From Trichaptum fuscoviolaceum (taxonomy: Eukaryota; Basidiomycota; Agaricomycetes; Hymenochaetales; Trichaptaceae), in contig CAJSYZ010000011.1 of NCBI GenBank assembly GCA_910574455.1, forward strand, positions 310,001-374,000: a stretch of DNA of 64,000 nucleotides, given 5' to 3'. The notes under the pieces are model-generated. The model made no database searches. It saw only the letters and a program-made list of their open reading frames with translations, and was not told the DNA's origin. Positions 1 through 64,000 of this stretch are shown one piece after another (the first letter of the stretch is position 1; every line of letters starts with the position of its first letter). Position numbers and translations under genes: made by a program.

Positions 1-1844
1 ATGAAGGAAGGATGTAGCATGAGGATCACTGTGCTTCACTGTCTGGCACTCACCTGTCCACCTGGTTTTGTCTCGTTGTTCTTATCCTCAAGTACGGAAA
101 GGGATTGGTTAGTAGATTGGAAAAGGTAGGAATGATATGACGTCGCTTACCGTTGAAACCTGCGACCCGGAGAGAGTGTCGCGCAGCAACTTCCTTTTCT
201 TTGAGTTCAAGTTGCTGCTACCTCCATCCTGTTCATTACACGACAGTTGGCAGAAAAATAATAACGAAGGGATATGATCAAACGGTCATGGGGTAACTGA
301 CGTGAATCGAACAGTAATAAGTCACACTCACACTAGCTTGAGCCGGCCTTGTCAGCCTCCTCGGATCGCTTTCGCCCTACAAGCAAGGTATTCAGACTGC
401 ATCTGCCATTCTAATGTTCCGTCAACTCACAATATTTGTGTCCGAATCGACAAAATGTGCTGTCTGTTGCACGCTGATTGAGCTATTCTTTACACCATGA
501 TAGCTTGCGAGGGTTATTGTTTCTCCTTCATCCTCCCAAGGACTTAAGTTTTCATTGTCTTGCAATGAGATGCTGTGTCTAGTGTAGCTTGGCGTCAGCG
601 AAGCTCATAATATGGTAACAAAGACGAGAGTGTCATCGTTGTAGGTAGAAGGAAATTTGATCCCGTTGTCGGAGCGTCATGATCCGCTTCTTTAGCATGA
701 ACATTAGTAATCTAGTTGCCAGTGGATCAAACTATGAGCTTTAGCTGAGTCTAAATCAAGCTTCACACTTACCATTACATCGTGCATTCCAGAAATTGAT
801 CCCGTACGCATTGCAAGATTTCAAATTTAAACTCACAAATTGATCCCTCTCGAGTCTATCCCAGCCACCTCAAGTCCTCCATCCTCTTCACCAATGAAAG
901 TGGATTCATCTGTGTTGCGAAGCGCCCTGGCAGGTCGCTTTGTCTTGTCGTCCCGCTTTGACGTAGCGGGCGAGTCTATTATATCCGTTTCTTCACCAGA
1001 AAGGCTCTCGTTCTGTCCGGCAGGTGCGTGAAAGAAAATGTTGCTTGGAGTGGCGGCAGATCTCGACGTCTTTGCGGTCTGCACACGGGTGCGAAATGGA
1101 AGTTCACCTTTGGGATCTTCTTTCCTAGCCTTTTTTGCAGGCTTTCTGTTTGACGCATCCGTACTCGCCGCTTCATATTGTGAGTCAAAGTAGTCAACCT
1201 CCAAGCTTCGAAAACATCTGAAAATGTATAGGCAGTATAACTCACCAATGTCTAAGTCTTCGTTGTATTCAACTTCACAACCCGACACGTCTTTAACATC
1301 GTTCTTCGAGCCTGCTTACGCCAGTTCAAAGCTATGTAATTACTGATCTGAGGTTGAAGACTTACTACTAGCTTCGCCCTTCGGCTTCCTACATCCACGT
1401 TTTCCAGCGAGTTTAGGCACTGTTGAGCCCATCTGGGTGCGTGTCTCAAGAGCCTTCGACAAATTGTTTTCAATTTCTACGGTCTCTAGCATCGCTGCTT
1501 CTTGGTTTTCTGCTGCAGTCACCTTCTTTCGTACCTTGTCAGCTGCCTCTTGTTCTTTTGCTGCCCGTTTCTGCTCCGCAGCGAGTTTTTTCCTCTCTTT
1601 CGCGACCGCGACTTGCTGGGCCGCAGCTCTGCGGAAAGCTGCCCGTTCTTCCTTCTGTTTTTTCCTTCTCCTCCTTCTCCTTCAATGCCTCATCCCGCCT
1701 CGCTGCCTGCTGTACTTTCCTTTTGTCTTTTTCTTCCTTCTCCCGCAATATCTCCTCCTTTGTTCGTCTTGTTCTGAGTTGGTCAACTACTGCTCCGGGG
1801 TGCTGGTTATTGTTCTTAGCCCTCGTCTGTCTTCGAGTTGACAT
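1..1844 (-). CDS. coiled-coil accessory gene of the Plavaka element, N-terminal part (E1 copy, runs off the window)
   Basis: The gene starts at 1844 on the minus strand and leaves the window at position 1. Its first exon encodes a basic N-terminus with HPGAVVDQLRTRRT, followed by a long Lys/Glu/Ala-rich coiled coil. Later exons are Ser/Thr/Lys-rich. An indel relative to E2 near 1665 shifts the frame inside the coiled coil, so this copy may be damaged. The function is unknown. It is divergent from the transposase with about 235 bp between starts, and the same pairing occurs in E2, so it is a resident accessory gene and not a chance neighbour. Its E2 homologue continues through many short exons to an acidic C-terminus. 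Confidence 0.7.
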
Positions 1845-2078
1845 TTTGTGCAGTGTTTTGAGACTTGGGTGATAATAAGATGGATCGAAGGTGCTAGTTC
1901 AAGATCAGGGAGGCGGGGGCGTCTATCTTAGACAAGTTGAAAATTTACGCCCACTACTAGTACTACCGTGACTACTCTATGACTAATTTTAACTCAGGTT
2001 CAAGTTCACTCACTGCCAGCCTGCTGGCACTCAGCTGTGAGTCCCAATCATCGACATGTACTACTGAAGGTTACATTG
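1845..2078. promoter_or_regulatory. divergent promoter between accessory gene and transposase (E1)
   Basis: This is the only space between two divergent starts. It aligns well with 30828-31099 in E2. The differences are almost entirely gains or losses of XY-C-rc-G-XY words: TACTAGTA at 1955-1962 is present here only, while E2 has extra TC, CA and TT words. No TATA box stands out. Confidence 0.55.
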
Positions 2079-5000
2079 ATGCCAGCGACACGGAAAAAGC
2101 ACGATCCCCTTCATTTTCCACCAACTATTCGATGCACCTTGCCCAGCTGTAGTAGGACGTTCAAGAGTCAATCTGGAAGAGCAAGACATGAATATTCAGC
2201 TCATCCGATGTCATCCGTGGCAAGATCTACTGCCTGTGGTCACGACTACTATGATCCTTCACCTATTCGACCCACACGAGCTCCAACTCCTCAACCTCTA
2301 CCGAGGTCGTCCGAACTTCCAACAGAGGGTCATTTTGAGAGCGGCCCTGACTCCTACGATTACGATATTTCCATGCTTACACAGGATATCTCGATGCTCA
2401 GTATAGGCCGAGACGAGCTGCTTCAAGACCTAGACAGACCTGATTCTCTGTCCCATTCTGGCACCGGAAGTGACAGTGGCCGTAGTGCATCCTCTGAAGA
2501 TTTGGACTTCGACGTTGGAGATCATGAGGAGAGTGATGGTGACCTAAAGGTGTATCACAGATATATGAATGGTGCGCACCAAGTATATTGTCCTCGGTTT
2601 GATAGCACTCTGATGAAAAACATCGTGCAGCCACCCCGTGTGATGCGGAAGGAAACAACTTAGAAAACGACGAACCACCTGTTCCGCGAAATGAACCTGC
2701 ACCAAATGACTGGTCTCCCTATTCGTGCCGAGCAGATTTTGAGCTCGCAGACTTTCTTTATCGCGATGAGCAAATGTCTGCTGGTAATATAACAAAGCTT
2801 CTCGGAATCATGAAGGCTTACCAGCGAATTCAGTCTGTGAAGAACGCGAAATCTGGCGGATATTCTGAGTTGGACGTAACTAAGCCCGACGATGACTCAG
2901 ATCTGGATCCCACTAGTACGCTACTCGATGGAGACGCACAAAAGTTGTACAATGTCATTGACGCTACGAGAGTTGGTGATGTGCCTTGGAAATCCTTTAG
3001 TAACTTCTACACGGACAACAATGGCCAAAAAGCGACAGACGAGAACACCGAGTCATGGAAGAGGAAAGGATATGATGTATGGTATCGGGATCCCTTGGAA
3101 GTGATCCGAAATTTGGTGGATAATACGGCTTTAGAAGGCGAATTCGACTATGTCCCATTTCGTGAATATCAGCCAAAGGAGGAATCTGATGACATCAATG
3201 ACAAAGAACGAGTGTTCAGAAATTACATGTCCGGAAATTTTGCTTGGGAACAGGCTGTAGGTCATGACTCATGAACTCGCAGGAAACATACTGATTATCC
3301 TTGACTTAGAATAAGATCTACGCCGAAGATAAAGCAGTCCATGGATCTATGTTCGTTCCGGTGATCTTGGGGAGCGACAAGACAACAGTTTCCGTTGGAA
3401 CTGGCAACAACGAATATTATCCGTTATATCTCTCAATAGGAAATGTATCAAACAAGGCCCGGCGGTCCCAAAAGTTGAATACAGTCCAGCTTGTAGCATT
3501 TTTAGCAATACCAAAGAGTGTGTGTCAAAAACTGAGCCATTCAATTGTGTTTTGACGCTTTTTTGCAGCTGAGCGACAGTACGAAAAGTCAGATGACTTC
3601 CGTCGCTTTAGACATCAAATTTTTCATTCATCTATATCGAGAATCTTGAGTTCACTGAAGACCGCCATGTCCATAAACAATGAACAGACCATTCTCCGGT
3701 GCCCTGATGGTCACTTGCGTAGGTCGGTTCTCGGACTCGGCTCGTATATAGCCGATTATCCGGAACAGGTGAGTCTATGCGCAATATGCACTGGATGGTG
3801 CTGCAAGTAAGTACCATCCTTTCCAAAATCGCATAGGAGTCTGAGGAAATGGCTTACGGTGGCTATATAGATGCACAGCTCCCCACAAGGACCTAGATAA
3901 TCCGGAGTTTGCATCAAATCCTCGAACAAAAGAGCTACACGAACGATTGATAGAGCAGGTAAATGACAACAACTTAACCAGAGCAACAATTCGCAAAGAG
4001 TATGGGTTCCACCAAGATATCGTGGTATGTGCTCCAAATTCTCCATTGGATGCGCTTCTAAGAACTATGTTTTCCCGTAGCCCTTCACCAATGACTTTCC
4101 GCGCGCAGATATATGCGATCTCATTTCTCCGGACCTATTGCACCAAATCATCAAAGGTGTTTTCAAGGATCATCTTGTCGAGTGGATATGCCAGAGCTTG
4201 ACCACAACAGAGCTGGATATTGTGGATAAAAGGTGCCATTCTCAAACAATTTGTATAATATGAATACTATCGCTGACCTCCGCGTAGAATCAGAGTCGCT
4301 GCTCCTTTTCCTGGACTACGTAGATTCCCCGAAGGCCGAGGCTTCAAGCAATGGACAGGCAATGATTCAAAGGCACTTATGAAAGTATGTGATTTTTCCT
4401 TCTTGTTCGAGGCGGTCGTTTGCTGATAGTAGTCGATGTAAACCGCTTAGGTGTATCTTCCGGCTATTGTGGGCATTGTGCAGGATGATATAATTCATGC
4501 ATTGAGTGCATTTCTCGACTTCTGTTATCTTGTGCGTCGGTACACGATTACAGCCTCAACACTTGATCAGATCAAAGCCTCTCTGGATTGCTTTCATCAA
4601 TATCGGCAAATATTCATAGCTATGGGTATCCGGGACAACTTCTCACTACCACGACAGCATGCCATGGTCCACTATCCTACAATGATTCCTCTGTTCGCTG
4701 CACCGAGTGGACTATGTTCATCGATCACAGAGAATAAGCACATTTACGCGGTCAAGGAAACATGGCGACGCTCAAACAAAAATGATCCCTTGGGTCAGAT
4801 GATCACAGCAAACCAACGACTCAGTAAACTTATTGCATCAAGGGCAGACTTCAAAAGGCGTGGAATGCTGGATGATACGTTAGCCGAGGCTTCGTGGAGA
4901 GCTTTGCGAGATGTTTTGCGCAAGAATATGTCGTCAGAGTCAGAGTCGGATGACGCTGAGAGGGACCCTGATGCCAGTGGGGGAGAGCAGATGCAACAAC

Positions 5001-6083
5001 GTGACGTATTAGTAGTAGGTGAAGCTGATGATACAGATGACTTCTTCGATGCCATTGTGGGTATTCAAGAGCTCAACGAAATTGCAGATTTGGACGATTC
5101 CGAAAGTTTAATAGATGAGCCACAGCGTGGTGCGGTTCATGGCGTAGGAAATGCTGAACGCCAGCTCCGCTTGGGTGGCAAGAATGACCCTTTGAGCTTT
5201 ACGTTAATGGCTTCAAAAAAACGTTAGTGAAACATCCTTTTGGTGCTGCAAATCCAACTTGTTTATTGTTATCCTTGCAGAGTCCAGTAAAGTGTACCCT
5301 AAACAGCTCGATGCTCTCGCGGCAATAGAAGGCTATCCAGAACTTCGACAACTCCGACAACTCATCAAGAAACACTTATTCAACAAGTACGAAAGTTGTA
5401 ACACCAACTCAAAGTGTTCTGCTACTACTAGTAGTAGCAGGCAAGCCAAATTAAACTACAACGGATTTGAACACTATAAACTGGATATTAGCAATGACTT
5501 TTCAATTTTCCATTCAGCCACCGCGTTCTTTGCGTATCGTGGTGAATCGATCCCTATAGAACAAGCAATGAGGGAGGTGATCAGGTCCAGTCCCTCTTGG
5601 CGCGGAAAACCTCGACGAGATGCAGTTCTTGTCCGAGGTGGTTCCCGCAAACAGGGGTTCGCAGGAATGAGAGTTGCCAGGGTTATACTTTTTTTCTCAT
5701 TCACCGTTAAAGTGGAACGTCAGGAATGCGCTCTCGTCCAGTTTTTCAAGCGTGTTGGAGAATCGCCCGACCCGAAAACAAGAATGTGGATAGTTGAACC
5801 AGCATATGAGTTGGAGAGCTCTACCGCCTGTGTCGGACGCTGTCCCGGAGTGAATGACAGTGGCAGACATCACTATCACCGTGACTGCAAGGCTCCGAAG
5901 CTGTCTGTGATAGATATAGGGGACATCTTTCGTTTAGCTCACCTCCTTGGGGTCCCGAAGGGTGACGAATCTCCTCCGAAGTCATTGACACCTGAGGAAT
6001 CCCTGGACTTTTACGATAGATTCTACGTTAACAGATTTGCTGACATGCACATGCACGAAACATTGTACGAAACTAGACAATGA
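2079..6083 (+). CDS. Plavaka-family transposase (E1 copy)
   Basis: A multi-exon transposase of the fungal Plavaka group (CMC/CACTA-like DDE superfamily). Translation starts at the ATG of MPATRKK; a C2H2-like zinc finger follows (CTLPSC...H-x5-H). Next comes the conserved core: WSPYSCRADFELADFLY, then FVPVILGSDKTTVSVGTGNN with the likely first catalytic Asp. After that are CPDGHLRRSVLGLGSYIADYPEQ split by an intron, a Cys-rich ICTGWCC stretch, FSLPRQHAMVHY and GLCSSITENKHIYAVKE. The C-terminal domain ends in YVNRFADMHMHET. Inferred introns include 2571-about 2624, one after EQA near 3257, one at the IPK codons near 3517, one at 3770-3870, one near 4025-4078, one near 4235-4288 and one at about 5222-5280. 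No stop interrupts the spliced frame I traced, so it may be active. The start is fixed by the aligned E2 copy. Confidence 0.88.
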
Positions 6084-6532
6084 TTACTACTAACTTGAAG
6101 TAAAGCTTTTCAATTAGCATACACAACCTTGAATGTACTATATTGAAACTTACGAGTGAGGACTCGGATATGGCAATGAAACAAAAGGATGTACTAGACG
6201 AAACAGACCTTAGTACTACGTATGTAACGTAGTACTACACTGGCATTGCAGCATTGGCTCTTAAAGACTAGTAGTACCATGACACTGTTTTAACTTCAAC
6301 TTCAAGTTATGGTGTTCTTGGCTTGCTTTCAGGTTGTACAGTATACTACTAGTGGTACACTGGCAATGATATCATGGCAGTAGTATTTCATTCAGGTTGG
6401 TCAAGGCAATGTTATTATCAGCAAATCACAAAGCGACACAAGGAAAAACTGTAGACACTAGCATAGCGCAAAGATTACATGGGAACTCCAAGTCATAGCT
6501 TCACCTCCGAGTCCAGCTCTGCCCCGCAACAG
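6084..6532. other. convergent intergenic region, no gene seen
   Basis: This lies between the 3' ends of the transposase and accessory gene B. It contains scattered ACT/AGT runs (for example near 6215-6275 and 6340-6360) and CTTGAA words. I see no ORF or structured RNA that I would call. Confidence 0.5.
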
Positions 6533-8977
6533 CTAGTTGTGGTGACTGTTTCTATTAGAAGTCCTTTCTTCCTGCTTGCCATTAGGAAGATACATCGGTG
6601 TGCAAATATCCTCAGGCTTTCGGTTCATCACTTCGCTTAGATAATCGCGATACTGTGAGTTGTAGATCTCTCCCGGTGATAAACTCGTCCTGGCAGTCGA
6701 AGCCCCGGCCGTAACCCTCGCTCCGGGTGGTATATCGTTACATATCTCGAGCACCGTTGCTATCAGTTGGTCTTGAAATTTATCATGGGGGTACTATTGC
6801 GGGTATCCTTCAAGTCTACGTAAGCCGTGAACTTCTCAATAGAGTCAAGGACTGCGTCAGTCCTCTCCTCCCGAGCATGTATGATATCGTTCATTACGTG
6901 GCGGATTGAACGGGATAGCTGGTTACCCATGACTGTGTAGAAAAGATCCTCGTTGAGGACTATTTGCAACCACCTCTTGACGACTTTAAAACCATGTATC
7001 AACTCCCGCTGAATCCTTTCCAAACGACGGACATCTCGTAAGTCGAGTTTCTTCAAAAAATCAGCGAAAGAGGGATTAGGCCCCAAGGCCTTCAAGGTCC
7101 TTTTCATGTCTTCAACAGATTTGATGCGAAGGTCGTCGGCCATAACAAAGTTCGGCACTTCTTCACCGTTATGGAGTGCGCGGACCTTGTCCCAAAGTGT
7201 GAGCGCCAGTCTCCGTCCAATCTCCGAGTCTTTAAAGACTAGATGCTTGTGAACGTCAGGCTGAGGGCGTACCTGAGGCAATCCCCCAAACAGTTGGACC
7301 GCAGGCGTTACGAAAGTTCCTGGGTTGTCCACCGTCATTGAGTAGAGCCTTTCCTGTGCATTGGGCTTGAAATTAAACTGAAGAGCTGCCGATTGTTGGA
7401 GGAGTTTGTCAATTTCTACGATGAAATCGTAAAGTGCGTTGTAATGGAGCTGGAAATATGGTAGAAAGAACCGGAAAGCAGTTAATTTGTTCACCTGAGA
7501 TGCGTCGAATGGCAGGTTTTGACGTTGCCGAGCTTCACGATTCAGGATAAATTTGACATGTGGTGGGTCTTTTACCACAGTGTAGGATTTTTCTTCCGGT
7601 TCCGGGGAACGACTCGAAGTCGGAGGTGGCAAGTAAACTCGAAGGTATCGTTTAAAGTGTTCATGCATGACGACAGACAATGTCTTAAAGTTGGCGGCAA
7701 AGTAATTGAGAGTGCCGGGAACAGAATTATGTGAGTACTTGGTTCTCAGTATCTCCTCGCCAGTGAAATCAAGGACAATTGCACAGCCTTCCCGGAGGTA
7801 GGTCAGTAGATTATCTGTAAGCTTCCTCATTCTTACAGCGTCGCCTGCTTGCCGTGACTAACAAGGGTATGTTTTTAGATGTCACTCTTTTTAGAAATGT
7901 GATCATGTTACTTACCCCAGACATTTTGTCTTCCACGAGATCGATTGACGCTGATACGTCATTTAAAGTATCTGCAACGTTCTTCTGGACTCCTTCCATC
8001 ACGGCAAACCTCTTCTCCAAATCCGTAACTCGAGCCCTCAATTCATTGGAATCCTTTTTATGAAATTCCTCCCATTTTTTCAGCTTCTTGGTCAAGTCCT
8101 GCAGCTGCTTGACTCCTGCATTTGGATCGTAAAGGGCGCGAGCTCAGAGGGGGTTGGCGAATGAGATGAACTCTTTGGGATCAAGTGAGCCGATTCGATG
8201 TTTTCTGTGCCAGTGAAGGGTTAGCTTTGGACACAGACTATGATAGAAAAGGGAGGAAGAATGCGTTACCTTCGCTTGGATCGACGTTATCAACTTGAGA
8301 ATCCGATACTCCAATTGCCGGCGAACTGCGCATAGATTTTTGGGCAGCAGACACTTTAGAACGCAAATCCGACAACATGTCATTTGGAGTACTACGTGGG
8401 CTGCGGCTGCCAGTGAATCGAGGCCGAGGAGTAGGTGAAGGGGTTGAAGGGTTGAGGACGCTAATTTGAAGAACCCTCTTATTTGGAATAGTCGGATCGT
8501 TCTGCGCGACGTCCCGCCTCTGAGTCTCCCCTCGATAGCCATTGGCGCCAGAGTATGTTCCAAGTTCTTCACGCGGGTTATAACTGTTGTGTACGTGTTG
8601 TGCGCTGCCTCTATAGTCGCGGTACGCCTCCACAGGGTATGAAGAGCTGGTCCTGTCTCGGTATTGCCCACTGGCGCTGGTACTAGTACGGCTCGGCCCC
8701 GGAGTGCTCGTGGGACTGTACTCATGATCGTTCCTCCTCCGTTTATTACTTCTGTCCTTCCTGTGCCAGCCTGAGTGTTTCTGTGAATACGGCGGTGAAT
8801 AGTGACGTTCATGGGCATTCCGATTACCACTGGAACGACGCTCGACAGAAACGCGCTCCGACTCGGATTCGGATTCTTCGAAATAATTGTCAGAACCGGC
8901 GAGGGGTCCGACTCAAACTCAGGCTCACCTTCACTTTTCGGGCTGCGCTGACGCTTGTTACTATTGTATGATGGCAT
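6533..8977 (-). CDS. Plavaka-element accessory gene B (E1 copy), unknown function
   Basis: Reading leftwards from MPSYNSNKRQRS at 8977, the protein has a charged, Ser/Pro-rich N-terminus. A coiled coil follows (VKQLQDLTKKLKKWEEF, about 8095-7811). A helical domain contains LTAFRFFLPYFQLHYNAL, and the C-terminus is helical (ERIQRELIHGFKVVKRWL). A frame break near 6794-6819 is bridged if a 26-nt GT-AG segment is removed; the frame then runs to the stop at 6533. E2 has a gene in the equivalent position (24271-26287) with the same order of parts, including a matching hydrophobic LAFRFFVPLL segment, but it is too diverged to align by eye throughout. I do not recognise a known domain. Exon boundaries between 8977 and 8095 are uncertain. 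Confidence 0.6.
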
Positions 8978-9004
8978 AACTGCAAACTGGAGGAGTCTCA
9001 GGCT

Positions 9005-10205
9005 TGCCGTGAGTAGTGATGCCGAATATTAGTAATAGTAGTGGTAGTGGTAGTAGTGGTACTACCTCACGCGGAAGTTCGGTAGCGAGTAGTAGTACTA
9101 AGTAGTAGTAGCGAACTTGAAGCGGATCAGGCTCACGCTCGGCCTGAGGCTGTAGCCTGAGTGGTTCTAATCGGTAGAGCTACTACTAGTAGTACTAGAA
9201 GTACAAGCTTGAAGATCTCAGTTAGTGGATGAAGTAGATCTAGAAGGCTGAAAGCTCACTCACCACCAGTGCCAGCAGTCTACAAGTAGGATGAAATTCA
9301 GGTGGACTTCAGGATGAGAGGGCTTCAAGCTGTTGATGTGTGAAGTTGAAGAACAAGCCTAAGTACTAGACTCGGGCACGACACGTCGCTCAGGATCACT
9401 GGGGTGCAACGTCAAGTTGTGGGCATGGGGTACTCAGGCTACTAAATTCGGAACTTGAACTTGAACTAGTTGAAAGTCCGACGGCTCGGAGTGGAAACGC
9501 TACTAGTACCTCAGGCTGCCACGTACTACTGCCGTGACTCCCGGGCCGTCGGAGTCGGACATCATGATCACTGCAACTCACTGGCAGGCTGAATGATCCG
9601 ACTCGGAGTTGGCATTCAAGTTGCGCGCGCCGACAACTTCAACTTGAAATTGAACTTGAATGCCACTGGCATGCCAGTGATGTTTGGCGACTACTACTAC
9701 CTACTATTAGTACTCACTGGCAGGGTACCGTACTACTACTAGCCACTGGCAGCTGAATGATCCAGTCTTAAGCAGCTTAAGCTTCCAGTTCTGTCCACTC
9801 AGACTGGCAAGTTGTCACAATCTCAACTTTACTACTACTACTAGTAGTAGTATACGGTTCGAGTCCGAGTTCGAGTCCGAGTCCGAGTCCGAGTCCGAGC
9901 CTGATTTCAAGGCCGGACACCGGACCTGAGTGAGCTTGAAGGCTGGCCCAGCACTGGTGAGTGGCACTCAGGCTGTCCGGCCGGCGTGACGGCGGTACTT
10001 CAAGTTCAAGTTCAAGTTCAAGTTCAAGTTCAAGTTGGAGCCTCAGGCTGAGTCGGAGTCGGGTCAGAGTTCAACTTGAAGTTGACTCGTCATCAATTCA
10101 AGAACTTCAAGTTGAAGCTGAGCCGAGCCTCCTCCGACTTGGACTCGGAGTCTCACAGGCTTCAAGTTACTACTGCTCTACGCCCCGACTCGTGAATGCC
10201 ACCAA
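9005..10205. repeat. word-rich island made of XY-C-rc(XY)-G-XY motifs (E1)
   Basis: A non-coding stretch densely packed with short words: TTCAAG tandem units at about 9999-10035, TCCGAG tandem units at about 9873-9899, (ACT/AGT) runs, CACTGGCA, CTCAGGCT, ATCATGAT at 9561-9568 and CCCGGGCC at 9540-9547. It begins just upstream of gene B. The equivalent place in E2 (22245-24065, upstream of its gene B) holds a similar island. Short open frames here are low-complexity translations and were not called as genes. Confidence 0.75.
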
Positions 10206-10949
10206 CTAGAACTGAGGTTACTACTACAAGAGGTAGTAGGCCTTTCGTTTCACTGTTGAGTTTGCTGTGTATACTCTCTTTTTTCTTCCGCCGCGCATCT
10301 GCCGACTCACTCACTCTGCCTGTCTCAGCATGCTCAAATTGTTCTATCGGTTTCAACGCCTTGCGCAGCTCACGTACGTCTGCACGATACTTTTGTAGCT
10401 CCCTGTGGGTCGACGCGTTTCGGCTCGTTCGGCACGGCTCGTATGGAAACCCAGGGGGTAGGAGTTCGACCGCTTTTGCAGAGGACACGAAACCACTACC
10501 GTCTACGCAATTTACTGCGCCCACAGCAGGTGGTTGCCCCAAGTCTTGCCCCAGGCTTCTCTCGCAAATTTATCCCGACGCGTATCCCCTTACCGACTAA
10601 AGCAATGGCGAGCACACTGGGGCGCATGCGCACACGTCTACCTCCACAGTTGACAACACGAATTCCTTCAGCAATTGGTGATGGTAGAGTGATTACATCC
10701 GTCACCATATATCATGAGTGAACCTTCTCCAATGGATAGAGCTACGCCAGAGAGCTCATCATCAGTGGTGGCTGATGAGTGCAGGACGTTAAAACTGGTT
10801 GCTGCACTTGCATCCGAGGTCTGTTCCTCCCAGGTTTTGAATCGCGAGACGCATCACCGACGTTTGGAATGTGCAAAGAGGCAAGTTACTGAACCGGCGC
10901 TCACAGGCACCAGGAGGGGATGTGCGTGCGGTAATCAGTGAGCGAAAGC
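10206..10949. other. E1 cargo region with no confident gene
   Basis: Short open frames exist on both strands, including a minus-strand charged stretch ELQKYRADVRELRKALKPIE between about 10430 and 10330. None has a convincing start, splice structure or family match. It may be the remains of accessory gene A, which E1 otherwise lacks, but I cannot show this. Confidence 0.35.
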
Positions 10950-11320
10950 TTCTACTGTACTTCTCGAGTAAGTTGTTCTTTTATTTTTTGAATCATAATA
11001 CTCACAGGCTTCTTCAGCTTTGGAGCATCGGCACGGGGAATGTCCATACGTTCTCCGAGAAAATCTGCATAAGATTTACGCCGAAAATTGTATTGTCTTT
11101 TTTCTTGGGCGTGGGGGATTGGACACATCCGTTCGCGTATGGAATCTGCAAATGGGTATGATTCTCTTCACATTCATTCATCCCCGACTCGTCAGTGACA
11201 ACTTTTCAGTACGACTCCGACTTTCTTGTCACCGGAAGGAACGATGGCCGCGTCAGCTTCTTCTCGTTTCATCGTTCCTCTTTTCCTCGACCATCTCCAG
11301 CTCAACAATAAGCGGCCACA
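10950..11320 (+). pseudogene. WD40-repeat gene remnant (F-box/WD40-like)
   Basis: Around 11110-11155 the translation reads GGLDTSVRVWNLQMG, a classic WD40 blade ending. A likely intron follows (gtatgattctc to about 11208). The frame resumes with YDSDFLVTGRNDGRVSFFSF, which resembles the next blade. Only about one and a half blades are visible, and the surrounding frames are broken. Cdc4/Met30-type F-box proteins have similar blades, but the fragment is too short to decide. From 11320 to 12307 I see only an unrecognised open frame (11448-11990). Confidence 0.45.
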
Positions 11321-12307
11321 GGACTTGCACTGAGCAGTCAGGGGACGAGTCTCTATCCCTACCGTCTACACTCACCTCAGGGATCCCTGCTCAATCGACA
11401 TCTAAGCCTAAGTTCGCCTGGCCTGAGCGGCGAAAGAGCCCAAAAACATGGGAAGGATGCTGAACAGCTACGCTCTCTCAACACATACAACAGTGAGGAG
11501 AGAAAAGTTGCGAAGTTGCGCGGTCGGATTCGTATATACGGGGCTATGTATCACCGGGCAGTTTGATGCGTCCCAATATTCCGCTTGCATGCACAAAGTC
11601 CACCAGACGTCGACAAAGCGACTCACAACTCAATTTGCAAATGCAGCGAAGGGAATGATTATAACTGCATTTTCGACATCATCCAAGTTGTCGTGTCCCC
11701 ATTCCTTGCCAAACACCTCTGCCCCGCCACCATTGCCGCCTAAATGGAGAACGCTCGGTTTCAATGTGCAGTATGAGTTGATCGTCGGCCGACAGCGCGA
11801 TTCCCTCAGCTCCGAGGACGAGAAACGCGCCTTCATGCAAATTACTCCTTCCGAAGCGGGTTGGGATGCATTCAAGTTCAAGTTGGCCCATTTCCCATTT
11901 TGGCACGGTTCTAGTTCAAGTTTCGGGTTGAGTACAGGGATGACTGGTTGTATGGTGAGTTACTCGTGGCTTTCTTCGAAATCCTTCTAGAGCTGATGGA
12001 GCAGCTTCTTGTGCAGTGGGTTGTATCCTCCCGACTTCTTCGGAGTTAACATGACTCATTTTCTTGTTCGTTTGTGCTTAAAATGAAAAGAAGCCTTATA
12101 ATCAAGTCATCCGGAAGAAATCATTTGTTATCTCCTATCAGTTCAACTTGCGGTTTATCCAAGTCATAGTACAAAGCACTAATAGCTCCCTCTCTCTTTC
12201 TAGAAGAATGGGAAATCAGAAAACTGACTTCAACTACTTTGTATAAGTGTGAAGTGGGAGCGGGTATCGTCCCCCAAGATCATCATCCAGCCATTCCACC
12301 GTGAATC

Positions 12308-13350
12308 ATGTTCTCAAATCTTCGTACTATCCTTCTCATCCTCCTCTCCCTTGATTACGCACGCCTGCACCTCCGCACCGTCCTCCGCTTTCAGCTCGTT
12401 CAACGGTGGACAGCAAGGGCTCAAACGAAGGTACTTGTTTCATTCATATCAAGATCTGTACACTGACTTGTTGCTAGATACACAAGAAACTGCAAACGTT
12501 TCTTGATTTCCTCGGGGTACCACCAACACCTCTCTCCGAATTAGATGAATATAGGCCCCATAATATAGTTCCGATACAGTGTTGCACGGGCTTGGATGTG
12601 GACAACGCAATGACTGCAATATATGCATCTTTGCCCACAGGTACCAGCTAGGAGATTTGTCTCGATCGACATCGAGTGGGCAAGTGGCGGAAAAGGGTCC
12701 AATCATCGCGTAGACCTCATCCAACTCGCAGTTCAAAACCAGGTTTATCTGGTCAGGACGCATACTCTTACTGACCTTCCTCCTACGTTGGCGCAACTCC
12801 TTGGGGATGGTACAGTCATGAAAGTTTCAGCTGGAATCAACGGTATGAATAACTTATCTTTTCTCCTGCGAGGTGGCCAACCAGAAGAAATGGCAGGTGA
12901 CGCAGTGCGTATAAAGCGCAAGTTTTGCACCTCTGTGCGCTCCTGTGTCGATCTGACAGATTGGGCGCGCGTTGTCTACCCGGAAGTCTGGCCCAAAAAC
13001 CCGACCTGGTCCCAACTGCTCTTAAACCCTCGTCTCTGGTTCCAGCATCCGACTCCGACTGTCAAGCTCGAAAAAATAGTGGGAGAAGTATTGAGGCTGA
13101 ACGTCAAGAAGAGTAGTGAGGTCACGATGAGTGACTGGGCAGCTAACGAGCTATCAGCGGCACAAATACAATGTAAGTTATCATTTTGTTGCTCAAGATC
13201 AACCATCTTCAAGTTCTCACTTGCATGATCTGCTGTACTGGAATACTAGATGCTGCCATTGATGTTCACAGCACGTTTGCTGTAGCTTTGGCCCTGAGCC
13301 AAAGCCACCCACCCTTACCGGATAAGTACATCAAGAACTTCGAGGCTTGA
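12308..13350 (+). CDS. DEDD-type 3'-5' exonuclease (RNase H-like, Werner-exonuclease-like)
   Basis: A complete four-exon model: 12308-12430, 12478-12597, 12641-13172 and 13250-13350, all joining in phase to give 291 residues. The N-terminus is hydrophobic (MFSNLRTILLILLSL), a possible signal anchor. The exonuclease fold shows motif I as FVSIDIEWA (Asp91 and Glu93). Motif III is YAAIDVHSTFAVALAL, the Y-x3-D form of DEDDy enzymes, split by the last intron. Motif II (GINGMNNLSFLL) has Asn where Asp is normal, so activity is uncertain. The donor of intron 2 (GTGGAC) is weak. Substrate is unknown; the family degrades DNA or RNA from 3' ends. It lies inside E1 between a WD40 remnant and a glucan synthase fragment, with a clean reading frame unlike both. 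Confidence 0.7.
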
Positions 13351-13645
13351 TCTAGTAGGCTGAGGCCCACCAGTAGCAGGTTTGACCAAATGTGCTTGAG
13401 TTATCGAGTAAATTGTTGTGCACATGCTCTTGTCTTTCAAAGTTGCCAGGAGATTCATGTTTAAAATTTATTATTGAATTGCTTTTTTTTCCCGAATGAT
13501 CACCGTAGTCTGAGGTATCAAAGTGGTTTGGAAGATGTCGCCAATGGTGTCTGTCTGCTGTGAGCAACCCAATGGATTAAATAGTTTTCAACACCACTAT
13601 TAGTGCTTTTTCAAGACACTTCAAAGTTTTCAAGACAATTCAATA

Positions 13646-13701
13646 TAACGCCCGGACGGGCCAGCTTTTTGCTGGCGATACCCGAACACCTCTGGGCGTT
13701 A
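13646..13701. repeat. 56-bp double-hairpin motif, copy 1
   Basis: An outer stem TAACGCCC...GGGCGTTA encloses an inner stem GCCAGC-loop-GCTGGC. A second copy of exactly the same length lies at 57554-57609 with the same architecture and extensive identity. It may be the end of an unidentified mobile element or a structured RNA. The rest of 13351-13827 shows no gene. Confidence 0.6.
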
Positions 13702-13827
13702 AGTAATCACAAGCTACATATTTTACCCAAGCGGTGCAGCAACTATTTTTCCTCCAATAGTAGTACTATGTCAGTGGCAGATTTGTCTGCTCTGATGCAT
13801 TATATTATTTTATTATATAGTCCAGTG

Positions 13828-16720
13828 TCAGAGCCAGCTTGTCCCCGTCAGGCTTCGCAATAACCTTCCGTACTCGCATTCCGCGCGCGCAAAGTAGTCC
13901 TCGCCTTCGGATACATCAGAGCTTGCTGAACCACGCCTTTCTAATTTCAAAGTGCGAGGAGGGAGCAGATGCTGCTCCAGAGGCACGAGTGTCGAATGGC
14001 TCCAAGCTCCAGGAGATCCAGTGATCGAGTTGTGTGGGCTGTCGTATGTGCTTCGGGTATCCCAGTTGGGTTGCGTCGGTTCTTCCCGATGTTCAGCTTC
14101 ACCATCAGAAGGTCTCCATGCTAAAGAGCCCGCGATCTGACGACTAGTAAAGTTAATGCTACGCTTGTGGAAGTCTCCCATGCGCTGACGCCATTCAACA
14201 ACCGGGAAACGCTGAACAGCCGAACGAGCACGCAAGATAGCATGTTCTTCTTCCGTAGACTTAAGCGCCATTTTTATTGTTTTCGTAAGCTGGGACAACA
14301 TGTGTGCTGTTGAACTCGATTCGACAGGGAACCACTGTGTTCAAAGTCAGATTGCAAAACATTAGAAAAAACGAATGCAAACTTACCCAACCAGGCATGA
14401 GACCGAGACCACCGTATGGAGGCGAAGTAGTGAACTCTGGCTTTGAGTACACTCGGTTCGGGTACATCTCCATGAGACGAGCAAGCTTCTCCGCAGCGAA
14501 ACGTCCATACAAGTCAATGACAGGCCCGACACAATTCAACTGAATCGAAGGGTGTTTTTCCAGTCTGGCATTAATAAATGAGCAAACATTCATTTACTTA
14601 GCAAAATAGGATTAAGAAATAACTTACAGCGAAGGCATCATGTCTGCAATAAGATCTACACCCTTTTGCTTCAACCAACAACCAATGAACACGAATAGAT
14701 CTGCCTAAGGATCCTGTGCAATACCAGCCCACTCCTGAGCCTGCTGCTTGAACTCCGTACATTTCGCCTCTGCTTCCTCATCAATCTGAATGTCCTTGAT
14801 TTGAACAGGCTGTTCGTCCAAAGCAGCAATAACCGTTGGGTCCGGATTCGGGAGCGAGTCGACATGCTTGAGTGTCCAAAGCGCCGGGTAACGCGCCCAC
14901 GACCGTTTACCATACTGTCAGAGACACCAGCGACACCGATCGATTTCTGGTGCACATTGATGAAGGATGCTGCGGCGTGGAGCAAGTTGAACGTGTTTCC
15001 GAACTGAACGAACGTGCTCCTTGCTGATATTGAACACCGAGCACACTTCCTTCATCTCCTCCTTCGTGCGGAGTGGCCACAACCCCTGGAGCTCCGCATT
15101 GTGGAGAGACAGACAGATGGGGAGGACCTTCGGGAGCAGATAGATAGGTGCGAGCGCACTGTGGTAGTCATTAATGTGGTAGATATCAATCTGCGGGTAG
15201 CACCTAACGGTTGCTGCGATAGCCTGGTTCCATGTCGAGTAGAAGATAGCTGAGCTGATATCGTCATGCGCGCATGATACGGGTCCGCCTTTGTTTGTGC
15301 GCGGAAGACAGGCAAGTCGAGGACGATGTACGTGATGTTGTCGAGGACATGCGTCTCAACCTCGATAAGGTACGGGTCGCCGAAGATAATGACTTCGATA
15401 GGTTCTGCAGGTTCGCCAGCAGGGTACTCAATGTCTTTAACCTTTGGTACAACCTAAATCAGGTCGATATCCGACATTGCCTTGCCCATCAAATCACACC
15501 AAGACCACCGATCTTGACCTTCAACTTCCAATATGATCTCGTACTCCAAAGTCGCAATGAGCATGGTCCTCCGCTTATTCTTGTCTTCCGGCCAGCCAAT
15601 GATGTCGCCTGTATGCGCGTGTCCATGGCTCGAGTGTTTCTCCGACATCGGCGCCACATGCAGGTCTTGCGCAGACTTCGAGCCCAGCGAGCCAATGACG
15701 GGGAAATTGTGCGAATGATCCGGCTTCTTTTCCGTGAGACCCCACTGGTTGTACTTGATCCCGTAGAAGCTCCACATGAAGATCGCCACTGCCAATGTAC
15801 CAGTGACAACCGGGATCGACAGGAGCAGCGCGTACATGATAGCGCCCACAGTGCTCTCCCCACGCGGCTCGAGGCTCCACCGCATCGTCGCGTCATCTAC
15901 GACCAGCGTACAACGCGAGATGCGGGTGCGGCGGAGCACTGACGTTCAAGTAGTTGGGCGCAGCCAAGTTGGGCGGGAGGCGGTCATGACGCCGTTGCCG
16001 TCCGTGTCACCGTAGAAGTAGTCATCGAAGCCAAAAACGTTGAGCTGTAGGTACGTCGGCCATGTACTCATAATTTCGAGCTCCCAGCGTCCGTCGGCGG
16101 TATTGTCCATCTGGAAGCTCACTCCTCTGTGGAAACCCCAGGTATTGAACGGACCACGAGCAAGGAACTGAGGAACACGGCACTGATGAGCATAGTTCCT
16201 GTTCGCATGTACAACAGTATAGGATGATGCAGCAATAGCAGACCAGCCTATTGCAAAATTGATTAGCAGATCACAGCACATACTAGTATAAGAGTAAGAG
16301 CACTTACATTGCACAATAATATGCTCGCCCGCCCACCAATTCTCATCATTGTCAAACAAGCTTTTATCTATGCTCGTCACATCCTCATACGCCGTCCACG
16401 TCGTCCAGTTTTGACCATAATTCCACAAGAACCTGAACATATCTGCGCCCAGCGCCTGGTGCGTGAACGTGTACTTCCCAGAACCCGAGTCCAAGCCGAA
16501 CGCATCGTTGTCGTAGTCCGCAGAGGGGAAGATCATAGGATTGCGCGCGGAGCCCTTGCGCACAAGGAGATGGTCGCGTGCATTCGTGAACGAAGTGCCG
16601 TCCTGCGAAGGCGGGTTGTTCACAATGATGTCGATGATTCCGTCCGACGCGTTAGGAATCTCCGCACGCAAGGCAGTCCACAAGCCCAGTTTGATTTCCG
16701 TCTAATTTGAACATGGATGG
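13828..16720 (-). pseudogene. ags1: alpha-1,3-glucan synthase fragment, broken
   Basis: Reading from 16720 leftwards, the translation matches the middle and glycosyltransferase parts of fungal Ags1: VFGFDDYFYGDTDGNGVM, then DDATMRWSLEPRGESTVGAI leading into a membrane segment (ALLLSIPVVTGTLAVAIFMW). The starch-synthase-like domain follows (WPEDKNKRRTMLIATLEYEI, LKVKIGGLGV). Frames shift repeatedly (near 15550, 15500, 15260 and 14900). The segment between FTTSPPY and GGLGLMPGW (about 14415) lacks the stretch that normally carries the catalytic acidic residues. The N-terminal amylase-like domain and C-terminal exporter are missing. At least two introns are retained (about 14585-14627 and 16245-16310), so genomic DNA was acquired, not cDNA. 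Confidence 0.85.
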
Positions 16721-16789
16721 TGGAGGAAGAGGCAATTGGCATTGCCGCACTTCAAGTTTTCTCAACTGGTTTCCTAATTCAAGTTTAGA

Positions 16790-17015
16790 TGTAACAAAAA
16801 TCGTAAAAATTTTCCAAGTCCCATGTTACTTGAGCACTGAAATCCTGACTTGCATTCTGATGTACTGAGAGATGGCTTGCATCCTGAAACACTCTTTATT
16901 TCAGTGAGTTAAGGCAATCAGTGTATTTTCAGACGAAGTAGCGACCCTTCAGACAGGTGCCAGCCAAATCAGGACGCGTCAGTCGCCGTAAGCAGAAAGT
17001 AGTTTCCCTGATGTA
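16790..17015. repeat. E1 terminal and subterminal sequence
   Basis: The last bases read CGCCGTAAGCAGAAAGTAG then TTTCCCTGATGTA at 17003-17015. The reverse complement matches the E2 left end (TACATCAGGGAAACT, then GCTTACGGCGACTG). Inboard repeats such as GCACTGAA and CCTGAAACACT resemble the E2 right subterminal region. The element proper may begin at C, with TA as duplicated target. Confidence 0.75.
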
Positions 17016-18049
17016 CAACACTGGCAGCAGGTTGTTTCCACGCGTCTTTCACTGCATTCCGCCGTCGCCAACGTGCCTTCGGCATCCATCAAGCATTCGA
17101 AGGCGCTGCGCAGCAAACACCTCTTCAACAACAAGTCATGTTCTCGCTAGCTATTGCGAATAAATGGCCAATCACAGGCGCTTTCCCAAAACCAAAGCCA
17201 GAACGGTATACAGGGTATGTAAACATCAATTTTCACAAATGAACGGCCACTCAGTTGCATAAGGCAGCCAATACTTCACCGCATAGCCGGCCATGCAAAT
17301 GCGGCTGCGCATACGAGGTTGCCGCCAAACTCTCCATCCCAACGATCGTCCGAAGACCTATCTAACGTGATTATACAAGCATGCTTCCCCGCCACAGAGA
17401 CCGCTTTCCCCAGGAGGTTCAGCTCTGTATATCTACGAAATCGGGCATGCAGACGTGGCTTGGAAGTACGGGGTGGCCGCTGTTTGGGTAAGCTGCCCTG
17501 CTTGGTGCAGGGGACCGACGGCCGTCTTCTGCCACGCTTTCCGCGGTGCAGAGGGCGGCATTGCTGCCACTATGACGGCGTACAGGCGCAACGTGCCCGG
17601 AGGCTGAAGTACCCAGGAGGTGTTGTGGACGGGTCCCTAGGAAAGTGCGAACACACCGATGTGGAGAGCAGTGGCGAGACTCGGTTGCTGGACTACCTAT
17701 TGGAACAGACCTTGGTGAAGAGGTGCTGATAGGCGAACACCGACATACTGAAAGTCGACAGTAGTAGATGTCAAGAAGAGACTCATAAAGGAATAACCGG
17801 AAAGGCGAAGGTGGAGAACCTACCGGACAAGAGTTCGCCACATTGCACGGGTGGCAATCGTGACAGCAGCTCCAACTGCGTCGTCCCTGCAGCGGGTGGA
17901 CTCAATCAACGGACGAACACATCCGCTTACCTCCACCATCATCCTTACCATCCCTATGATCTCTATTCCAGCGACTCTCTCTTTGCCGGCGGCTACCACC
18001 ACTAGCACGACGGCAGCGGACGAGGCTGCTGTGGATGCTTGAATCCGTG
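17016..18049. other. inter-element host DNA, no confident gene
   Basis: This lies between the facing ends of E1 and E2. Translation around 17420-17490 gives ALYIYEIGHADVAWKYGVAAVW, which looks like a protein fragment, but frames break on both sides and I do not recognise it. It is probably decayed coding sequence. Confidence 0.35.
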
Positions 18050-18870
18050 ACATCCTTATCACGGGCTCTCCCACTGTGTTGACGGCGGCTCTTCCTGCTC
18101 ACCAAGAGCAAGACTCGAGAGCGGCCGCCCTTCTTGCCTCTGAGACGGCGTCCGGAGCGCCGTTGATGAGTAGGTCGCTGGAGGATGTTTCTGCTGACTT
18201 GGAGAAGGCTGGGAATGATGGTGTCTTTGCAAATGTCACTGCAAAACCGAGCCTCCCCAGGCCCATAGTGGAAGGAACGCCTATCTTGCTGCATTACCAA
18301 ATTGCTTCTTTACTTTTGCGTTCCATACTCATTGGAGGAGACACAGAAGGACGCACCACCATTGTACGCCGCTGCTCAGGCGGATGTTGTCCCGCCGTAC
18401 TGGGAGACAACAGTCCATGCGCCTTTGTCCTTATCTCCAGGAATGATGCTTCCAGGTGAGCTCCCAATCGACGGACTCGCAATGGGCGCGCTCTTCTCAT
18501 TTGCTTGGAACATGCTCGTTTCTGTTTCCTTCACATTCGTGGGCTTTTGCCTTATTTACCTCCTGCATACTACACATGCGGCGAAGCTCGGTGCTTGTGC
18601 TGGTCTTGGCCTGCCGCTGCTGCAATAGGATGGGTTTGCGTTGAGGACGGGCAAGGATAACGAAGGCATAGGCACGAATGATGAAGAGAGCATGTGGGAT
18701 GGCTGGGGAAATCCTGAAGACAATGTACCTCCACCCCCGCTGACGTTTGATACAGCTGCGGCTGCTGAAAGTTGGACAGCTACTCACAAAGGGACTGTTC
18801 CTGTGGCAGATGCTTCTGCGGCAGCAAGAGTATGGTGTATAATACTTCTGTACTGTATGTGTGCTTAAAA
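18050..18870 (+). pseudogene. bsd2: Bsd2 / NEDD4-interacting (Ndfip-like) membrane protein remnant
   Basis: Fragments match the fungal Bsd2 family of ubiquitin-ligase adaptors that sort metal transporters. They are AGNDGVFANVTAKPS near 18210, then QKDAPPLYAAAQADVVPPYW with a PPxY-type adaptor motif near 18350. Next is the first membrane segment (MGALFSFAWNMLVSVSFTFV near 18485), then LLHTTHAAKLGACAGLGLPL and DTAAAAESWTATHKGTVP. Frames change between these blocks, an in-frame stop follows LLQ near 18628, and the last membrane segment is absent. E2 begins 150 bp downstream. Confidence 0.75.
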
Positions 18871-19025
18871 ATATAATTTTTTTCTTCCTCTCACTCTTGC
18901 TCTTACTGCATTCCCGGGTAGCGGGCTTTGCTGTGAGTTAGCTCACAGCCTTTAACTGCTTGTCTGCCAGTGTTGTACGACTGCCAGTGAAGTAGGCAAC
19001 GCATAAGTCACATGACTGGTTCCCC

Positions 19026-19240
19026 TACATCAGGGAAACTTCCGTTTGCTTACGGCGACTGGCGCGTCCTGGCGCGTCCTGAAGCTTCCTTAAATGGGAT
19101 GAAGCGATGCCATGCCTACCTGAAGCGTTGCCTGGCTGCCTGATGGCCTTAGAACACGGTGTTTCAGGACGAAATCAGTGCATAAGGAGGGAAGTTGTAC
19201 ATCAGGCGCCAAGCCAGGCTCAAGTGAGATTTAAGCACGA
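19026..19240. repeat. E2 left terminal and subterminal repeats
   Basis: TACATCAGGG is followed by GCTTACGGCGACTG, a doubled GGCGCGTCCT unit (about 19061-19080) and repeated CCTGAAGC / GCCTGATG words. A second internal TACATCAGG lies at about 19198. Such subterminal repeats are typical transposase binding regions in CACTA-like elements. Confidence 0.65.
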
Positions 19241-19355
19241 GCGTGCACAGTTTAAGTAAAATGGCAAGTACAACTTTGAAGATAAGTTCATCAGCAGATT
19301 CAGTATAGAAGTCGAAGCCGCCACTCATTACTGCCAACTACTACTAATCTCCAAA

Positions 19356-19777
19356 ATGTCAAGTTCTGATCTCGGGGATACTCAGGCAGAAGAATTTGCG
19401 GACTTCAACTTCACTGACAGGAGATATCACGATGCATACCAGTGTATCTCAGTTAATAAATATTATATCGAAATCTCTGCAGACAGCGCATACAAACACA
19501 GGAACAAATACTCGCAAATCGCCAGGAAAAATGACAGGATGGAGGACGCCAAGTTATTAGAGTCGACAGACTGTAATTCCAAACATGCAAATCCCCACTA
19601 CTTCTTTGAGTTCCGTACTAAGCCACTAGTATACGATGAGTTTAGCTTCGTTAGCCCTGCTTTCATGACGGTCAGATCGAGTTTGCTGTGGGCTTCGAGA
19701 TGGATGAGGGATTGAGGGCACTCAATCTCAATGTTCGTGGAGTACTCGCGCCCATAGGGACGACTATTCCCCATTAA
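19356..19777 (+). CDS. small Plavaka-element gene, unknown function
   Basis: It starts with MSSSDLGDTQAEEFADF in a good fungal start context (CCAAAATGTC). The first frame runs to about 19628. Removing a 26-nt GT-AG segment (19629-19654) joins it to FHDGQIEFAVGFEMDEGLRA and the stop TAA at 19775-19777, which overlaps the stop of gene A on the other strand. If the segment is not an intron, the gene is frameshifted. No family was recognised. Confidence 0.5.
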
Positions 19778-22121
19778 ATGGTTGATCCGACCAGCCTTTC
19801 TTTCTGTCCCGGCTCTAGACGCATGCCCAAAAGACGCTCGCAGTCATCAATGAGAGCAAAAACCGACTGTTGATCGGTGTTTCGGATGCGGTCATGGGCA
19901 TGTCGGTTCAGCAGATTCCGGAGCTTCCCATCATCTAAAACCTCCTTCAGGAGCAGCTTCTTCTCCACCATCTTGATGAGGTAGTTAAGCGAAGTCGAAG
20001 TTTGTCTAGCTTCGTTGCGACGCCTCAGCACCTTCATCAGCCTCTGAACATCCGAGGTTTTGGACCCTTCGAAATTGAGCCCCTCTATGGCATTGCGCAA
20101 ATCCTGATCCTTCTCCGCCTCCGATATCCTCTTCCGAATAGCAGCTGTTTTGACATCCAATGCCCTAAATTGAGCCTCGAGCGCCTTGACTTTGACCGGT
20201 CTCCTCGAAGTTATATAAGCGCTATCGGCGTTATCCTGGACTAGTTTAGTAGTAGGCTCTGTCTTAGCCGGGTTTTGCGTCGGGTTTTGCGTCGGGTTTG
20301 TACCGGATGGTGTCGATTCAGATGACTCGGGAGTCGGTGGGGGAGGGTAAATCACGTCGCGAATGGGTATGTGCATAGGACCTTCATAATCAGCTTCGGA
20401 CATGGCGTCCAATAAATCCTCGAACAAGAACTTGAGCGTCGTATGCTTGTCTAGCTCAGTTGGCAATTGCTTTAAGTGCACCTTGACGGGATTATTGTAG
20501 TTGGATTCATCGACCTTCACGAGCTGCCCGGACATTTCACTTTCCAGGCGTTGCACCGTAATATCCAGCTTTTGATATAGGAGATGGAAAAAGAGATGGA
20601 CCAACTCGATCCGCGGCAAAAAAAAGGAGAAAAGATCATACACATCGCTCACTGTCGAATCTCTTGACGCGCCCTCTTTCAACGGAAGTGCCGACTCACT
20701 AAGGAGATCCTTCACCGTCTTGTTACTATCGCCATCCGAGTCCACTAGATCGTCGAAGAGATACCGAATCGTGATGGGATCATGGAAATGGTTGAACAAG
20801 TTCTGGACGGAGTCTAAGAAATTCTCGGTCTTGATGCCACTCATTCCAGACACTTCGTAAGGGACAGCGGTATGAAACCGAAACTTTTCCCATGCAGGAA
20901 ACACAGCCTCCATGCCCTGGTATACGTAGCCTCGTCCGTCTTCTAACAGCCTTCGCAACGTTATCGTGCAGAGGGCGTACAAAGACTAAATGGTAGGCGT
21001 GAGCAAATTGAAGTGTAGTAGATGATTTAAGTTGCACTCACGCCCTCTATAGCTCGCAAAGCTGTGTTAAGCCGGGATTCAAGACTGAAATTCTGATGGA
21101 CCAGGTAGTTGAACTTTGCCTCGATGGATAATGATGTGGCATCGCGTTGTTCACGAAAGGTCTGGTCGAGACAGCCCTGCTTTGCCTCTATCGATGTTAA
21201 AAGTAAAAGACTCTTCTTGTGATGTTCCTCCAACTCCTTAAGCTTCTTCTCCTGGACGATCCAGGCAGTCTCCTCTAACGACAATTTGCCCACACGGCCG
21301 AGGTAGTGACCGCTTTTTCGTTGGGCCACTGCGAAGTCATGGAGTAAACCCATTTCCAGCCGCGTAGCAGTATCGATTGCAGCATGAGAGGAATTCTCTT
21401 CCTTTGGCACTGGGTTTGCGTTCTCGGCAACCATGCTCTTCAAGTAAGAGCGGAATTCGTCCTCCATGTCGTTACAGATGCTGTCTAAACGATGGAGCTT
21501 GTCATAATGGGCATCGTCACCTGTCAACAACGAATTTAAAGCACCCATTAGGTGCCTTATAAACGTAGCTCCACGAGTATGCGTGTCGGGCGGAGTCGCA
21601 GAAAGAGCCGTTGTGCTGTTAGTATCGACTTTGGATTGCGTCATCGAGCTGTCCAAGCTTGTATCGGCTGTGGAAGCTGGTTGCGAGTTGTATGAGCTCG
21701 AAAGTGCGGTACTCTCGTCTGACTCGCTGGTGCGCCGAGCTGGAGTCCTTGAACTCGAGGAAGGAATGGGACGAGGGGGGACAGGCGCAACCGGCTTCTC
21801 GACAATCTTTGCCAAGGTGTCGTCGATGTTCCTTTGCTCAGCAAACGCCTTAGCGGGAAGTAGGCCTGTGGAATAGAGCCTGGCTGTTCGTAAAATATGA
21901 GAATCAGTGCTTGGGCTGGCAGACTATGAGATGACATGCGTACCAACAGGACCAACTCTGCTTAGTTGGTCGGGTGAGCTGACACTAACACTCTGAGTCG
22001 GGTCGCTTCCACTGGCAGCTGCCAGAGGCGCCTGCGTTGTGTCTCGGAGACTTTGGGACTGCCGCTGACGACGCGGATGCTCCTTCCCTTTCGCTGAAGA
22101 TTGGGCCTGGGTTTTCTTCAT
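19774..22121 (-). CDS. Plavaka-element accessory gene A, unknown function (743 aa)
   Basis: A clean three-exon model: 22121-21944, 21883-21042 and 20985-19774, joining in phase. The N-terminus is basic and Ser/Gln-rich (MKKTQAQSSAKGKEHPRRQR). It leads to a Ser/Pro-rich linker, a helical region (ETAWIVQEKKLKELEEHHKK), a hydrophobic SFFLPRIELVHLFFHLLY segment, a Pro/Thr linker and a C-terminal coiled coil ending near ALIDDCERLLG. The order (charged N-terminus, coiled coil, FF-L/V-P hydrophobic helix, helical tail) resembles gene B, so A and B may be distant relatives. No known domain was recognised. It is present in E2 only within this window. Confidence 0.7.
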
Positions 22122-22244
22122 GGTCGTAGTTTACGAACAGTCGTACGGGAGTCAGGGGTATAGCAGTTGAGACAGTATGCAGAGTCAGCGTCACCGCCAC
22201 TGGCAGGATGTTGAAGATGAAAGAGAAACAAAGAGTGCGTACGT

Positions 22245-24065
22245 TCTTACTAACTTGAAGTAGTTATTGCTGACACTTCTTATACACTTGAAGTCGTTGC
22301 CACGTTGATGCTCCCCGATCACGTCTCAAGCAGCCAGTTGAACCAATTCTCCGTTTCCGGCCTGAGTACAGATGTAGAAGTCGAAGAAGTTCGTCCGAGT
22401 CGCCACTGGCAGTGAACGAGGAAGGCTTTTTCCAAGTACAGCTTTCAGGCGGAGTCTCAAACTTGAATTCAAGTTCAACTGAATTGAAACATGAAGAAGT
22501 CCGAGTCGCAGGTTCAAGTTCAACTTGAAGTTACGTACTATTACTACTAATTACTACTACTCACTGGCAGGCTGCCAGCCTGAGTGCGGCGCGGTACCAG
22601 TGCACTGCCATGGCAGTCGGATAAACTCAAACTCCGACTCGGAGGCGGCGTCACGGCCCGGTATCACTGTCATATCATACTCAGGCTAGTACTACTGTAC
22701 TACTAGAGTAGTAGTAGTATGATGCCGGCACTTCGGCGTTCTACTAGTAGTAGTACTACTTAGTAGTAAACTCGGAGCCTGAGGCACGGCCAGGTGGTGG
22801 GAATTCACTATAACTTGAATCTGATATAAACATCTGCCAGTGGTGTGAACGCTTCTTCGACATGAAGCCTGAGTCACAGTTGTAAAACCTTGAGCCTGCG
22901 GCCGGGAAGAGAAGACTGGAGTGGGAAAATCGAAGTTCATATTGAAGCCAGCGCCGGTTGAACTAGAACATCATTCAGTTAAAGGGCTTCCGAACTTCTC
23001 TTAATCACCGTTGTCCGGTACTTCAGCACAAGCCTCAGGCGCGTAGTTCTCAAGTTAGGGGCTTGATTGATCATGAACTTACAGCATATTCAGAAAAGGA
23101 TGACAGTGCGCACTTTTGTGCTTTTTTTCTACCCGACCCTGATTGCCTTACTAGCCTGAGTAGTACCGTACTATCATGAAGAAGTTCACGTGCTGGGAAA
23201 GTCCTATGATCTTATATGTAGTTGCTGAAGCTCTTACATTTATATTAGCTAGTATACTATTGTATTTGCATGGAGTTAAGTATCAACTTGAAAGGTCAAG
23301 GCAGTAGAGTATCTAAGTTTGTGGATGGACAAAGGCTTCCGGTCACAAACGACTTTCAAGAAACAAGGGTCACCGGCACGCAGCTCACACTGTTGAGAAT
23401 ATTGTCTGCCAGTGGGTACGTCCGAGCTTCCCCATACTACTAGTAGTACTAAAGGAATCAGGGTCGGATAGAAAAAAAGCACAAAAGTGCGCACTCAGGC
23501 TGTCATCCTTCAAGTTTTCTGAATATGCTGTAGAAGTAGTACTACGGTGAAAATTTAAAGTTATGCCAGCAGCGAGCCAGAAAAAGTAGTCACAATAGAT
23601 TACTCCGACTGAATCGGATCTTTACGACCCGGAATACTACTAGTACTGATAAGTAGTATAGTAGTATTGCTACCGGCGTACTCATGGCTCGAAGATGATC
23701 ATGATGCTAGCGCTGCGGCAACTTGAACTGAGGTAGTTACGTTCTGCCGTACTAGTAGGAATGGAAGTTGATGAAGAGCGTAGCAACGTACAACTAGTAG
23801 TAAGTGATATTAGTACTAGTAGTAGAAGTATTCGCCTGAGTACATTGGCTGGCTCCTGCCAGTGATGAGACTGCCGCTTCCACACTGCATCCGAGTCATG
23901 ATGAAGAGTTTCAGAGGTCACTGAGAACTTTAAGTTCAAGTTGGAGCTGATTAGTACCACTGGCACCGGCGCACTGATGCCACTGGCAGCCTGAGCCTGG
24001 CAGCCTCCGGGCCCCGAGCCGTCACCAACTTCAGGTCACCATCATACTAGTAGTAAAGGGCAACT
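22245..24065. repeat. word-rich island between divergent genes A and B (E2)
   Basis: As in E1, the space upstream of gene B is filled with TTCAAGTT/AACTTGAA, CACTGGCA, TCCGAGTC, CTCAGGCT and ACT/AGT words, often nested (for example TTCAACTTGAAGTT near 22517). An inverted-repeat element lies within it at 23080-23532. It forms the whole divergent intergenic region of A and B. No coding sequence was accepted. Confidence 0.75.
23080..23532. mobile_element. small inverted-repeat element (MITE-like), TA-flanked with C...G ends
   Basis: The left arm (23080-about 23147) starts TACAGCATATTCAG, and the right arm (about 23455-23532) is its reverse complement. The arms agree over about 65 bases, including TGCGCACTTTTGTGC and the GACCCTGATT block. 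They differ almost only by two 6-bp insertions in the right arm: words at 23494-23501 (CTCAGGCT) and 23509-23516 (TTCAAGTT). There is no coding capacity. Like the Plavaka copies, it reads TA-C...G-TA. Confidence 0.7.
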
Positions 24066-24270
24066 TGAATCTCCTTCCCTCCTCATACAAGGACCGCAAA
24101 AATCGATCATCAGCGTGCATTATCGATTGGCGTGGTCACGACCAACTTGCCTTTGTATATCATTAAGTCCGAATCCCCGCGCACACTATCAGAAGGAATA
24201 TTCGAGCTCATATTTTGCACCCACTCTGCTGCACCCACTCTGCCACCCGTTTTATCAGTCATCTCCGAAG

Positions 24271-26287
24271 ATGCCAATTCTAAGTGACAGTGACTCGGAC
24301 ACTGGCAGCGATTCGAGCTCAAGCTTCCGCGAGAGTGACTGGGACGAAAATCCGTTGGAAGGTACGAATCATAGACATGATGCATTTGTCGATGATAAAC
24401 CAGCTCATCCTGGATACAGATGAACGACTCGGATTATCCTTGCAATCACTGACAGGTGAAGATGACCGGGCTGCAACTCATTTCAACCCGCTTTTCGACC
24501 AAGATGTAGTGGATAACTTGCGTTCGTTAATCCAACGTGCTGCGCTGCATTATCAACGCTATGGGTACACCATTCAGACGAGGGAATATCGCGTGGCGCT
24601 TGCTTTGGCCGAATCCCTCTCCGCCACAATCCGAGCTGTGAATACACGCTTCGCAAGGACTGAGAGTAGGGTGGCACGTGCGTTGAACCGAAACCGTGTT
24701 GAAAGGATTGAGCTCAGGGATTTGGTCATTTCGCAAGCCGAAGAGCTGGCGTTGCTCAAATGTGGACTTGCCACTGACAGTGATCCTCAGGCTGTTGAAG
24801 TGGACACTCCACTCCCGAATCATCCCAAGGCACTGCTCAGAGAGGAACTTGATGCTGCCTTACTAGCAAGCAGTGGCGCTGGTACTGGATATGCCAGTGG
24901 GCATGACACACCGAACATAGTAACTTCAGATTGGCTCCCAAGTCCTTTCGTGCACCTAGGCCGGTGCACGGCTAGATCCCAGGATCAGACTGTGGTGAGT
25001 GGCAAATGCGTTCAAGTTGCTGACTTGAACTTGGCATTGAAACTATCAAATACTAATTTTTGCTCCTGATACAGGCGGCGCACTTAGCACTTCAAGTTTG
25101 GGACAGTGTGGGCAAACTCAGGCTTGCTGTGGCATCTGCTTTTGCAACTCTTCTCCCCAATACAAAGTTTTCAAGACTACCCATCAATCGGCTCAATGGT
25201 GGCGTCATTTGGAATACGTTCCTCATTCGCTTACACCGAAAATACCAATCATGCGTCTCGGTTCGAGGAAAGGAAAATGACAGATTTTACGAGTGTCAAG
25301 TAAATTCAGTCTTCCGTGATTTTGCGGAGTCAGACGCGGACACTAGCACACTTACACCTCCTTGCACACATTTATCAAGCTCCTATTGGAAGGCAATCAC
25401 CGACAAATTTGTTCCTCACCGGAGTTTTGTCTCTCTGCCCCCACAACATGCAACGATAACCTCAAGAAATTGAGTATCTGAAGCTTGCATTCAGGTTCTT
25501 TGTCCCTCTACTTATTTGGACATACAACGAGTGCAAGGAATGGTTGCTCGTCACGGAAGCCCTGCTCATGACTCGGATTAATACAAACGGCCCGCCGACA
25601 CAAACCTATACACAGCTCGATCGTGCTTCTGTCTTTCGATATGGGTCTGCGCTTGACGTATGGTGCCACTTCAAACGCACAGACGAAACCTTTCAGTCGC
25701 TCACTCAGGTCGCCGGTGATGCCGTCGACAGTGCCAGACGAACTGTGAAGGATGCAGAAAAATCCTGGAAAATAGATCAATTACGCGAAGAACATCAGGC
25801 CCTCCTGAAGAAGTTTAATATAGTCAGGAAATGTCTGACCATCCTCCTTGATGTTGATCTTTTGGACTTGCTGCTCACGAATGATGCCGCAATGAGTCTC
25901 TTTCAACGCAGCCTGAGGGCTAACTCGGATAGTGACACCTCGCACTTGGATTTTTTAGCTGTGGCCTTGGCAAGGATACGCAATAAAGGCCTATTTGGAG
26001 CGGAAGACGAAGTTAGCCACGAGAGAATTCTGATAAAAGTTACCAATTGCCTCAGAGATGGCGACTATCACGGAGACGACCTTATCGCAACAGAACGTCA
26101 AATTGACAGTTTCGTGTCACACGGAGTCCACACTCTGAGCGGTACTACTAGCACTGCCGGTGCGATTTCATTGGCATCCGACGAATGCCTGTGTAACGAC
26201 TACGACATATTGCGGGCGCTTCTCGAGAAATTACTCCCTTCAACGCCGGGTTCTGGTGATGATGTCAGTATGGCGGTCGCATCATGA
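24271..26287 (+). CDS. Plavaka-element accessory gene B (E2 copy), unknown function (611 aa)
   Basis: Exons 24271-24361, 24420-24994, 25075-25423 and 25467-26287 join in phase (612 codons with stop). The N-terminus is acidic and Ser-rich (MPILSDSDSDTGSDSSSS). A helical Arg-rich region with TREYRVALALAESLSATIRA follows, then a middle region (LALQVWDSVGKLRLAVASAF). Next is the hydrophobic LAFRFFVPLLIWTYNECKEW segment, and last a helical C-terminus (EKSWKIDQLREEHQALLKKF). Position, convergent orientation and domain order match the E1 gene at 8977-6533. No known enzyme motif was seen. Confidence 0.68.
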
Positions 26288-26810
26288 TCTAGTAGGACAT
26301 TCTTCGAGCTCGTAATAGTGCAATGATATGCATCTGGTATGTTAGCGCTTTCCTTCATCGTATGTATTATGGTATTTTTCAGTCGTTAACTCATGCTACC
26401 AAAGTCCGAGCATTTCGTTCAAATTGTTAGTACACTGCTACAAATGTAACACGACTTTTCTACTTCCTATGCCACTCTTTTATCCTGTCCTATTAGTATG
26501 CTCCTCTCGCACTACGCTGCACTACTATCGGTAGTATTAGTAGCAACTGTGTGAGGTCGTTTTCTTGATTACTATATACTACTAAAAATTTATTTATTTA
26601 TTTATATACTATGTTTGATACTACTAGTCGCCTAGTAGCAGTACGACTTCAAGTTCAAGTTGAACTTCAAGGTGAAGTTGAAGTTAAAAGTCGCAACTTC
26701 CAGTTTACATAAAGTACTCTGGCTGGTATATCGAGGACTATCAAGCAACTCAATAAGTTGTATCCTTCATAGGTTTCAAGGCACTTTGTGTGCTAAATAG
26801 AGGTTTATCT
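26288..26810. other. convergent intergenic region, no gene seen
   Basis: This lies between the 3' ends of gene B and the transposase in E2. It includes an A/T-rich run (TTTATTTATTTA near 26590) and a nested word cluster at about 26648-26690 (TTCAAGTTCAAGTTGAAC and relatives). Confidence 0.5.
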
Positions 26811-29800
26811 TTATTGTTGTCTACTTTCGAACAATGTTTCATGCATGTGCATGTCAGCAAATCGGTTAACATAGAATCTATCGTAGAAGTCCAGGGACTC
26901 CTCAGGTGTCAATGACTTTGGAGGACATTCATCACCCTTTGTAACCCCAAGAAGGTGAGCTAATCGAAAGATAAGCCCTAGAGCTATTACAGATAGCTTC
27001 GGAGTCTTGCTAGTACTACTAGTACTAGTAGTAGAGTGGTTACTAGTGTCACTGCCGCTCCGAGTTAGTTGAGGACAAGCTCCGACACAGGCGGTAGAGG
27101 TCTCTAACTCATACTCTGGTTCAACAATCCACATTCCTGACTTTGTATCAGGCGAATCTCCAACGCGCTTGTAAAACTGAACGAGAGCGCATTCGTGATG
27201 GTTTCCTTTAGCGGTGAAGGAGAAAAGAAGCATAACGCGAGCGGCTCGCATTCCTGCAAACCCCTTTTTGCGGGAATTAACTCGGACTAGAACGGCATCT
27301 CGTCGAGGTTTTCCGCGCCAAGAGGGATTGGACCTGATCACCTCCCTCATTGCTTGTTCTATAGGGATTGATTCGCCACGGTAGGCAAAGAAAGCGGTGG
27401 CTGAATGGAAAATTGAAAAGTCATTGCACATGTCCATTTCAACTGCTGGTTCGGCTCTGCCGGAGGAGCCCCTTAAGTTGGAGTTGCGCTTCTCGACCTT
27501 GTTGAATAAGTATTCTTTAATGAGCTGTTGGAGCTGTCGGAGCTCTGGATGGCCTTTTATCGCCGCAAGAGCGTTGAGCTGCTTAGGGTACACCGTACTG
27601 GACTCTGCAAGGATGACAACAAAGAAGTCAGATGTGCAGCACCAAAAGCATGGGTTGCTAAGTAATACTAACGTTGCTTCGAAGCCATTAACATCAAGCT
27701 CAAAGGGTCATTTCTGCCACCCAAGCGCATCTGGCGTTCAGCATGTTGTATGCCTTGAACCGCAAGATGCTGTGGCCCATGCACTAAGCTCCCGGGATCT
27801 TCCAGGTCTGCAATTTCGTTGAGTTCATTCTTGCCCACAATGTCATCGAAGAAGTCCTCTGTATCATCGCTTGCCCTTGCCAATGGAGCACCACAATGTT
27901 GCACCTGCTCCCTCCAATTTGAGGTCCTCTCAGCTTCATCCTCCTCCGACTCTGACATATTCTTGCGCAGAACATCACGCAAAGCTCTCCACGAAGCCTC
28001 CGCCAACGAATTGTCCAGCATTCCACGCCTTTTGAAGTCTGCCCTGGCTGCAATGAGTTTACTTAGTCGTTCGTTTGCTGTGATCATCTGACCCAAAGGA
28101 TCATTTCTGTTTGAGCGTCGCCATGTTTCCTTGACCGCGTAAATGTGTTTATTCTCTGTGATTGACGAGCACAGCCCGCTCGGTGCAGCAAAGAGAGGGA
28201 TCATTGTAGGATAGTGGACCATGGCATGCTGTCGTGGCAGTGAGAAGTTATCCCGGATGCCCTTGGCTATGAATATTTGCCGAAATTGATGAAAGTGATC
28301 CAGAGAGGCTTTTATTTGATCAAGAGTTGAGGCTGTAATCGTGTACCGACGCACAAGGTAACAGAAGTCCAGAAATGCACTCAATGCGCGAATCATATCA
28401 TCGTGCGCAATGCCCACGATAGCCGGAAGATACACCTAAGCAAATTGCATCAAATATCAGCAAACCACCGCCTCAAACAAGATAGAAAGGTCACATACTT
28501 TCATAAGTGCCTTAGAATCATTGCCTGTCCATTGCTTGAAGCCTCGGCCTTCGGGGAATCTACGAAGTCCAGGAAAGGGAGCAGCAACTCTTATTCTACG
28601 TGGAAGTTAGCAAAGGCATTTGCATTATATGTCTTGTGAGAGAAGAGTACCTTCTATCCACAACGTCCAGCTCTGTCGTGGTCAAGCTCTGGCAAATCCA
28701 CTCAACAAGGTGATCCTTGAATACGCCTTTGATGATTTGGTGCAGTAGGTCTGGAGAAATGAGATCGCATATATCTGCACGCGGAAAATCATTGGTGAAG
28801 GGCTACGGGACATAGTTGCGGTAAGTGCATCTAATGGACAACTTGAAGTTGGAACACATACGACGATATCTTGGTGGAACCCATACTCCTTACGAATTGT
28901 GGCTCTACTTATGCTATTGTCATCCACCTGTTCTATCAATCGTTCGTGCAGCTCTTTTGTTCGAGGATTTGTAACAAATTCCGGATTATCTAGGTTCTTG
29001 TGAGGTGCTGTACATCTATATAGTAGCCGCATTAAGCCATTTCCTCGAACTCAAGTCGGATGTGATTTTTGGAAAGGACAATACTTACTTGCAGCACCAT
29101 CCAGTGCATATTGCGCATAGACTCACCTGTTCCGGATAATCGGCTATATACGAGCCGAGTCCGAGAACCGACCTACGCAAGTGACCATCAGGGCACCGGA
29201 GAATGGTATGTTCACTGTTTATAGACATTGCGGTCTTCAGTGGACTCAAGATTCTTGATATAGATGAATGAAAGATTTGATGTCTAAAGCGACGGAAGTC
29301 ATCTGACTTTTCGTATTGCCGCTCAGCTGCAAACTTGAAGTGTCAGAACACAATCGAATAGGTCACTTCAAGCTTGTAACACACACTCTTTGGTATTGCT
29401 AGAAATGCTACGAGCTGGACTGTATTCAACTTTTGGGACCGCCGGGCCTTGTTAGATACATTTCCTATTGAGAGATATAACGGATAATATTCGTTGTTGC
29501 CAGTGCCAACGGAGACTGTTGTCTTGTCGCTCCCTAAGATCACCGGAACAAACATGGACCCATGGACTGCTTTATCTTCGGCGTAGATTTTGTTCTAAGT
29601 CAAGGATAATCAGAACACTTCCTCGAACTTCGAATGCTGCATGATTTATGACTTACAGCCTGTTCCCAAGCAAAATTTCCGGACATGTAGTTTCTGAAGA
29701 CTCGTTCTTTGTTGTCATCAGAGTCCTCCTTCGGCTGATACTCGCGAAACGGGACATAGTCGAATTCGCCTTCCAACGCCGGATTGTCCACCAAATTCCG

Positions 29801-30827
29801 GATCACTTCCAGAGGATCCCGATACCATACATCATATTCTTTCCTCTTCCATGACTCGGTGTTCTCGTTTGTCGCCTTTTGGCCATTGTCGTCTGTGTAG
29901 AAGTTACTAAAGGATTTCCAAGACACATCACCAACTTTCGTAGCATCAATGGCGTTATACATTTTTTGCGCGTCTCCATCGAGTAGCGTACTACTAGTTG
30001 TATCCTGATCCAAGTCATTGTCAGGCTCTGTCGCATCCAATTCGGAATATCCGCCAGATTTTACATTCTCCGCCACCTGAATCAGTTGATAAGCCTTCAT
30101 GATTCCCAGAAGCTTTGTTATGTTCCCAGCAGACATTTGCTCTTCCCGATAGAGAAAATCTGCGAGCTCAAAATCTGCTCGGCATGAATAGGGAAACCAG
30201 TCATTTGATGCAGATTCGTTTCGCGGAGCGGGTGAGTCTTCATATTCTAAGAAGTTCCCTTCTGCATCGCATGGAATGGCTGCACAATGTTTGGTGTCAA
30301 AATGCTACAGTAAACCGGGAACAATTGATTTGGCGCGCACCATTCAAGTATCTGTGATACACCTTCAAGTTATCCTCGCTCTCCTTATAATCTCCAATGT
30401 CGGAATCCAAGTCTTCAGAACGGCCACTGTCACTTCCGGTGACAGAATGGGACAGAGAATCAGGTCTGTCCAAATCTTGAAGCAGCTCGTCTCGGCCTAT
30501 ACTGAGCATCGAGATATCCTGTGTAAGCATGGAAATATCGTAATCGTAGGAGTCAGAGCCGCTCTCAAGATGACCCTCTGATGGAAGTTCGGACGACCTC
30601 AGGAGAGCTTCAAGTTGAGGACTTGGAGCTCGTATGGGTCGAATAGGTGACGATTCATATTCATGACCACAAGCAGAAGAACTTGCCAAGAATGACGTTG
30701 GATGAGCTGAATATTCATGTCTTGCTCTTCCAGATTGACTCTTGAACATCCTACTACAGCCGGGCAAGGTGCATCGAATAGTTGGTGGAAAATGAAAGGG
30801 ATCGTGCTTTTTCCGTGTCGCTGGCAT
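26811..30827 (-). CDS. Plavaka-family transposase (E2 copy)
   Basis: The same gene as at 2079-6083, on the minus strand. It starts at MPATRKKHDPFHF with the C2H2-like finger CTLPGCSRMFKSQSG. The core motifs are all present: CDAEGNFLE, WFPYSCRADFELADFLY, FVPVILGSDKTTVSVGTGNN, FSLPRQHAMVHY and GLCSSITENKHIYAVKE. The C-terminal YVNRFADMHMHET is also kept. Intron positions agree with E1. Relative to E1 it has small in-frame differences that are words, for example Leu-Glu gained at 30609-30616 and a Ser/Thr run from ACT/AGT units near 27010-27035. I found no stop in the spliced frame. An upstream in-frame extension to 31079 exists but is not conserved in E1. Confidence 0.87.
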
Positions 30828-31099
30828 CAACTTGAATGTAACCTCAGTAGTAGTACACGTCGACAATTGGGACTCACAGCTGAGCCTCACTGGCACTGGC
30901 AGGCTGCTAGCACTGGCAGTGACTCGGACTCGGAGTGCCAGTGAACTTGAACCTGAGTTAAAATTAGTCATAGAGTAGTCACAGTAGTAGTGGGCGTAAA
31001 TTTTCAACTTGTCTAAGATAGACGCCCCCGCCTCCCTGATCTTGAACTTGCACCTTCGACACATCTTATCATCATACAAGTCTCAAAACACTGCACAAA
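30828..31099. promoter_or_regulatory. divergent promoter between transposase and accessory gene (E2)
   Basis: The counterpart of 1845-2078. It is longer mainly because of added words: AACTTGAA at 30829-30836 lies immediately upstream of the transposase ATG, and TG/GA words lie at 30913-30943. The rest aligns closely with E1. Confidence 0.55.
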
Positions 31100-34000
31100 A
31101 TGTCAACTCAAAGACAGACAAGGGCTAAGAACAGGGAAAAGCACCCCGGAGCAGTCGTTGACCAACTCAGAACAAGACGAACACAGGAGGAGATATTGCG
31201 GGAGAAGGAAGAAAAAGAGAAAAGGAGAGTACGGCAGGCAGAAAGGCGGGATGAGGCATTGAAGGAGAAGGAAGAGAAGGAAAAGCAGAAGGAAGAGCGG
31301 GCAGCTTTCCGCAGAGCTGCGGCCCAGCAAGTCGCGGTTGCGAAAGAGAGGAAAAAACTCGCTGCGGAGCAAAAACGGGCAGCAAAAGAACAAGAGGCAG
31401 CTGACAAGGTTCGCAAGAAGGTGACTGCAGCAGAGAACCAAGAAGCAGCGATGCTAGAGACCGTAGAGCTTGAAAACAACTTGTCGAAGGCTCTTGAGAC
31501 ACGCACCCAGATGGGTTCAACAGTGCCTAAACTCACTGGCAAACGTGGACGTAGAAAGCCGAAAGGCGAAGCTAGCTGTAAGTCTTCAACTTTAGATCAA
31601 TGATGACACAGATTTGAACTGGCATTAACAGGCTCGAAGAACGATGTTAAAGACGTATCGGGTTGTGAAGATGGACACAACGAAGACTTGGATATTCGTG
31701 AGTAACATTGCCTATACATTTTCAGATCATCTCAAAGCTTGGAGGTTGAACACTGTGACTCACCTTAATGCGAAGCAGCGAGTATGGATGAGCCAAACAG
31801 GAAGCCTGCAAAAAAGGCTAGGAAAGAAGATTCCAAAGGTGAACTTCCATTTCGCACACGTGTGCAGACCGCAAAGATATCCAGGTCTGCCGCCACTCCC
31901 AGCGACGCATTCTTTCACGCTCCTGCAGGACCGAACGAGTATCTTTCTGGTGAAGAAACGGACATAATAGACTCGCCCGCTACGTCAAGGCGGAACGACA
32001 AGACAAAACGCCCTGTCAGGGCGCTTCGCAACACAGATGATTCCACTTTCATCGGTGAAGAGGGTGGAGGTCTTGAGGTGCCAGTGGCAGGGATAGACTC
32101 AGAAAGGATCAATTTGTGAGTTTGAGGTTTGAATCTTGCATTGCGTCTGAATCAGTATTTGGTACTGTCAAGTCGATGTAATGGTGAGTGCGAAGCTTGA
32201 TTTAGACTCAATTATTAAACTCATATGATCATCATCATCCCGACTACCTACTCAGGCTACTACCGTGACGCTCCCGGGCCGAGACCCAACTTCAAGTTGG
32301 AAGTCCTTCACCTGCAACATTGACGCTCTTGTCTTTGCTACCACTGTATTATGAGCCTTGCTGACGCAAAGCTGCACCAGACACACCGTCCGATTGCCAG
32401 ATGATGAAAACTTAAGTCCCTGGGAGGATGAAGGAGAAACAATAACCCTTACAAGCTATCATGATGTAAAAAATAGCACAATCAGCGTGCAACAGAAGGC
32501 ACATCTTGTCTATTCGGAATCAAATGTTGTGAGTTGACGGAGCATTAGAATGGCAGATGCAGTCTGAACGACTTGTTTATAGGGCGGAATCGATCCGATG
32601 AGGCTAACAAGGCCGGCTCAAGCTTGTGTGAGTCCGACTGATTACTGTTCGATTCATGTCAGTTACTCCATGACCGTTTGTTCATATTCCTTCGTTATTA
32701 TTTATCTGCCAACTGCCGTGTCATGAACAGGATGGAGGTAGCAGCAACCTCAACTCGAAGAAAAGGACGTTATTGCGTGACACTCTTTCCGGGTCGCAGG
32801 TTTCAACGGTAAGCGACGTCATATCATTCTACATTTTTCAATCTACTGAGTAGTAATCCCTTCCCGTACTCGAGGATAAGAACCACAAGATAAAACCAGG
32901 TGGACAGGTGAGTACCAGACAGTGATCTTCATGGTACATCCTTCCTTCATTGCTTACTGAATTGGTATTTTGATAGGATGCAAACAAGAGAACTGCTAAT
33001 TCGCAGCTTAGCGCACCGGTAAGTCTATCTTATTTCAACTTCTCTCGTTCCCCCCTTATTTATGGTTGTAAGGTGCAATCACTAGCCTTGGAACCCCGTG
33101 TACAGGTATGTGTGAGTGTCGATGCACCCTAGGCTCACTTCCGGTGCTCTCTGTGGCAACTATTCGTTTCCTTCTTCACTTCAAGTTGATCGCTAATGTG
33201 TGCATATGAATAGGACATCACAGTCACAAAGAACGGAAAGAGGAAGTCGCCACCAGACACCGACTCTCAGGTTAATGTGGTAATTCTTCTACCTTCACGT
33301 GCAATGAATTCCTTCTAGTCTCGTAACCAGACCGCACTCTTTTTAAATGTTTACTTATTTTAAACCATCTCAATAGGCTAATAAGGCTGTCAAGATCAAG
33401 AAGTCATTGTTGACTGACATGGACACACAGGCCGGTGCCACAGTAAGTGTCAATTCTATGGTAACCGGCATTTTAAGTTCGTATCTGATCAGGCGGAAAG
33501 GACTGGAGTAAGAAGAGGAAACCCTCTGACATTCCTTATCGGCCTGAGGCCGATACGACAGTAAGTGCTTCTTTTCGAGTCGTTCACTTGCCACGGATAA
33601 CAGCTTTCTGACGTGCTGCAGCCGGAGCTTGGATCCGCTACCTCTAATCGCAAGAGGCAGTCGCTGGTGGCTGATAATGAAGTAAGTGAGAGTCGATTGA
33701 TACACTCTAAATGCGAGCATTCACCTTTTTTTCTTAATAGTCTGGTGGTCGAAAGATGTCGTTAGCACCTCGAGCACCGTCGCTTGCAATGACGAGAGCA
33801 TCCTGCACCCCCGGACCCGAAGTGTTAGTGACTGGGGCTTATCAAGGTCATCGCAAAGTCTCTCGGACTACTAGCTCAGTTTGTCGAATCAAATTCATTT
33901 CTATGACATATTTTGCTGATTTACTGATATGCAGACATCAGTGGGACTTGAGGACAAGGACCGAAATGAAGGAAGGGAAGGATCTCGCGTGCCAGGCAGG

Positions 34001-35196
34001 AAAAGGGCGACGAACCAGTGTCTCCCTCCCGGTACTCAGGCAGGTTGGACTCATATTCTATTACCTTCACTATTTCGCGCAGTTGGAAAGTCCGTCACAC
34101 CATGGCAAACCCCGGACAATAAGCTCATCAGCTCACTGTGGGGGAAAGTGTTTGATTCTGTGGAACTCAGTTACGAAACTCAGTTCGCCGATATCTGTTC
34201 TCTAGTTGAGTCATTTTTACTTATTCTCAAGTTACCTTTACCAAATTGAGATGCAATCCTCGTATTTCAGGCGGCCCAGAGATGCTCTGATAGCTGGCGC
34301 AAGAAACTTTTTGAGAAAGCTGAGCAATCAGTTGCAAGTTTTATCAGCGGCGAACAATCAAAGTCGATGCAAAATGAAGCAATTGTGAAGACGTTGCAGA
34401 CGCTAGTTGACAAGAAGAAAGCCGAACCGTTTCTATGGGAAAGCTGGTATAGTATGGAGAGGGTAAGTAAAAGAGTGTTTATTGTCGCATTTTGTGTCCA
34501 TGCATTGACTCTAAATGTACAGAAGCAAGGACTGTTCTGCTCTGACCTTGTGGTCTCAGTGTTGTCCGTACACATTGTCTTGCTGGCCATGGGTCGGCAT
34601 AAAATACTGGACAGAAACACCATAGGAAAGCCTATCGGTGCCCTCGCCCTTGCGGCAACAGCGGTATCTACTTTTTTCAGCACTTATATTGTCCTTATTC
34701 GCTGATCTTCTCATGGATAGGTCAAGGTTGCCATTGATAAACAGGTGGCTCGGTTGCAAAATATCAAAGAAGAACTTGGCGGCGCTGAGTGGTATTTCAC
34801 TAGCGCTCTGTGGCAGCCTCATACGGACGACTATGTTAACTTGTTGTCGAATCCCTCTTTCTTCACTGAATCAAACTGGGAAAAGGTTCGATCCCGCCTC
34901 CTAGCTTACGATGCCAGTACAGATATCGATACGAGAAAGAACACCGAACTTGTTGGATCGGGTATCACTGGCAGGGACTTTTCCTTGTATTTTGACATTG
35001 TAGATGCAGATTCGACCTGCGAGAAAGCGTATGACGAAGGTGCTGATAATTGGGAAGACGGAACCGACGAAAGGGCGAAGAGCATGAGGGGGCTGAGTAT
35101 AGAGGCGAGGTGGAAGGTGATGCAGAGGACGAGCATGCTAATGCTAAGGGTGACGACGACCTGAGCGAGAGCAGGGACGAGGGCGTTGACAAGATT

Positions 35197-35230
<34 letters not shown>

Positions 35231-35355
35231 ACGAGGGCGAGGACGAGGACGAGGGCGAGAACGAGGGCGAGGGCGAGGATTTAGGTGGAGATGGTGATCA
35301 GGAGGAGGACGACGCTTCAAAATGGGATTCGGCTACGGACTGCGTAGACTTCTAA
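31100..35355 (+). pseudogene. coiled-coil accessory gene of the Plavaka element (E2 copy), frameshifted near its 3' end
   Basis: Exon 1 (31100-31577) encodes MSTQRQTRAKNREKHPGAVV and a 100-residue Lys/Glu/Ala coiled coil. Exon 2 starts at 31632. Many short exons follow, each ending near a GT-AG intron. Examples are DITVTKNGKRKSPPDTDSQ at about 33215-33270, ANKAVKIKKSLLTDMDTQAG at about 33379-33440 and GKDWSKKRKPSDIPYRPEAD near 33495-33560. The C-terminal domain contains QAGWTHILLPSLFRAV, WYSMERK, IGKPIGALALAATAV and ALWQPHTDDYVNLLSN. It resembles uncharacterised basidiomycete proteins often found near transposons. A 1-bp deletion at about 35070, relative to E3, diverts the frame to a stop at 35164, before the acidic tail. 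Function unknown. Confidence 0.65.
35185..35285 (+). repeat. GAGGGC/GAGGAC hexamer repeat encoding an acidic tail
   Basis: Alternating GAG-GGC and GAG-GAC units would encode Glu-Gly/Glu-Asp repeats at the end of the accessory protein. The E3 copy (59965-60150) is longer and rearranged. Confidence 0.8.
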
Positions 35356-35689
35356 GGGCAAATTGATCACTGGTGAGCCTCTTCTTTTCGTTTCTGTCCG
35401 TGCGCTCAATATTATATTACCATCGACTCGCAGAGCAGTCTTCAATTCTGCATGTTCTTTGGCGTACCAGTGGAAACGAAGGCACGGCAGGGAAATGTGG
35501 CCTGCCACTGCCCGTCACGGAAGAGGTTCAGGATAATGTCGTGGCGGATCCCATGATAGCGACTGCTATGCTTAGTCTTGCGTAAATGACCGATGTACTT
35601 GAACACTGAGGCACTGATAGCTACATAATGTTGTCTTATATATTTCTGATGCAATGAAATACTTGGATCGTTCTTATGCACTTAGACTC

Positions 35690-35966
35690 TTGAGCACTGC
35701 AATTCGTCTTACAACACTTGTCTACTGCTGTAATTAAAGGATGATACACTGGAGCACTGGGGTGCTGAATGCCTGAAACACTTAGAGCACTGATTCAGCC
35801 ATCTTTCCTTATTTAAGCCAGCCCGCACTTATTTCAGCCAACTTGTCCTGAATAATGGGAGGACATGCATGAATAAGTGAAGCTTGTCTTATTTAAGACT
35901 TCAGTCTCTCAGGACGTTTAAGTAACACTTAAGTCAGTTTCAGCAGAAAGTAGTTTTCCTGATGTA
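35690..35966. repeat. E2 right terminal and subterminal repeats
   Basis: Repeated GAGCACTG, CCTGAAACACTT, CTTATTTAAG and TTAAGTAACACTTAAG words precede the terminus TTTTCCTGATGTA. The block matches the first ~270 bases of E3 almost base for base. Confidence 0.8.
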
Positions 35967-37157
35967 GCTTAGGGCAGGTGCCAATGGACTTAGAAGTTAG
36001 AATCAACAGAGTCCTTCACTGCCAGCTCGCTCACAGGAGTAAATGATTCTCACGGACAGGAACATATGGCAAGGAAGTCCCGTCACGTCCATCTGCACAC
36101 TTGGCTACTACTTGTATTCTATTTAGGTACCATGCATACGTAAACAGTTAACAAACACGTTCCCGTGGGCCTGCCGGCCAAGGTGACCGTGTGATTTGGT
36201 AACAGGCTCCCTGACCATGCATAAACCATATAGAGACCCTTTGAATTCTATATGCCTTGCAACCCGTGCACAACTTGATCGAGTAATAATGGCAACTATG
36301 TATATACCTCCCCTCAACCAAATGTCCTAAATTACTGTTACCCAGATTTGGCAACCAATACCTAGCCACCCTTTTTTGGGTTCGTGGTGTAGTACTAGCC
36401 TGAGTAGTGCGGGCCGTGGTCGGCCGATTTATTAGTTCGCATACGGTCTGAGCTCGGCCCGACTCGGACCCGTACCACTCAGGCTGGGCCAGTGCGGTTA
36501 GCCGGTTACGGAGTTCCCCAAGTTGCACCTCATCGTTTCTACTATGTAGTAGCCCTACATACACAACTTCAAATTCAGCGTTACACAACATTTACGATCC
36601 AAGAAAAACGACGCTTTACAGTAACAGCCTATGGTTGACCTCACGATGTCGACGAGGGGTCGAGTTGGGAAAGCACGTCGATTAGTGATTTTTTCATGCG
36701 CGTTGCACTGGCAGAGATACTGTATGAGTCTTTCAAGTTGCGGCCAAACATTAATTTGTAATTTTTGTATTTGCTATATCTACCGTCTAAGGCCGAGGAC
36801 TCGGAGCGCGCCACAATACTTATCTTGTCCGTCAAATCTACCTTTCCTCACTTTGAGACTTCCTCAAAGTCATGCAACCTTCTCCTCCTTGCTATAATAA
36901 GATAGCTATGATGACGTATTGGATCCAACTAAGAACTTCGAGACATGCTAACTTTTGACTGTCTCAGTGAGTCGCCAGCTCGACACTGGCAGGATCGCTG
37001 GTATCAAATTCAAGTGTGCATCATGATCACCTCCGGCTCTGAAGCGGATCATCGTACTATTTCCAATAAGCAGCAACTTTCGGAGTATACTATGTAGTAT
37101 ATCGCTGACTACATAAAGTCATAGAGACCTCTTTTTTCTCTCTCGACTCAAAGATTC
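35967..37157. other. intergenic, host side of E2
   Basis: No gene was accepted. Word motifs are visible (AGCCTGAG near 36397, CTCAGGCT near 36479). Open frames on the minus strand between 36148 and 36591 have no family resemblance and run through low-complexity words. Confidence 0.45.
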
Positions 37158-38181
37158 ATGGGAGACGCGATTCAAACCGGCACCGTCTACGTACGCGATG
37201 CAGTACCCGACGACTTCGACCCAATTACACGCCTCTTGACCCGAGCTTTCTTGCACGATCCACTCATCCACTGGTTTGGATCCTTCAGTGCACCCATACC
37301 GATGCCGGACATTCAGGAAATATGGGGAGAACGTAGCACGAAGCTACCGAAAGACATCGAGTTGATTTATCACGTCCGCTATGCCTTCCTCGTCTCCGTT
37401 TATCTGGATCATGGTCATATCATTGTCTGTGTCCGCAGAGAGACAGACAACTCTGAGAAAATCTTGTCCATTGCAGCATGGCTACCTCACAGGAATAGAT
37501 GTGATGGTACATCCGCTGTCCGCAAGTCCAAGCTTTTTTTGAAGGTGATTTTTGGTACATGGAGACGACCTGGGGGCTGGGGTTTGAGCGGTCTAAAGGT
37601 ACATAAGATATTGGTCCTTGTATTTTGCGTCGCTCATCTGGTTTTTCTGCAGAGAATATTCTTTCAGGCTCTACCGGCTATGGACGAGCTCTTCTTAGAC
37701 GCTTCCAAAATTACGGGCTTGCTTCCAGAGGAAATATGGACTCTTTCAAATGTTGCGACAGACCCAAATGAATCAGGGAAAGGTGAGCGCTCAGGCAGAC
37801 TACGTACGGTTTCATGCGGCAAGGCTGACCTCACTGTAATATGCGTGTGCTCCCTTCAGGCTACTGCAAGATGGTATTGGAATATGGCTTCAAGCGAGTA
37901 GTTGGAAATAGGCCCGTTTACCTACATGTGACCACGGCTAATGCGAAAGACATGTACAACAAAATGGGATTTGAGGTAACGTCTCAGCTACCACTATTGA
38001 ATTTTCATCCGGCCCTGCCCTAATCCCGACCCTGTTTTTTCTTTAGGTCACTGGGTCCTTGACACTAGGTGCGGGTGAAGTGACGGAGCTTGGGCTAACG
38101 CCAGTCAACAAAAATATAGAGCACTTGGTTGGTGTCCGTCTCTGGGCAATGGTCAGATTACCGACGCCAGTGCTTAGCTGA
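37158..38181 (+). CDS. GNAT-family N-acetyltransferase
   Basis: Exons 37158-37598, 37653-37782, 37860-37975 and 38047-38181 join in phase (273 aa). The fold is recognisable from VYVRDAVPDDFDPITRLLTR at the start. The central TLSNVATDPNESGKGYCKMV has the beta-4 strand and the acetyl-CoA loop, with the usual Q/R-x-x-G-x-G/A reduced to ESGKGYC. VYLHVTTANAKDMYNKMGFE is the C-terminal Y-x-x-x-GF hallmark. Similar fungal GNATs act on small molecules or proteins; the substrate cannot be read from the sequence. It lies 1.2 kb beyond E2. Confidence 0.8.
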
Positions 38182-38595
38182 TTAAAAAGTCTGCATTATT
38201 GATTTCTGACATGTGGTTCATGTCAGAACATGACATCCGGTTTGAAATATGAAATAAAATGTTTCTGGCCGGAGGTACGAAATTCACAAGACAGCTGTAC
38301 ATGATCACCGTAGGGAGCTAATGGGTATCTTTTCTTGGGAAAATGCATCTGGGCTCGGTTCTCAATACTCATATGCATAATGTGTCAAGTCAGACACTTG
38401 CATTGTTATACCCCTTCCACAAACGTTGTCGTTCAAAGCCTCGATAAGCTCTTCTACCGAGGGATACTCAGAGACAGGCCCTTTCTGATATCTTTCCAAG
38501 TCCTTCAAGCAAGTCCGTCATCATCTTCTAGATGTGTGACGAAACTTGTCTATTTCCTTTGGGCGCATAGACAAACGCGCACGCACACGAAAGAA

Positions 38596-39627
38596 TCCCT
38601 GGCCAGGGCATTTATTCATCAACTATATCAATATACATTTCAAAAGCAATACTCAGATATCCGTTCTCCAAGATTAGAGGTCTCCGGCGTCGATCTAGTC
38701 TACGGTGAGCTCATTGAACGTATCTTCGGATAATTCACGCGTACCTTCAAATGGAGAACAACTTCGTAGATCCCTTGTACGTGTGTTTGAACGCACTGAA
38801 CTCCCAGAACAAGGTCACGTCACTGCCGTCCAGCCTGACACCAACCTCGCCGCTCAACAGTCCAGCATAGCCGAGCTTCAGCGAGACACCTTGATGGAGG
38901 CTCCCAGAGACGCTGCCGATCGTCACAGTACCGAGGATCGGGATGTTCAGGACGACGGTAACACCGACTCCCAAGTTCACGGTATCGTAGGAGATGACGA
39001 TCTAGTGAAGTTGGAGGTAAGTCTCGGAAGGAGAGATGTGAGCGTAAGGCGTACATCGAGAGGGCCAATGCTGATCTTGTAGATCTGACCGCCGCCGAGA
39101 CCTAGGGCGGACAGTTGCGCATTGAGGTCCTTCGGATCGGAGGACGGTGGAGGGGGACGCTGGATATAGGCGACATTGCCGTCCTCGGTCGTGACCTCTT
39201 CAACAGTCGTTTCGAAGAGCTTCGCGATAACTGCGAGTAATGTGAGATACTATGCGCTTTAACGATGTGGAATCACTTACGCTCGATGTCTATAGAACGT
39301 TGTCATCGTCTTCAGAATTGTGGAGTAAGTTCTTCAGTGAGACAGAAAAGCTCACCAGAAGGCTTCTTGACGGGGGGGACGTTGGAAAAATTTTGGATGG
39401 CCATATCTATGTCTGTGTGTGCTGAGGAGCTGAATTGTGCTGATTCTGATTTCTCCAGACTTCAGTTAGATCAGCTTTTTATACATATAATTCGAACAAC
39501 TAAAACCCCAGAATTTGCGCTCGATAAGTCAGACCTAGGGGAGAGCGGATGCGTAGATGATATCTGATGTTTTCAAAGGGCAATTGTGCACATTGATTTT
39601 GTGTGTTTCCGACGGCCACGCAAGCCG
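38596..39627 (+). repeat. left arm of a perfect 1,032-bp inverted repeat
   Basis: Position x pairs with 80699-x across the whole arm. All six-frame translations of the two arms are identical. The outer boundary falls in a CCCTGGCCAGGGA palindrome. Beyond the inner boundary (39628) homology continues for about 40 bp but with many mismatches. Confidence 0.9.
38747..39404 (-). CDS. small conserved protein, paralogue 1 (162 aa), unknown function
   Basis: Exons 39404-39356, 39289-39281, 39230-39055 and 39001-38747. The protein begins MAIQNFSNVPPVKKPS and continues DIELIAKLFETTVEEVTTED. The C-terminal half is rich in beta-prone Val/Gly/Ile: GPLDIVISYDTVNLGVGVTV, then SLKLGYAGLLSGEVGVRLDG and FWEFSAFKHTYKGSTKLFSI. 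There is no signal peptide or membrane helix. Exon 2 is a 9-nt microexon. It is identical to paralogue 2 at 41295-41952. I do not recognise the family. Confidence 0.8.
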
Positions 39628-39666
39628 TTGTGCGCAAAGTGGAACCCCGTTGCTTTACGATTGACG

Positions 39667-41032
39667 TTTTAATTCGCCTGAAGATCGAACATCAGTATCG
39701 GCCATAATGGACTGGACTGGACAAGATGTTATAACCTGACTATTCTGATAACTTACATGTGTATTACCCTTACCAAGGGCGCCTGCGACAACGTGAAGAG
39801 TTTGGTCAACTTCTGTAGATATTTCGCACCATGGGGCTGAAGCCTCAGAAGTTGATAAGAAATTCGCCACTGTCCAAACACCACGAATGTGCCAACTGCC
39901 AGTGGTAGTGTCGGCCTGAGGAGTGACTTTCCACATTCTTTCCCGACATTGACACTTCATGGGTGGTGAACGCGCCTCAGGCTGGTGCGCTGGAGATAGT
40001 AAAGCACAACTTGAAGCGGTGTGCTGGTCATCGTTTTCTATTTTGACGCGTTGTGCTGGCTTGTTGTGACGGACACGCGTTTTCGGTAGGCCGGAGCTCT
40101 CGGGCGGCGGATCACCGTTTGGGGGTTCTCTCCGCAAAAGGCAAGCATCGGCTTCGCGAAGCCAAGCCTCGTTCCGGCCGGCGCATGCTTAGCAAATTTT
40201 CCCAGCTTCTTTGTTTTAACCGATTTTGTAGAATTACCTACAAATTCTTATTTTCAGAGATCCAAGCTTGCGTCTGCGCAAACTTGGATTCCTATCCAGC
40301 ATGAGTGTCCAATACAAAGTTCGGTTCGGAAACTCTTTTGTTGCACCGGCTCGGGCTTGGGCTCAGAGATACCCGGAAACAGGGTTAGTTTTGGACATCA
40401 AAGTTCGGGGCCGGCCTACATAGTAGCTCTCCCGGGCCGACTCGGGGTCAGAACTTATTTCCCGAAATGGAGTATGAGAACAAACTTCGCGTGGCCCATC
40501 AGCCCCATCTCAAGTGGTGAGTCACTTCCCTTTCATTCTTACCAATATCCTACTCTTGACCCGAAACCGAATCTTCAGTACACAACCAATGCCTACCAAA
40601 GCTTCATCAACCGCTGCGTTAGACGGCGAATATCAGTCAGTAAATAAGGCAATGCTTCCATCAATTTTAGTGTATGTAAAATCTTCAATGCAGCAAGCAA
40701 ACTTGGATCCACCATAGTGACCATACTGATAGCCACATCAAGACGGCAATCCTCATGTCTTAGCATCCTTCTTCCATGACATAAAGTCCATTAACAGATC
40801 GTCATTGTCTCTCCACCGCGAAAACACAATCGAGGTTCTCCTCTCCCCACGTTTTGTTCATCGTGCGCTACATTAACTAATCCGTCAGATGCAAACTGTC
40901 CATTAGAGTTGCTTCGTGGACATCTCAGGCTATCTCATTGGATACTATCCAAACTCAAATTATTCCTGCAATTCCGAACACAGCTGGGACATTGTCGTTG
41001 CCATGAATGCTCAACTTACAAGCGAATTGGCG
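39667..41032. other. spacer of the inverted repeat, no gene accepted
   Basis: It separates two identical genes transcribed away from each other, so it contains both upstream regions. It carries a TGCCAGTG word near 39897. The minus-strand frame at 39655-40137 is not supported by any family resemblance. Confidence 0.5.
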
Positions 41033-41071
41033 CGTCAATCGTGATGCAACGGGGTTCCATTGAGCACACAG

Positions 41072-42103
41072 CGGCTTGCGTGGCCGTCGGAAACACACAA
41101 AATCAATGTGCACAATTGCCCTTTGAAAACATCAGATATCATCTACGCATCCGCTCTCCCCTAGGTCTGACTTATCGAGCGCAAATTCTGGGGTTTTAGT
41201 TGTTCGAATTATATGTATAAAAAGCTGATCTAACTGAAGTCTGGAGAAATCAGAATCAGCACAATTCAGCTCCTCAGCACACACAGACATAGATATGGCC
41301 ATCCAAAATTTTTCCAACGTCCCCCCCGTCAAGAAGCCTTCTGGTGAGCTTTTCTGTCTCACTGAAGAACTTACTCCACAATTCTGAAGACGATGACAAC
41401 GTTCTATAGACATCGAGCGTAAGTGATTCCACATCGTTAAAGCGCATAGTATCTCACATTACTCGCAGTTATCGCGAAGCTCTTCGAAACGACTGTTGAA
41501 GAGGTCACGACCGAGGACGGCAATGTCGCCTATATCCAGCGTCCCCCTCCACCGTCCTCCGATCCGAAGGACCTCAATGCGCAACTGTCCGCCCTAGGTC
41601 TCGGCGGCGGTCAGATCTACAAGATCAGCATTGGCCCTCTCGATGTACGCCTTACGCTCACATCTCTCCTTCCGAGACTTACCTCCAACTTCACTAGATC
41701 GTCATCTCCTACGATACCGTGAACTTGGGAGTCGGTGTTACCGTCGTCCTGAACATCCCGATCCTCGGTACTGTGACGATCGGCAGCGTCTCTGGGAGCC
41801 TCCATCAAGGTGTCTCGCTGAAGCTCGGCTATGCTGGACTGTTGAGCGGCGAGGTTGGTGTCAGGCTGGACGGCAGTGACGTGACCTTGTTCTGGGAGTT
41901 CAGTGCGTTCAAACACACGTACAAGGGATCTACGAAGTTGTTCTCCATTTGAAGGTACGCGTGAATTATCCGAAGATACGTTCAATGAGCTCACCGTAGA
42001 CTAGATCGACGCCGGAGACCTCTAATCTTGGAGAACGGATATCTGAGTATTGCTTTTGAAATGTATATTGATATAGTTGATGAATAAATGCCCTGGCCAG
42101 GGA
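41072..42103 (-). repeat. right arm of the perfect 1,032-bp inverted repeat
   Basis: Reverse complement of 38596-39627, identical at every base I compared. The first mismatch is at 41071 against 39628. Outside the arms the flanks are unrelated on the outer side and diverged on the inner side. Confidence 0.9.
41295..41952 (+). CDS. small conserved protein, paralogue 2 (162 aa), unknown function
   Basis: Exons 41295-41343, 41410-41418 (9 nt), 41469-41644 and 41698-41952. The protein is identical to paralogue 1 and is encoded in the opposite arm of the inverted repeat. A TATA-like TATAAAAAG lies about 80 bp upstream (near 41215). The CDS ends with KLFSI and TGA at 41950-41952. Confidence 0.82.
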
Positions 42104-42633
42104 ATGCTACGTGTTATCAGCCCGCAAACTGAATGTGAGGCTTAGCAGCAACATAATCACCTAAAACTCCAAAGTAGTCCATGATTTTTTGAAGTCAGCT
42201 AAGTTCCGAACGGTGAGGTATCCTATTCATATTCAATGACTGGATATTTACGTTTGGCGCCGGATACATCGAGCTTCATCACCAAGTCGAATTCAAGCTT
42301 GATTCTAAAGCGTCTTGTGCGAAGGTCTTTCAAATTCGGCCCTCCGGGCTCCATCGATAGCAACAATATACATACATCATCACTGTACTTCAAGATTATA
42401 AATTTTCCGATTAGTTTTGCAGCTTTAAAAACATGTCTATGTCAAAACTCATACTAATCACACACAGAGCACTTCCCGGCCAGGATGTTTATTTATCACT
42501 TTTAACAACATACAGATTCTAAAGCCTATCACCTCGTACTCAAGATTTCGGATACGTCCTTCATTGTGATCCGTCTAAATCAAACACTTATGAGCCATTA
42601 CTCAATATTGAACAAGCAAAAGTGCACATACAT

Positions 42634-43297
42634 TCAGACCGAGAACAACTTGGTCGATCCCTTGTAAGAGTGGCCGAACGCCGTGAACTCCCAAAATAGG
42701 ATCACATCGCTTCCGTCTAGCCTGACGCCGACCTCTCCACTCAAGAGGCCAGAGTAGCCGATCTTGAGCGAGATACCTTGAGCGAGGCTGCCAGAGATAC
42801 TGCCGATCGTCACCGCGCCGAATATCGGGATGTTCAAGACAACAGTCAGGCCGACCCCTAGATTCACCGGGTCATAAGAGACGACGATCTATTTAGAGAA
42901 GTCGGAGGTAAGCGTAAGGATGAGGGAAATGATGGAATGCGCACATCGAGAGGACCGATGCTGATCTTGTAGATTTGGTTGCCGCCCAGACCCAAGGCTG
43001 CCAACTGAGCATTGAGGTCGTTGGGGTCCGAGGACAGCGCAGGTGGTCGCTGGACATATGCGACATTGCCATCCTCTGTCTTAACCTGCTCAACAGTTGA
43101 CTCGAAGAACTTCGAGACGACTACCATTGAGGTAAGAAAATGAGTGAGATAGGCAAACAGTAGCTCTACGTACGCTCGACGTCTGTGGTATGTGAAAGAG
43201 TTGTTAGCGTGGTAATGGGGGTAGTTCAACAACCGAAAGACTGCTCACCAGAAGCCTTCTTGACAGCGGGGATGGTAGAGAGATTTTGGATGGCCAT
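42634..43297 (-). CDS. small conserved protein, paralogue 3 (162 aa), unknown function
   Basis: Exons 43297-43249, 43182-43174 (9 nt), 43120-42945 and 42888-42634, the same sizes (49/9/176/255) as the other copies. The sequence differs moderately from 1 and 2: KFFESTVEQVKTEDGNVAYV and GLTVVLNIPIFGAVTIGSIS. It is closer to paralogue 4. All key Gly and Trp positions are conserved, so it is probably functional. Confidence 0.82.
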
Positions 43298-45146
43298 TGA
43301 AGAGTTGGATTATGTGCTATGTGTTAGACCTCAAGATATTGTTCTGGGGATCAATTGTGAGCGATATGTGACCTTTTATACCAGGAGAGCAGCCAATTCC
43401 TAGTATCGAAGTTTAGCATTCGCTACTATACCGGTCAGGACGGAGAATTGCTCTTCGAGAGCCTCGTGGTATGCTACTCGGCTCAAGATACAGGTGTCGG
43501 AGAACTGTACAAGATGCTGTAATGATGGGTGAGCGAGCAGTACGAAAGTAATTAGGAACGAGTTGATATTATTTGATTGAAGGAATTCTTCATGAACATA
43601 ATTTAAATCCTCTTCTATTGGTACACCATATAAACTGATGTAGTTTCACGAGGAGATCTAGGATATATTTATCATGCCGACGAAAGATTTTCTTTTTATG
43701 AATTCTTTATGGCAGGAAGTCATAGCCTACAGTATGACTAGAAAACGGGCCGAGCTTCGCCGGCAAGTCCCTTACTCCCCATTTGCTGAAACGTTCGCAC
43801 GGGTGGCAGATTTCCCTGAGCGTTCTCACGCAATTCCGGACTGCAGTGCCCTTCCTCCCAGAGGGAGTAAGGGAATGAGAGTAGGAGGTTAGGAACAAAT
43901 TGGGGTTGAAGTTCAGCCACCGCCAATTTAATTCTCGTGAGAAATTACATAAACTCGAGCGTGGAACAACAACACGAACTTGAAGTTCTTCCTTCCCTTG
44001 TGGCGGTCTCAAGACCTGGCAGCTCTCCTCGAAGTTCTGTCGACGAAAGAGAAGCCTTATAATACACCCGAGGTTGTCGTATACTCACATGAGTGGCGTA
44101 CTCGAGACTTCCAGCTACTAGAAGTTGAAACTCGACGACAGGACATCCGGGTCAAGAATCAACATCATCATTGGTTGACTCGAATTTTGTGAGTATTCTT
44201 ACCCTAGTTTTTGAGAGTAGATGATAATATGACCACTCACTCTCATGCCGAGAACCCGTAGTCCTCTTCACGCATCAGTCACTCACGTAGTCAGCCGACT
44301 TTCATGACTGGTGTCGCTATAATAACTGGTGAACCCCGGTCAAAACGCATCTGAACATCGGGCCCAGACTACTCAGGTCGACGTGGAACAACCCAAAACA
44401 GCTTCAAATCTGGCTCTCGTCTGTACATGTAAAACTCTACGACTACTCCGCTGCTGCTGTGTCTATTGTGCGTTATGAACCAACCCCATCTATAATTGAC
44501 AACCCACGCCTTCCTCGGCGCTAGAATGGCAATATTTAGCAGAAAAACACCGAGTCAACTAGGATTCTCAGATCACGCCATCATCTGTGCCTACAATATG
44601 TTCCTTCTTGCATTCAATACGTCGGGTTCCTTCAAACCACGTTCCTTGTTTAACACAATCGGCTCAATGCAACCTATAATGAAAGTCCGGCACTCCACCT
44701 AATCCACGTGTATATCTGTCTATTCATGCTGCTGCGCGGGCACTTCGCTTCATGCGACTGGATATCTGAGCTCGAGCTATTCTTGGTATTCCGACTATAG
44801 CTAGGGCTTTGCCGCCACCACCTGATGTCGATCTAAAGGCAACGTAGCACGTCAAACATAACACAACCAGATTATATGGACACCTCTACATTGCACACAG
44901 CGATTTGCGTGGCCGTCGGGCATTTTACAGCAGCAATGTGCACAACTGCCCTCTGTTAGGCTGGAAAAACATCACGAATTATCCGCTGCACTTCCGCTCT
45001 GCGCTGAATCTGACTTATCGAGTGCATTTCTGGGTTCTGTTATTGTTGAAATAAGATATCCTACTTGTATAAAAGCTGGGCTATCTGTAATCCGGAGAGT
45101 CCACAATCAATACTTTCTACCTCTTCAACGTACATCTCACATCGAA
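43298..45146. other. intergenic region between paralogues 3 and 4
   Basis: No supported gene. A short stretch near 44890-45070 resembles the upstream region of paralogue 2 (GCGTGGCCGTCGG, TGCACAAcTGCCCT, TATAAAAGCTG), so the duplications included promoter sequence. Confidence 0.5.
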
Positions 45147-45803
45147 ATGGCCATCCAGAATCTCTCCAGTCTCCCTGCTGTCAAGAAGCCATCTGGTGAG
45201 TCGACCTGCTTCTGTCGAGGATAAATCTCTCAATGCTAACGAGGGCTTACAGACGTCGAGCGTAAGTACGCCTGAGATGTCCTACTACACTCTATCTTAC
45301 CCAATGACAGTCGTCGCCAAGCTCTTTGAATCGACTGTCGAACAGGTCAAGACCGAGGACGGCAACGTCGCCTATGTGCAGCGACCGCCTGCGCTGTCCT
45401 CGGACCCCAACGACCTCAATGCTCAGTTGGCGGCCTTGGGTCTGGGTGGCAACCAGATCTACAAGATCAGCATCGGTCCTCTCGATGTACGCTTTCCCCT
45501 CAAGTACCTATGCTCTTACCATCCGTCGCTGATACCCGACTTCCCTAGATCATCGTCTCGTACGACCCGGTGAACTTGGGCGTCGGCCTGACCGTCGTCC
45601 TGAACATTCCGATCCTCGGCGCTGTGACGATTGGCAGTATCTCTGGCAGCCTCGCTCAAGGTATCTCGCTCAAGATTGGTTACGCTGGTATCCTGAGCGG
45701 CGAGGTTGGCGTCAGGCTCGATGGAAGCGATGTGATCCTGTTCTGGGAGTTTACGGCATTCGGACACTCGTACAAGGGCTCTGTCAAGCTATTCTCCGTC
45801 TAG
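45147..45803 (+). CDS. small conserved protein, paralogue 4 (162 aa), unknown function
   Basis: Exons 45147-45195, 45253-45261 (9 nt), 45311-45486 and 45549-45803. The start is MAIQNLSSLPAVKKPS; the C-terminus is FWEFTAFGHSYKGSVKLFSV. A TATA-like TATAAAAG lies about 75 bp upstream (45069). The conserved microexon and identical exon lengths show that the four genes arose by segmental duplication. The pattern along the chromosome is -, +, -, +. Confidence 0.85.
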
Positions 45804-46158
45804 AGGAACGTTTAGGCTATATTAGTTTTAGGTCAACGAGCTCAATCCATGATAGATCAGCGCCGAAGCGTCTGGTTATTGGAGTACGGTTTTTTAAGAT
45901 TTGCTTTGAGATGTATATCGAGATAATAAATGAATAAACACCCTGGCCAGGGACTATTATGTGTGACCAGTTTGCATAATAAGTGAAATCATTAGCTCTT
46001 CGTGTATGTTCATTATCCGTGACGGAGACTACTATGTAGTAGGAGGTGTCTGGAACAAACCCTAAGTTAAGGTTGACTTGAAGTCTAATTCAGACGCGTC
46101 GCGTGCAGCCTACTAACTTGAACTTTGCTGAACGTTGAGCAGTGCTGAGTGCACATTC

Positions 46159-48305
46159 ATGCGGGCGCAGCAGCTCAGTCTCCTTAATCAACTACGACCG
46201 TGTTCTTCTTATCAGACATCACTATATCTCAGGCTGATCTCTAGCAAGAAATTCCATAGCAGCACTTCTGTTATGTACAGCAACTTTAACGATGACTACA
46301 TGTACAGCGGGACGTCTTCTCGACCATCTACGTTTCGTGGCCACTGGAATCGAGGGCAGCCAGCGTACGAGGAACCCGAATCCTACGATACTTCACGATT
46401 CATGAGGAACGAAGACAAACCGCTGTCACCCCGTAGACCGAATTATTCCCAGCGTTCACCATTATGGCGGAATACGCCTTCACCACCGCCTACACCTCTT
46501 CCTTCGGGGCCATCGCCAGAGTATATCTCTATTTCTGAGGAAGAACTGCGCCCGGTCGATCCAAACGAACAGAGGAAACTCCTCATCCTAGACCTCAACG
46601 GGGCATTGCTTTGGCGGAAGGACAGACGAGTACCCTACCCTCGACCTTACATGCCATCCTTCCGGGCCTATCTTTTCGCAGAGGAAACGAGAAAGTGGCT
46701 GGATGTTATGGTATGGTCGAGTGCGCAGCCGCACAATGTAGAGATGATGGTTCGACGGTGTTTCTACGACAGCAGATGTGGTTATAATCCCGAAGAAGCG
46801 AATCCCGAGGCAGGGAAATGGGAGGGTCTGCTAGTTGATGTATGGGCTAGGGATAGGCTTGGGTTGTCCAGGCATGACTACTGTACGCCTTTTATTCCTC
46901 ACAATTTACATAAGCCACTTAGGCATCTTTCTTTGTGTTCTTCTCTTCGTTCGTCCATCCGTTCTCGAAATCAGCCCGCAAGTCTCAGACGACCAAAGAT
47001 CTGTCCAAGCCATGGACATTACTCCAAGCGCCTCAACAACATTCTGCATATACCACATTACTTCTTGACGACTCTCCAGCGAAAGTGCGGCTTCAACCTT
47101 ATAACCACCTATGTGTTCCAGAGTACGATGAGAAACGTCGAAACCGAGATCTGCAAGTTAAGGCTAAGAAGATTTTGGAAACGATCGATAATGGAATTTG
47201 TGGTCAATCCACTGACGGCGTAACGTCTGTGAACGATGCTGCAATCTCAGCCAACCTTCCCGCTGACTCGATTATCTCTTCCGATGCACCAGCACCAACG
47301 CTGAAGGACTCTATCGACAGCTGTGCGGAAGATTCTTCTGCTACACATACGTCTGAACCAAGCCCAGTGGGAAACGAATCAAATTCGGAACCGGTGTCAA
47401 AGGCACGAGTGGAGAAGCGGAAGGAGAAGAAGGAGCGTAAGAAACAGGAGAGTGTGCTTCGCAAACTTGAAGAACTTGCCAGCACCAAAGTCTCGGAGAC
47501 TATGGGGTCAGACGAGAGGGCTGTATCAACCGACACCCTCCTCCCGGTCGTCACGGGTGGCGAGACAGAAAATCTCAGGAGTAAAGAAAGATCATCTGAA
47601 GTAGATTGGGATGAAGACAGAAGACTGGATGAGACGCTCTTAGCTGCGATCGGCATATTGGACGAGATGAAGACCCAGGGAAATGTAGCTGCGTGGATCA
47701 AGAGCGGTGGCTTATGGGCAGGAACGCCTTCTCCTGTACTGTCGCACATTCAAAGTTCAGGCTTGTCATCGTTGTCCAGTGGGGACGTGAAGCGTGCACC
47801 CTCACCCACTGATGCCGAAGTTGATGACCTGGATCCACACGTTCTGGGCGACAATACCACTGCAGCATCATCATCAATCACATCCACATCACCTCCACCT
47901 TCTCCCAATCCAGCACTAGACAATTCATCGTCAAGACCAACATCACCCGAGCACTCGTCTCCTGATAGGAAGCGTTACCGATCTGTAACAGCCGACACTC
48001 ATTCCGCGCACGAAGGTGAAAGTGACCTGAAGAAGTCGAAGACTGACCAGGCCAAGGACGATACAATCTCGGCCGGAAATGACGCTGAGACCATCGGCCC
48101 GGACCGGGCCAAAAGTCCTGGCCAGACCACAAATGAAGTATCCACGGATAGAGGAGAGCCGCGGGGCGATAGCACAGGTACTGATAGTACGGTGCCGAAG
48201 ATGTGGTTTGAGGATGAAAGCACGTTCAGACTTTGGGTGAATCGTGGACGAGCGGCGCTGAAATCTCTTGGAATAGAAGAGCGAGATGGTATTGAAATTC
48301 CTTGA
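46159..48305 (+). CDS. FCP1/NIF-domain (HAD-type) phosphatase-like protein, 684 aa
   Basis: Two exons (46159-46882 and 46975-48305) join in phase. A basic, Ser-rich N-terminus (MRAQQLSLLNQLRPCSSYQT) could be a mitochondrial presequence; an alternative start is Met at 46273. A Pro-rich stretch leads to the FCP1-homology domain: RKLLILDLNGALLWRK, then DVMVWSSAQPHNVEMMV, DLSKPWTLLQA and TLLLDDSPAKVRLQPYNHLC. The usual DxDxT is DLNGA, keeping the first Asp but not the second, so catalysis is doubtful. The long C-terminal half is Ser/Glu/Lys-rich and disordered. Similar proteins are common in fungi, with TIM50 and CTD phosphatases as better-known relatives. Confidence 0.75.
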
Positions 48306-48556
48306 GCTTTTGTAGATGCTTTATATAGCACATTCTTGTACTTCTGTAGCAAATATTATAAACAACTAGCGCATGAAATAACATACTACAGCACGAAACA
48401 TTACAACAAGAGATCATGGCTACATAGATTGATATGATAGTACATAGTACATCGTCATAACGGCAGGCAAAAAAACAAACCATATGTATATATATATATA
48501 TATAATATTCATAAACAAGTACAGAGGGTTGATCGATCGATTGAAAATATGAACAT

Positions 48557-51500
48557 TCAGAAATCGCCAATAACTGATTGTGAGATTTCTCGAAGTTCTT
48601 GACACACCGACTCGATTTCAGGTCTTGCTGATGGGTGTGTAGCCCAGCAACGTTGCATCAGTTCCCAGAGCGAATCTGATAAACCTCGGCTCACGGCTGG
48701 CTCCGGCGGCCTGCGGGGTCTGGTATCCTTAATGGCAACTTCCAGAACAACTTCGCCGTCGCGAAGATAGTAGAAGGGCACTTCTTCGGTAAAAATCTAC
48801 AAGAAAAGATAAGAAATCAATGTATCCTCAGACATATTATTCACAACAGCTATTACGTACCTCCAGGCATACGCAGGCAAAAGCGTAGATATCGCTACTC
48901 GTCGTCGTCCCTGAGGGAATTCCTTCAAACCGACCAGAGTTCAGAAGTTCTGGCGACTGCCATCGCATCGCTCCCTTTCCGGCAAATGAAGTTCCTCCAA
49001 CTGCGCTTGCCTGCGAGTCAATGACCTTCGCTAGCCCGAAGTCAGCGACTTTGGGACATCCGCGATCATCCACCAGAATGTTCGCCTAAATTTAATAAAA
49101 GTTAGCATCGCTTAGTAAGTCGTGAAATATAAGAAGCTAACCGAGCGCAAGTCTCCATGCACAACGATTGGTTTGCAATTATGAAGGTAGACAATGCCTG
49201 AGGCAATTTCGGTTACCTTATAAGCTTATTCAGTATGAATTTTTAACCGCGCATCGACTTCCAGGAGCGGCTTACCAGAGCTACCCTGTTCACAGACTGG
49301 TACTTCTTCGTATATGATAAGACATCACCATTGACCATCCAAGGGGATACCAAAGCAAGCTGGGGGGAGAATTCGTCGATGCAGACACCATAGAATGGTA
49401 GTATGTTTCTATGGCGGAGTTGCCTCCATATCATGGCTTCCATACAAAATTCCTGCAATGAACGCTGCTAAGACAGGGCATCAACATGTATAGTCAAAAC
49501 AAACGTACCTTGAGGGGCTGCGTTGACTTCGCCAGTCCAAATATTCGCAGAACCTTCAGTGCAACAAAGATTTCACGTGCTTTACCTTTCCAGACATCTG
49601 CAAATCCTCCCCCAGCCAAAGGGTTATCCCCAAGCCGCTTCACATCTAATACGAACAGATATTTAGGTAGGCGCCCACTAATTTTGACAACCTTTTGCAG
49701 AAACCTCTCGGCCGTTCTATAGGAACCAGCTTGCTTGTCGATTTGCTATGAACAGGTTTGTTATTTAATGCGGGGGCTCTCGATTAGAATGCTCACCTGC
49801 TGTATAATATCAGTGAATGCATGAAAGTCCTTGTCTCCTGAAGTCGCCACCTCCTCTAAGACTTGGTCGCCTCCCATAACGATGACTGAAATGAGACGAG
49901 TTAGATCATCAGTATCTCTTTTGAGAGCGTAGCTTATAGCTTGTGACCAAGCGCTGTCCAGAGTCTGCCTCCCATTTTCTGTGGTCTTGGGCGAATCTGT
50001 AAGCCGAAGAATGTCGATTACTGCGGCTCGCACAGACGCAATGCTCGCAATGGCTTTCAAAGGTGTTTGTTTTTGCCAAGCTAGGACTTCCGCAAGCAAA
50101 GTACTGTGCGCCTAGCTGATTAGTAGGACAAAAGTCATCGTGAATATGACATTACTTACGAATGCGATACGTCCACGAATACAACGCCATTCAAAGAGGA
50201 CGAGTGCAGAAATTGAAGGCAAAAGTACAAGGAAAACTGAGGGGGAAAAGCATCATTAAAGATGTATGTAGTCTCCAGTGGCTCTAACGAAAACGCACCG
50301 GGAAAACCCATGTTTTCTCTTCTAAGTCGTGTTCTTCCCATCTGGGTCTCCTAGATACCGGTAAGTTTATACCATAAACCTCTTCGATTTCTTGCAAGAT
50401 AGTCCTCCTCCAACCGTCTTTTATAATCTGTTCAACCACAGTATGCATGTCGGCTTCGATGGGCTTTGTCACCTGGTTTATACTCGTTATTTGACCTCGA
50501 AAAAGTTGAGATGTCGACAAATCAGTCGATTGCCTATCGATTACGGCTAAACTCCTCGTCTCTAGCTTGCTTTCTTCTATTTTCTGATCATTGCTTATTT
50601 CGGTAGATATAGAGGACAGCTCAACGCTTGTTGCAGCTGTTGAAAGGCTCTGAGGATACCCAGAGAGTTGGGACGGCACGTCACTGGACGCGCTAGATAT
50701 GGAGACTGAAAGTGGCTTCCGCCTGGAACGTCGCTCTATGGAAATGGAAGGTGATCGTCCTGGGTAGCTCAAATCGTCCAAAGACTGTCCGCCTTTCCTG
50801 TCCAATGTATCGGGAGAAGCCTCTCTGATTGGTAGAAGTGGTGAAGGTAAATCTGAGTTAAGTAGCCTTGGGATTCGTCGGTCATTTCCCATGCGAGACG
50901 TGTTCTGAGTGGAAGCCGGTCTGGGCCCTTGGACCCTACGCGGAACTTTGGCTTGGGCAGCGGGTCGGCGATGCCGGACTGTCAACTTGAATGTTAATTC
51001 GCCCGTGCCAGGGAACTTTAAGCGATCATCATCGAACCCGGTGATTTCATCTTCTAATGTCCCAACGTCCTGTGAAGAAGTTCTTTCCGTCTGGAAGCAG
51101 GGTGTAAGGATGATGGAGTTCGTGCCTTTTCTTGGCTGAGAAGGAAAGTAAAGCCTGGAAGCCGGAAGCGCGAATCGATATGATAGAGGCATTTCGTCTT
51201 CGTCGCAGTCTTTTGTGGAGAAAGCGATAGGGGCGACCAGGTCGATAGTGGCTTCGACGAAGAAGCCATCCGTGTTGATAAATCCTTCGGAGTCAAGTAG
51301 GGTGAGCTTTATTGAGTTCTGACCAAGCTCGAGCGACCAAGCACAATTATTGGCCAGGAATTCAGCCACGAATATAGCGTTGTGCTTTGAATCTCGAAAC
51401 CAGCCTGATGTCGGAGATGCTGATGGCTGAGGCGAAGGCAAGGGTCGCCTGATCGTCTGTTCACCTCTTAAGCTATGCGTACTGCCTCGGCGTGAGATGG

Positions 51501-52344
51501 AAGGGGATGACTTCAGATGCCCGTGAAGATCTCTGGCCGTTATTACTCCCTCGAATGTGTACAGCTCGGATTGTCTACCTGAAATTTGAGTTATAAGCCC
51601 AATTTCGTGCAAGGGGCGAAGGTTAATTGAGAAGTCCGTTGAGGGTTGAAGCGCCAGCATGCCCCTAATCCTTCGGTCCAGCTCAGGAGCCGCCATCCTG
51701 GACGAGATGAGATGGCGAACCATCTGAAAAATGTGGTTTCCACTGTCATCGTCTCTTCGCCGTAAACAGGCCTTTCGAACTGTACTCGATAAGTCCCCCC
51801 TTCCGATTGAAGGTATGTGTATAAGAGAACCATCCCAGTTTACAACTAGAAACTGCACAACGGCCAGATCCAGTGCACTATCCGTTTGATTCGTATCGGA
51901 TGAAAAGTCTCGCCTTGGGGAAGGAAGGCGAAGAATTTCATGAACTAGAGGGGGAAGGTCAACGCCACTCAGGGGTTCGTTTAAAATAGACGCCAGAGGC
52001 AATTCTTCCGAGCACGATGATCTAGCCTTCTGAAAAACTCCTGCCAGACGGCGAGCTCGCTCCTCTGCCGTACGTTCGTTCGATAACAGAATTGCGGTAG
52101 CAGTCCTTTGAACTGATCGAAGAATCGCTTCCGTTCGTGTTCGGTAGTGAGTAGTTACACCGGCTTGTAGACGAACACCATCATTTGTAAAGTTGTTTGA
52201 TATTACACCAGTCGCGACAGAGCGTGGCGATGCGTTCGTTATGTGCCAGGTCCTGAAAATATTGTTTCAGGGAATGGGCTCGACATGTGAATTTTCGACG
52301 TACCTGACTTGCGTCCCCATACCAGCATCGAAAGACGACGTCAT
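48557..52344 (-). CDS. protein kinase with long N-terminal extension (tandem copy 1)
   Basis: It starts at MTSSFDAGMGTQV (52344); exon 2 begins with TWHITNASPRSVATGV. A conserved N-terminal region contains EPLSGVDLPPLVHEIL and SSTVRKACLRRRDDDSGNHI, followed by a Ser/Pro-rich linker. A helical segment (LAEVLAWQKQTPLKAIASIA) precedes the kinase domain: LAGGGFADVW glycine loop, VALKVL lysine, VVHGDLRS catalytic loop split by an intron, VADFGLAK, and WQSPELL in the place of APE. The domain ends RCWATHPSARPEIESVCQEL, and the stop is at 48557. The HGDLR loop and tyrosine-kinase-like end are typical of expanded agaricomycete TKL kinases. Ligand and target are unknown. Confidence 0.82.
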
Positions 52345-52913
52345 GGCATCAATCGATGCACTGTACTTCAAGACATACAGAAAGACTCAATGGTCTCGGA
52401 GACGTCGTCGTGGATGTAAAGAAGTGAAGAATGATGATGACAACACAGTTGTCGAGCTCCTTGATCAAGGGTGTATTCTTGGATTCTTCAATTGAAGTGC
52501 ATTAAGTTGAACAGTGAATCATTTTCGGAAGGAAGCATGCAGATCAATGGAGGAGATATGTTGATCGAACATTGTTGCTAATTTTTTCTGCCTCTTGAGC
52601 TTTGTTGGTTTCTAAGCTTCATCTCGGCAAGTCGAAAATCAACTCGCCAAGATTAAAGTTAAAGTTGGCATGACAACAGAGCTCAAATCGGCTTTCCCCG
52701 GCTTAATAACTGATATTAAATAAAGCCGGTACTAATTATGATTGCCGGCCGGCTAGCAGAATTGTGAATTAAAAGGCATTTATTCCTGAACATCCTATTC
52801 GCAGGTACTGTAATTATGGACTATTACAAAAATCGTGACGGTGAATTCGACATGAAGAGCAAACTTGAAGTCTAAACAAAGGAATAGAGTCTGTCATTCC
52901 GGTAATCGGGAAA
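52345..52913. other. intergenic region between the two kinase genes
   Basis: It holds the putative promoter of kinase copy 1. There is an inverted GCCGGC-rich spot near 52745-52755. No gene is seen. Confidence 0.4.
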
Positions 52914-55900
52914 TCATAAGCACCCCTTTGAAAGTAAATCCACGATCCCATCAATACGTGGGCGGTCTGTGGGTGAGTTAGCCCAGCAATCCTGCATTAG
53001 TTTCCACATGTTATCATCGAGTCCTCGTTGCATGGCAGGCTCGGATGGACGAGGAGGACGCCTGTTATGAATCACCACCTCCACTAAGACAGGACCATCC
53101 CGCAGATGAGAGAATGGAACGGCTTCCGTGAACACCTGTAAAAAGTAGCAATCAGCAAGGCAAAAATCTTCCACAATCTCTCGACACGTACCTCGAGACA
53201 GACAGATGAGAAGGCGTAGATGTCGCTACATGTAGTGAGAACGCAAGGTACCCCATTAAAACGGCTCGAGTCTAGTAGCTCCGGAGCCTGCCATCGCATA
53301 GCCCCTTTGCCATTAAAGGATGGTCCTACAATGGAAGTTGCTTGGGAGTCGATAATATTAGCAAGGCCAAAATCTGCGAGCATAGGTCTACCCGATTTAG
53401 TGACTAGTACATTTGCCTGAGTCATAATATCAGCATGTTATACCAAAGTATGTTAGCTTCAGCTTACGGCTCTTAAATCACCGTGCACTACTTGGGGTTT
53501 CAAGGAATGCAAATATTGCAGGCCAAGCGAGATTCCGAGTATCTAGAGGCAGTGATAGGTAAAAAACATTTTGACATGTGAGATTTGCCTACCAGAGTGC
53601 GCCTATTAGTTGAAGGATTCCTTCCCAAGTACGAAATTACGTTGCCATTCTCCATCCAAGGTGAGACCATAGCTAGTTGCGGAGAAAACTCGTCTGTGCA
53701 TACGCCGTAGAACGGAAGCACATTCTGGTGCCGAAACTGTCGCCAAATCATTGATTCCTTGCAAAAGTCCTTGAAAGGAGAAGAAAATAGAGATCAGACT
53801 TGATATGTTATCACTCGCAACCCTTGTCTACCGTACCTGATGCAATTCGTGTTGCGGGCTCGCGAGTCCGAATCTTCGAATGACTTTGAGAGCCATTCGT
53901 TTCCCATTAACTTCACCTTCCCAAACATCAGAGAAACCACCTCCGCTAATAGGGTTATCCCCAATTCGTTTCACGCCCGAGATGAAGAGGTATTTGGGGA
54001 GCTGTCCACTTTCGCGCACCACCTTTTGCAAAAATCTTTCCATCTGTCGATGTGCACCGACACGCCGGTCAATAAACTGAATATAACTAATAAGCTATTG
54101 AATGTACTATGAAAAGGATGCTACCTTACACTCTGCAGTAGATCCATGAATTGCGAGATTTCTTCAGGAGTAAGATTGATCACTTCTTTTAGAGCATTGC
54201 TGTCTGACCCGGTTAGAATGGAGGTTATTCGTGACAAGTCGTCAATGTCCCGCTTAAAAGAATGCCGGAGAATCAAGACCCATGAAAGGTCCGTTTGCTC
54301 AGCCTTTCTCTGCCGTTCCGCAAGTTCGCATATCTCGCCGAGATAACCTTGGATCTTCTTATGATTTGCTACCGCCTTAACGGTCGAGACGGATTGCCAA
54401 GACTCCATGAATGTTGATAATGAGCTTGGGCGATAAGCAAGTCAGTTTCTGACTGTTCACAAGTTTGGGCACGGTATTGACTTACTGAACACTGGGTAAG
54501 CTGCTAAAACCAGCCTGGTTCCCCAACCAAGTCAAGTACTGATGGCCGTAATGTGCTGTAAACTAGGAGCAAGTCAGCTGTATGTGCACACAAAGAAATA
54601 CACAAATGACGAACTGGGTACAATGGCACCAGCTTTGTAGTTCCTGCACCGGACGTACGATCACGAGGTAGATCGTGGTTATATGTTTCCTCCAACTCAT
54701 ACAGGATGACCTCCCGCCAACTATCTAGATCTTTAAAGGTCCGGAAGGAAGTCTGTTTATGCCTCAGATTGGTTTGCGTGCGCTGAGAAGCGCTCCCATT
54801 CCCTTTTGAAGGTGCTGCGCTCTCAGTAGCAAGTTTACCGGAGAATACATTCACGTCCGGGGCCGGTTTTAATAGTAGTGGCGGAACAGTTGGAAGGGTA
54901 TATTGCGGGGAAGTCGATGGTCCACGTGGCGGGACGCTAAGACCAGGGGTTCTATATGTGGCAGTCAGGGGTGTAGAGACAGGACCAGAGGCGTTACCGC
55001 CCTTTGGCGTAACTGACTGCGGTTCTAAGGGGGGAAGGTTGTTCAAAACTTGCTGTGGGGTACCGATATGGGAGGGGAGAATATTGACTGTATCGATGGA
55101 AAGCGTCGGTGGCTTTGGAAGTGGTCGGAACGGCCGTGGAGCGCTGACAATTGGCGTTGCACCTACGTTCTCGGCTCCGTCCAAGGTCGAATGTCGGTTT
55201 AATAAAGAGTTGAAACCAATAGGAGTTTCAGAATAACTTCTCGAATGCCCAGGAGTAGATGCTCGTGTGAGCATAACCGGCTGATCTACTGATTGAAGAG
55301 TCGCCTCCAAGTATGATGGTGGAGGTGTAGGCGCCTCGTGAGTTTCAATTAGAGCATCAGAAGGTTGTGACGAAACACCGTCGATGATCGCTGAATTCGA
55401 ACTAATATTGGGTGGTGAACTCTGTGACGATACAGGGGTAGGTAGTTGAGTATTCCTTGTTAATTCAGTTTCACGAGCGATGCTGGCAGCAGAGTCTGGT
55501 TCAGTGACCTTGACAACCGGCACGGATTGTGATCGCCTATGAGAGCTATTGGCTTGTGGGCCTGTTTGCGCAGAGGGTATTTGAAGTTCTACTGCGTTGG
55601 AGTATTAGTGACATTCAAGACAATTATTATATGGACAGACCTTGAGTTCCTGTGAATGGTGAAGGCGCCTTCTTCTGCAATTCTAGCCGAACTCGAAGGC
55701 TTATGGACAGATCTTGGGCAGTCGCTGGTCCGAAAAGCCTTGCGTCATCGAATCCCGTAAGATTACTGAGAGTTTGTGGGTGGTTATCAGCGTAGAAGGG
55801 TGGCTCGTAAGGGAAGCAATGAGGTATTTGAACAAAGCTTGGACCTGCGCGGAGATAGCTTGGGACATAAAGGAGTGTTTCGGAAAAGGCAAAACGGTAC

Positions 55901-57000
55901 CCTTCTTTGGGATTTCGTGCAGCTAGACGAAAAGACGAAACTTCTACATTGGCAGAAACCGAAACTGCATCCTTTTCAATAGAGCCATCCGAGTCGACTA
56001 TGCAGAGCTTAAGATGGTTCTTCCCTATCTCGAAAACCCACGCACATCCACAAGCCAAGAAGTCAACCTGCAGAGCAGGGATTAGGAGTACAGCTGAATG
56101 CCATTGCGAGGGAGAATTAGACGAGGGCGGGGTAAGCAACTTCCGTCTCTCCGAAGGCGATGATCGAAGTTGACCTGGATCATTCCAAATGTCCATGATG
56201 CAATCGCGAAGGGCAGCAGGAAAATCCGGAAAGGAGATAAAGGCCGAAAATCCCCTGTCTGATGGACTCAGCATGCCATCACGATGTGGGAGGGCCGAAG
56301 GAATAGCAGGGAAGACGTTCACAGAAAAAACTGGATTGCGGATAACTTTGGTCATTTTCGGTTTAATGACGCTCACCCAAAGGTGTTCCTTCAGTGACTG
56401 GAAGATAGTGTTACCACAATCAGGGTCCCCTCTGCGCAAGCAAGCTTTACGAACAGTCCGAACAAGATCACAGCTGCCGCATGATGGGAATGTGATGAGT
56501 GACCCGTCCCATGACTGGATGAGATACAGAGCGACATCGAAGTCGCCGAAGTTTAGAGCGTCTTGTGGTAGATTGAGAAGCTCAAAGACGAGCGGGGGGA
56601 GATTAACCGATTCAAGAGGCTCATATAAAAGCGACGTGAAAGAAAGATCGCCATCGTGGTTTTCAAGAGCGATTCGATAACATGATTCCAAGAGCTTCTT
56701 GCGTTGTGCTGTTGGGAGTGTAGAAGCTAGGATGGCCTGTATAGCTTTCCGGAACGCACGAAGGCTCGCTTCACGGTTGGAGCGCACTTGCTCAAGGAGC
56801 TTAGGAGTATCTGATACATCTTTGAACTCCTGCTCATCCGTCTCCCGACCTTGGGATTCCGTCGACCCCCCAGTCGAGACATCGTCTCGCCAGGCACTAA
56901 TCCTGAGCATGTCAAACAATTCTTTAACCTTTGAATGGAAACGTGAACGAACGAGAAATGCTGACCTCGAGAAGACCTCTTCGTGATCTTCTTGCTGCAT
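52914..57000 (-). CDS. protein kinase with long N-terminal extension (tandem copy 2)
   Basis: It is a paralogue of the preceding gene, placed head to tail. The first clear Met is MQQEDHEEVFSRSAFL at 57000; a longer 5' frame lacks ATG, so an upstream exon is possible. Conserved N-terminal blocks are EPLESVNLPPLVFELLNLP and VRTVRKACLRRGDPDCGNTI. A Pro/Ser-rich disordered linker follows (55523-about 54600). The kinase domain has ISGGGFSDVWEG, MALKVI, VVHGDLRA|NVLV across an intron, LADFGLAN and WQAPELLD, ending QDCWANSPTDRPRIDGIVDL. A complete set of catalytic residues is present. Confidence 0.82.
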
Positions 57001-58068
57001 GTCGACCTTGACAAGCGTAGAGGATGCGCACAAGTAGTGAGTCAGTCTGAAGGAGCAAGAGGGCGCAGTTCCCACACCAATTTCTACTCGGCACAGACGT
57101 TCGTCGGCTCAGAACAAGTTACCTAGTACCTCCGCACTCAGGCTGGCAGTGGCAATTCTTCATTAAGCTCCTGTCCGCACAGCTTCAAGTGCCTATATCG
57201 CTTACTACCACAGGGGTTTGCTGTGTCGGTTCTGACATGGGAAATTGATGGGAGTACTACGCCGCTGCCGTATTTTTATACCTGCTGTGCACAGACCATC
57301 CGAAGCAACATTCTCCATGTAGAAAGCATCTAAATAGGATGAATTGAGAGATTATAGAAAAAGAGAGAATGATAGATTCTTAAACACCCAAATCCTCTGA
57401 TGGCTGCGCTCTCTGGCATTGGTGATGGTGAGATGGACTCGGATGCTGGAGTACGACGACTCGCGGATGAACTTGATGTCTTTGAGATAAATTCCCACGG
57501 TTAAAGTTTCAACTCTCGGACCCATCAATTTCAATTGAACAGAGTCTACTTTATAACGCCCTGAGGGCCAGCTAGTTGCTGGCAAAACCCAAACACCCTC
57601 AGGGCGTTAACTAACGGAATGAGTCTCAGACTGAAATCTCACTGCCCACTCTCAAAGAATTTTTGCTTCATACAGATGACACAGAGATATACTATATTGT
57701 CGACTGTCTTTCCACAATCCTAATGTTTCCAGTCTTTCGTAGCTCACTGCACCAGCTCAGGAGTCAGGAGAGATACTATGCTATGACTTTGCTAGAATCT
57801 TTTGCCGGATGCTCCTTCATGGATCAAGAACAAGGTACTCGAAGCTAGAGTATATACAACTAAAATTCAAAGAACAGACAATCAATAGTAGAGTCGAGGA
57901 TATCATTGTCACCGACATCCTCGAGCTTCTTCCGACTACTATTCAGGAAGTCCCTAAGCAATGGCTGACAAAACGTTTTTTCTGCAAAGCCTCTAACGAC
58001 CGCTTTCTGAACCTGAGCGTCCGAGCATCTCGTATACGGCCCTCGCAATCCATCTCATCATCATCGCA
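57001..58068. other. intergenic or decayed region upstream of kinase copy 2
   Basis: A minus-strand frame near 57352-57585 (VETLTVGIYLKDIKFIRESS) may be a decayed exon, but I cannot place it in a family. CTCAGGCT lies near 57137. The 56-bp double hairpin lies at 57554-57609. Confidence 0.4.
57554..57609. repeat. 56-bp double-hairpin motif, copy 2
   Basis: A 14-bp perfect outer stem (TAACGCCCTGAGGG with CCCTCAGGGCGTTA) encloses GCCAGC-TAGTT-GCTGGC. It has the same length and layout as 13646-13701, but the outer stem is better preserved here. Confidence 0.65.
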
Positions 58069-59280
58069 TCACAATCCACCTCTTTTACCTACCATATGAA
58101 CCACAAGCACAGACGCGAGTGCTGCTTCTGGGGTCTGTACCGATGTCGCCGAGAACAAGGACGGTGTCTGCTCAAGGGTGTCCGAGCTTCCCCCACTTCT
58201 TGAAGGCATATTCTCGCAGACAGATCTCAGCGGCGCAAGTGACTTGGTCAAAGACGGTGCAACAGAAGCCTCGTCTCCAAAACGTGATAACTCAGGAGAG
58301 GTCTGTGGGACGGGAACAGCTTCCGGTGAGACTGCATTGATGACAGACCCCTGAATACTGAACATTTAATCAAAAGACTCACCTTCAAGACCAGGAAGAC
58401 AAGGAACCAATACCAGATCTGAGCCCGACACCTCCAACGCCATCGATAGGACAGACTCCGATGGCAGGGCTAGGTCTTCCGGTAGGAATGCGTCCATCTC
58501 TGAAAGGACAAGTACTGGCCCAGTGGACGAAGTCAGAGCCAAAGATTCAGTCGACTTTGAAGGTGCTTCAACTTGCTCCTGCTTCCCCTTGCGTCTTGAT
58601 TCAGTTAGAGACATCTTATCGAGACTACAGTTATCAGAGTCCAAGATTCAGTCGACTTTGAAGGTGCTTCAACTTGCTCCTGCTTCCCCTTGCGTCTTGA
58701 TTCAGTTAGAGACATCTTATCGAGACTACAGTTATCAGAGTCCTTCCGGTGAGTCGAGGTCGAAACACTGGATGCCGAGTCAAACAACTCTATGAGGCCC
58801 AGCCCAGAGTCCGCTTGCATACTCGTATCCACGAACGAATTCGACTTTGCTTCCGAATGGTCAACACTGACAGCTGGCCGGGCTATGAATACACTCTCCT
58901 CTGCGTTATTTTCCAATGGCACAGTGCGTGACGCCGGCGTAGGTGACAGACAAGCTGCTGCTCTCGCCTCCGAGTGCGCAGCATCGCCTCCTTCTTCGCT
59001 CGAGCCACCACAGCTGGATCCGCAAGCAACTGGCGGGGAGAACTAGCTGGAAGAGCAGACATAGATGTGTTCGACGCATCAGGGGTGTCATAGATTATCG
59101 GACCAGAACATGCTTCGGTCGGTGAGTCACGACGTCGCCCAAGTCCGAGGCCAAAGATTCCCGGAATACAATTGAAGGCAGCGACAGTGCTTGCTCAGGA
59201 GCCGTTTGCACGCGCGTCAGGATCAGAGAGTCGGTAGCTCGAGCTATACCAGTCGCAGCCGCAAGCGTCGTGTCGGGGAC
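58069..59280 (-). pseudogene. Ser/Glu-rich coding remnant cut off by E3
   Basis: Minus-strand frames such as KMSLTESRRKGKQEQVEAPS and VLSMALEVSGSDLVLVPCLP look like disordered coding sequence. A basic block (DPAVVARAKKEAMLRTRR) lies near 59030. A 101-bp direct duplication shifts the frame. E3 begins at 59281 within or next to this region, so the 5' part may lie beyond E3. Family unknown. Confidence 0.4.
58542..58743. repeat. 101-bp tandem direct duplication
   Basis: Positions 58542-58642 and 58643-58743 appear identical. The unit length is not a multiple of three, so it disrupts any reading frame crossing it. Confidence 0.9.
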
Positions 59281-59640
59281 TACATCAGGGAAACTACTTT
59301 CTGCTGAAAGTGACTTAAGTGTTACTTAAACGTCCTGAGAGACTGAAGTCTTAAATAAGGCAAGCTTCACTTATTCATGCATGTCCTCCCATTATTCAGG
59401 ACAAGTTGGCTGAAATAAGTGCGGGCTGGCTTAAATAAGGAAAGATGGCTGAATCAGTGCTCTAAGTGTTTCAGGCATTCAGCACCCCAGTGCTCCAGTG
59501 TATCATCCTTTAATTACAGCAGTAGACAAGTGTTGTAAGACAAATTGCAGTGCTCAAGAGTCTAAGTGCATAAGAACGATCCAAGTATTTCATTGCATCA
59601 GAAATATATAAGACAACATTATTTAGCTATCAGTGCCTCA
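59281..59640. repeat. E3 terminal and subterminal repeats
   Basis: The same block as 35690-35966, inverted: TACATCAGGG, then TTAAGTGTTACTTAA and GAGCACTG-type repeats. Confidence 0.8.
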
Positions 59641-59892
59641 GTGTTCAAGTACATCAGTCATCTACGCAAGACTAAGCATAGCAGTCGCTATGAAGGGATC
59701 CCCCACGACATTACCGTGAACCTCTGCCGTGACGGGCAGTGGCAGGTCACACTTCGCTGCCGTACCTTCAATTCTGCATGTTCTTTGGCGGACCAGTAGA
59801 AACGAAGGCTGCTCTGCGAGTCGATGGTAATATAATATTGAGCGCACGGACAGAAAACGAAAAGAAGAGGCTCACCAGTGATCGATTTGCCC

Positions 59893-60047
59893 TTAGAAGT
59901 CTACGCAGTCCGTAGCCGAATCCCATTTTGAAGCGTCGTCCTCCTCATGATCACCATCTCCACCTAAATCCTTGTCCTCGCCCTCGCCCTCGCCTTCGCC
60001 CTCGTCCTCGTCCTCGTCCTCGCCCTCGTCCTCGCCCTCGCCCTCGT

Positions 60048-60082
<35 letters not shown>

Positions 60083-60105
60083 CCCTCGTCCTCAATCTTC
60101 TCAAC

Positions 60106-60139
<34 letters not shown>

Positions 60140-63100
60140 AATCTTCTCAACGCCCTCGTCCCCGCTCTCGCTCAGGTCGTCGTCGCCCTTAGCATTAGCA
60201 TGTTCGTCCTCTGCATCACCTTCCATCTCGCTTCTATGTTCAGCCCCCTCACGCTCTTCGCCCTTATCGTCGGTTCCGTCTTCCCAATTATCAGCGCCTT
60301 CGTCATACGCTTTCTCGCAGGTCGAATCTGCATCTACACCGTCAAAATACAAGGAAAAGTCCTGCCAGTGATACCCGATCCAACAAGTTCGGTGTTCTTT
60401 CTCGTGTCGATATCTGTACTGGCATCGTAAGCTAGGAGGCGGGATCGAACCTTTTCCCAGTTTGATTCAGTGAAGAAAGAGGGATTCGACAACAAGTTAA
60501 CATAGTCGTCCGTATGAGGCTGCCACAGAGCGCTAGTGAAATACCACTCAGCGCCGCCAAGTTCTTCTTTGATATTTTGCAACCGAGCCACCTGTTTATC
60601 AATGGCAACCTTGACCTATCCATGAGAAGATCAGCGGATAAGGACAATATAAGTACTGAAAAAATAGATACCGCTGTTGCCGCAAGGGCGAGGGCACCGA
60701 TAGGCTTTCCTATGGTGTTTCTGTCCAGTATTTTATGCCGACCCATGGCCAAGACAATGTGTACGGACAACACTGAGACCACAAGGTCAGAGCAGAACAG
60801 TCCTTGCTTCTGTACATTTAGGGTCAATGCATGGACACAAAACGTGACAATAAACACTCTTTTACTTACCCTCTCCATACTATACCAGCTTTCCCATAGA
60901 AACGGTTCGGCTTTCTTCTTGTCAACTAGCGTCTGCAACGTCTTCACAATTGCTTCGTTTTGCATTGACTTTAATTGTTCGCCGCTGATAAAACTGGCAA
61001 CTGATTGCTCAGCTTTCTCAAAAAGTTTCTTGCGCCAGCTATCAGAGCATCTCTGGGCCGCCTGAAATACGAGGATTGCATCTCAATTTGGTAAAGGTAA
61101 CTTGAGAATAAGTAAAAATGACTCAACTAGAGAACAGATATCAGCGAACTGAGTTTCGTAACTAAGTTCCACAGAATCAAACACTTTCCCCCACAGTGAG
61201 CTGATGAGCTTATTGTCCGGGGTTTGCCATTGTGTGACGGATTTTCCAACTGCGCGAAATAGTGAAGGTAATAGAATATGAGTCCAACCTGCCTGAGTAC
61301 CGGGAGGGAGACACTGGTTCGTCGCCCTTTTCCTGCCTGGCACGCGAGATCCTTCCCTTCCTTCATTTCGATCCTTGTCCTCAAGTCCCACTGATGTCTG
61401 CATATAAGTAAATCAACAAAATATGTCATAGAAATGAATTTGATTCGACAAACTGAGCTAGTAGTCCGAGAGACTTTGCGATGACCTTGATAAGCCCCAG
61501 TCACTAACACTTCGGGTCCGGGGGTGCAGGATGCACTCTTCATTGCAAGCGACGGTGCCCGAGGTGCTAACGACATGTTTCGACCACCAGACTATTAAGA
61601 AAAGAAGGTGAATGCTCACATTTAGAGTGTATCAATCGACTCTCACTTACTTCATTATCAGCCACAAGCGACTGCCTCTTGCGATTAGAGGTAGCGGATC
61701 CAATCTCCGGCTGCAACACGTCAGAAAGCTGTTATCCAAGGCAAGTGAGCAGATCGAAAAGAAGCACTTACCGTCGTATCGGCCTCAGGCCGATAAGGAA
61801 TATCAGAGGGGTTCCTCTTCTTACTCAAGTCCTTTCCGCCTGATCAGATACGAACTTAAAATGCCGGTTACCATAGAATTGACACTTACTGTGGCACCGG
61901 CCGGTGTGTCCATGTCAGTCAACAATGACTTCTTGATCTTGACAGTTTTATTAGCCAATTGAAATGGCTGAAAATAAGTAAACATAAAATGAAGGAATTC
62001 ATTGCACATCAAGGTAGAAGAATTACCACATTAACCTGAGAGTCGGTGTCTGGTGGCGACTTCCTCTTTCCGTTCTTTGTGACTGTGATTTCCTATTCAT
62101 ATGCACCCATTAGCGATCGACTCAAAGTGAAGAAGGAAACGAATAGTTGCCACAGGAGAGCACCGGAAGTGAGCCTAGGGTGCATCGACACTCACACATA
62201 CCTGTACACGGGGTTCCAAGGCTAGTGATTGCACCTTACAACCATAAATAAGGGGGGAACGAGAGAAGTTGAAATAAGATAGACTTACCGGTGCGCTAAG
62301 CTGCGAATTAGCAGTTCTCTTGTTTGCATCCTATCAAAATACCAATTCAGTAAGCAATGAAGGAAGGATGTACCATGAAGATCACTGTCTGGTACTCACC
62401 TGTCCACCTGGTTTTATCTTGTGGTTCTTATCCTCGAGTACGGGAAGGGATTGCTCAGTAGATTGAAAAATGTAAATGATATGACGTCGCTTACCGTTGA
62501 AACCTGCGACCCGGAAAGAGTGTCATGCAATAACTTCCTTTTCTTCGAGTTGACGTTGCTGCTACCTCCATCCTGTTCATGACACGGCAGTTGGCAGATA
62601 AATAATAACGAAGGAATATGAACAAACAGTCATGGAGTAACTGACATGAATCGAACAGTAATCAGTCGGACTCACACAAGCTTGAGCCGGCCTTGTTAGC
62701 CTCTTCGGATCGCTTCCACCCTATAAACAAGTTATTCAGACTGCACTTGCCATTCTAATGCTCCATCAACTCACTGCATTTGATTCCGAATCGACAAGAT
62801 GTGCCTTCTGTTGTACGCTGATTGTGCTATTTTTTACACCATGATAGCTTGTAAGGGTTATTGTTTCTCCTTCATCCTCCCAGGGACTTAAGTTTTCATC
62901 ATCTGGCAATGGGATGGTGTGTCTGGTGTAGCTTTGCGTCAGCAAGACTCATAATACAGTGGTAGCAAAGACAAGAGCGTCCGAGTCAATGTTGCAGGTG
63001 AAGGACTTCCAAGTTGGGTCTCGGCCCGGGAGTGTCACGCCGGTCACTGGCACTGCCAGTGCATCCGCTGCCAGTGGCAGGCTCATTAGTCGTAATCTAG

Positions 63101-64000
63101 TACTAGTCGGGATGATTTTTAATAATTGAGTCTAAATCAAGCTTCGCACTCACTATTACATCGACTTGACAGTACCAGATACTGATTCAGACGCAATGCA
63201 AGATTCAAACTTCAAACTCACAAATTGATCCTTTCTGAGACTGGCAACTCAAGACCTCCACCCTCTTCACCGATGAAAGTGGAATCATCTGTGTTGCGAA
63301 GCGCCCTGACAGGGCGTTTTGTCTTGTCGTTCCGCCTTGACGTAGCGGGCGAGTCTATTATGTCCGTTTCTTCACCAGAAAGACTCTCGTTCGGTCCTGC
63401 AGGAGCGTGAAAGAATGCGTCGCTGGGAGTGGCGGCAGACCTGGACATCTTTGCGGTCTGCACACGTGTGCGAAATGGAAGTTCACCTTTGGAATCTTCC
63501 TTCCTAGCCTTTTTTGCAGGCTTCCTGTTTGGCTCATCCATACTCGCTGCTTCGCATGAACGTGAGTCACAGTGTTCAACCTCCAAGCTTTGAGATCATC
63601 TGAAAATGTATAGGCAATGTTACTCACGAATATCCAAGTCTTCGTTGTGTCCATCTTCACAACCCGATACGTCTTTAACATCGTTCTTCGAGCCTGTTTA
63701 TGCTAGTTCAAATCTGTGTCATCACTGATCTAAAGTTGAAGACTTACTACTAGCTTCGCCTTTTGGCTTTCTACGTCCACGTTTGCCAGTGAGTTTGGGC
63801 ACTGTTGAGCCCATCTGGGTGCGTGTCTCAAGAGCCTTCGACAAGTTGTTTTCAAGCTCTACGGTCTCTAGCATCGCTGCTTCTTGGTTCTCTGCTGCAG
63901 TCACCTTCTTGCGAACCTTGTCAGCTGCCTCTTGTTCTTTTGCTGCCCGTTTTTGCTCCGCAGCGAGTTTTTTCCTCTCTTTCGCAACCGCGACTTGCTG
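59893..64000 (-). pseudogene. coiled-coil accessory gene of the Plavaka element (E3 copy), premature stop in the acidic tail
   Basis: Homologous to 31100-35355, read leftwards from beyond the window end. The coiled coil (about 63730-64000), the short exons and the C-terminal domain (WYSMERV, IGKPIGALALAATAV, ALWQPHTDDYVNLL) are kept. The base whose loss shifts the E2 frame is still present here. A repeat rearrangement introduces TGA at 60101-60103, cutting off the last part of the acidic tail; the loss of a tail may be tolerated. Its first exon and promoter lie outside the window. Confidence 0.6.
59965..60150 (-). repeat. expanded and rearranged acidic-tail hexamer repeat (E3)
   Basis: GAGGGC/GAGGAC units on the minus strand, longer than in E2. 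A duplicated GTTGAGAAGATTGAGG segment lies in the middle and creates a frame change and a stop. Confidence 0.8.

What the first reader, a model, noticed from the sequence alone, without database searches (positions are those of the whole stretch)
1..64000. A rewriting rule for 6-bp insertions: XY becomes XY-C-rc(XY)-G-XY
The commonest short words here (TTCAAGTT, TCCGAGTC, CACTGGCA, CTCAGGCT, TACTAGTA, ACCGTGAC, ATCATGAT, CCCGGGCC and complements) all fit one formula: a dinucleotide, C, its reverse complement, G, the dinucleotide again. Aligned copies show them as exact 6-bp presence/absence differences. (1) E1 TT at 2076-2077 against E2 AACTTGAA at 30829-30836. (2) E2 GA at 32322-32323 against E3 TCCGAGTC at 62980-62987. 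(3) E3 AA at 63011-63012 against E2 TTCAAGTT at 32291-32298. (4) E1 866-867 against E2 TGCCAGTG at 32079-32086. (5) E1 TT at 4039-4040 against E2 28840-28847. (6) TACTAGTA at E1 1955-1962 against TA near E2 30987. (7) Removing one CA word and two TC words from E2 30913-30943 gives the E1 sequence near 2003-2018 exactly. Different XY in every case, one formula. I know of no description of this.
Basis: seen in the sequence. Interest (0 to 1): 0.97.

Follow-up and report, generated by a model that had tools for sequence, protein, structure and literature searches.

The report
Mirror-patterned scars of departed jumping genes
This fungal genome is strewn with short DNA words built on one mirror-image formula, and these are likely the scars left when jumping genes of the Plavaka family leave a site, which would show how the cut ends are sealed.

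Summary
The rule is real. XY-C-rc(XY)-G-XY words occur 174 times in the window against 16-18 expected from Markov models; four hot words are 2 to 11 times commoner genome-wide than the same words read backwards; 17 of 24 clean 6-bp indel contexts between repeat copies fit strictly. Words private to single copies show insertion. The likely cause lies in the window itself. E1-E3 are Plavaka transposons (PF18759 found in E1) that begin CATCAGG, end CCTGATG and duplicate 2 bp (TA, TA, GA, AA, TT read on both sides). A filled site thus reads XY-C...G-XY. All 19 E-type insertion dinucleotides fall in the set favoured by the words, and insertions and isolated words both prefer C just before XY. Best reading: Plavaka excision footprints, made by hairpin-type ends that keep the element's terminal C/G and anneal through the duplication. 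The model gives the formula for all 16 XY, and 3-bp scars only for self-complementary XY; such scars are seen at TA. The footprint link is likely; the hairpin is inferred. Ten paper searches turned up no description.

The parts
1..17013 (+). E1, a Plavaka element of about 20,060 bp (its first 3,047 bp lie left of the window); ends ...CCCTGATG, followed by TSD TA at 17014-17015
   Evidence: 5' end TTACCTA|CATCAGGG at C11:306954; 3' end in window
2774..4201 (+). Plavaka transposase pieces of E1 (ORFs 2774-3274, 3310-3555, 3556-3810, and 3845-4201 below the cut-off), probably exons
   Evidence: PF18759 E=4.7e-23, 3.9e-27, 9.1e-23 and 0.018, together covering profile positions 3-289 of 325
19028..35964 (-). 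E2, read as one Plavaka element (16,937 bp) with TSD TA at both sides (19026-19027 and 35965-35966); that the two ends belong together is inferred from orientation, spacing and the matching TA
   Evidence: CATCAGG at both ends with TA outside; 84% identical to E1 over 6 kb
59283..64000 (+). E3, start of a Plavaka element; TA precedes CATCAGGG; its 3' end is outside the window
   Evidence: 94% identical to E2 over 4 kb
8304..8305 (+). Empty site CG in E1; the C2 copy of E1 holds here a 2,640-bp element CATCACAGAATCCGG...CCGGATTCTGTGATG between two CG, an exact filled/empty pair with a 2-bp duplication
2076..2077 (+). Empty site TT in E1; E2 carries AACTTGAA at 30829-30836; six 96%-identical E1 copies carry TTCAAGTT here
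30829..30836 (-). Word in E2 matching the E1 empty site
32322..32323 (+). Empty site GA in E2; E3 carries TCCGAGTC at 62980-62987
62980..62987 (+). Word TCCGAGTC in E3
63011..63012 (+). Empty site in E3; E2 carries TTCAAGTT at 32291-32298
32291..32298 (+). Word TTCAAGTT in E2
866..867 (+). Empty site CA in E1; E2 carries TGCCAGTG at 32079-32086
717..724 (+). TGCCAGTG in E1, absent from six 96%-identical copies
1955..1962 (+). TACTAGTA present in L009-L011, TA only in six near-identical copies (L012-L017); start of a stretch (1955-2077) that varies between copies by words
8860..10170 (+). Word-dense part of E1, including (TTCAAG)n near 10000; nearly identical in 20 other copies where sampled (9430-9990)
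22000..24070 (+). Word-dense part of E2; word CTCAGGCT at 22680 is missing in copy L044
23082..23530 (+). MITE (CAGCATATTCAG...CTGAATATGCTG between TA) whose right repeat carries words at 23494 and 23509 that its left repeat and the repeats at other places listed lack

Best explanation
The six-base insertions are likely excision footprints of Plavaka-type DNA transposons, whose filled site reads XY-C...G-XY and whose departure would leave XY-C-rc(XY)-G-XY. Shown: Plavaka elements in this genome begin with C, end with G and duplicate 2 bp; their XY choice and the base before it match those of the words. Inferred: the transposase cuts one base inside each end, so each flank keeps the element's terminal C on its 3' strand; that 3' end is joined to the opposite strand at the edge of the element, making a hairpin XY-C-rc(XY), as relatives of RAG1 do on flanking DNA; the hairpin is opened two bases past the C; the two resulting 3' tails, XY-C-rc(XY) and rc(XY)-C-XY, pair through their last two bases, which are always complementary because both come from the same duplication; filling in and sealing gives the formula. 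When XY is its own reverse complement the tails can also pair one step deeper, which gives XY-C-XY or XY-G-XY, a 3-bp scar.
For: PF18759 in E1. Ends CATCAGG...CCTGATG and 2-bp duplications at the 5 E-type elements read at both ends: TA, TA, GA, AA, TT. A second family with CATCA..TGATG ends sits in one E1 copy with an exact 2-bp duplication of CG, and the empty site is letter for letter in E1. All 19 E-type insertion dinucleotides (TT 7, TA 5, CA 3, AA 3, GA 1; 14 of them read on one side only) lie in the nine-dinucleotide set that holds 161 of 174 words and 61% of window dinucleotides, P=8e-5; this set was chosen from the words. The word spectrum fits the 19 better than window composition does (lnL -30.3 vs -42.6). 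C precedes XY in 12 of 19 insertions (P=3e-4) and in 119 of 250 flanks of isolated words (48% vs 25% expected, P=2e-14). The inner C/G is not copied from the target: both inner bases mirror the flanks in only 29 of 174 words. Insertion polarity: words in one or four of the 30 E1 copies fetched, and in one MITE repeat but not in the others listed. The model yields the formula word for all 16 XY; it is the only product for ten, CC and GG add a 7-base product, and the four self-complementary XY add 3-bp scars. After words are collapsed, XY-S-rc(XY) 5-mers are near background for the 12 other XY (1.05-1.07), while TA-S-TA stays 2.0-2.6-fold up (TA-A-TA and TA-T-TA 1.3-1.5-fold). Plavaka shares motifs with RAG1 (PMC12730594, passages); hAT transposases cap flanking DNA with hairpins, which ties them to RAG1/2 (PMC4763223, passages); Ac/Ds scars are palindromes of the flank (PMC4561436, passages).
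Against: No site was seen filled in one copy and scarred in another. Of eight insertions in E1 copies whose junction letters I read, four are hAT-like (about 8 bp), three LTR-like (about 5 bp) and one is C...G with 2 bp, duplicating CG, which is outside the favoured XY set. In 21 copies of a word-dense stretch no new word has appeared; one copy lacks one tandem TCCGAG unit, one has +TA, the rest are single-base changes, so the words there are old. Words are far denser in E1 and E2 (65 and 76 in 17 kb each) than in the rest of the window (23 in 23 kb), which random insertion does not predict. One exact terminus pattern of the E-type occurs 340 times against tens of thousands of words, so many scars would be copies inside elements or come from lost or diverged families. 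AG/CT words (26) have no match among the 19 insertions. After collapsing all C/G words, C/C (62) and G/G (45) stay above the other shapes (13-31); G/C (28) does not. AT, CG and GC, self-complementary but rarely used, show no clear 3-bp excess. The hairpin itself is inferred.
Confidence: 0.77

Rival explanations
1. A direct mutational process makes the words without a transposon ever lodging at the site: an enzyme (Plavaka transposase in abortive target joining, or another nuclease with a 2-nt stagger) cuts at C-XY, one C is added at each 3' end, and the same inverted-tail joining follows.
For: Only one C...G element with a 2-bp duplication among the eight insertions read in E1 copies, against several word events in the same family; explains the same formula and the same target preference if the transposase does it.
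Against: The invariant C/G equals the element's end letters; an untemplated addition would need its own reason for C. Word and insertion preferences agree in two features, which a transposase-free process would not share.
Confidence: 0.14
2. Scars of another C...G element family with a 2-bp duplication (another PlavakaB or CMCT lineage, or a MITE), not of the E-type Plavaka.
For: One E-type terminus pattern remains 340 times; AG/CT words have no counterpart among the 19 E-type sites; a second CATCA..TGATG family exists here, as does a C...G MITE with TA.
Against: The E-type dinucleotide spectrum and preceding C already match the words. The second family's one site, CG, is a rare XY among words.
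Confidence: 0.2
3. The words are binding sites or other conserved signals that selection keeps, and the 6-bp differences are losses.
For: Words are denser outside the transposase: 3 in 2037-6083 of E1, 50 in 6084-10300.
Against: Many different XY share one formula; some words are in one or few copies while the others are empty; the empty state is exactly XY.
Confidence: 0.03
4. Replication slippage or microsatellite growth in hexamer arrays such as (TTCAAG)n and (TCCGAG)n.
For: Tandem arrays exist, and one copy lacks one TCCGAG unit.
Against: 125 of 174 words have no other word within 14 bp; insertions arise at a bare XY; slippage does not make an inverted dinucleotide.
Confidence: 0.02

Closest known systems
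Plavaka DNA transposons, PlavakaB lineage (CMCT clade with EnSpm, Transib and RAG1; PMC12730594, passages read)
   Same: PF18759 transposase, termini CATCA..TGATG, 2-bp duplications
   Different: The passages read describe no excision scar; 'footprint' and 'hairpin' occur 0 times in that paper's main text
Ac/Ds (hAT) excision footprints (PMC4561436, passages) and V(D)J P nucleotides (recalled)
   Same: Palindromic copies of the flank, explained by hairpin-capped flanks
   Different: There the scars are flank sequence rather than element sequence (passage) and vary (recalled); here one exact 6-bp product stands out and one element base is kept at each end
Tc1/mariner and Stowaway footprints (PMC4561436, passages)
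   Same: Element end bases stay between two target copies; 2-bp duplication
   Different: Mariner's target is TA (recalled) and no inverted target copy is described in the passages; here XY varies and is copied in inverse
mPing/Harbinger excision (PMC4561436, passages)
   Same: Joining guided by microhomology of the target duplication
   Different: mPing is generally repaired precisely; here the ends would join through an inverted copy and leave 6 bp

Membership tests
Plavaka transposons (E1-E3 as members) | PF18759 transposase domain | tested here: met
   E1 ORFs E=4.7e-23, 3.9e-27, 9.1e-23; E2 and E3 only by DNA similarity
Plavaka transposons (E1-E3 as members) | PlavakaB termini CATCA..TGATG | tested here: met
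   CATCAGG...CCTGATG at both ends of E1, E2 and three further copies; E3 at its 5' end only
Plavaka transposons (E1-E3 as members) | 2- or 3-bp target duplication | tested here: met
   2 bp at the 5 E-type elements read at both ends
Plavaka transposons (E1-E3 as members) | DDE catalytic triad and the CxxC / H(3-4)H motifs | not tested
   exons were not assembled
Excision footprint of such an element (the words) | Two copies of the target dinucleotide kept, bare XY at the empty site | tested here: met
   17 of 24 clean 6-bp indel contexts
Excision footprint of such an element (the words) | Target choice equals that of present insertions | tested here: met
   dinucleotide spectrum and preceding C in 19 E-type sites; AG/CT not seen there; one site of a second family duplicates CG, outside the set
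Excision footprint of such an element (the words) | Same site filled in one genome and scarred in another | not testable with these tools
   no second strain held; among paralogous copies one filled/empty pair was found but no filled/scarred pair
Hairpin-type (RAG/hAT-like) excision | Palindromic copies of flanking bases in the scar | tested here: met
   C/G spacers: rc shape 174, reversed 16, same 44 (21 of them shared with rc), complement 77 (59 of them shared with rc)
Hairpin-type (RAG/hAT-like) excision | Covalent hairpin intermediate | not testable with these tools
   needs biochemistry
Microsatellite slippage | Growth within an existing tandem array | tested here: not met
   insertions at bare XY; 125 of 174 words isolated
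Tc1/mariner footprint | TA target only (recalled) | tested here: not met
   only 15 of 174 words have XY=TA

The most novel reading that the evidence does not exclude
Plavaka, a fungal relative of RAG1, leaves an almost deterministic scar: flank hairpins that keep one element base are opened at a fixed distance and rejoined through the inverted target copy, so each excision writes XY-C-rc(XY)-G-XY. Thousands of such scars, nested, iterated and multiplied with the elements, then build much of the noncoding DNA of those elements, seed hexamer arrays, and add two in-frame codons when they land in genes.
Probability: 0.6. Interest if true: 0.88.

Novelty: new variant of a known kind. Interest (0 to 1): 0.83.

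Why it matters
If true, a transposon's excision history can be read from one genome as a dictionary of 8-letter words, with the target dinucleotide and nesting order kept. It would be the first footprint for Plavaka that these searches turned up, and a testable clue to the chemistry of a RAG1-related transposase. It also names a mutational process that adds 6 bp at a time, which indel models of mushroom genomes should expect.

Tried and rejected
Slippage: rejected, because insertions arise at a bare XY. A general S/S rule: C/C, G/G and G/C shapes are also raised (79, 66, 57), but they fall when C/G words are collapsed (62, 45, 28), and putting the words back at random gives 65.5, 49.0 and 37.4; C/C and G/G stay above the other shapes, partly through TA trinucleotide arrays. 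An inverted copy of a longer target (C-XY-G): rejected, since the inner bases mirror the flanks in 29 of 174 words only. XY-S-rc(XY) as a general 3-bp rule: rejected for the 12 XY that are not self-complementary. A search for small C...G inverted-repeat elements with a 2-bp duplication in the window gave mostly nested registers of long inverted repeats and word pairs; apart from the MITE at 23082 and the stretch 17016-18975 I took up none of the list. Insertions inside E1 copies were examined to catch filled sites: four hAT-like, three LTR-like, one C...G with 2 bp; one further stretch (L082) was fetched from the wrong side of its insertion and told nothing. Sampling a word-dense stretch in 20 further copies for fresh events found none. 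Plavaka with 'footprint' gave 1 paper (PMC11244446, on giant viruses; listing and start of abstract only) and Plavaka with 'excision' gave 2. I saw passages of PMC12730594, PMC9674265, PMC8290104, PMC4763223 and PMC4561436; none of those passages describes this scar. Most subscription journals are not in the library.
Full report
What was checked. The window is C11:310001-374000 of a 59.1-Mb genome in 12 contigs. Named homologues of an E1 protein come from mushroom-forming fungi such as Hygrophoropsis, Hydnomerulius and Pisolithus, so the host is most likely an agaricomycete; this is inferred.

The word excess is real. Of the 16 shapes XY-a-rc(XY)-b-XY, C/G stands at 174, C/C 79, G/G 66, G/C 57, the others 12-30. 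Expected for C/G: 15.5 (first-order Markov) or 18.0 (third-order). Other arm or spacer lengths show no comparable peak in the list. Genome-wide counts of four hot words exceed their backward readings 2.2- to 10.8-fold; the controls differ in CpG content, so the ratios are rough. The fifth, ATCATGAT, is below its control, AT being a rarely used XY. In 39 kb of twelve other loci, C/G words number 35 against 8-23 for the other 15 shapes.

They are insertions at a bare XY. Between repeat copies, 17 of 24 clean 6-bp indel contexts fit strictly, 3 more contain the word beside a substitution, and 4 contexts at 3 sites do not fit; 4-, 5-, 7- and 8-bp indels number 4, 0, 1 and 2. Gaps without 8 of 10 matching, ungapped bases on both sides were dropped before this count, and copy L041 was left out because its flanks are not homologous. 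Among the 30 E1 copies fetched (identity 96-100%), a TGCCAGTG at 735 is in L024 alone and an AACTTGAA at 1934 in four copies; an AGCCTGAG is in L034 alone of the 29 copies that could print. In the MITE at 23082-23530 the right repeat carries AACTTGAA and AGCCTGAG, which the left repeat and the repeats at the other places listed lack. The near-identical copies L039, L040, L042-L044 differ by one CTCAGGCT.

The link to Plavaka. E1 encodes PF18759 in pieces. E2 reads CTA|CATCAGG...CCTGATG|TAG, E3 starts CTA|CATCAGG, E1 reads CTA|CATCAGG...CCTGATG|TAC. A 2025 paper gives PlavakaB termini CATCA..TGATG with 2- or 3-bp duplications (PMC12730594, passages). I fetched 18 predicted 5' ends; 13 held the terminus and 5 did not. 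Three further elements were read at both ends: GA|C...G|GA, AA|C...G|AA and TT|C...G|TT. A second family, with ends CATCACAGAATCCGG...CCGGATTCTGTGATG and 2,640 bp long, sits inside one E1 copy between two CG; the window's E1 holds the matching empty site at 8304-8305 letter for letter over 50 bases. So a filled site reads XY-C...G-XY. The 19 E-type dinucleotides are TT 7, TA 5, CA 3, AA 3, GA 1; all fall within the nine that the words favour (P=8e-5); the CG of the second family does not. The base before XY is C in 12 of 19; around 125 isolated words it is C in 119 of 250 flanks, against 25% expected. Two features of target choice thus agree between present insertions and words.

The mechanism. 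If each flank end keeps the element's terminal C and gains an inverted copy of XY, the two 3' tails are XY-C-rc(XY) and rc(XY)-C-XY; their last two bases always pair, and filling in gives the formula. Enumerating this gives the word for all 16 XY, as the only product for ten; the four self-complementary XY also give XY-C-XY and XY-G-XY, and CC and GG give one extra 7-base product. The sequence agrees in part: after collapsing words, TA-S-TA stays 2.0-2.6-fold above expectation (TA-A-TA and TA-T-TA 1.3-1.5-fold), while the 12 non-self-complementary XY show 1.05-1.07; AT, CG and GC, rarely used, show no clear excess. Of the ten distinct 3-bp indels between the fetched copies, eight can be read as TA-S-TA (seven) or CG-G-CG (one) and two cannot; in the more diverged within-window comparisons two of seven can (read by eye). 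A hairpin is the simplest way to obtain the inverted copy: hAT transposases cap flanking DNA with hairpins, which ties them to RAG1/2 (PMC4763223, passages), Plavaka shares motifs with RAG1, and Ac/Ds scars are flank palindromes (PMC4561436, passages). The one-base offset and the opening two bases past the C are inferred from the product alone.

What does not fit yet. No filled-versus-scarred pair was found. Of eight insertions read in E1 copies, four are hAT-like, three LTR-like and one is C...G with 2 bp. A word-dense stretch of E1 shows no fresh word over the 20 further copies sampled. E1 and E2 carry several-fold more words per kb than the rest of the window, perhaps because these elements insert into each other or because their noncoding parts are long-lived targets; this is open. 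One exact terminus pattern of the E-type occurs 340 times, so many scars must be copies multiplied with elements or come from past or diverged relatives. A transposon-free version of the same end chemistry cannot be excluded.

Verdict. The best reading is a footprint of PlavakaB-type excision, which I found in no paper within the searches listed.

Noticed in passing
window near 9868-9905 and 9999-10036; 99 pattern hits genome-wide, most of them (TTCAAG)n: Hexamer arrays (TTCAAG)n and (TCCGAG)n sit inside word-dense Plavaka DNA; they may begin as nested scars and then slip (L098 lacks one TCCGAG unit).
   Followed up: partly
L076/L077 (C2:5899510-5902149): A 2,640-bp element with CATCA..TGATG ends and a CG duplication lies in an E1 copy; its coding content was not examined.
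   Followed up: partly
window 17016-18975: A stretch between E1 and E2 bounded by TA|CAACACTGGCAG...CTGCCAGTGTTG|TA looks like another C...G element with a TA duplication.
   Followed up: no
L070-L075 (C6, C11 and C2 copies of E1) and L079 (C2): Four hAT-like insertions with about 8-bp duplications lie in E1 copies, three of them in the word-dense part.
   Followed up: partly
L069 (C2:653840-654640): A solo LTR of about 577 bp with 5-bp duplication GCATT sits in an E1 copy.
   Followed up: yes
window 38584-45970: Four related stretches of about 0.7-1.1 kb in alternating orientation, one pair 98.5% identical and inverted; nature not examined.
   Followed up: no
window 23082-23530; L045-L063: A MITE family with long terminal repeats (TACAGCATATTCAGAAAAGGATGACAGTGCG) at many places of the genome.
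   Followed up: partly
whole genome: The words of AC/GT, CC/GG, CG, GC and TC/GA contain a CpG; loss by methylation-driven mutation could hide part of the XY spectrum. Not tested.
   Followed up: no
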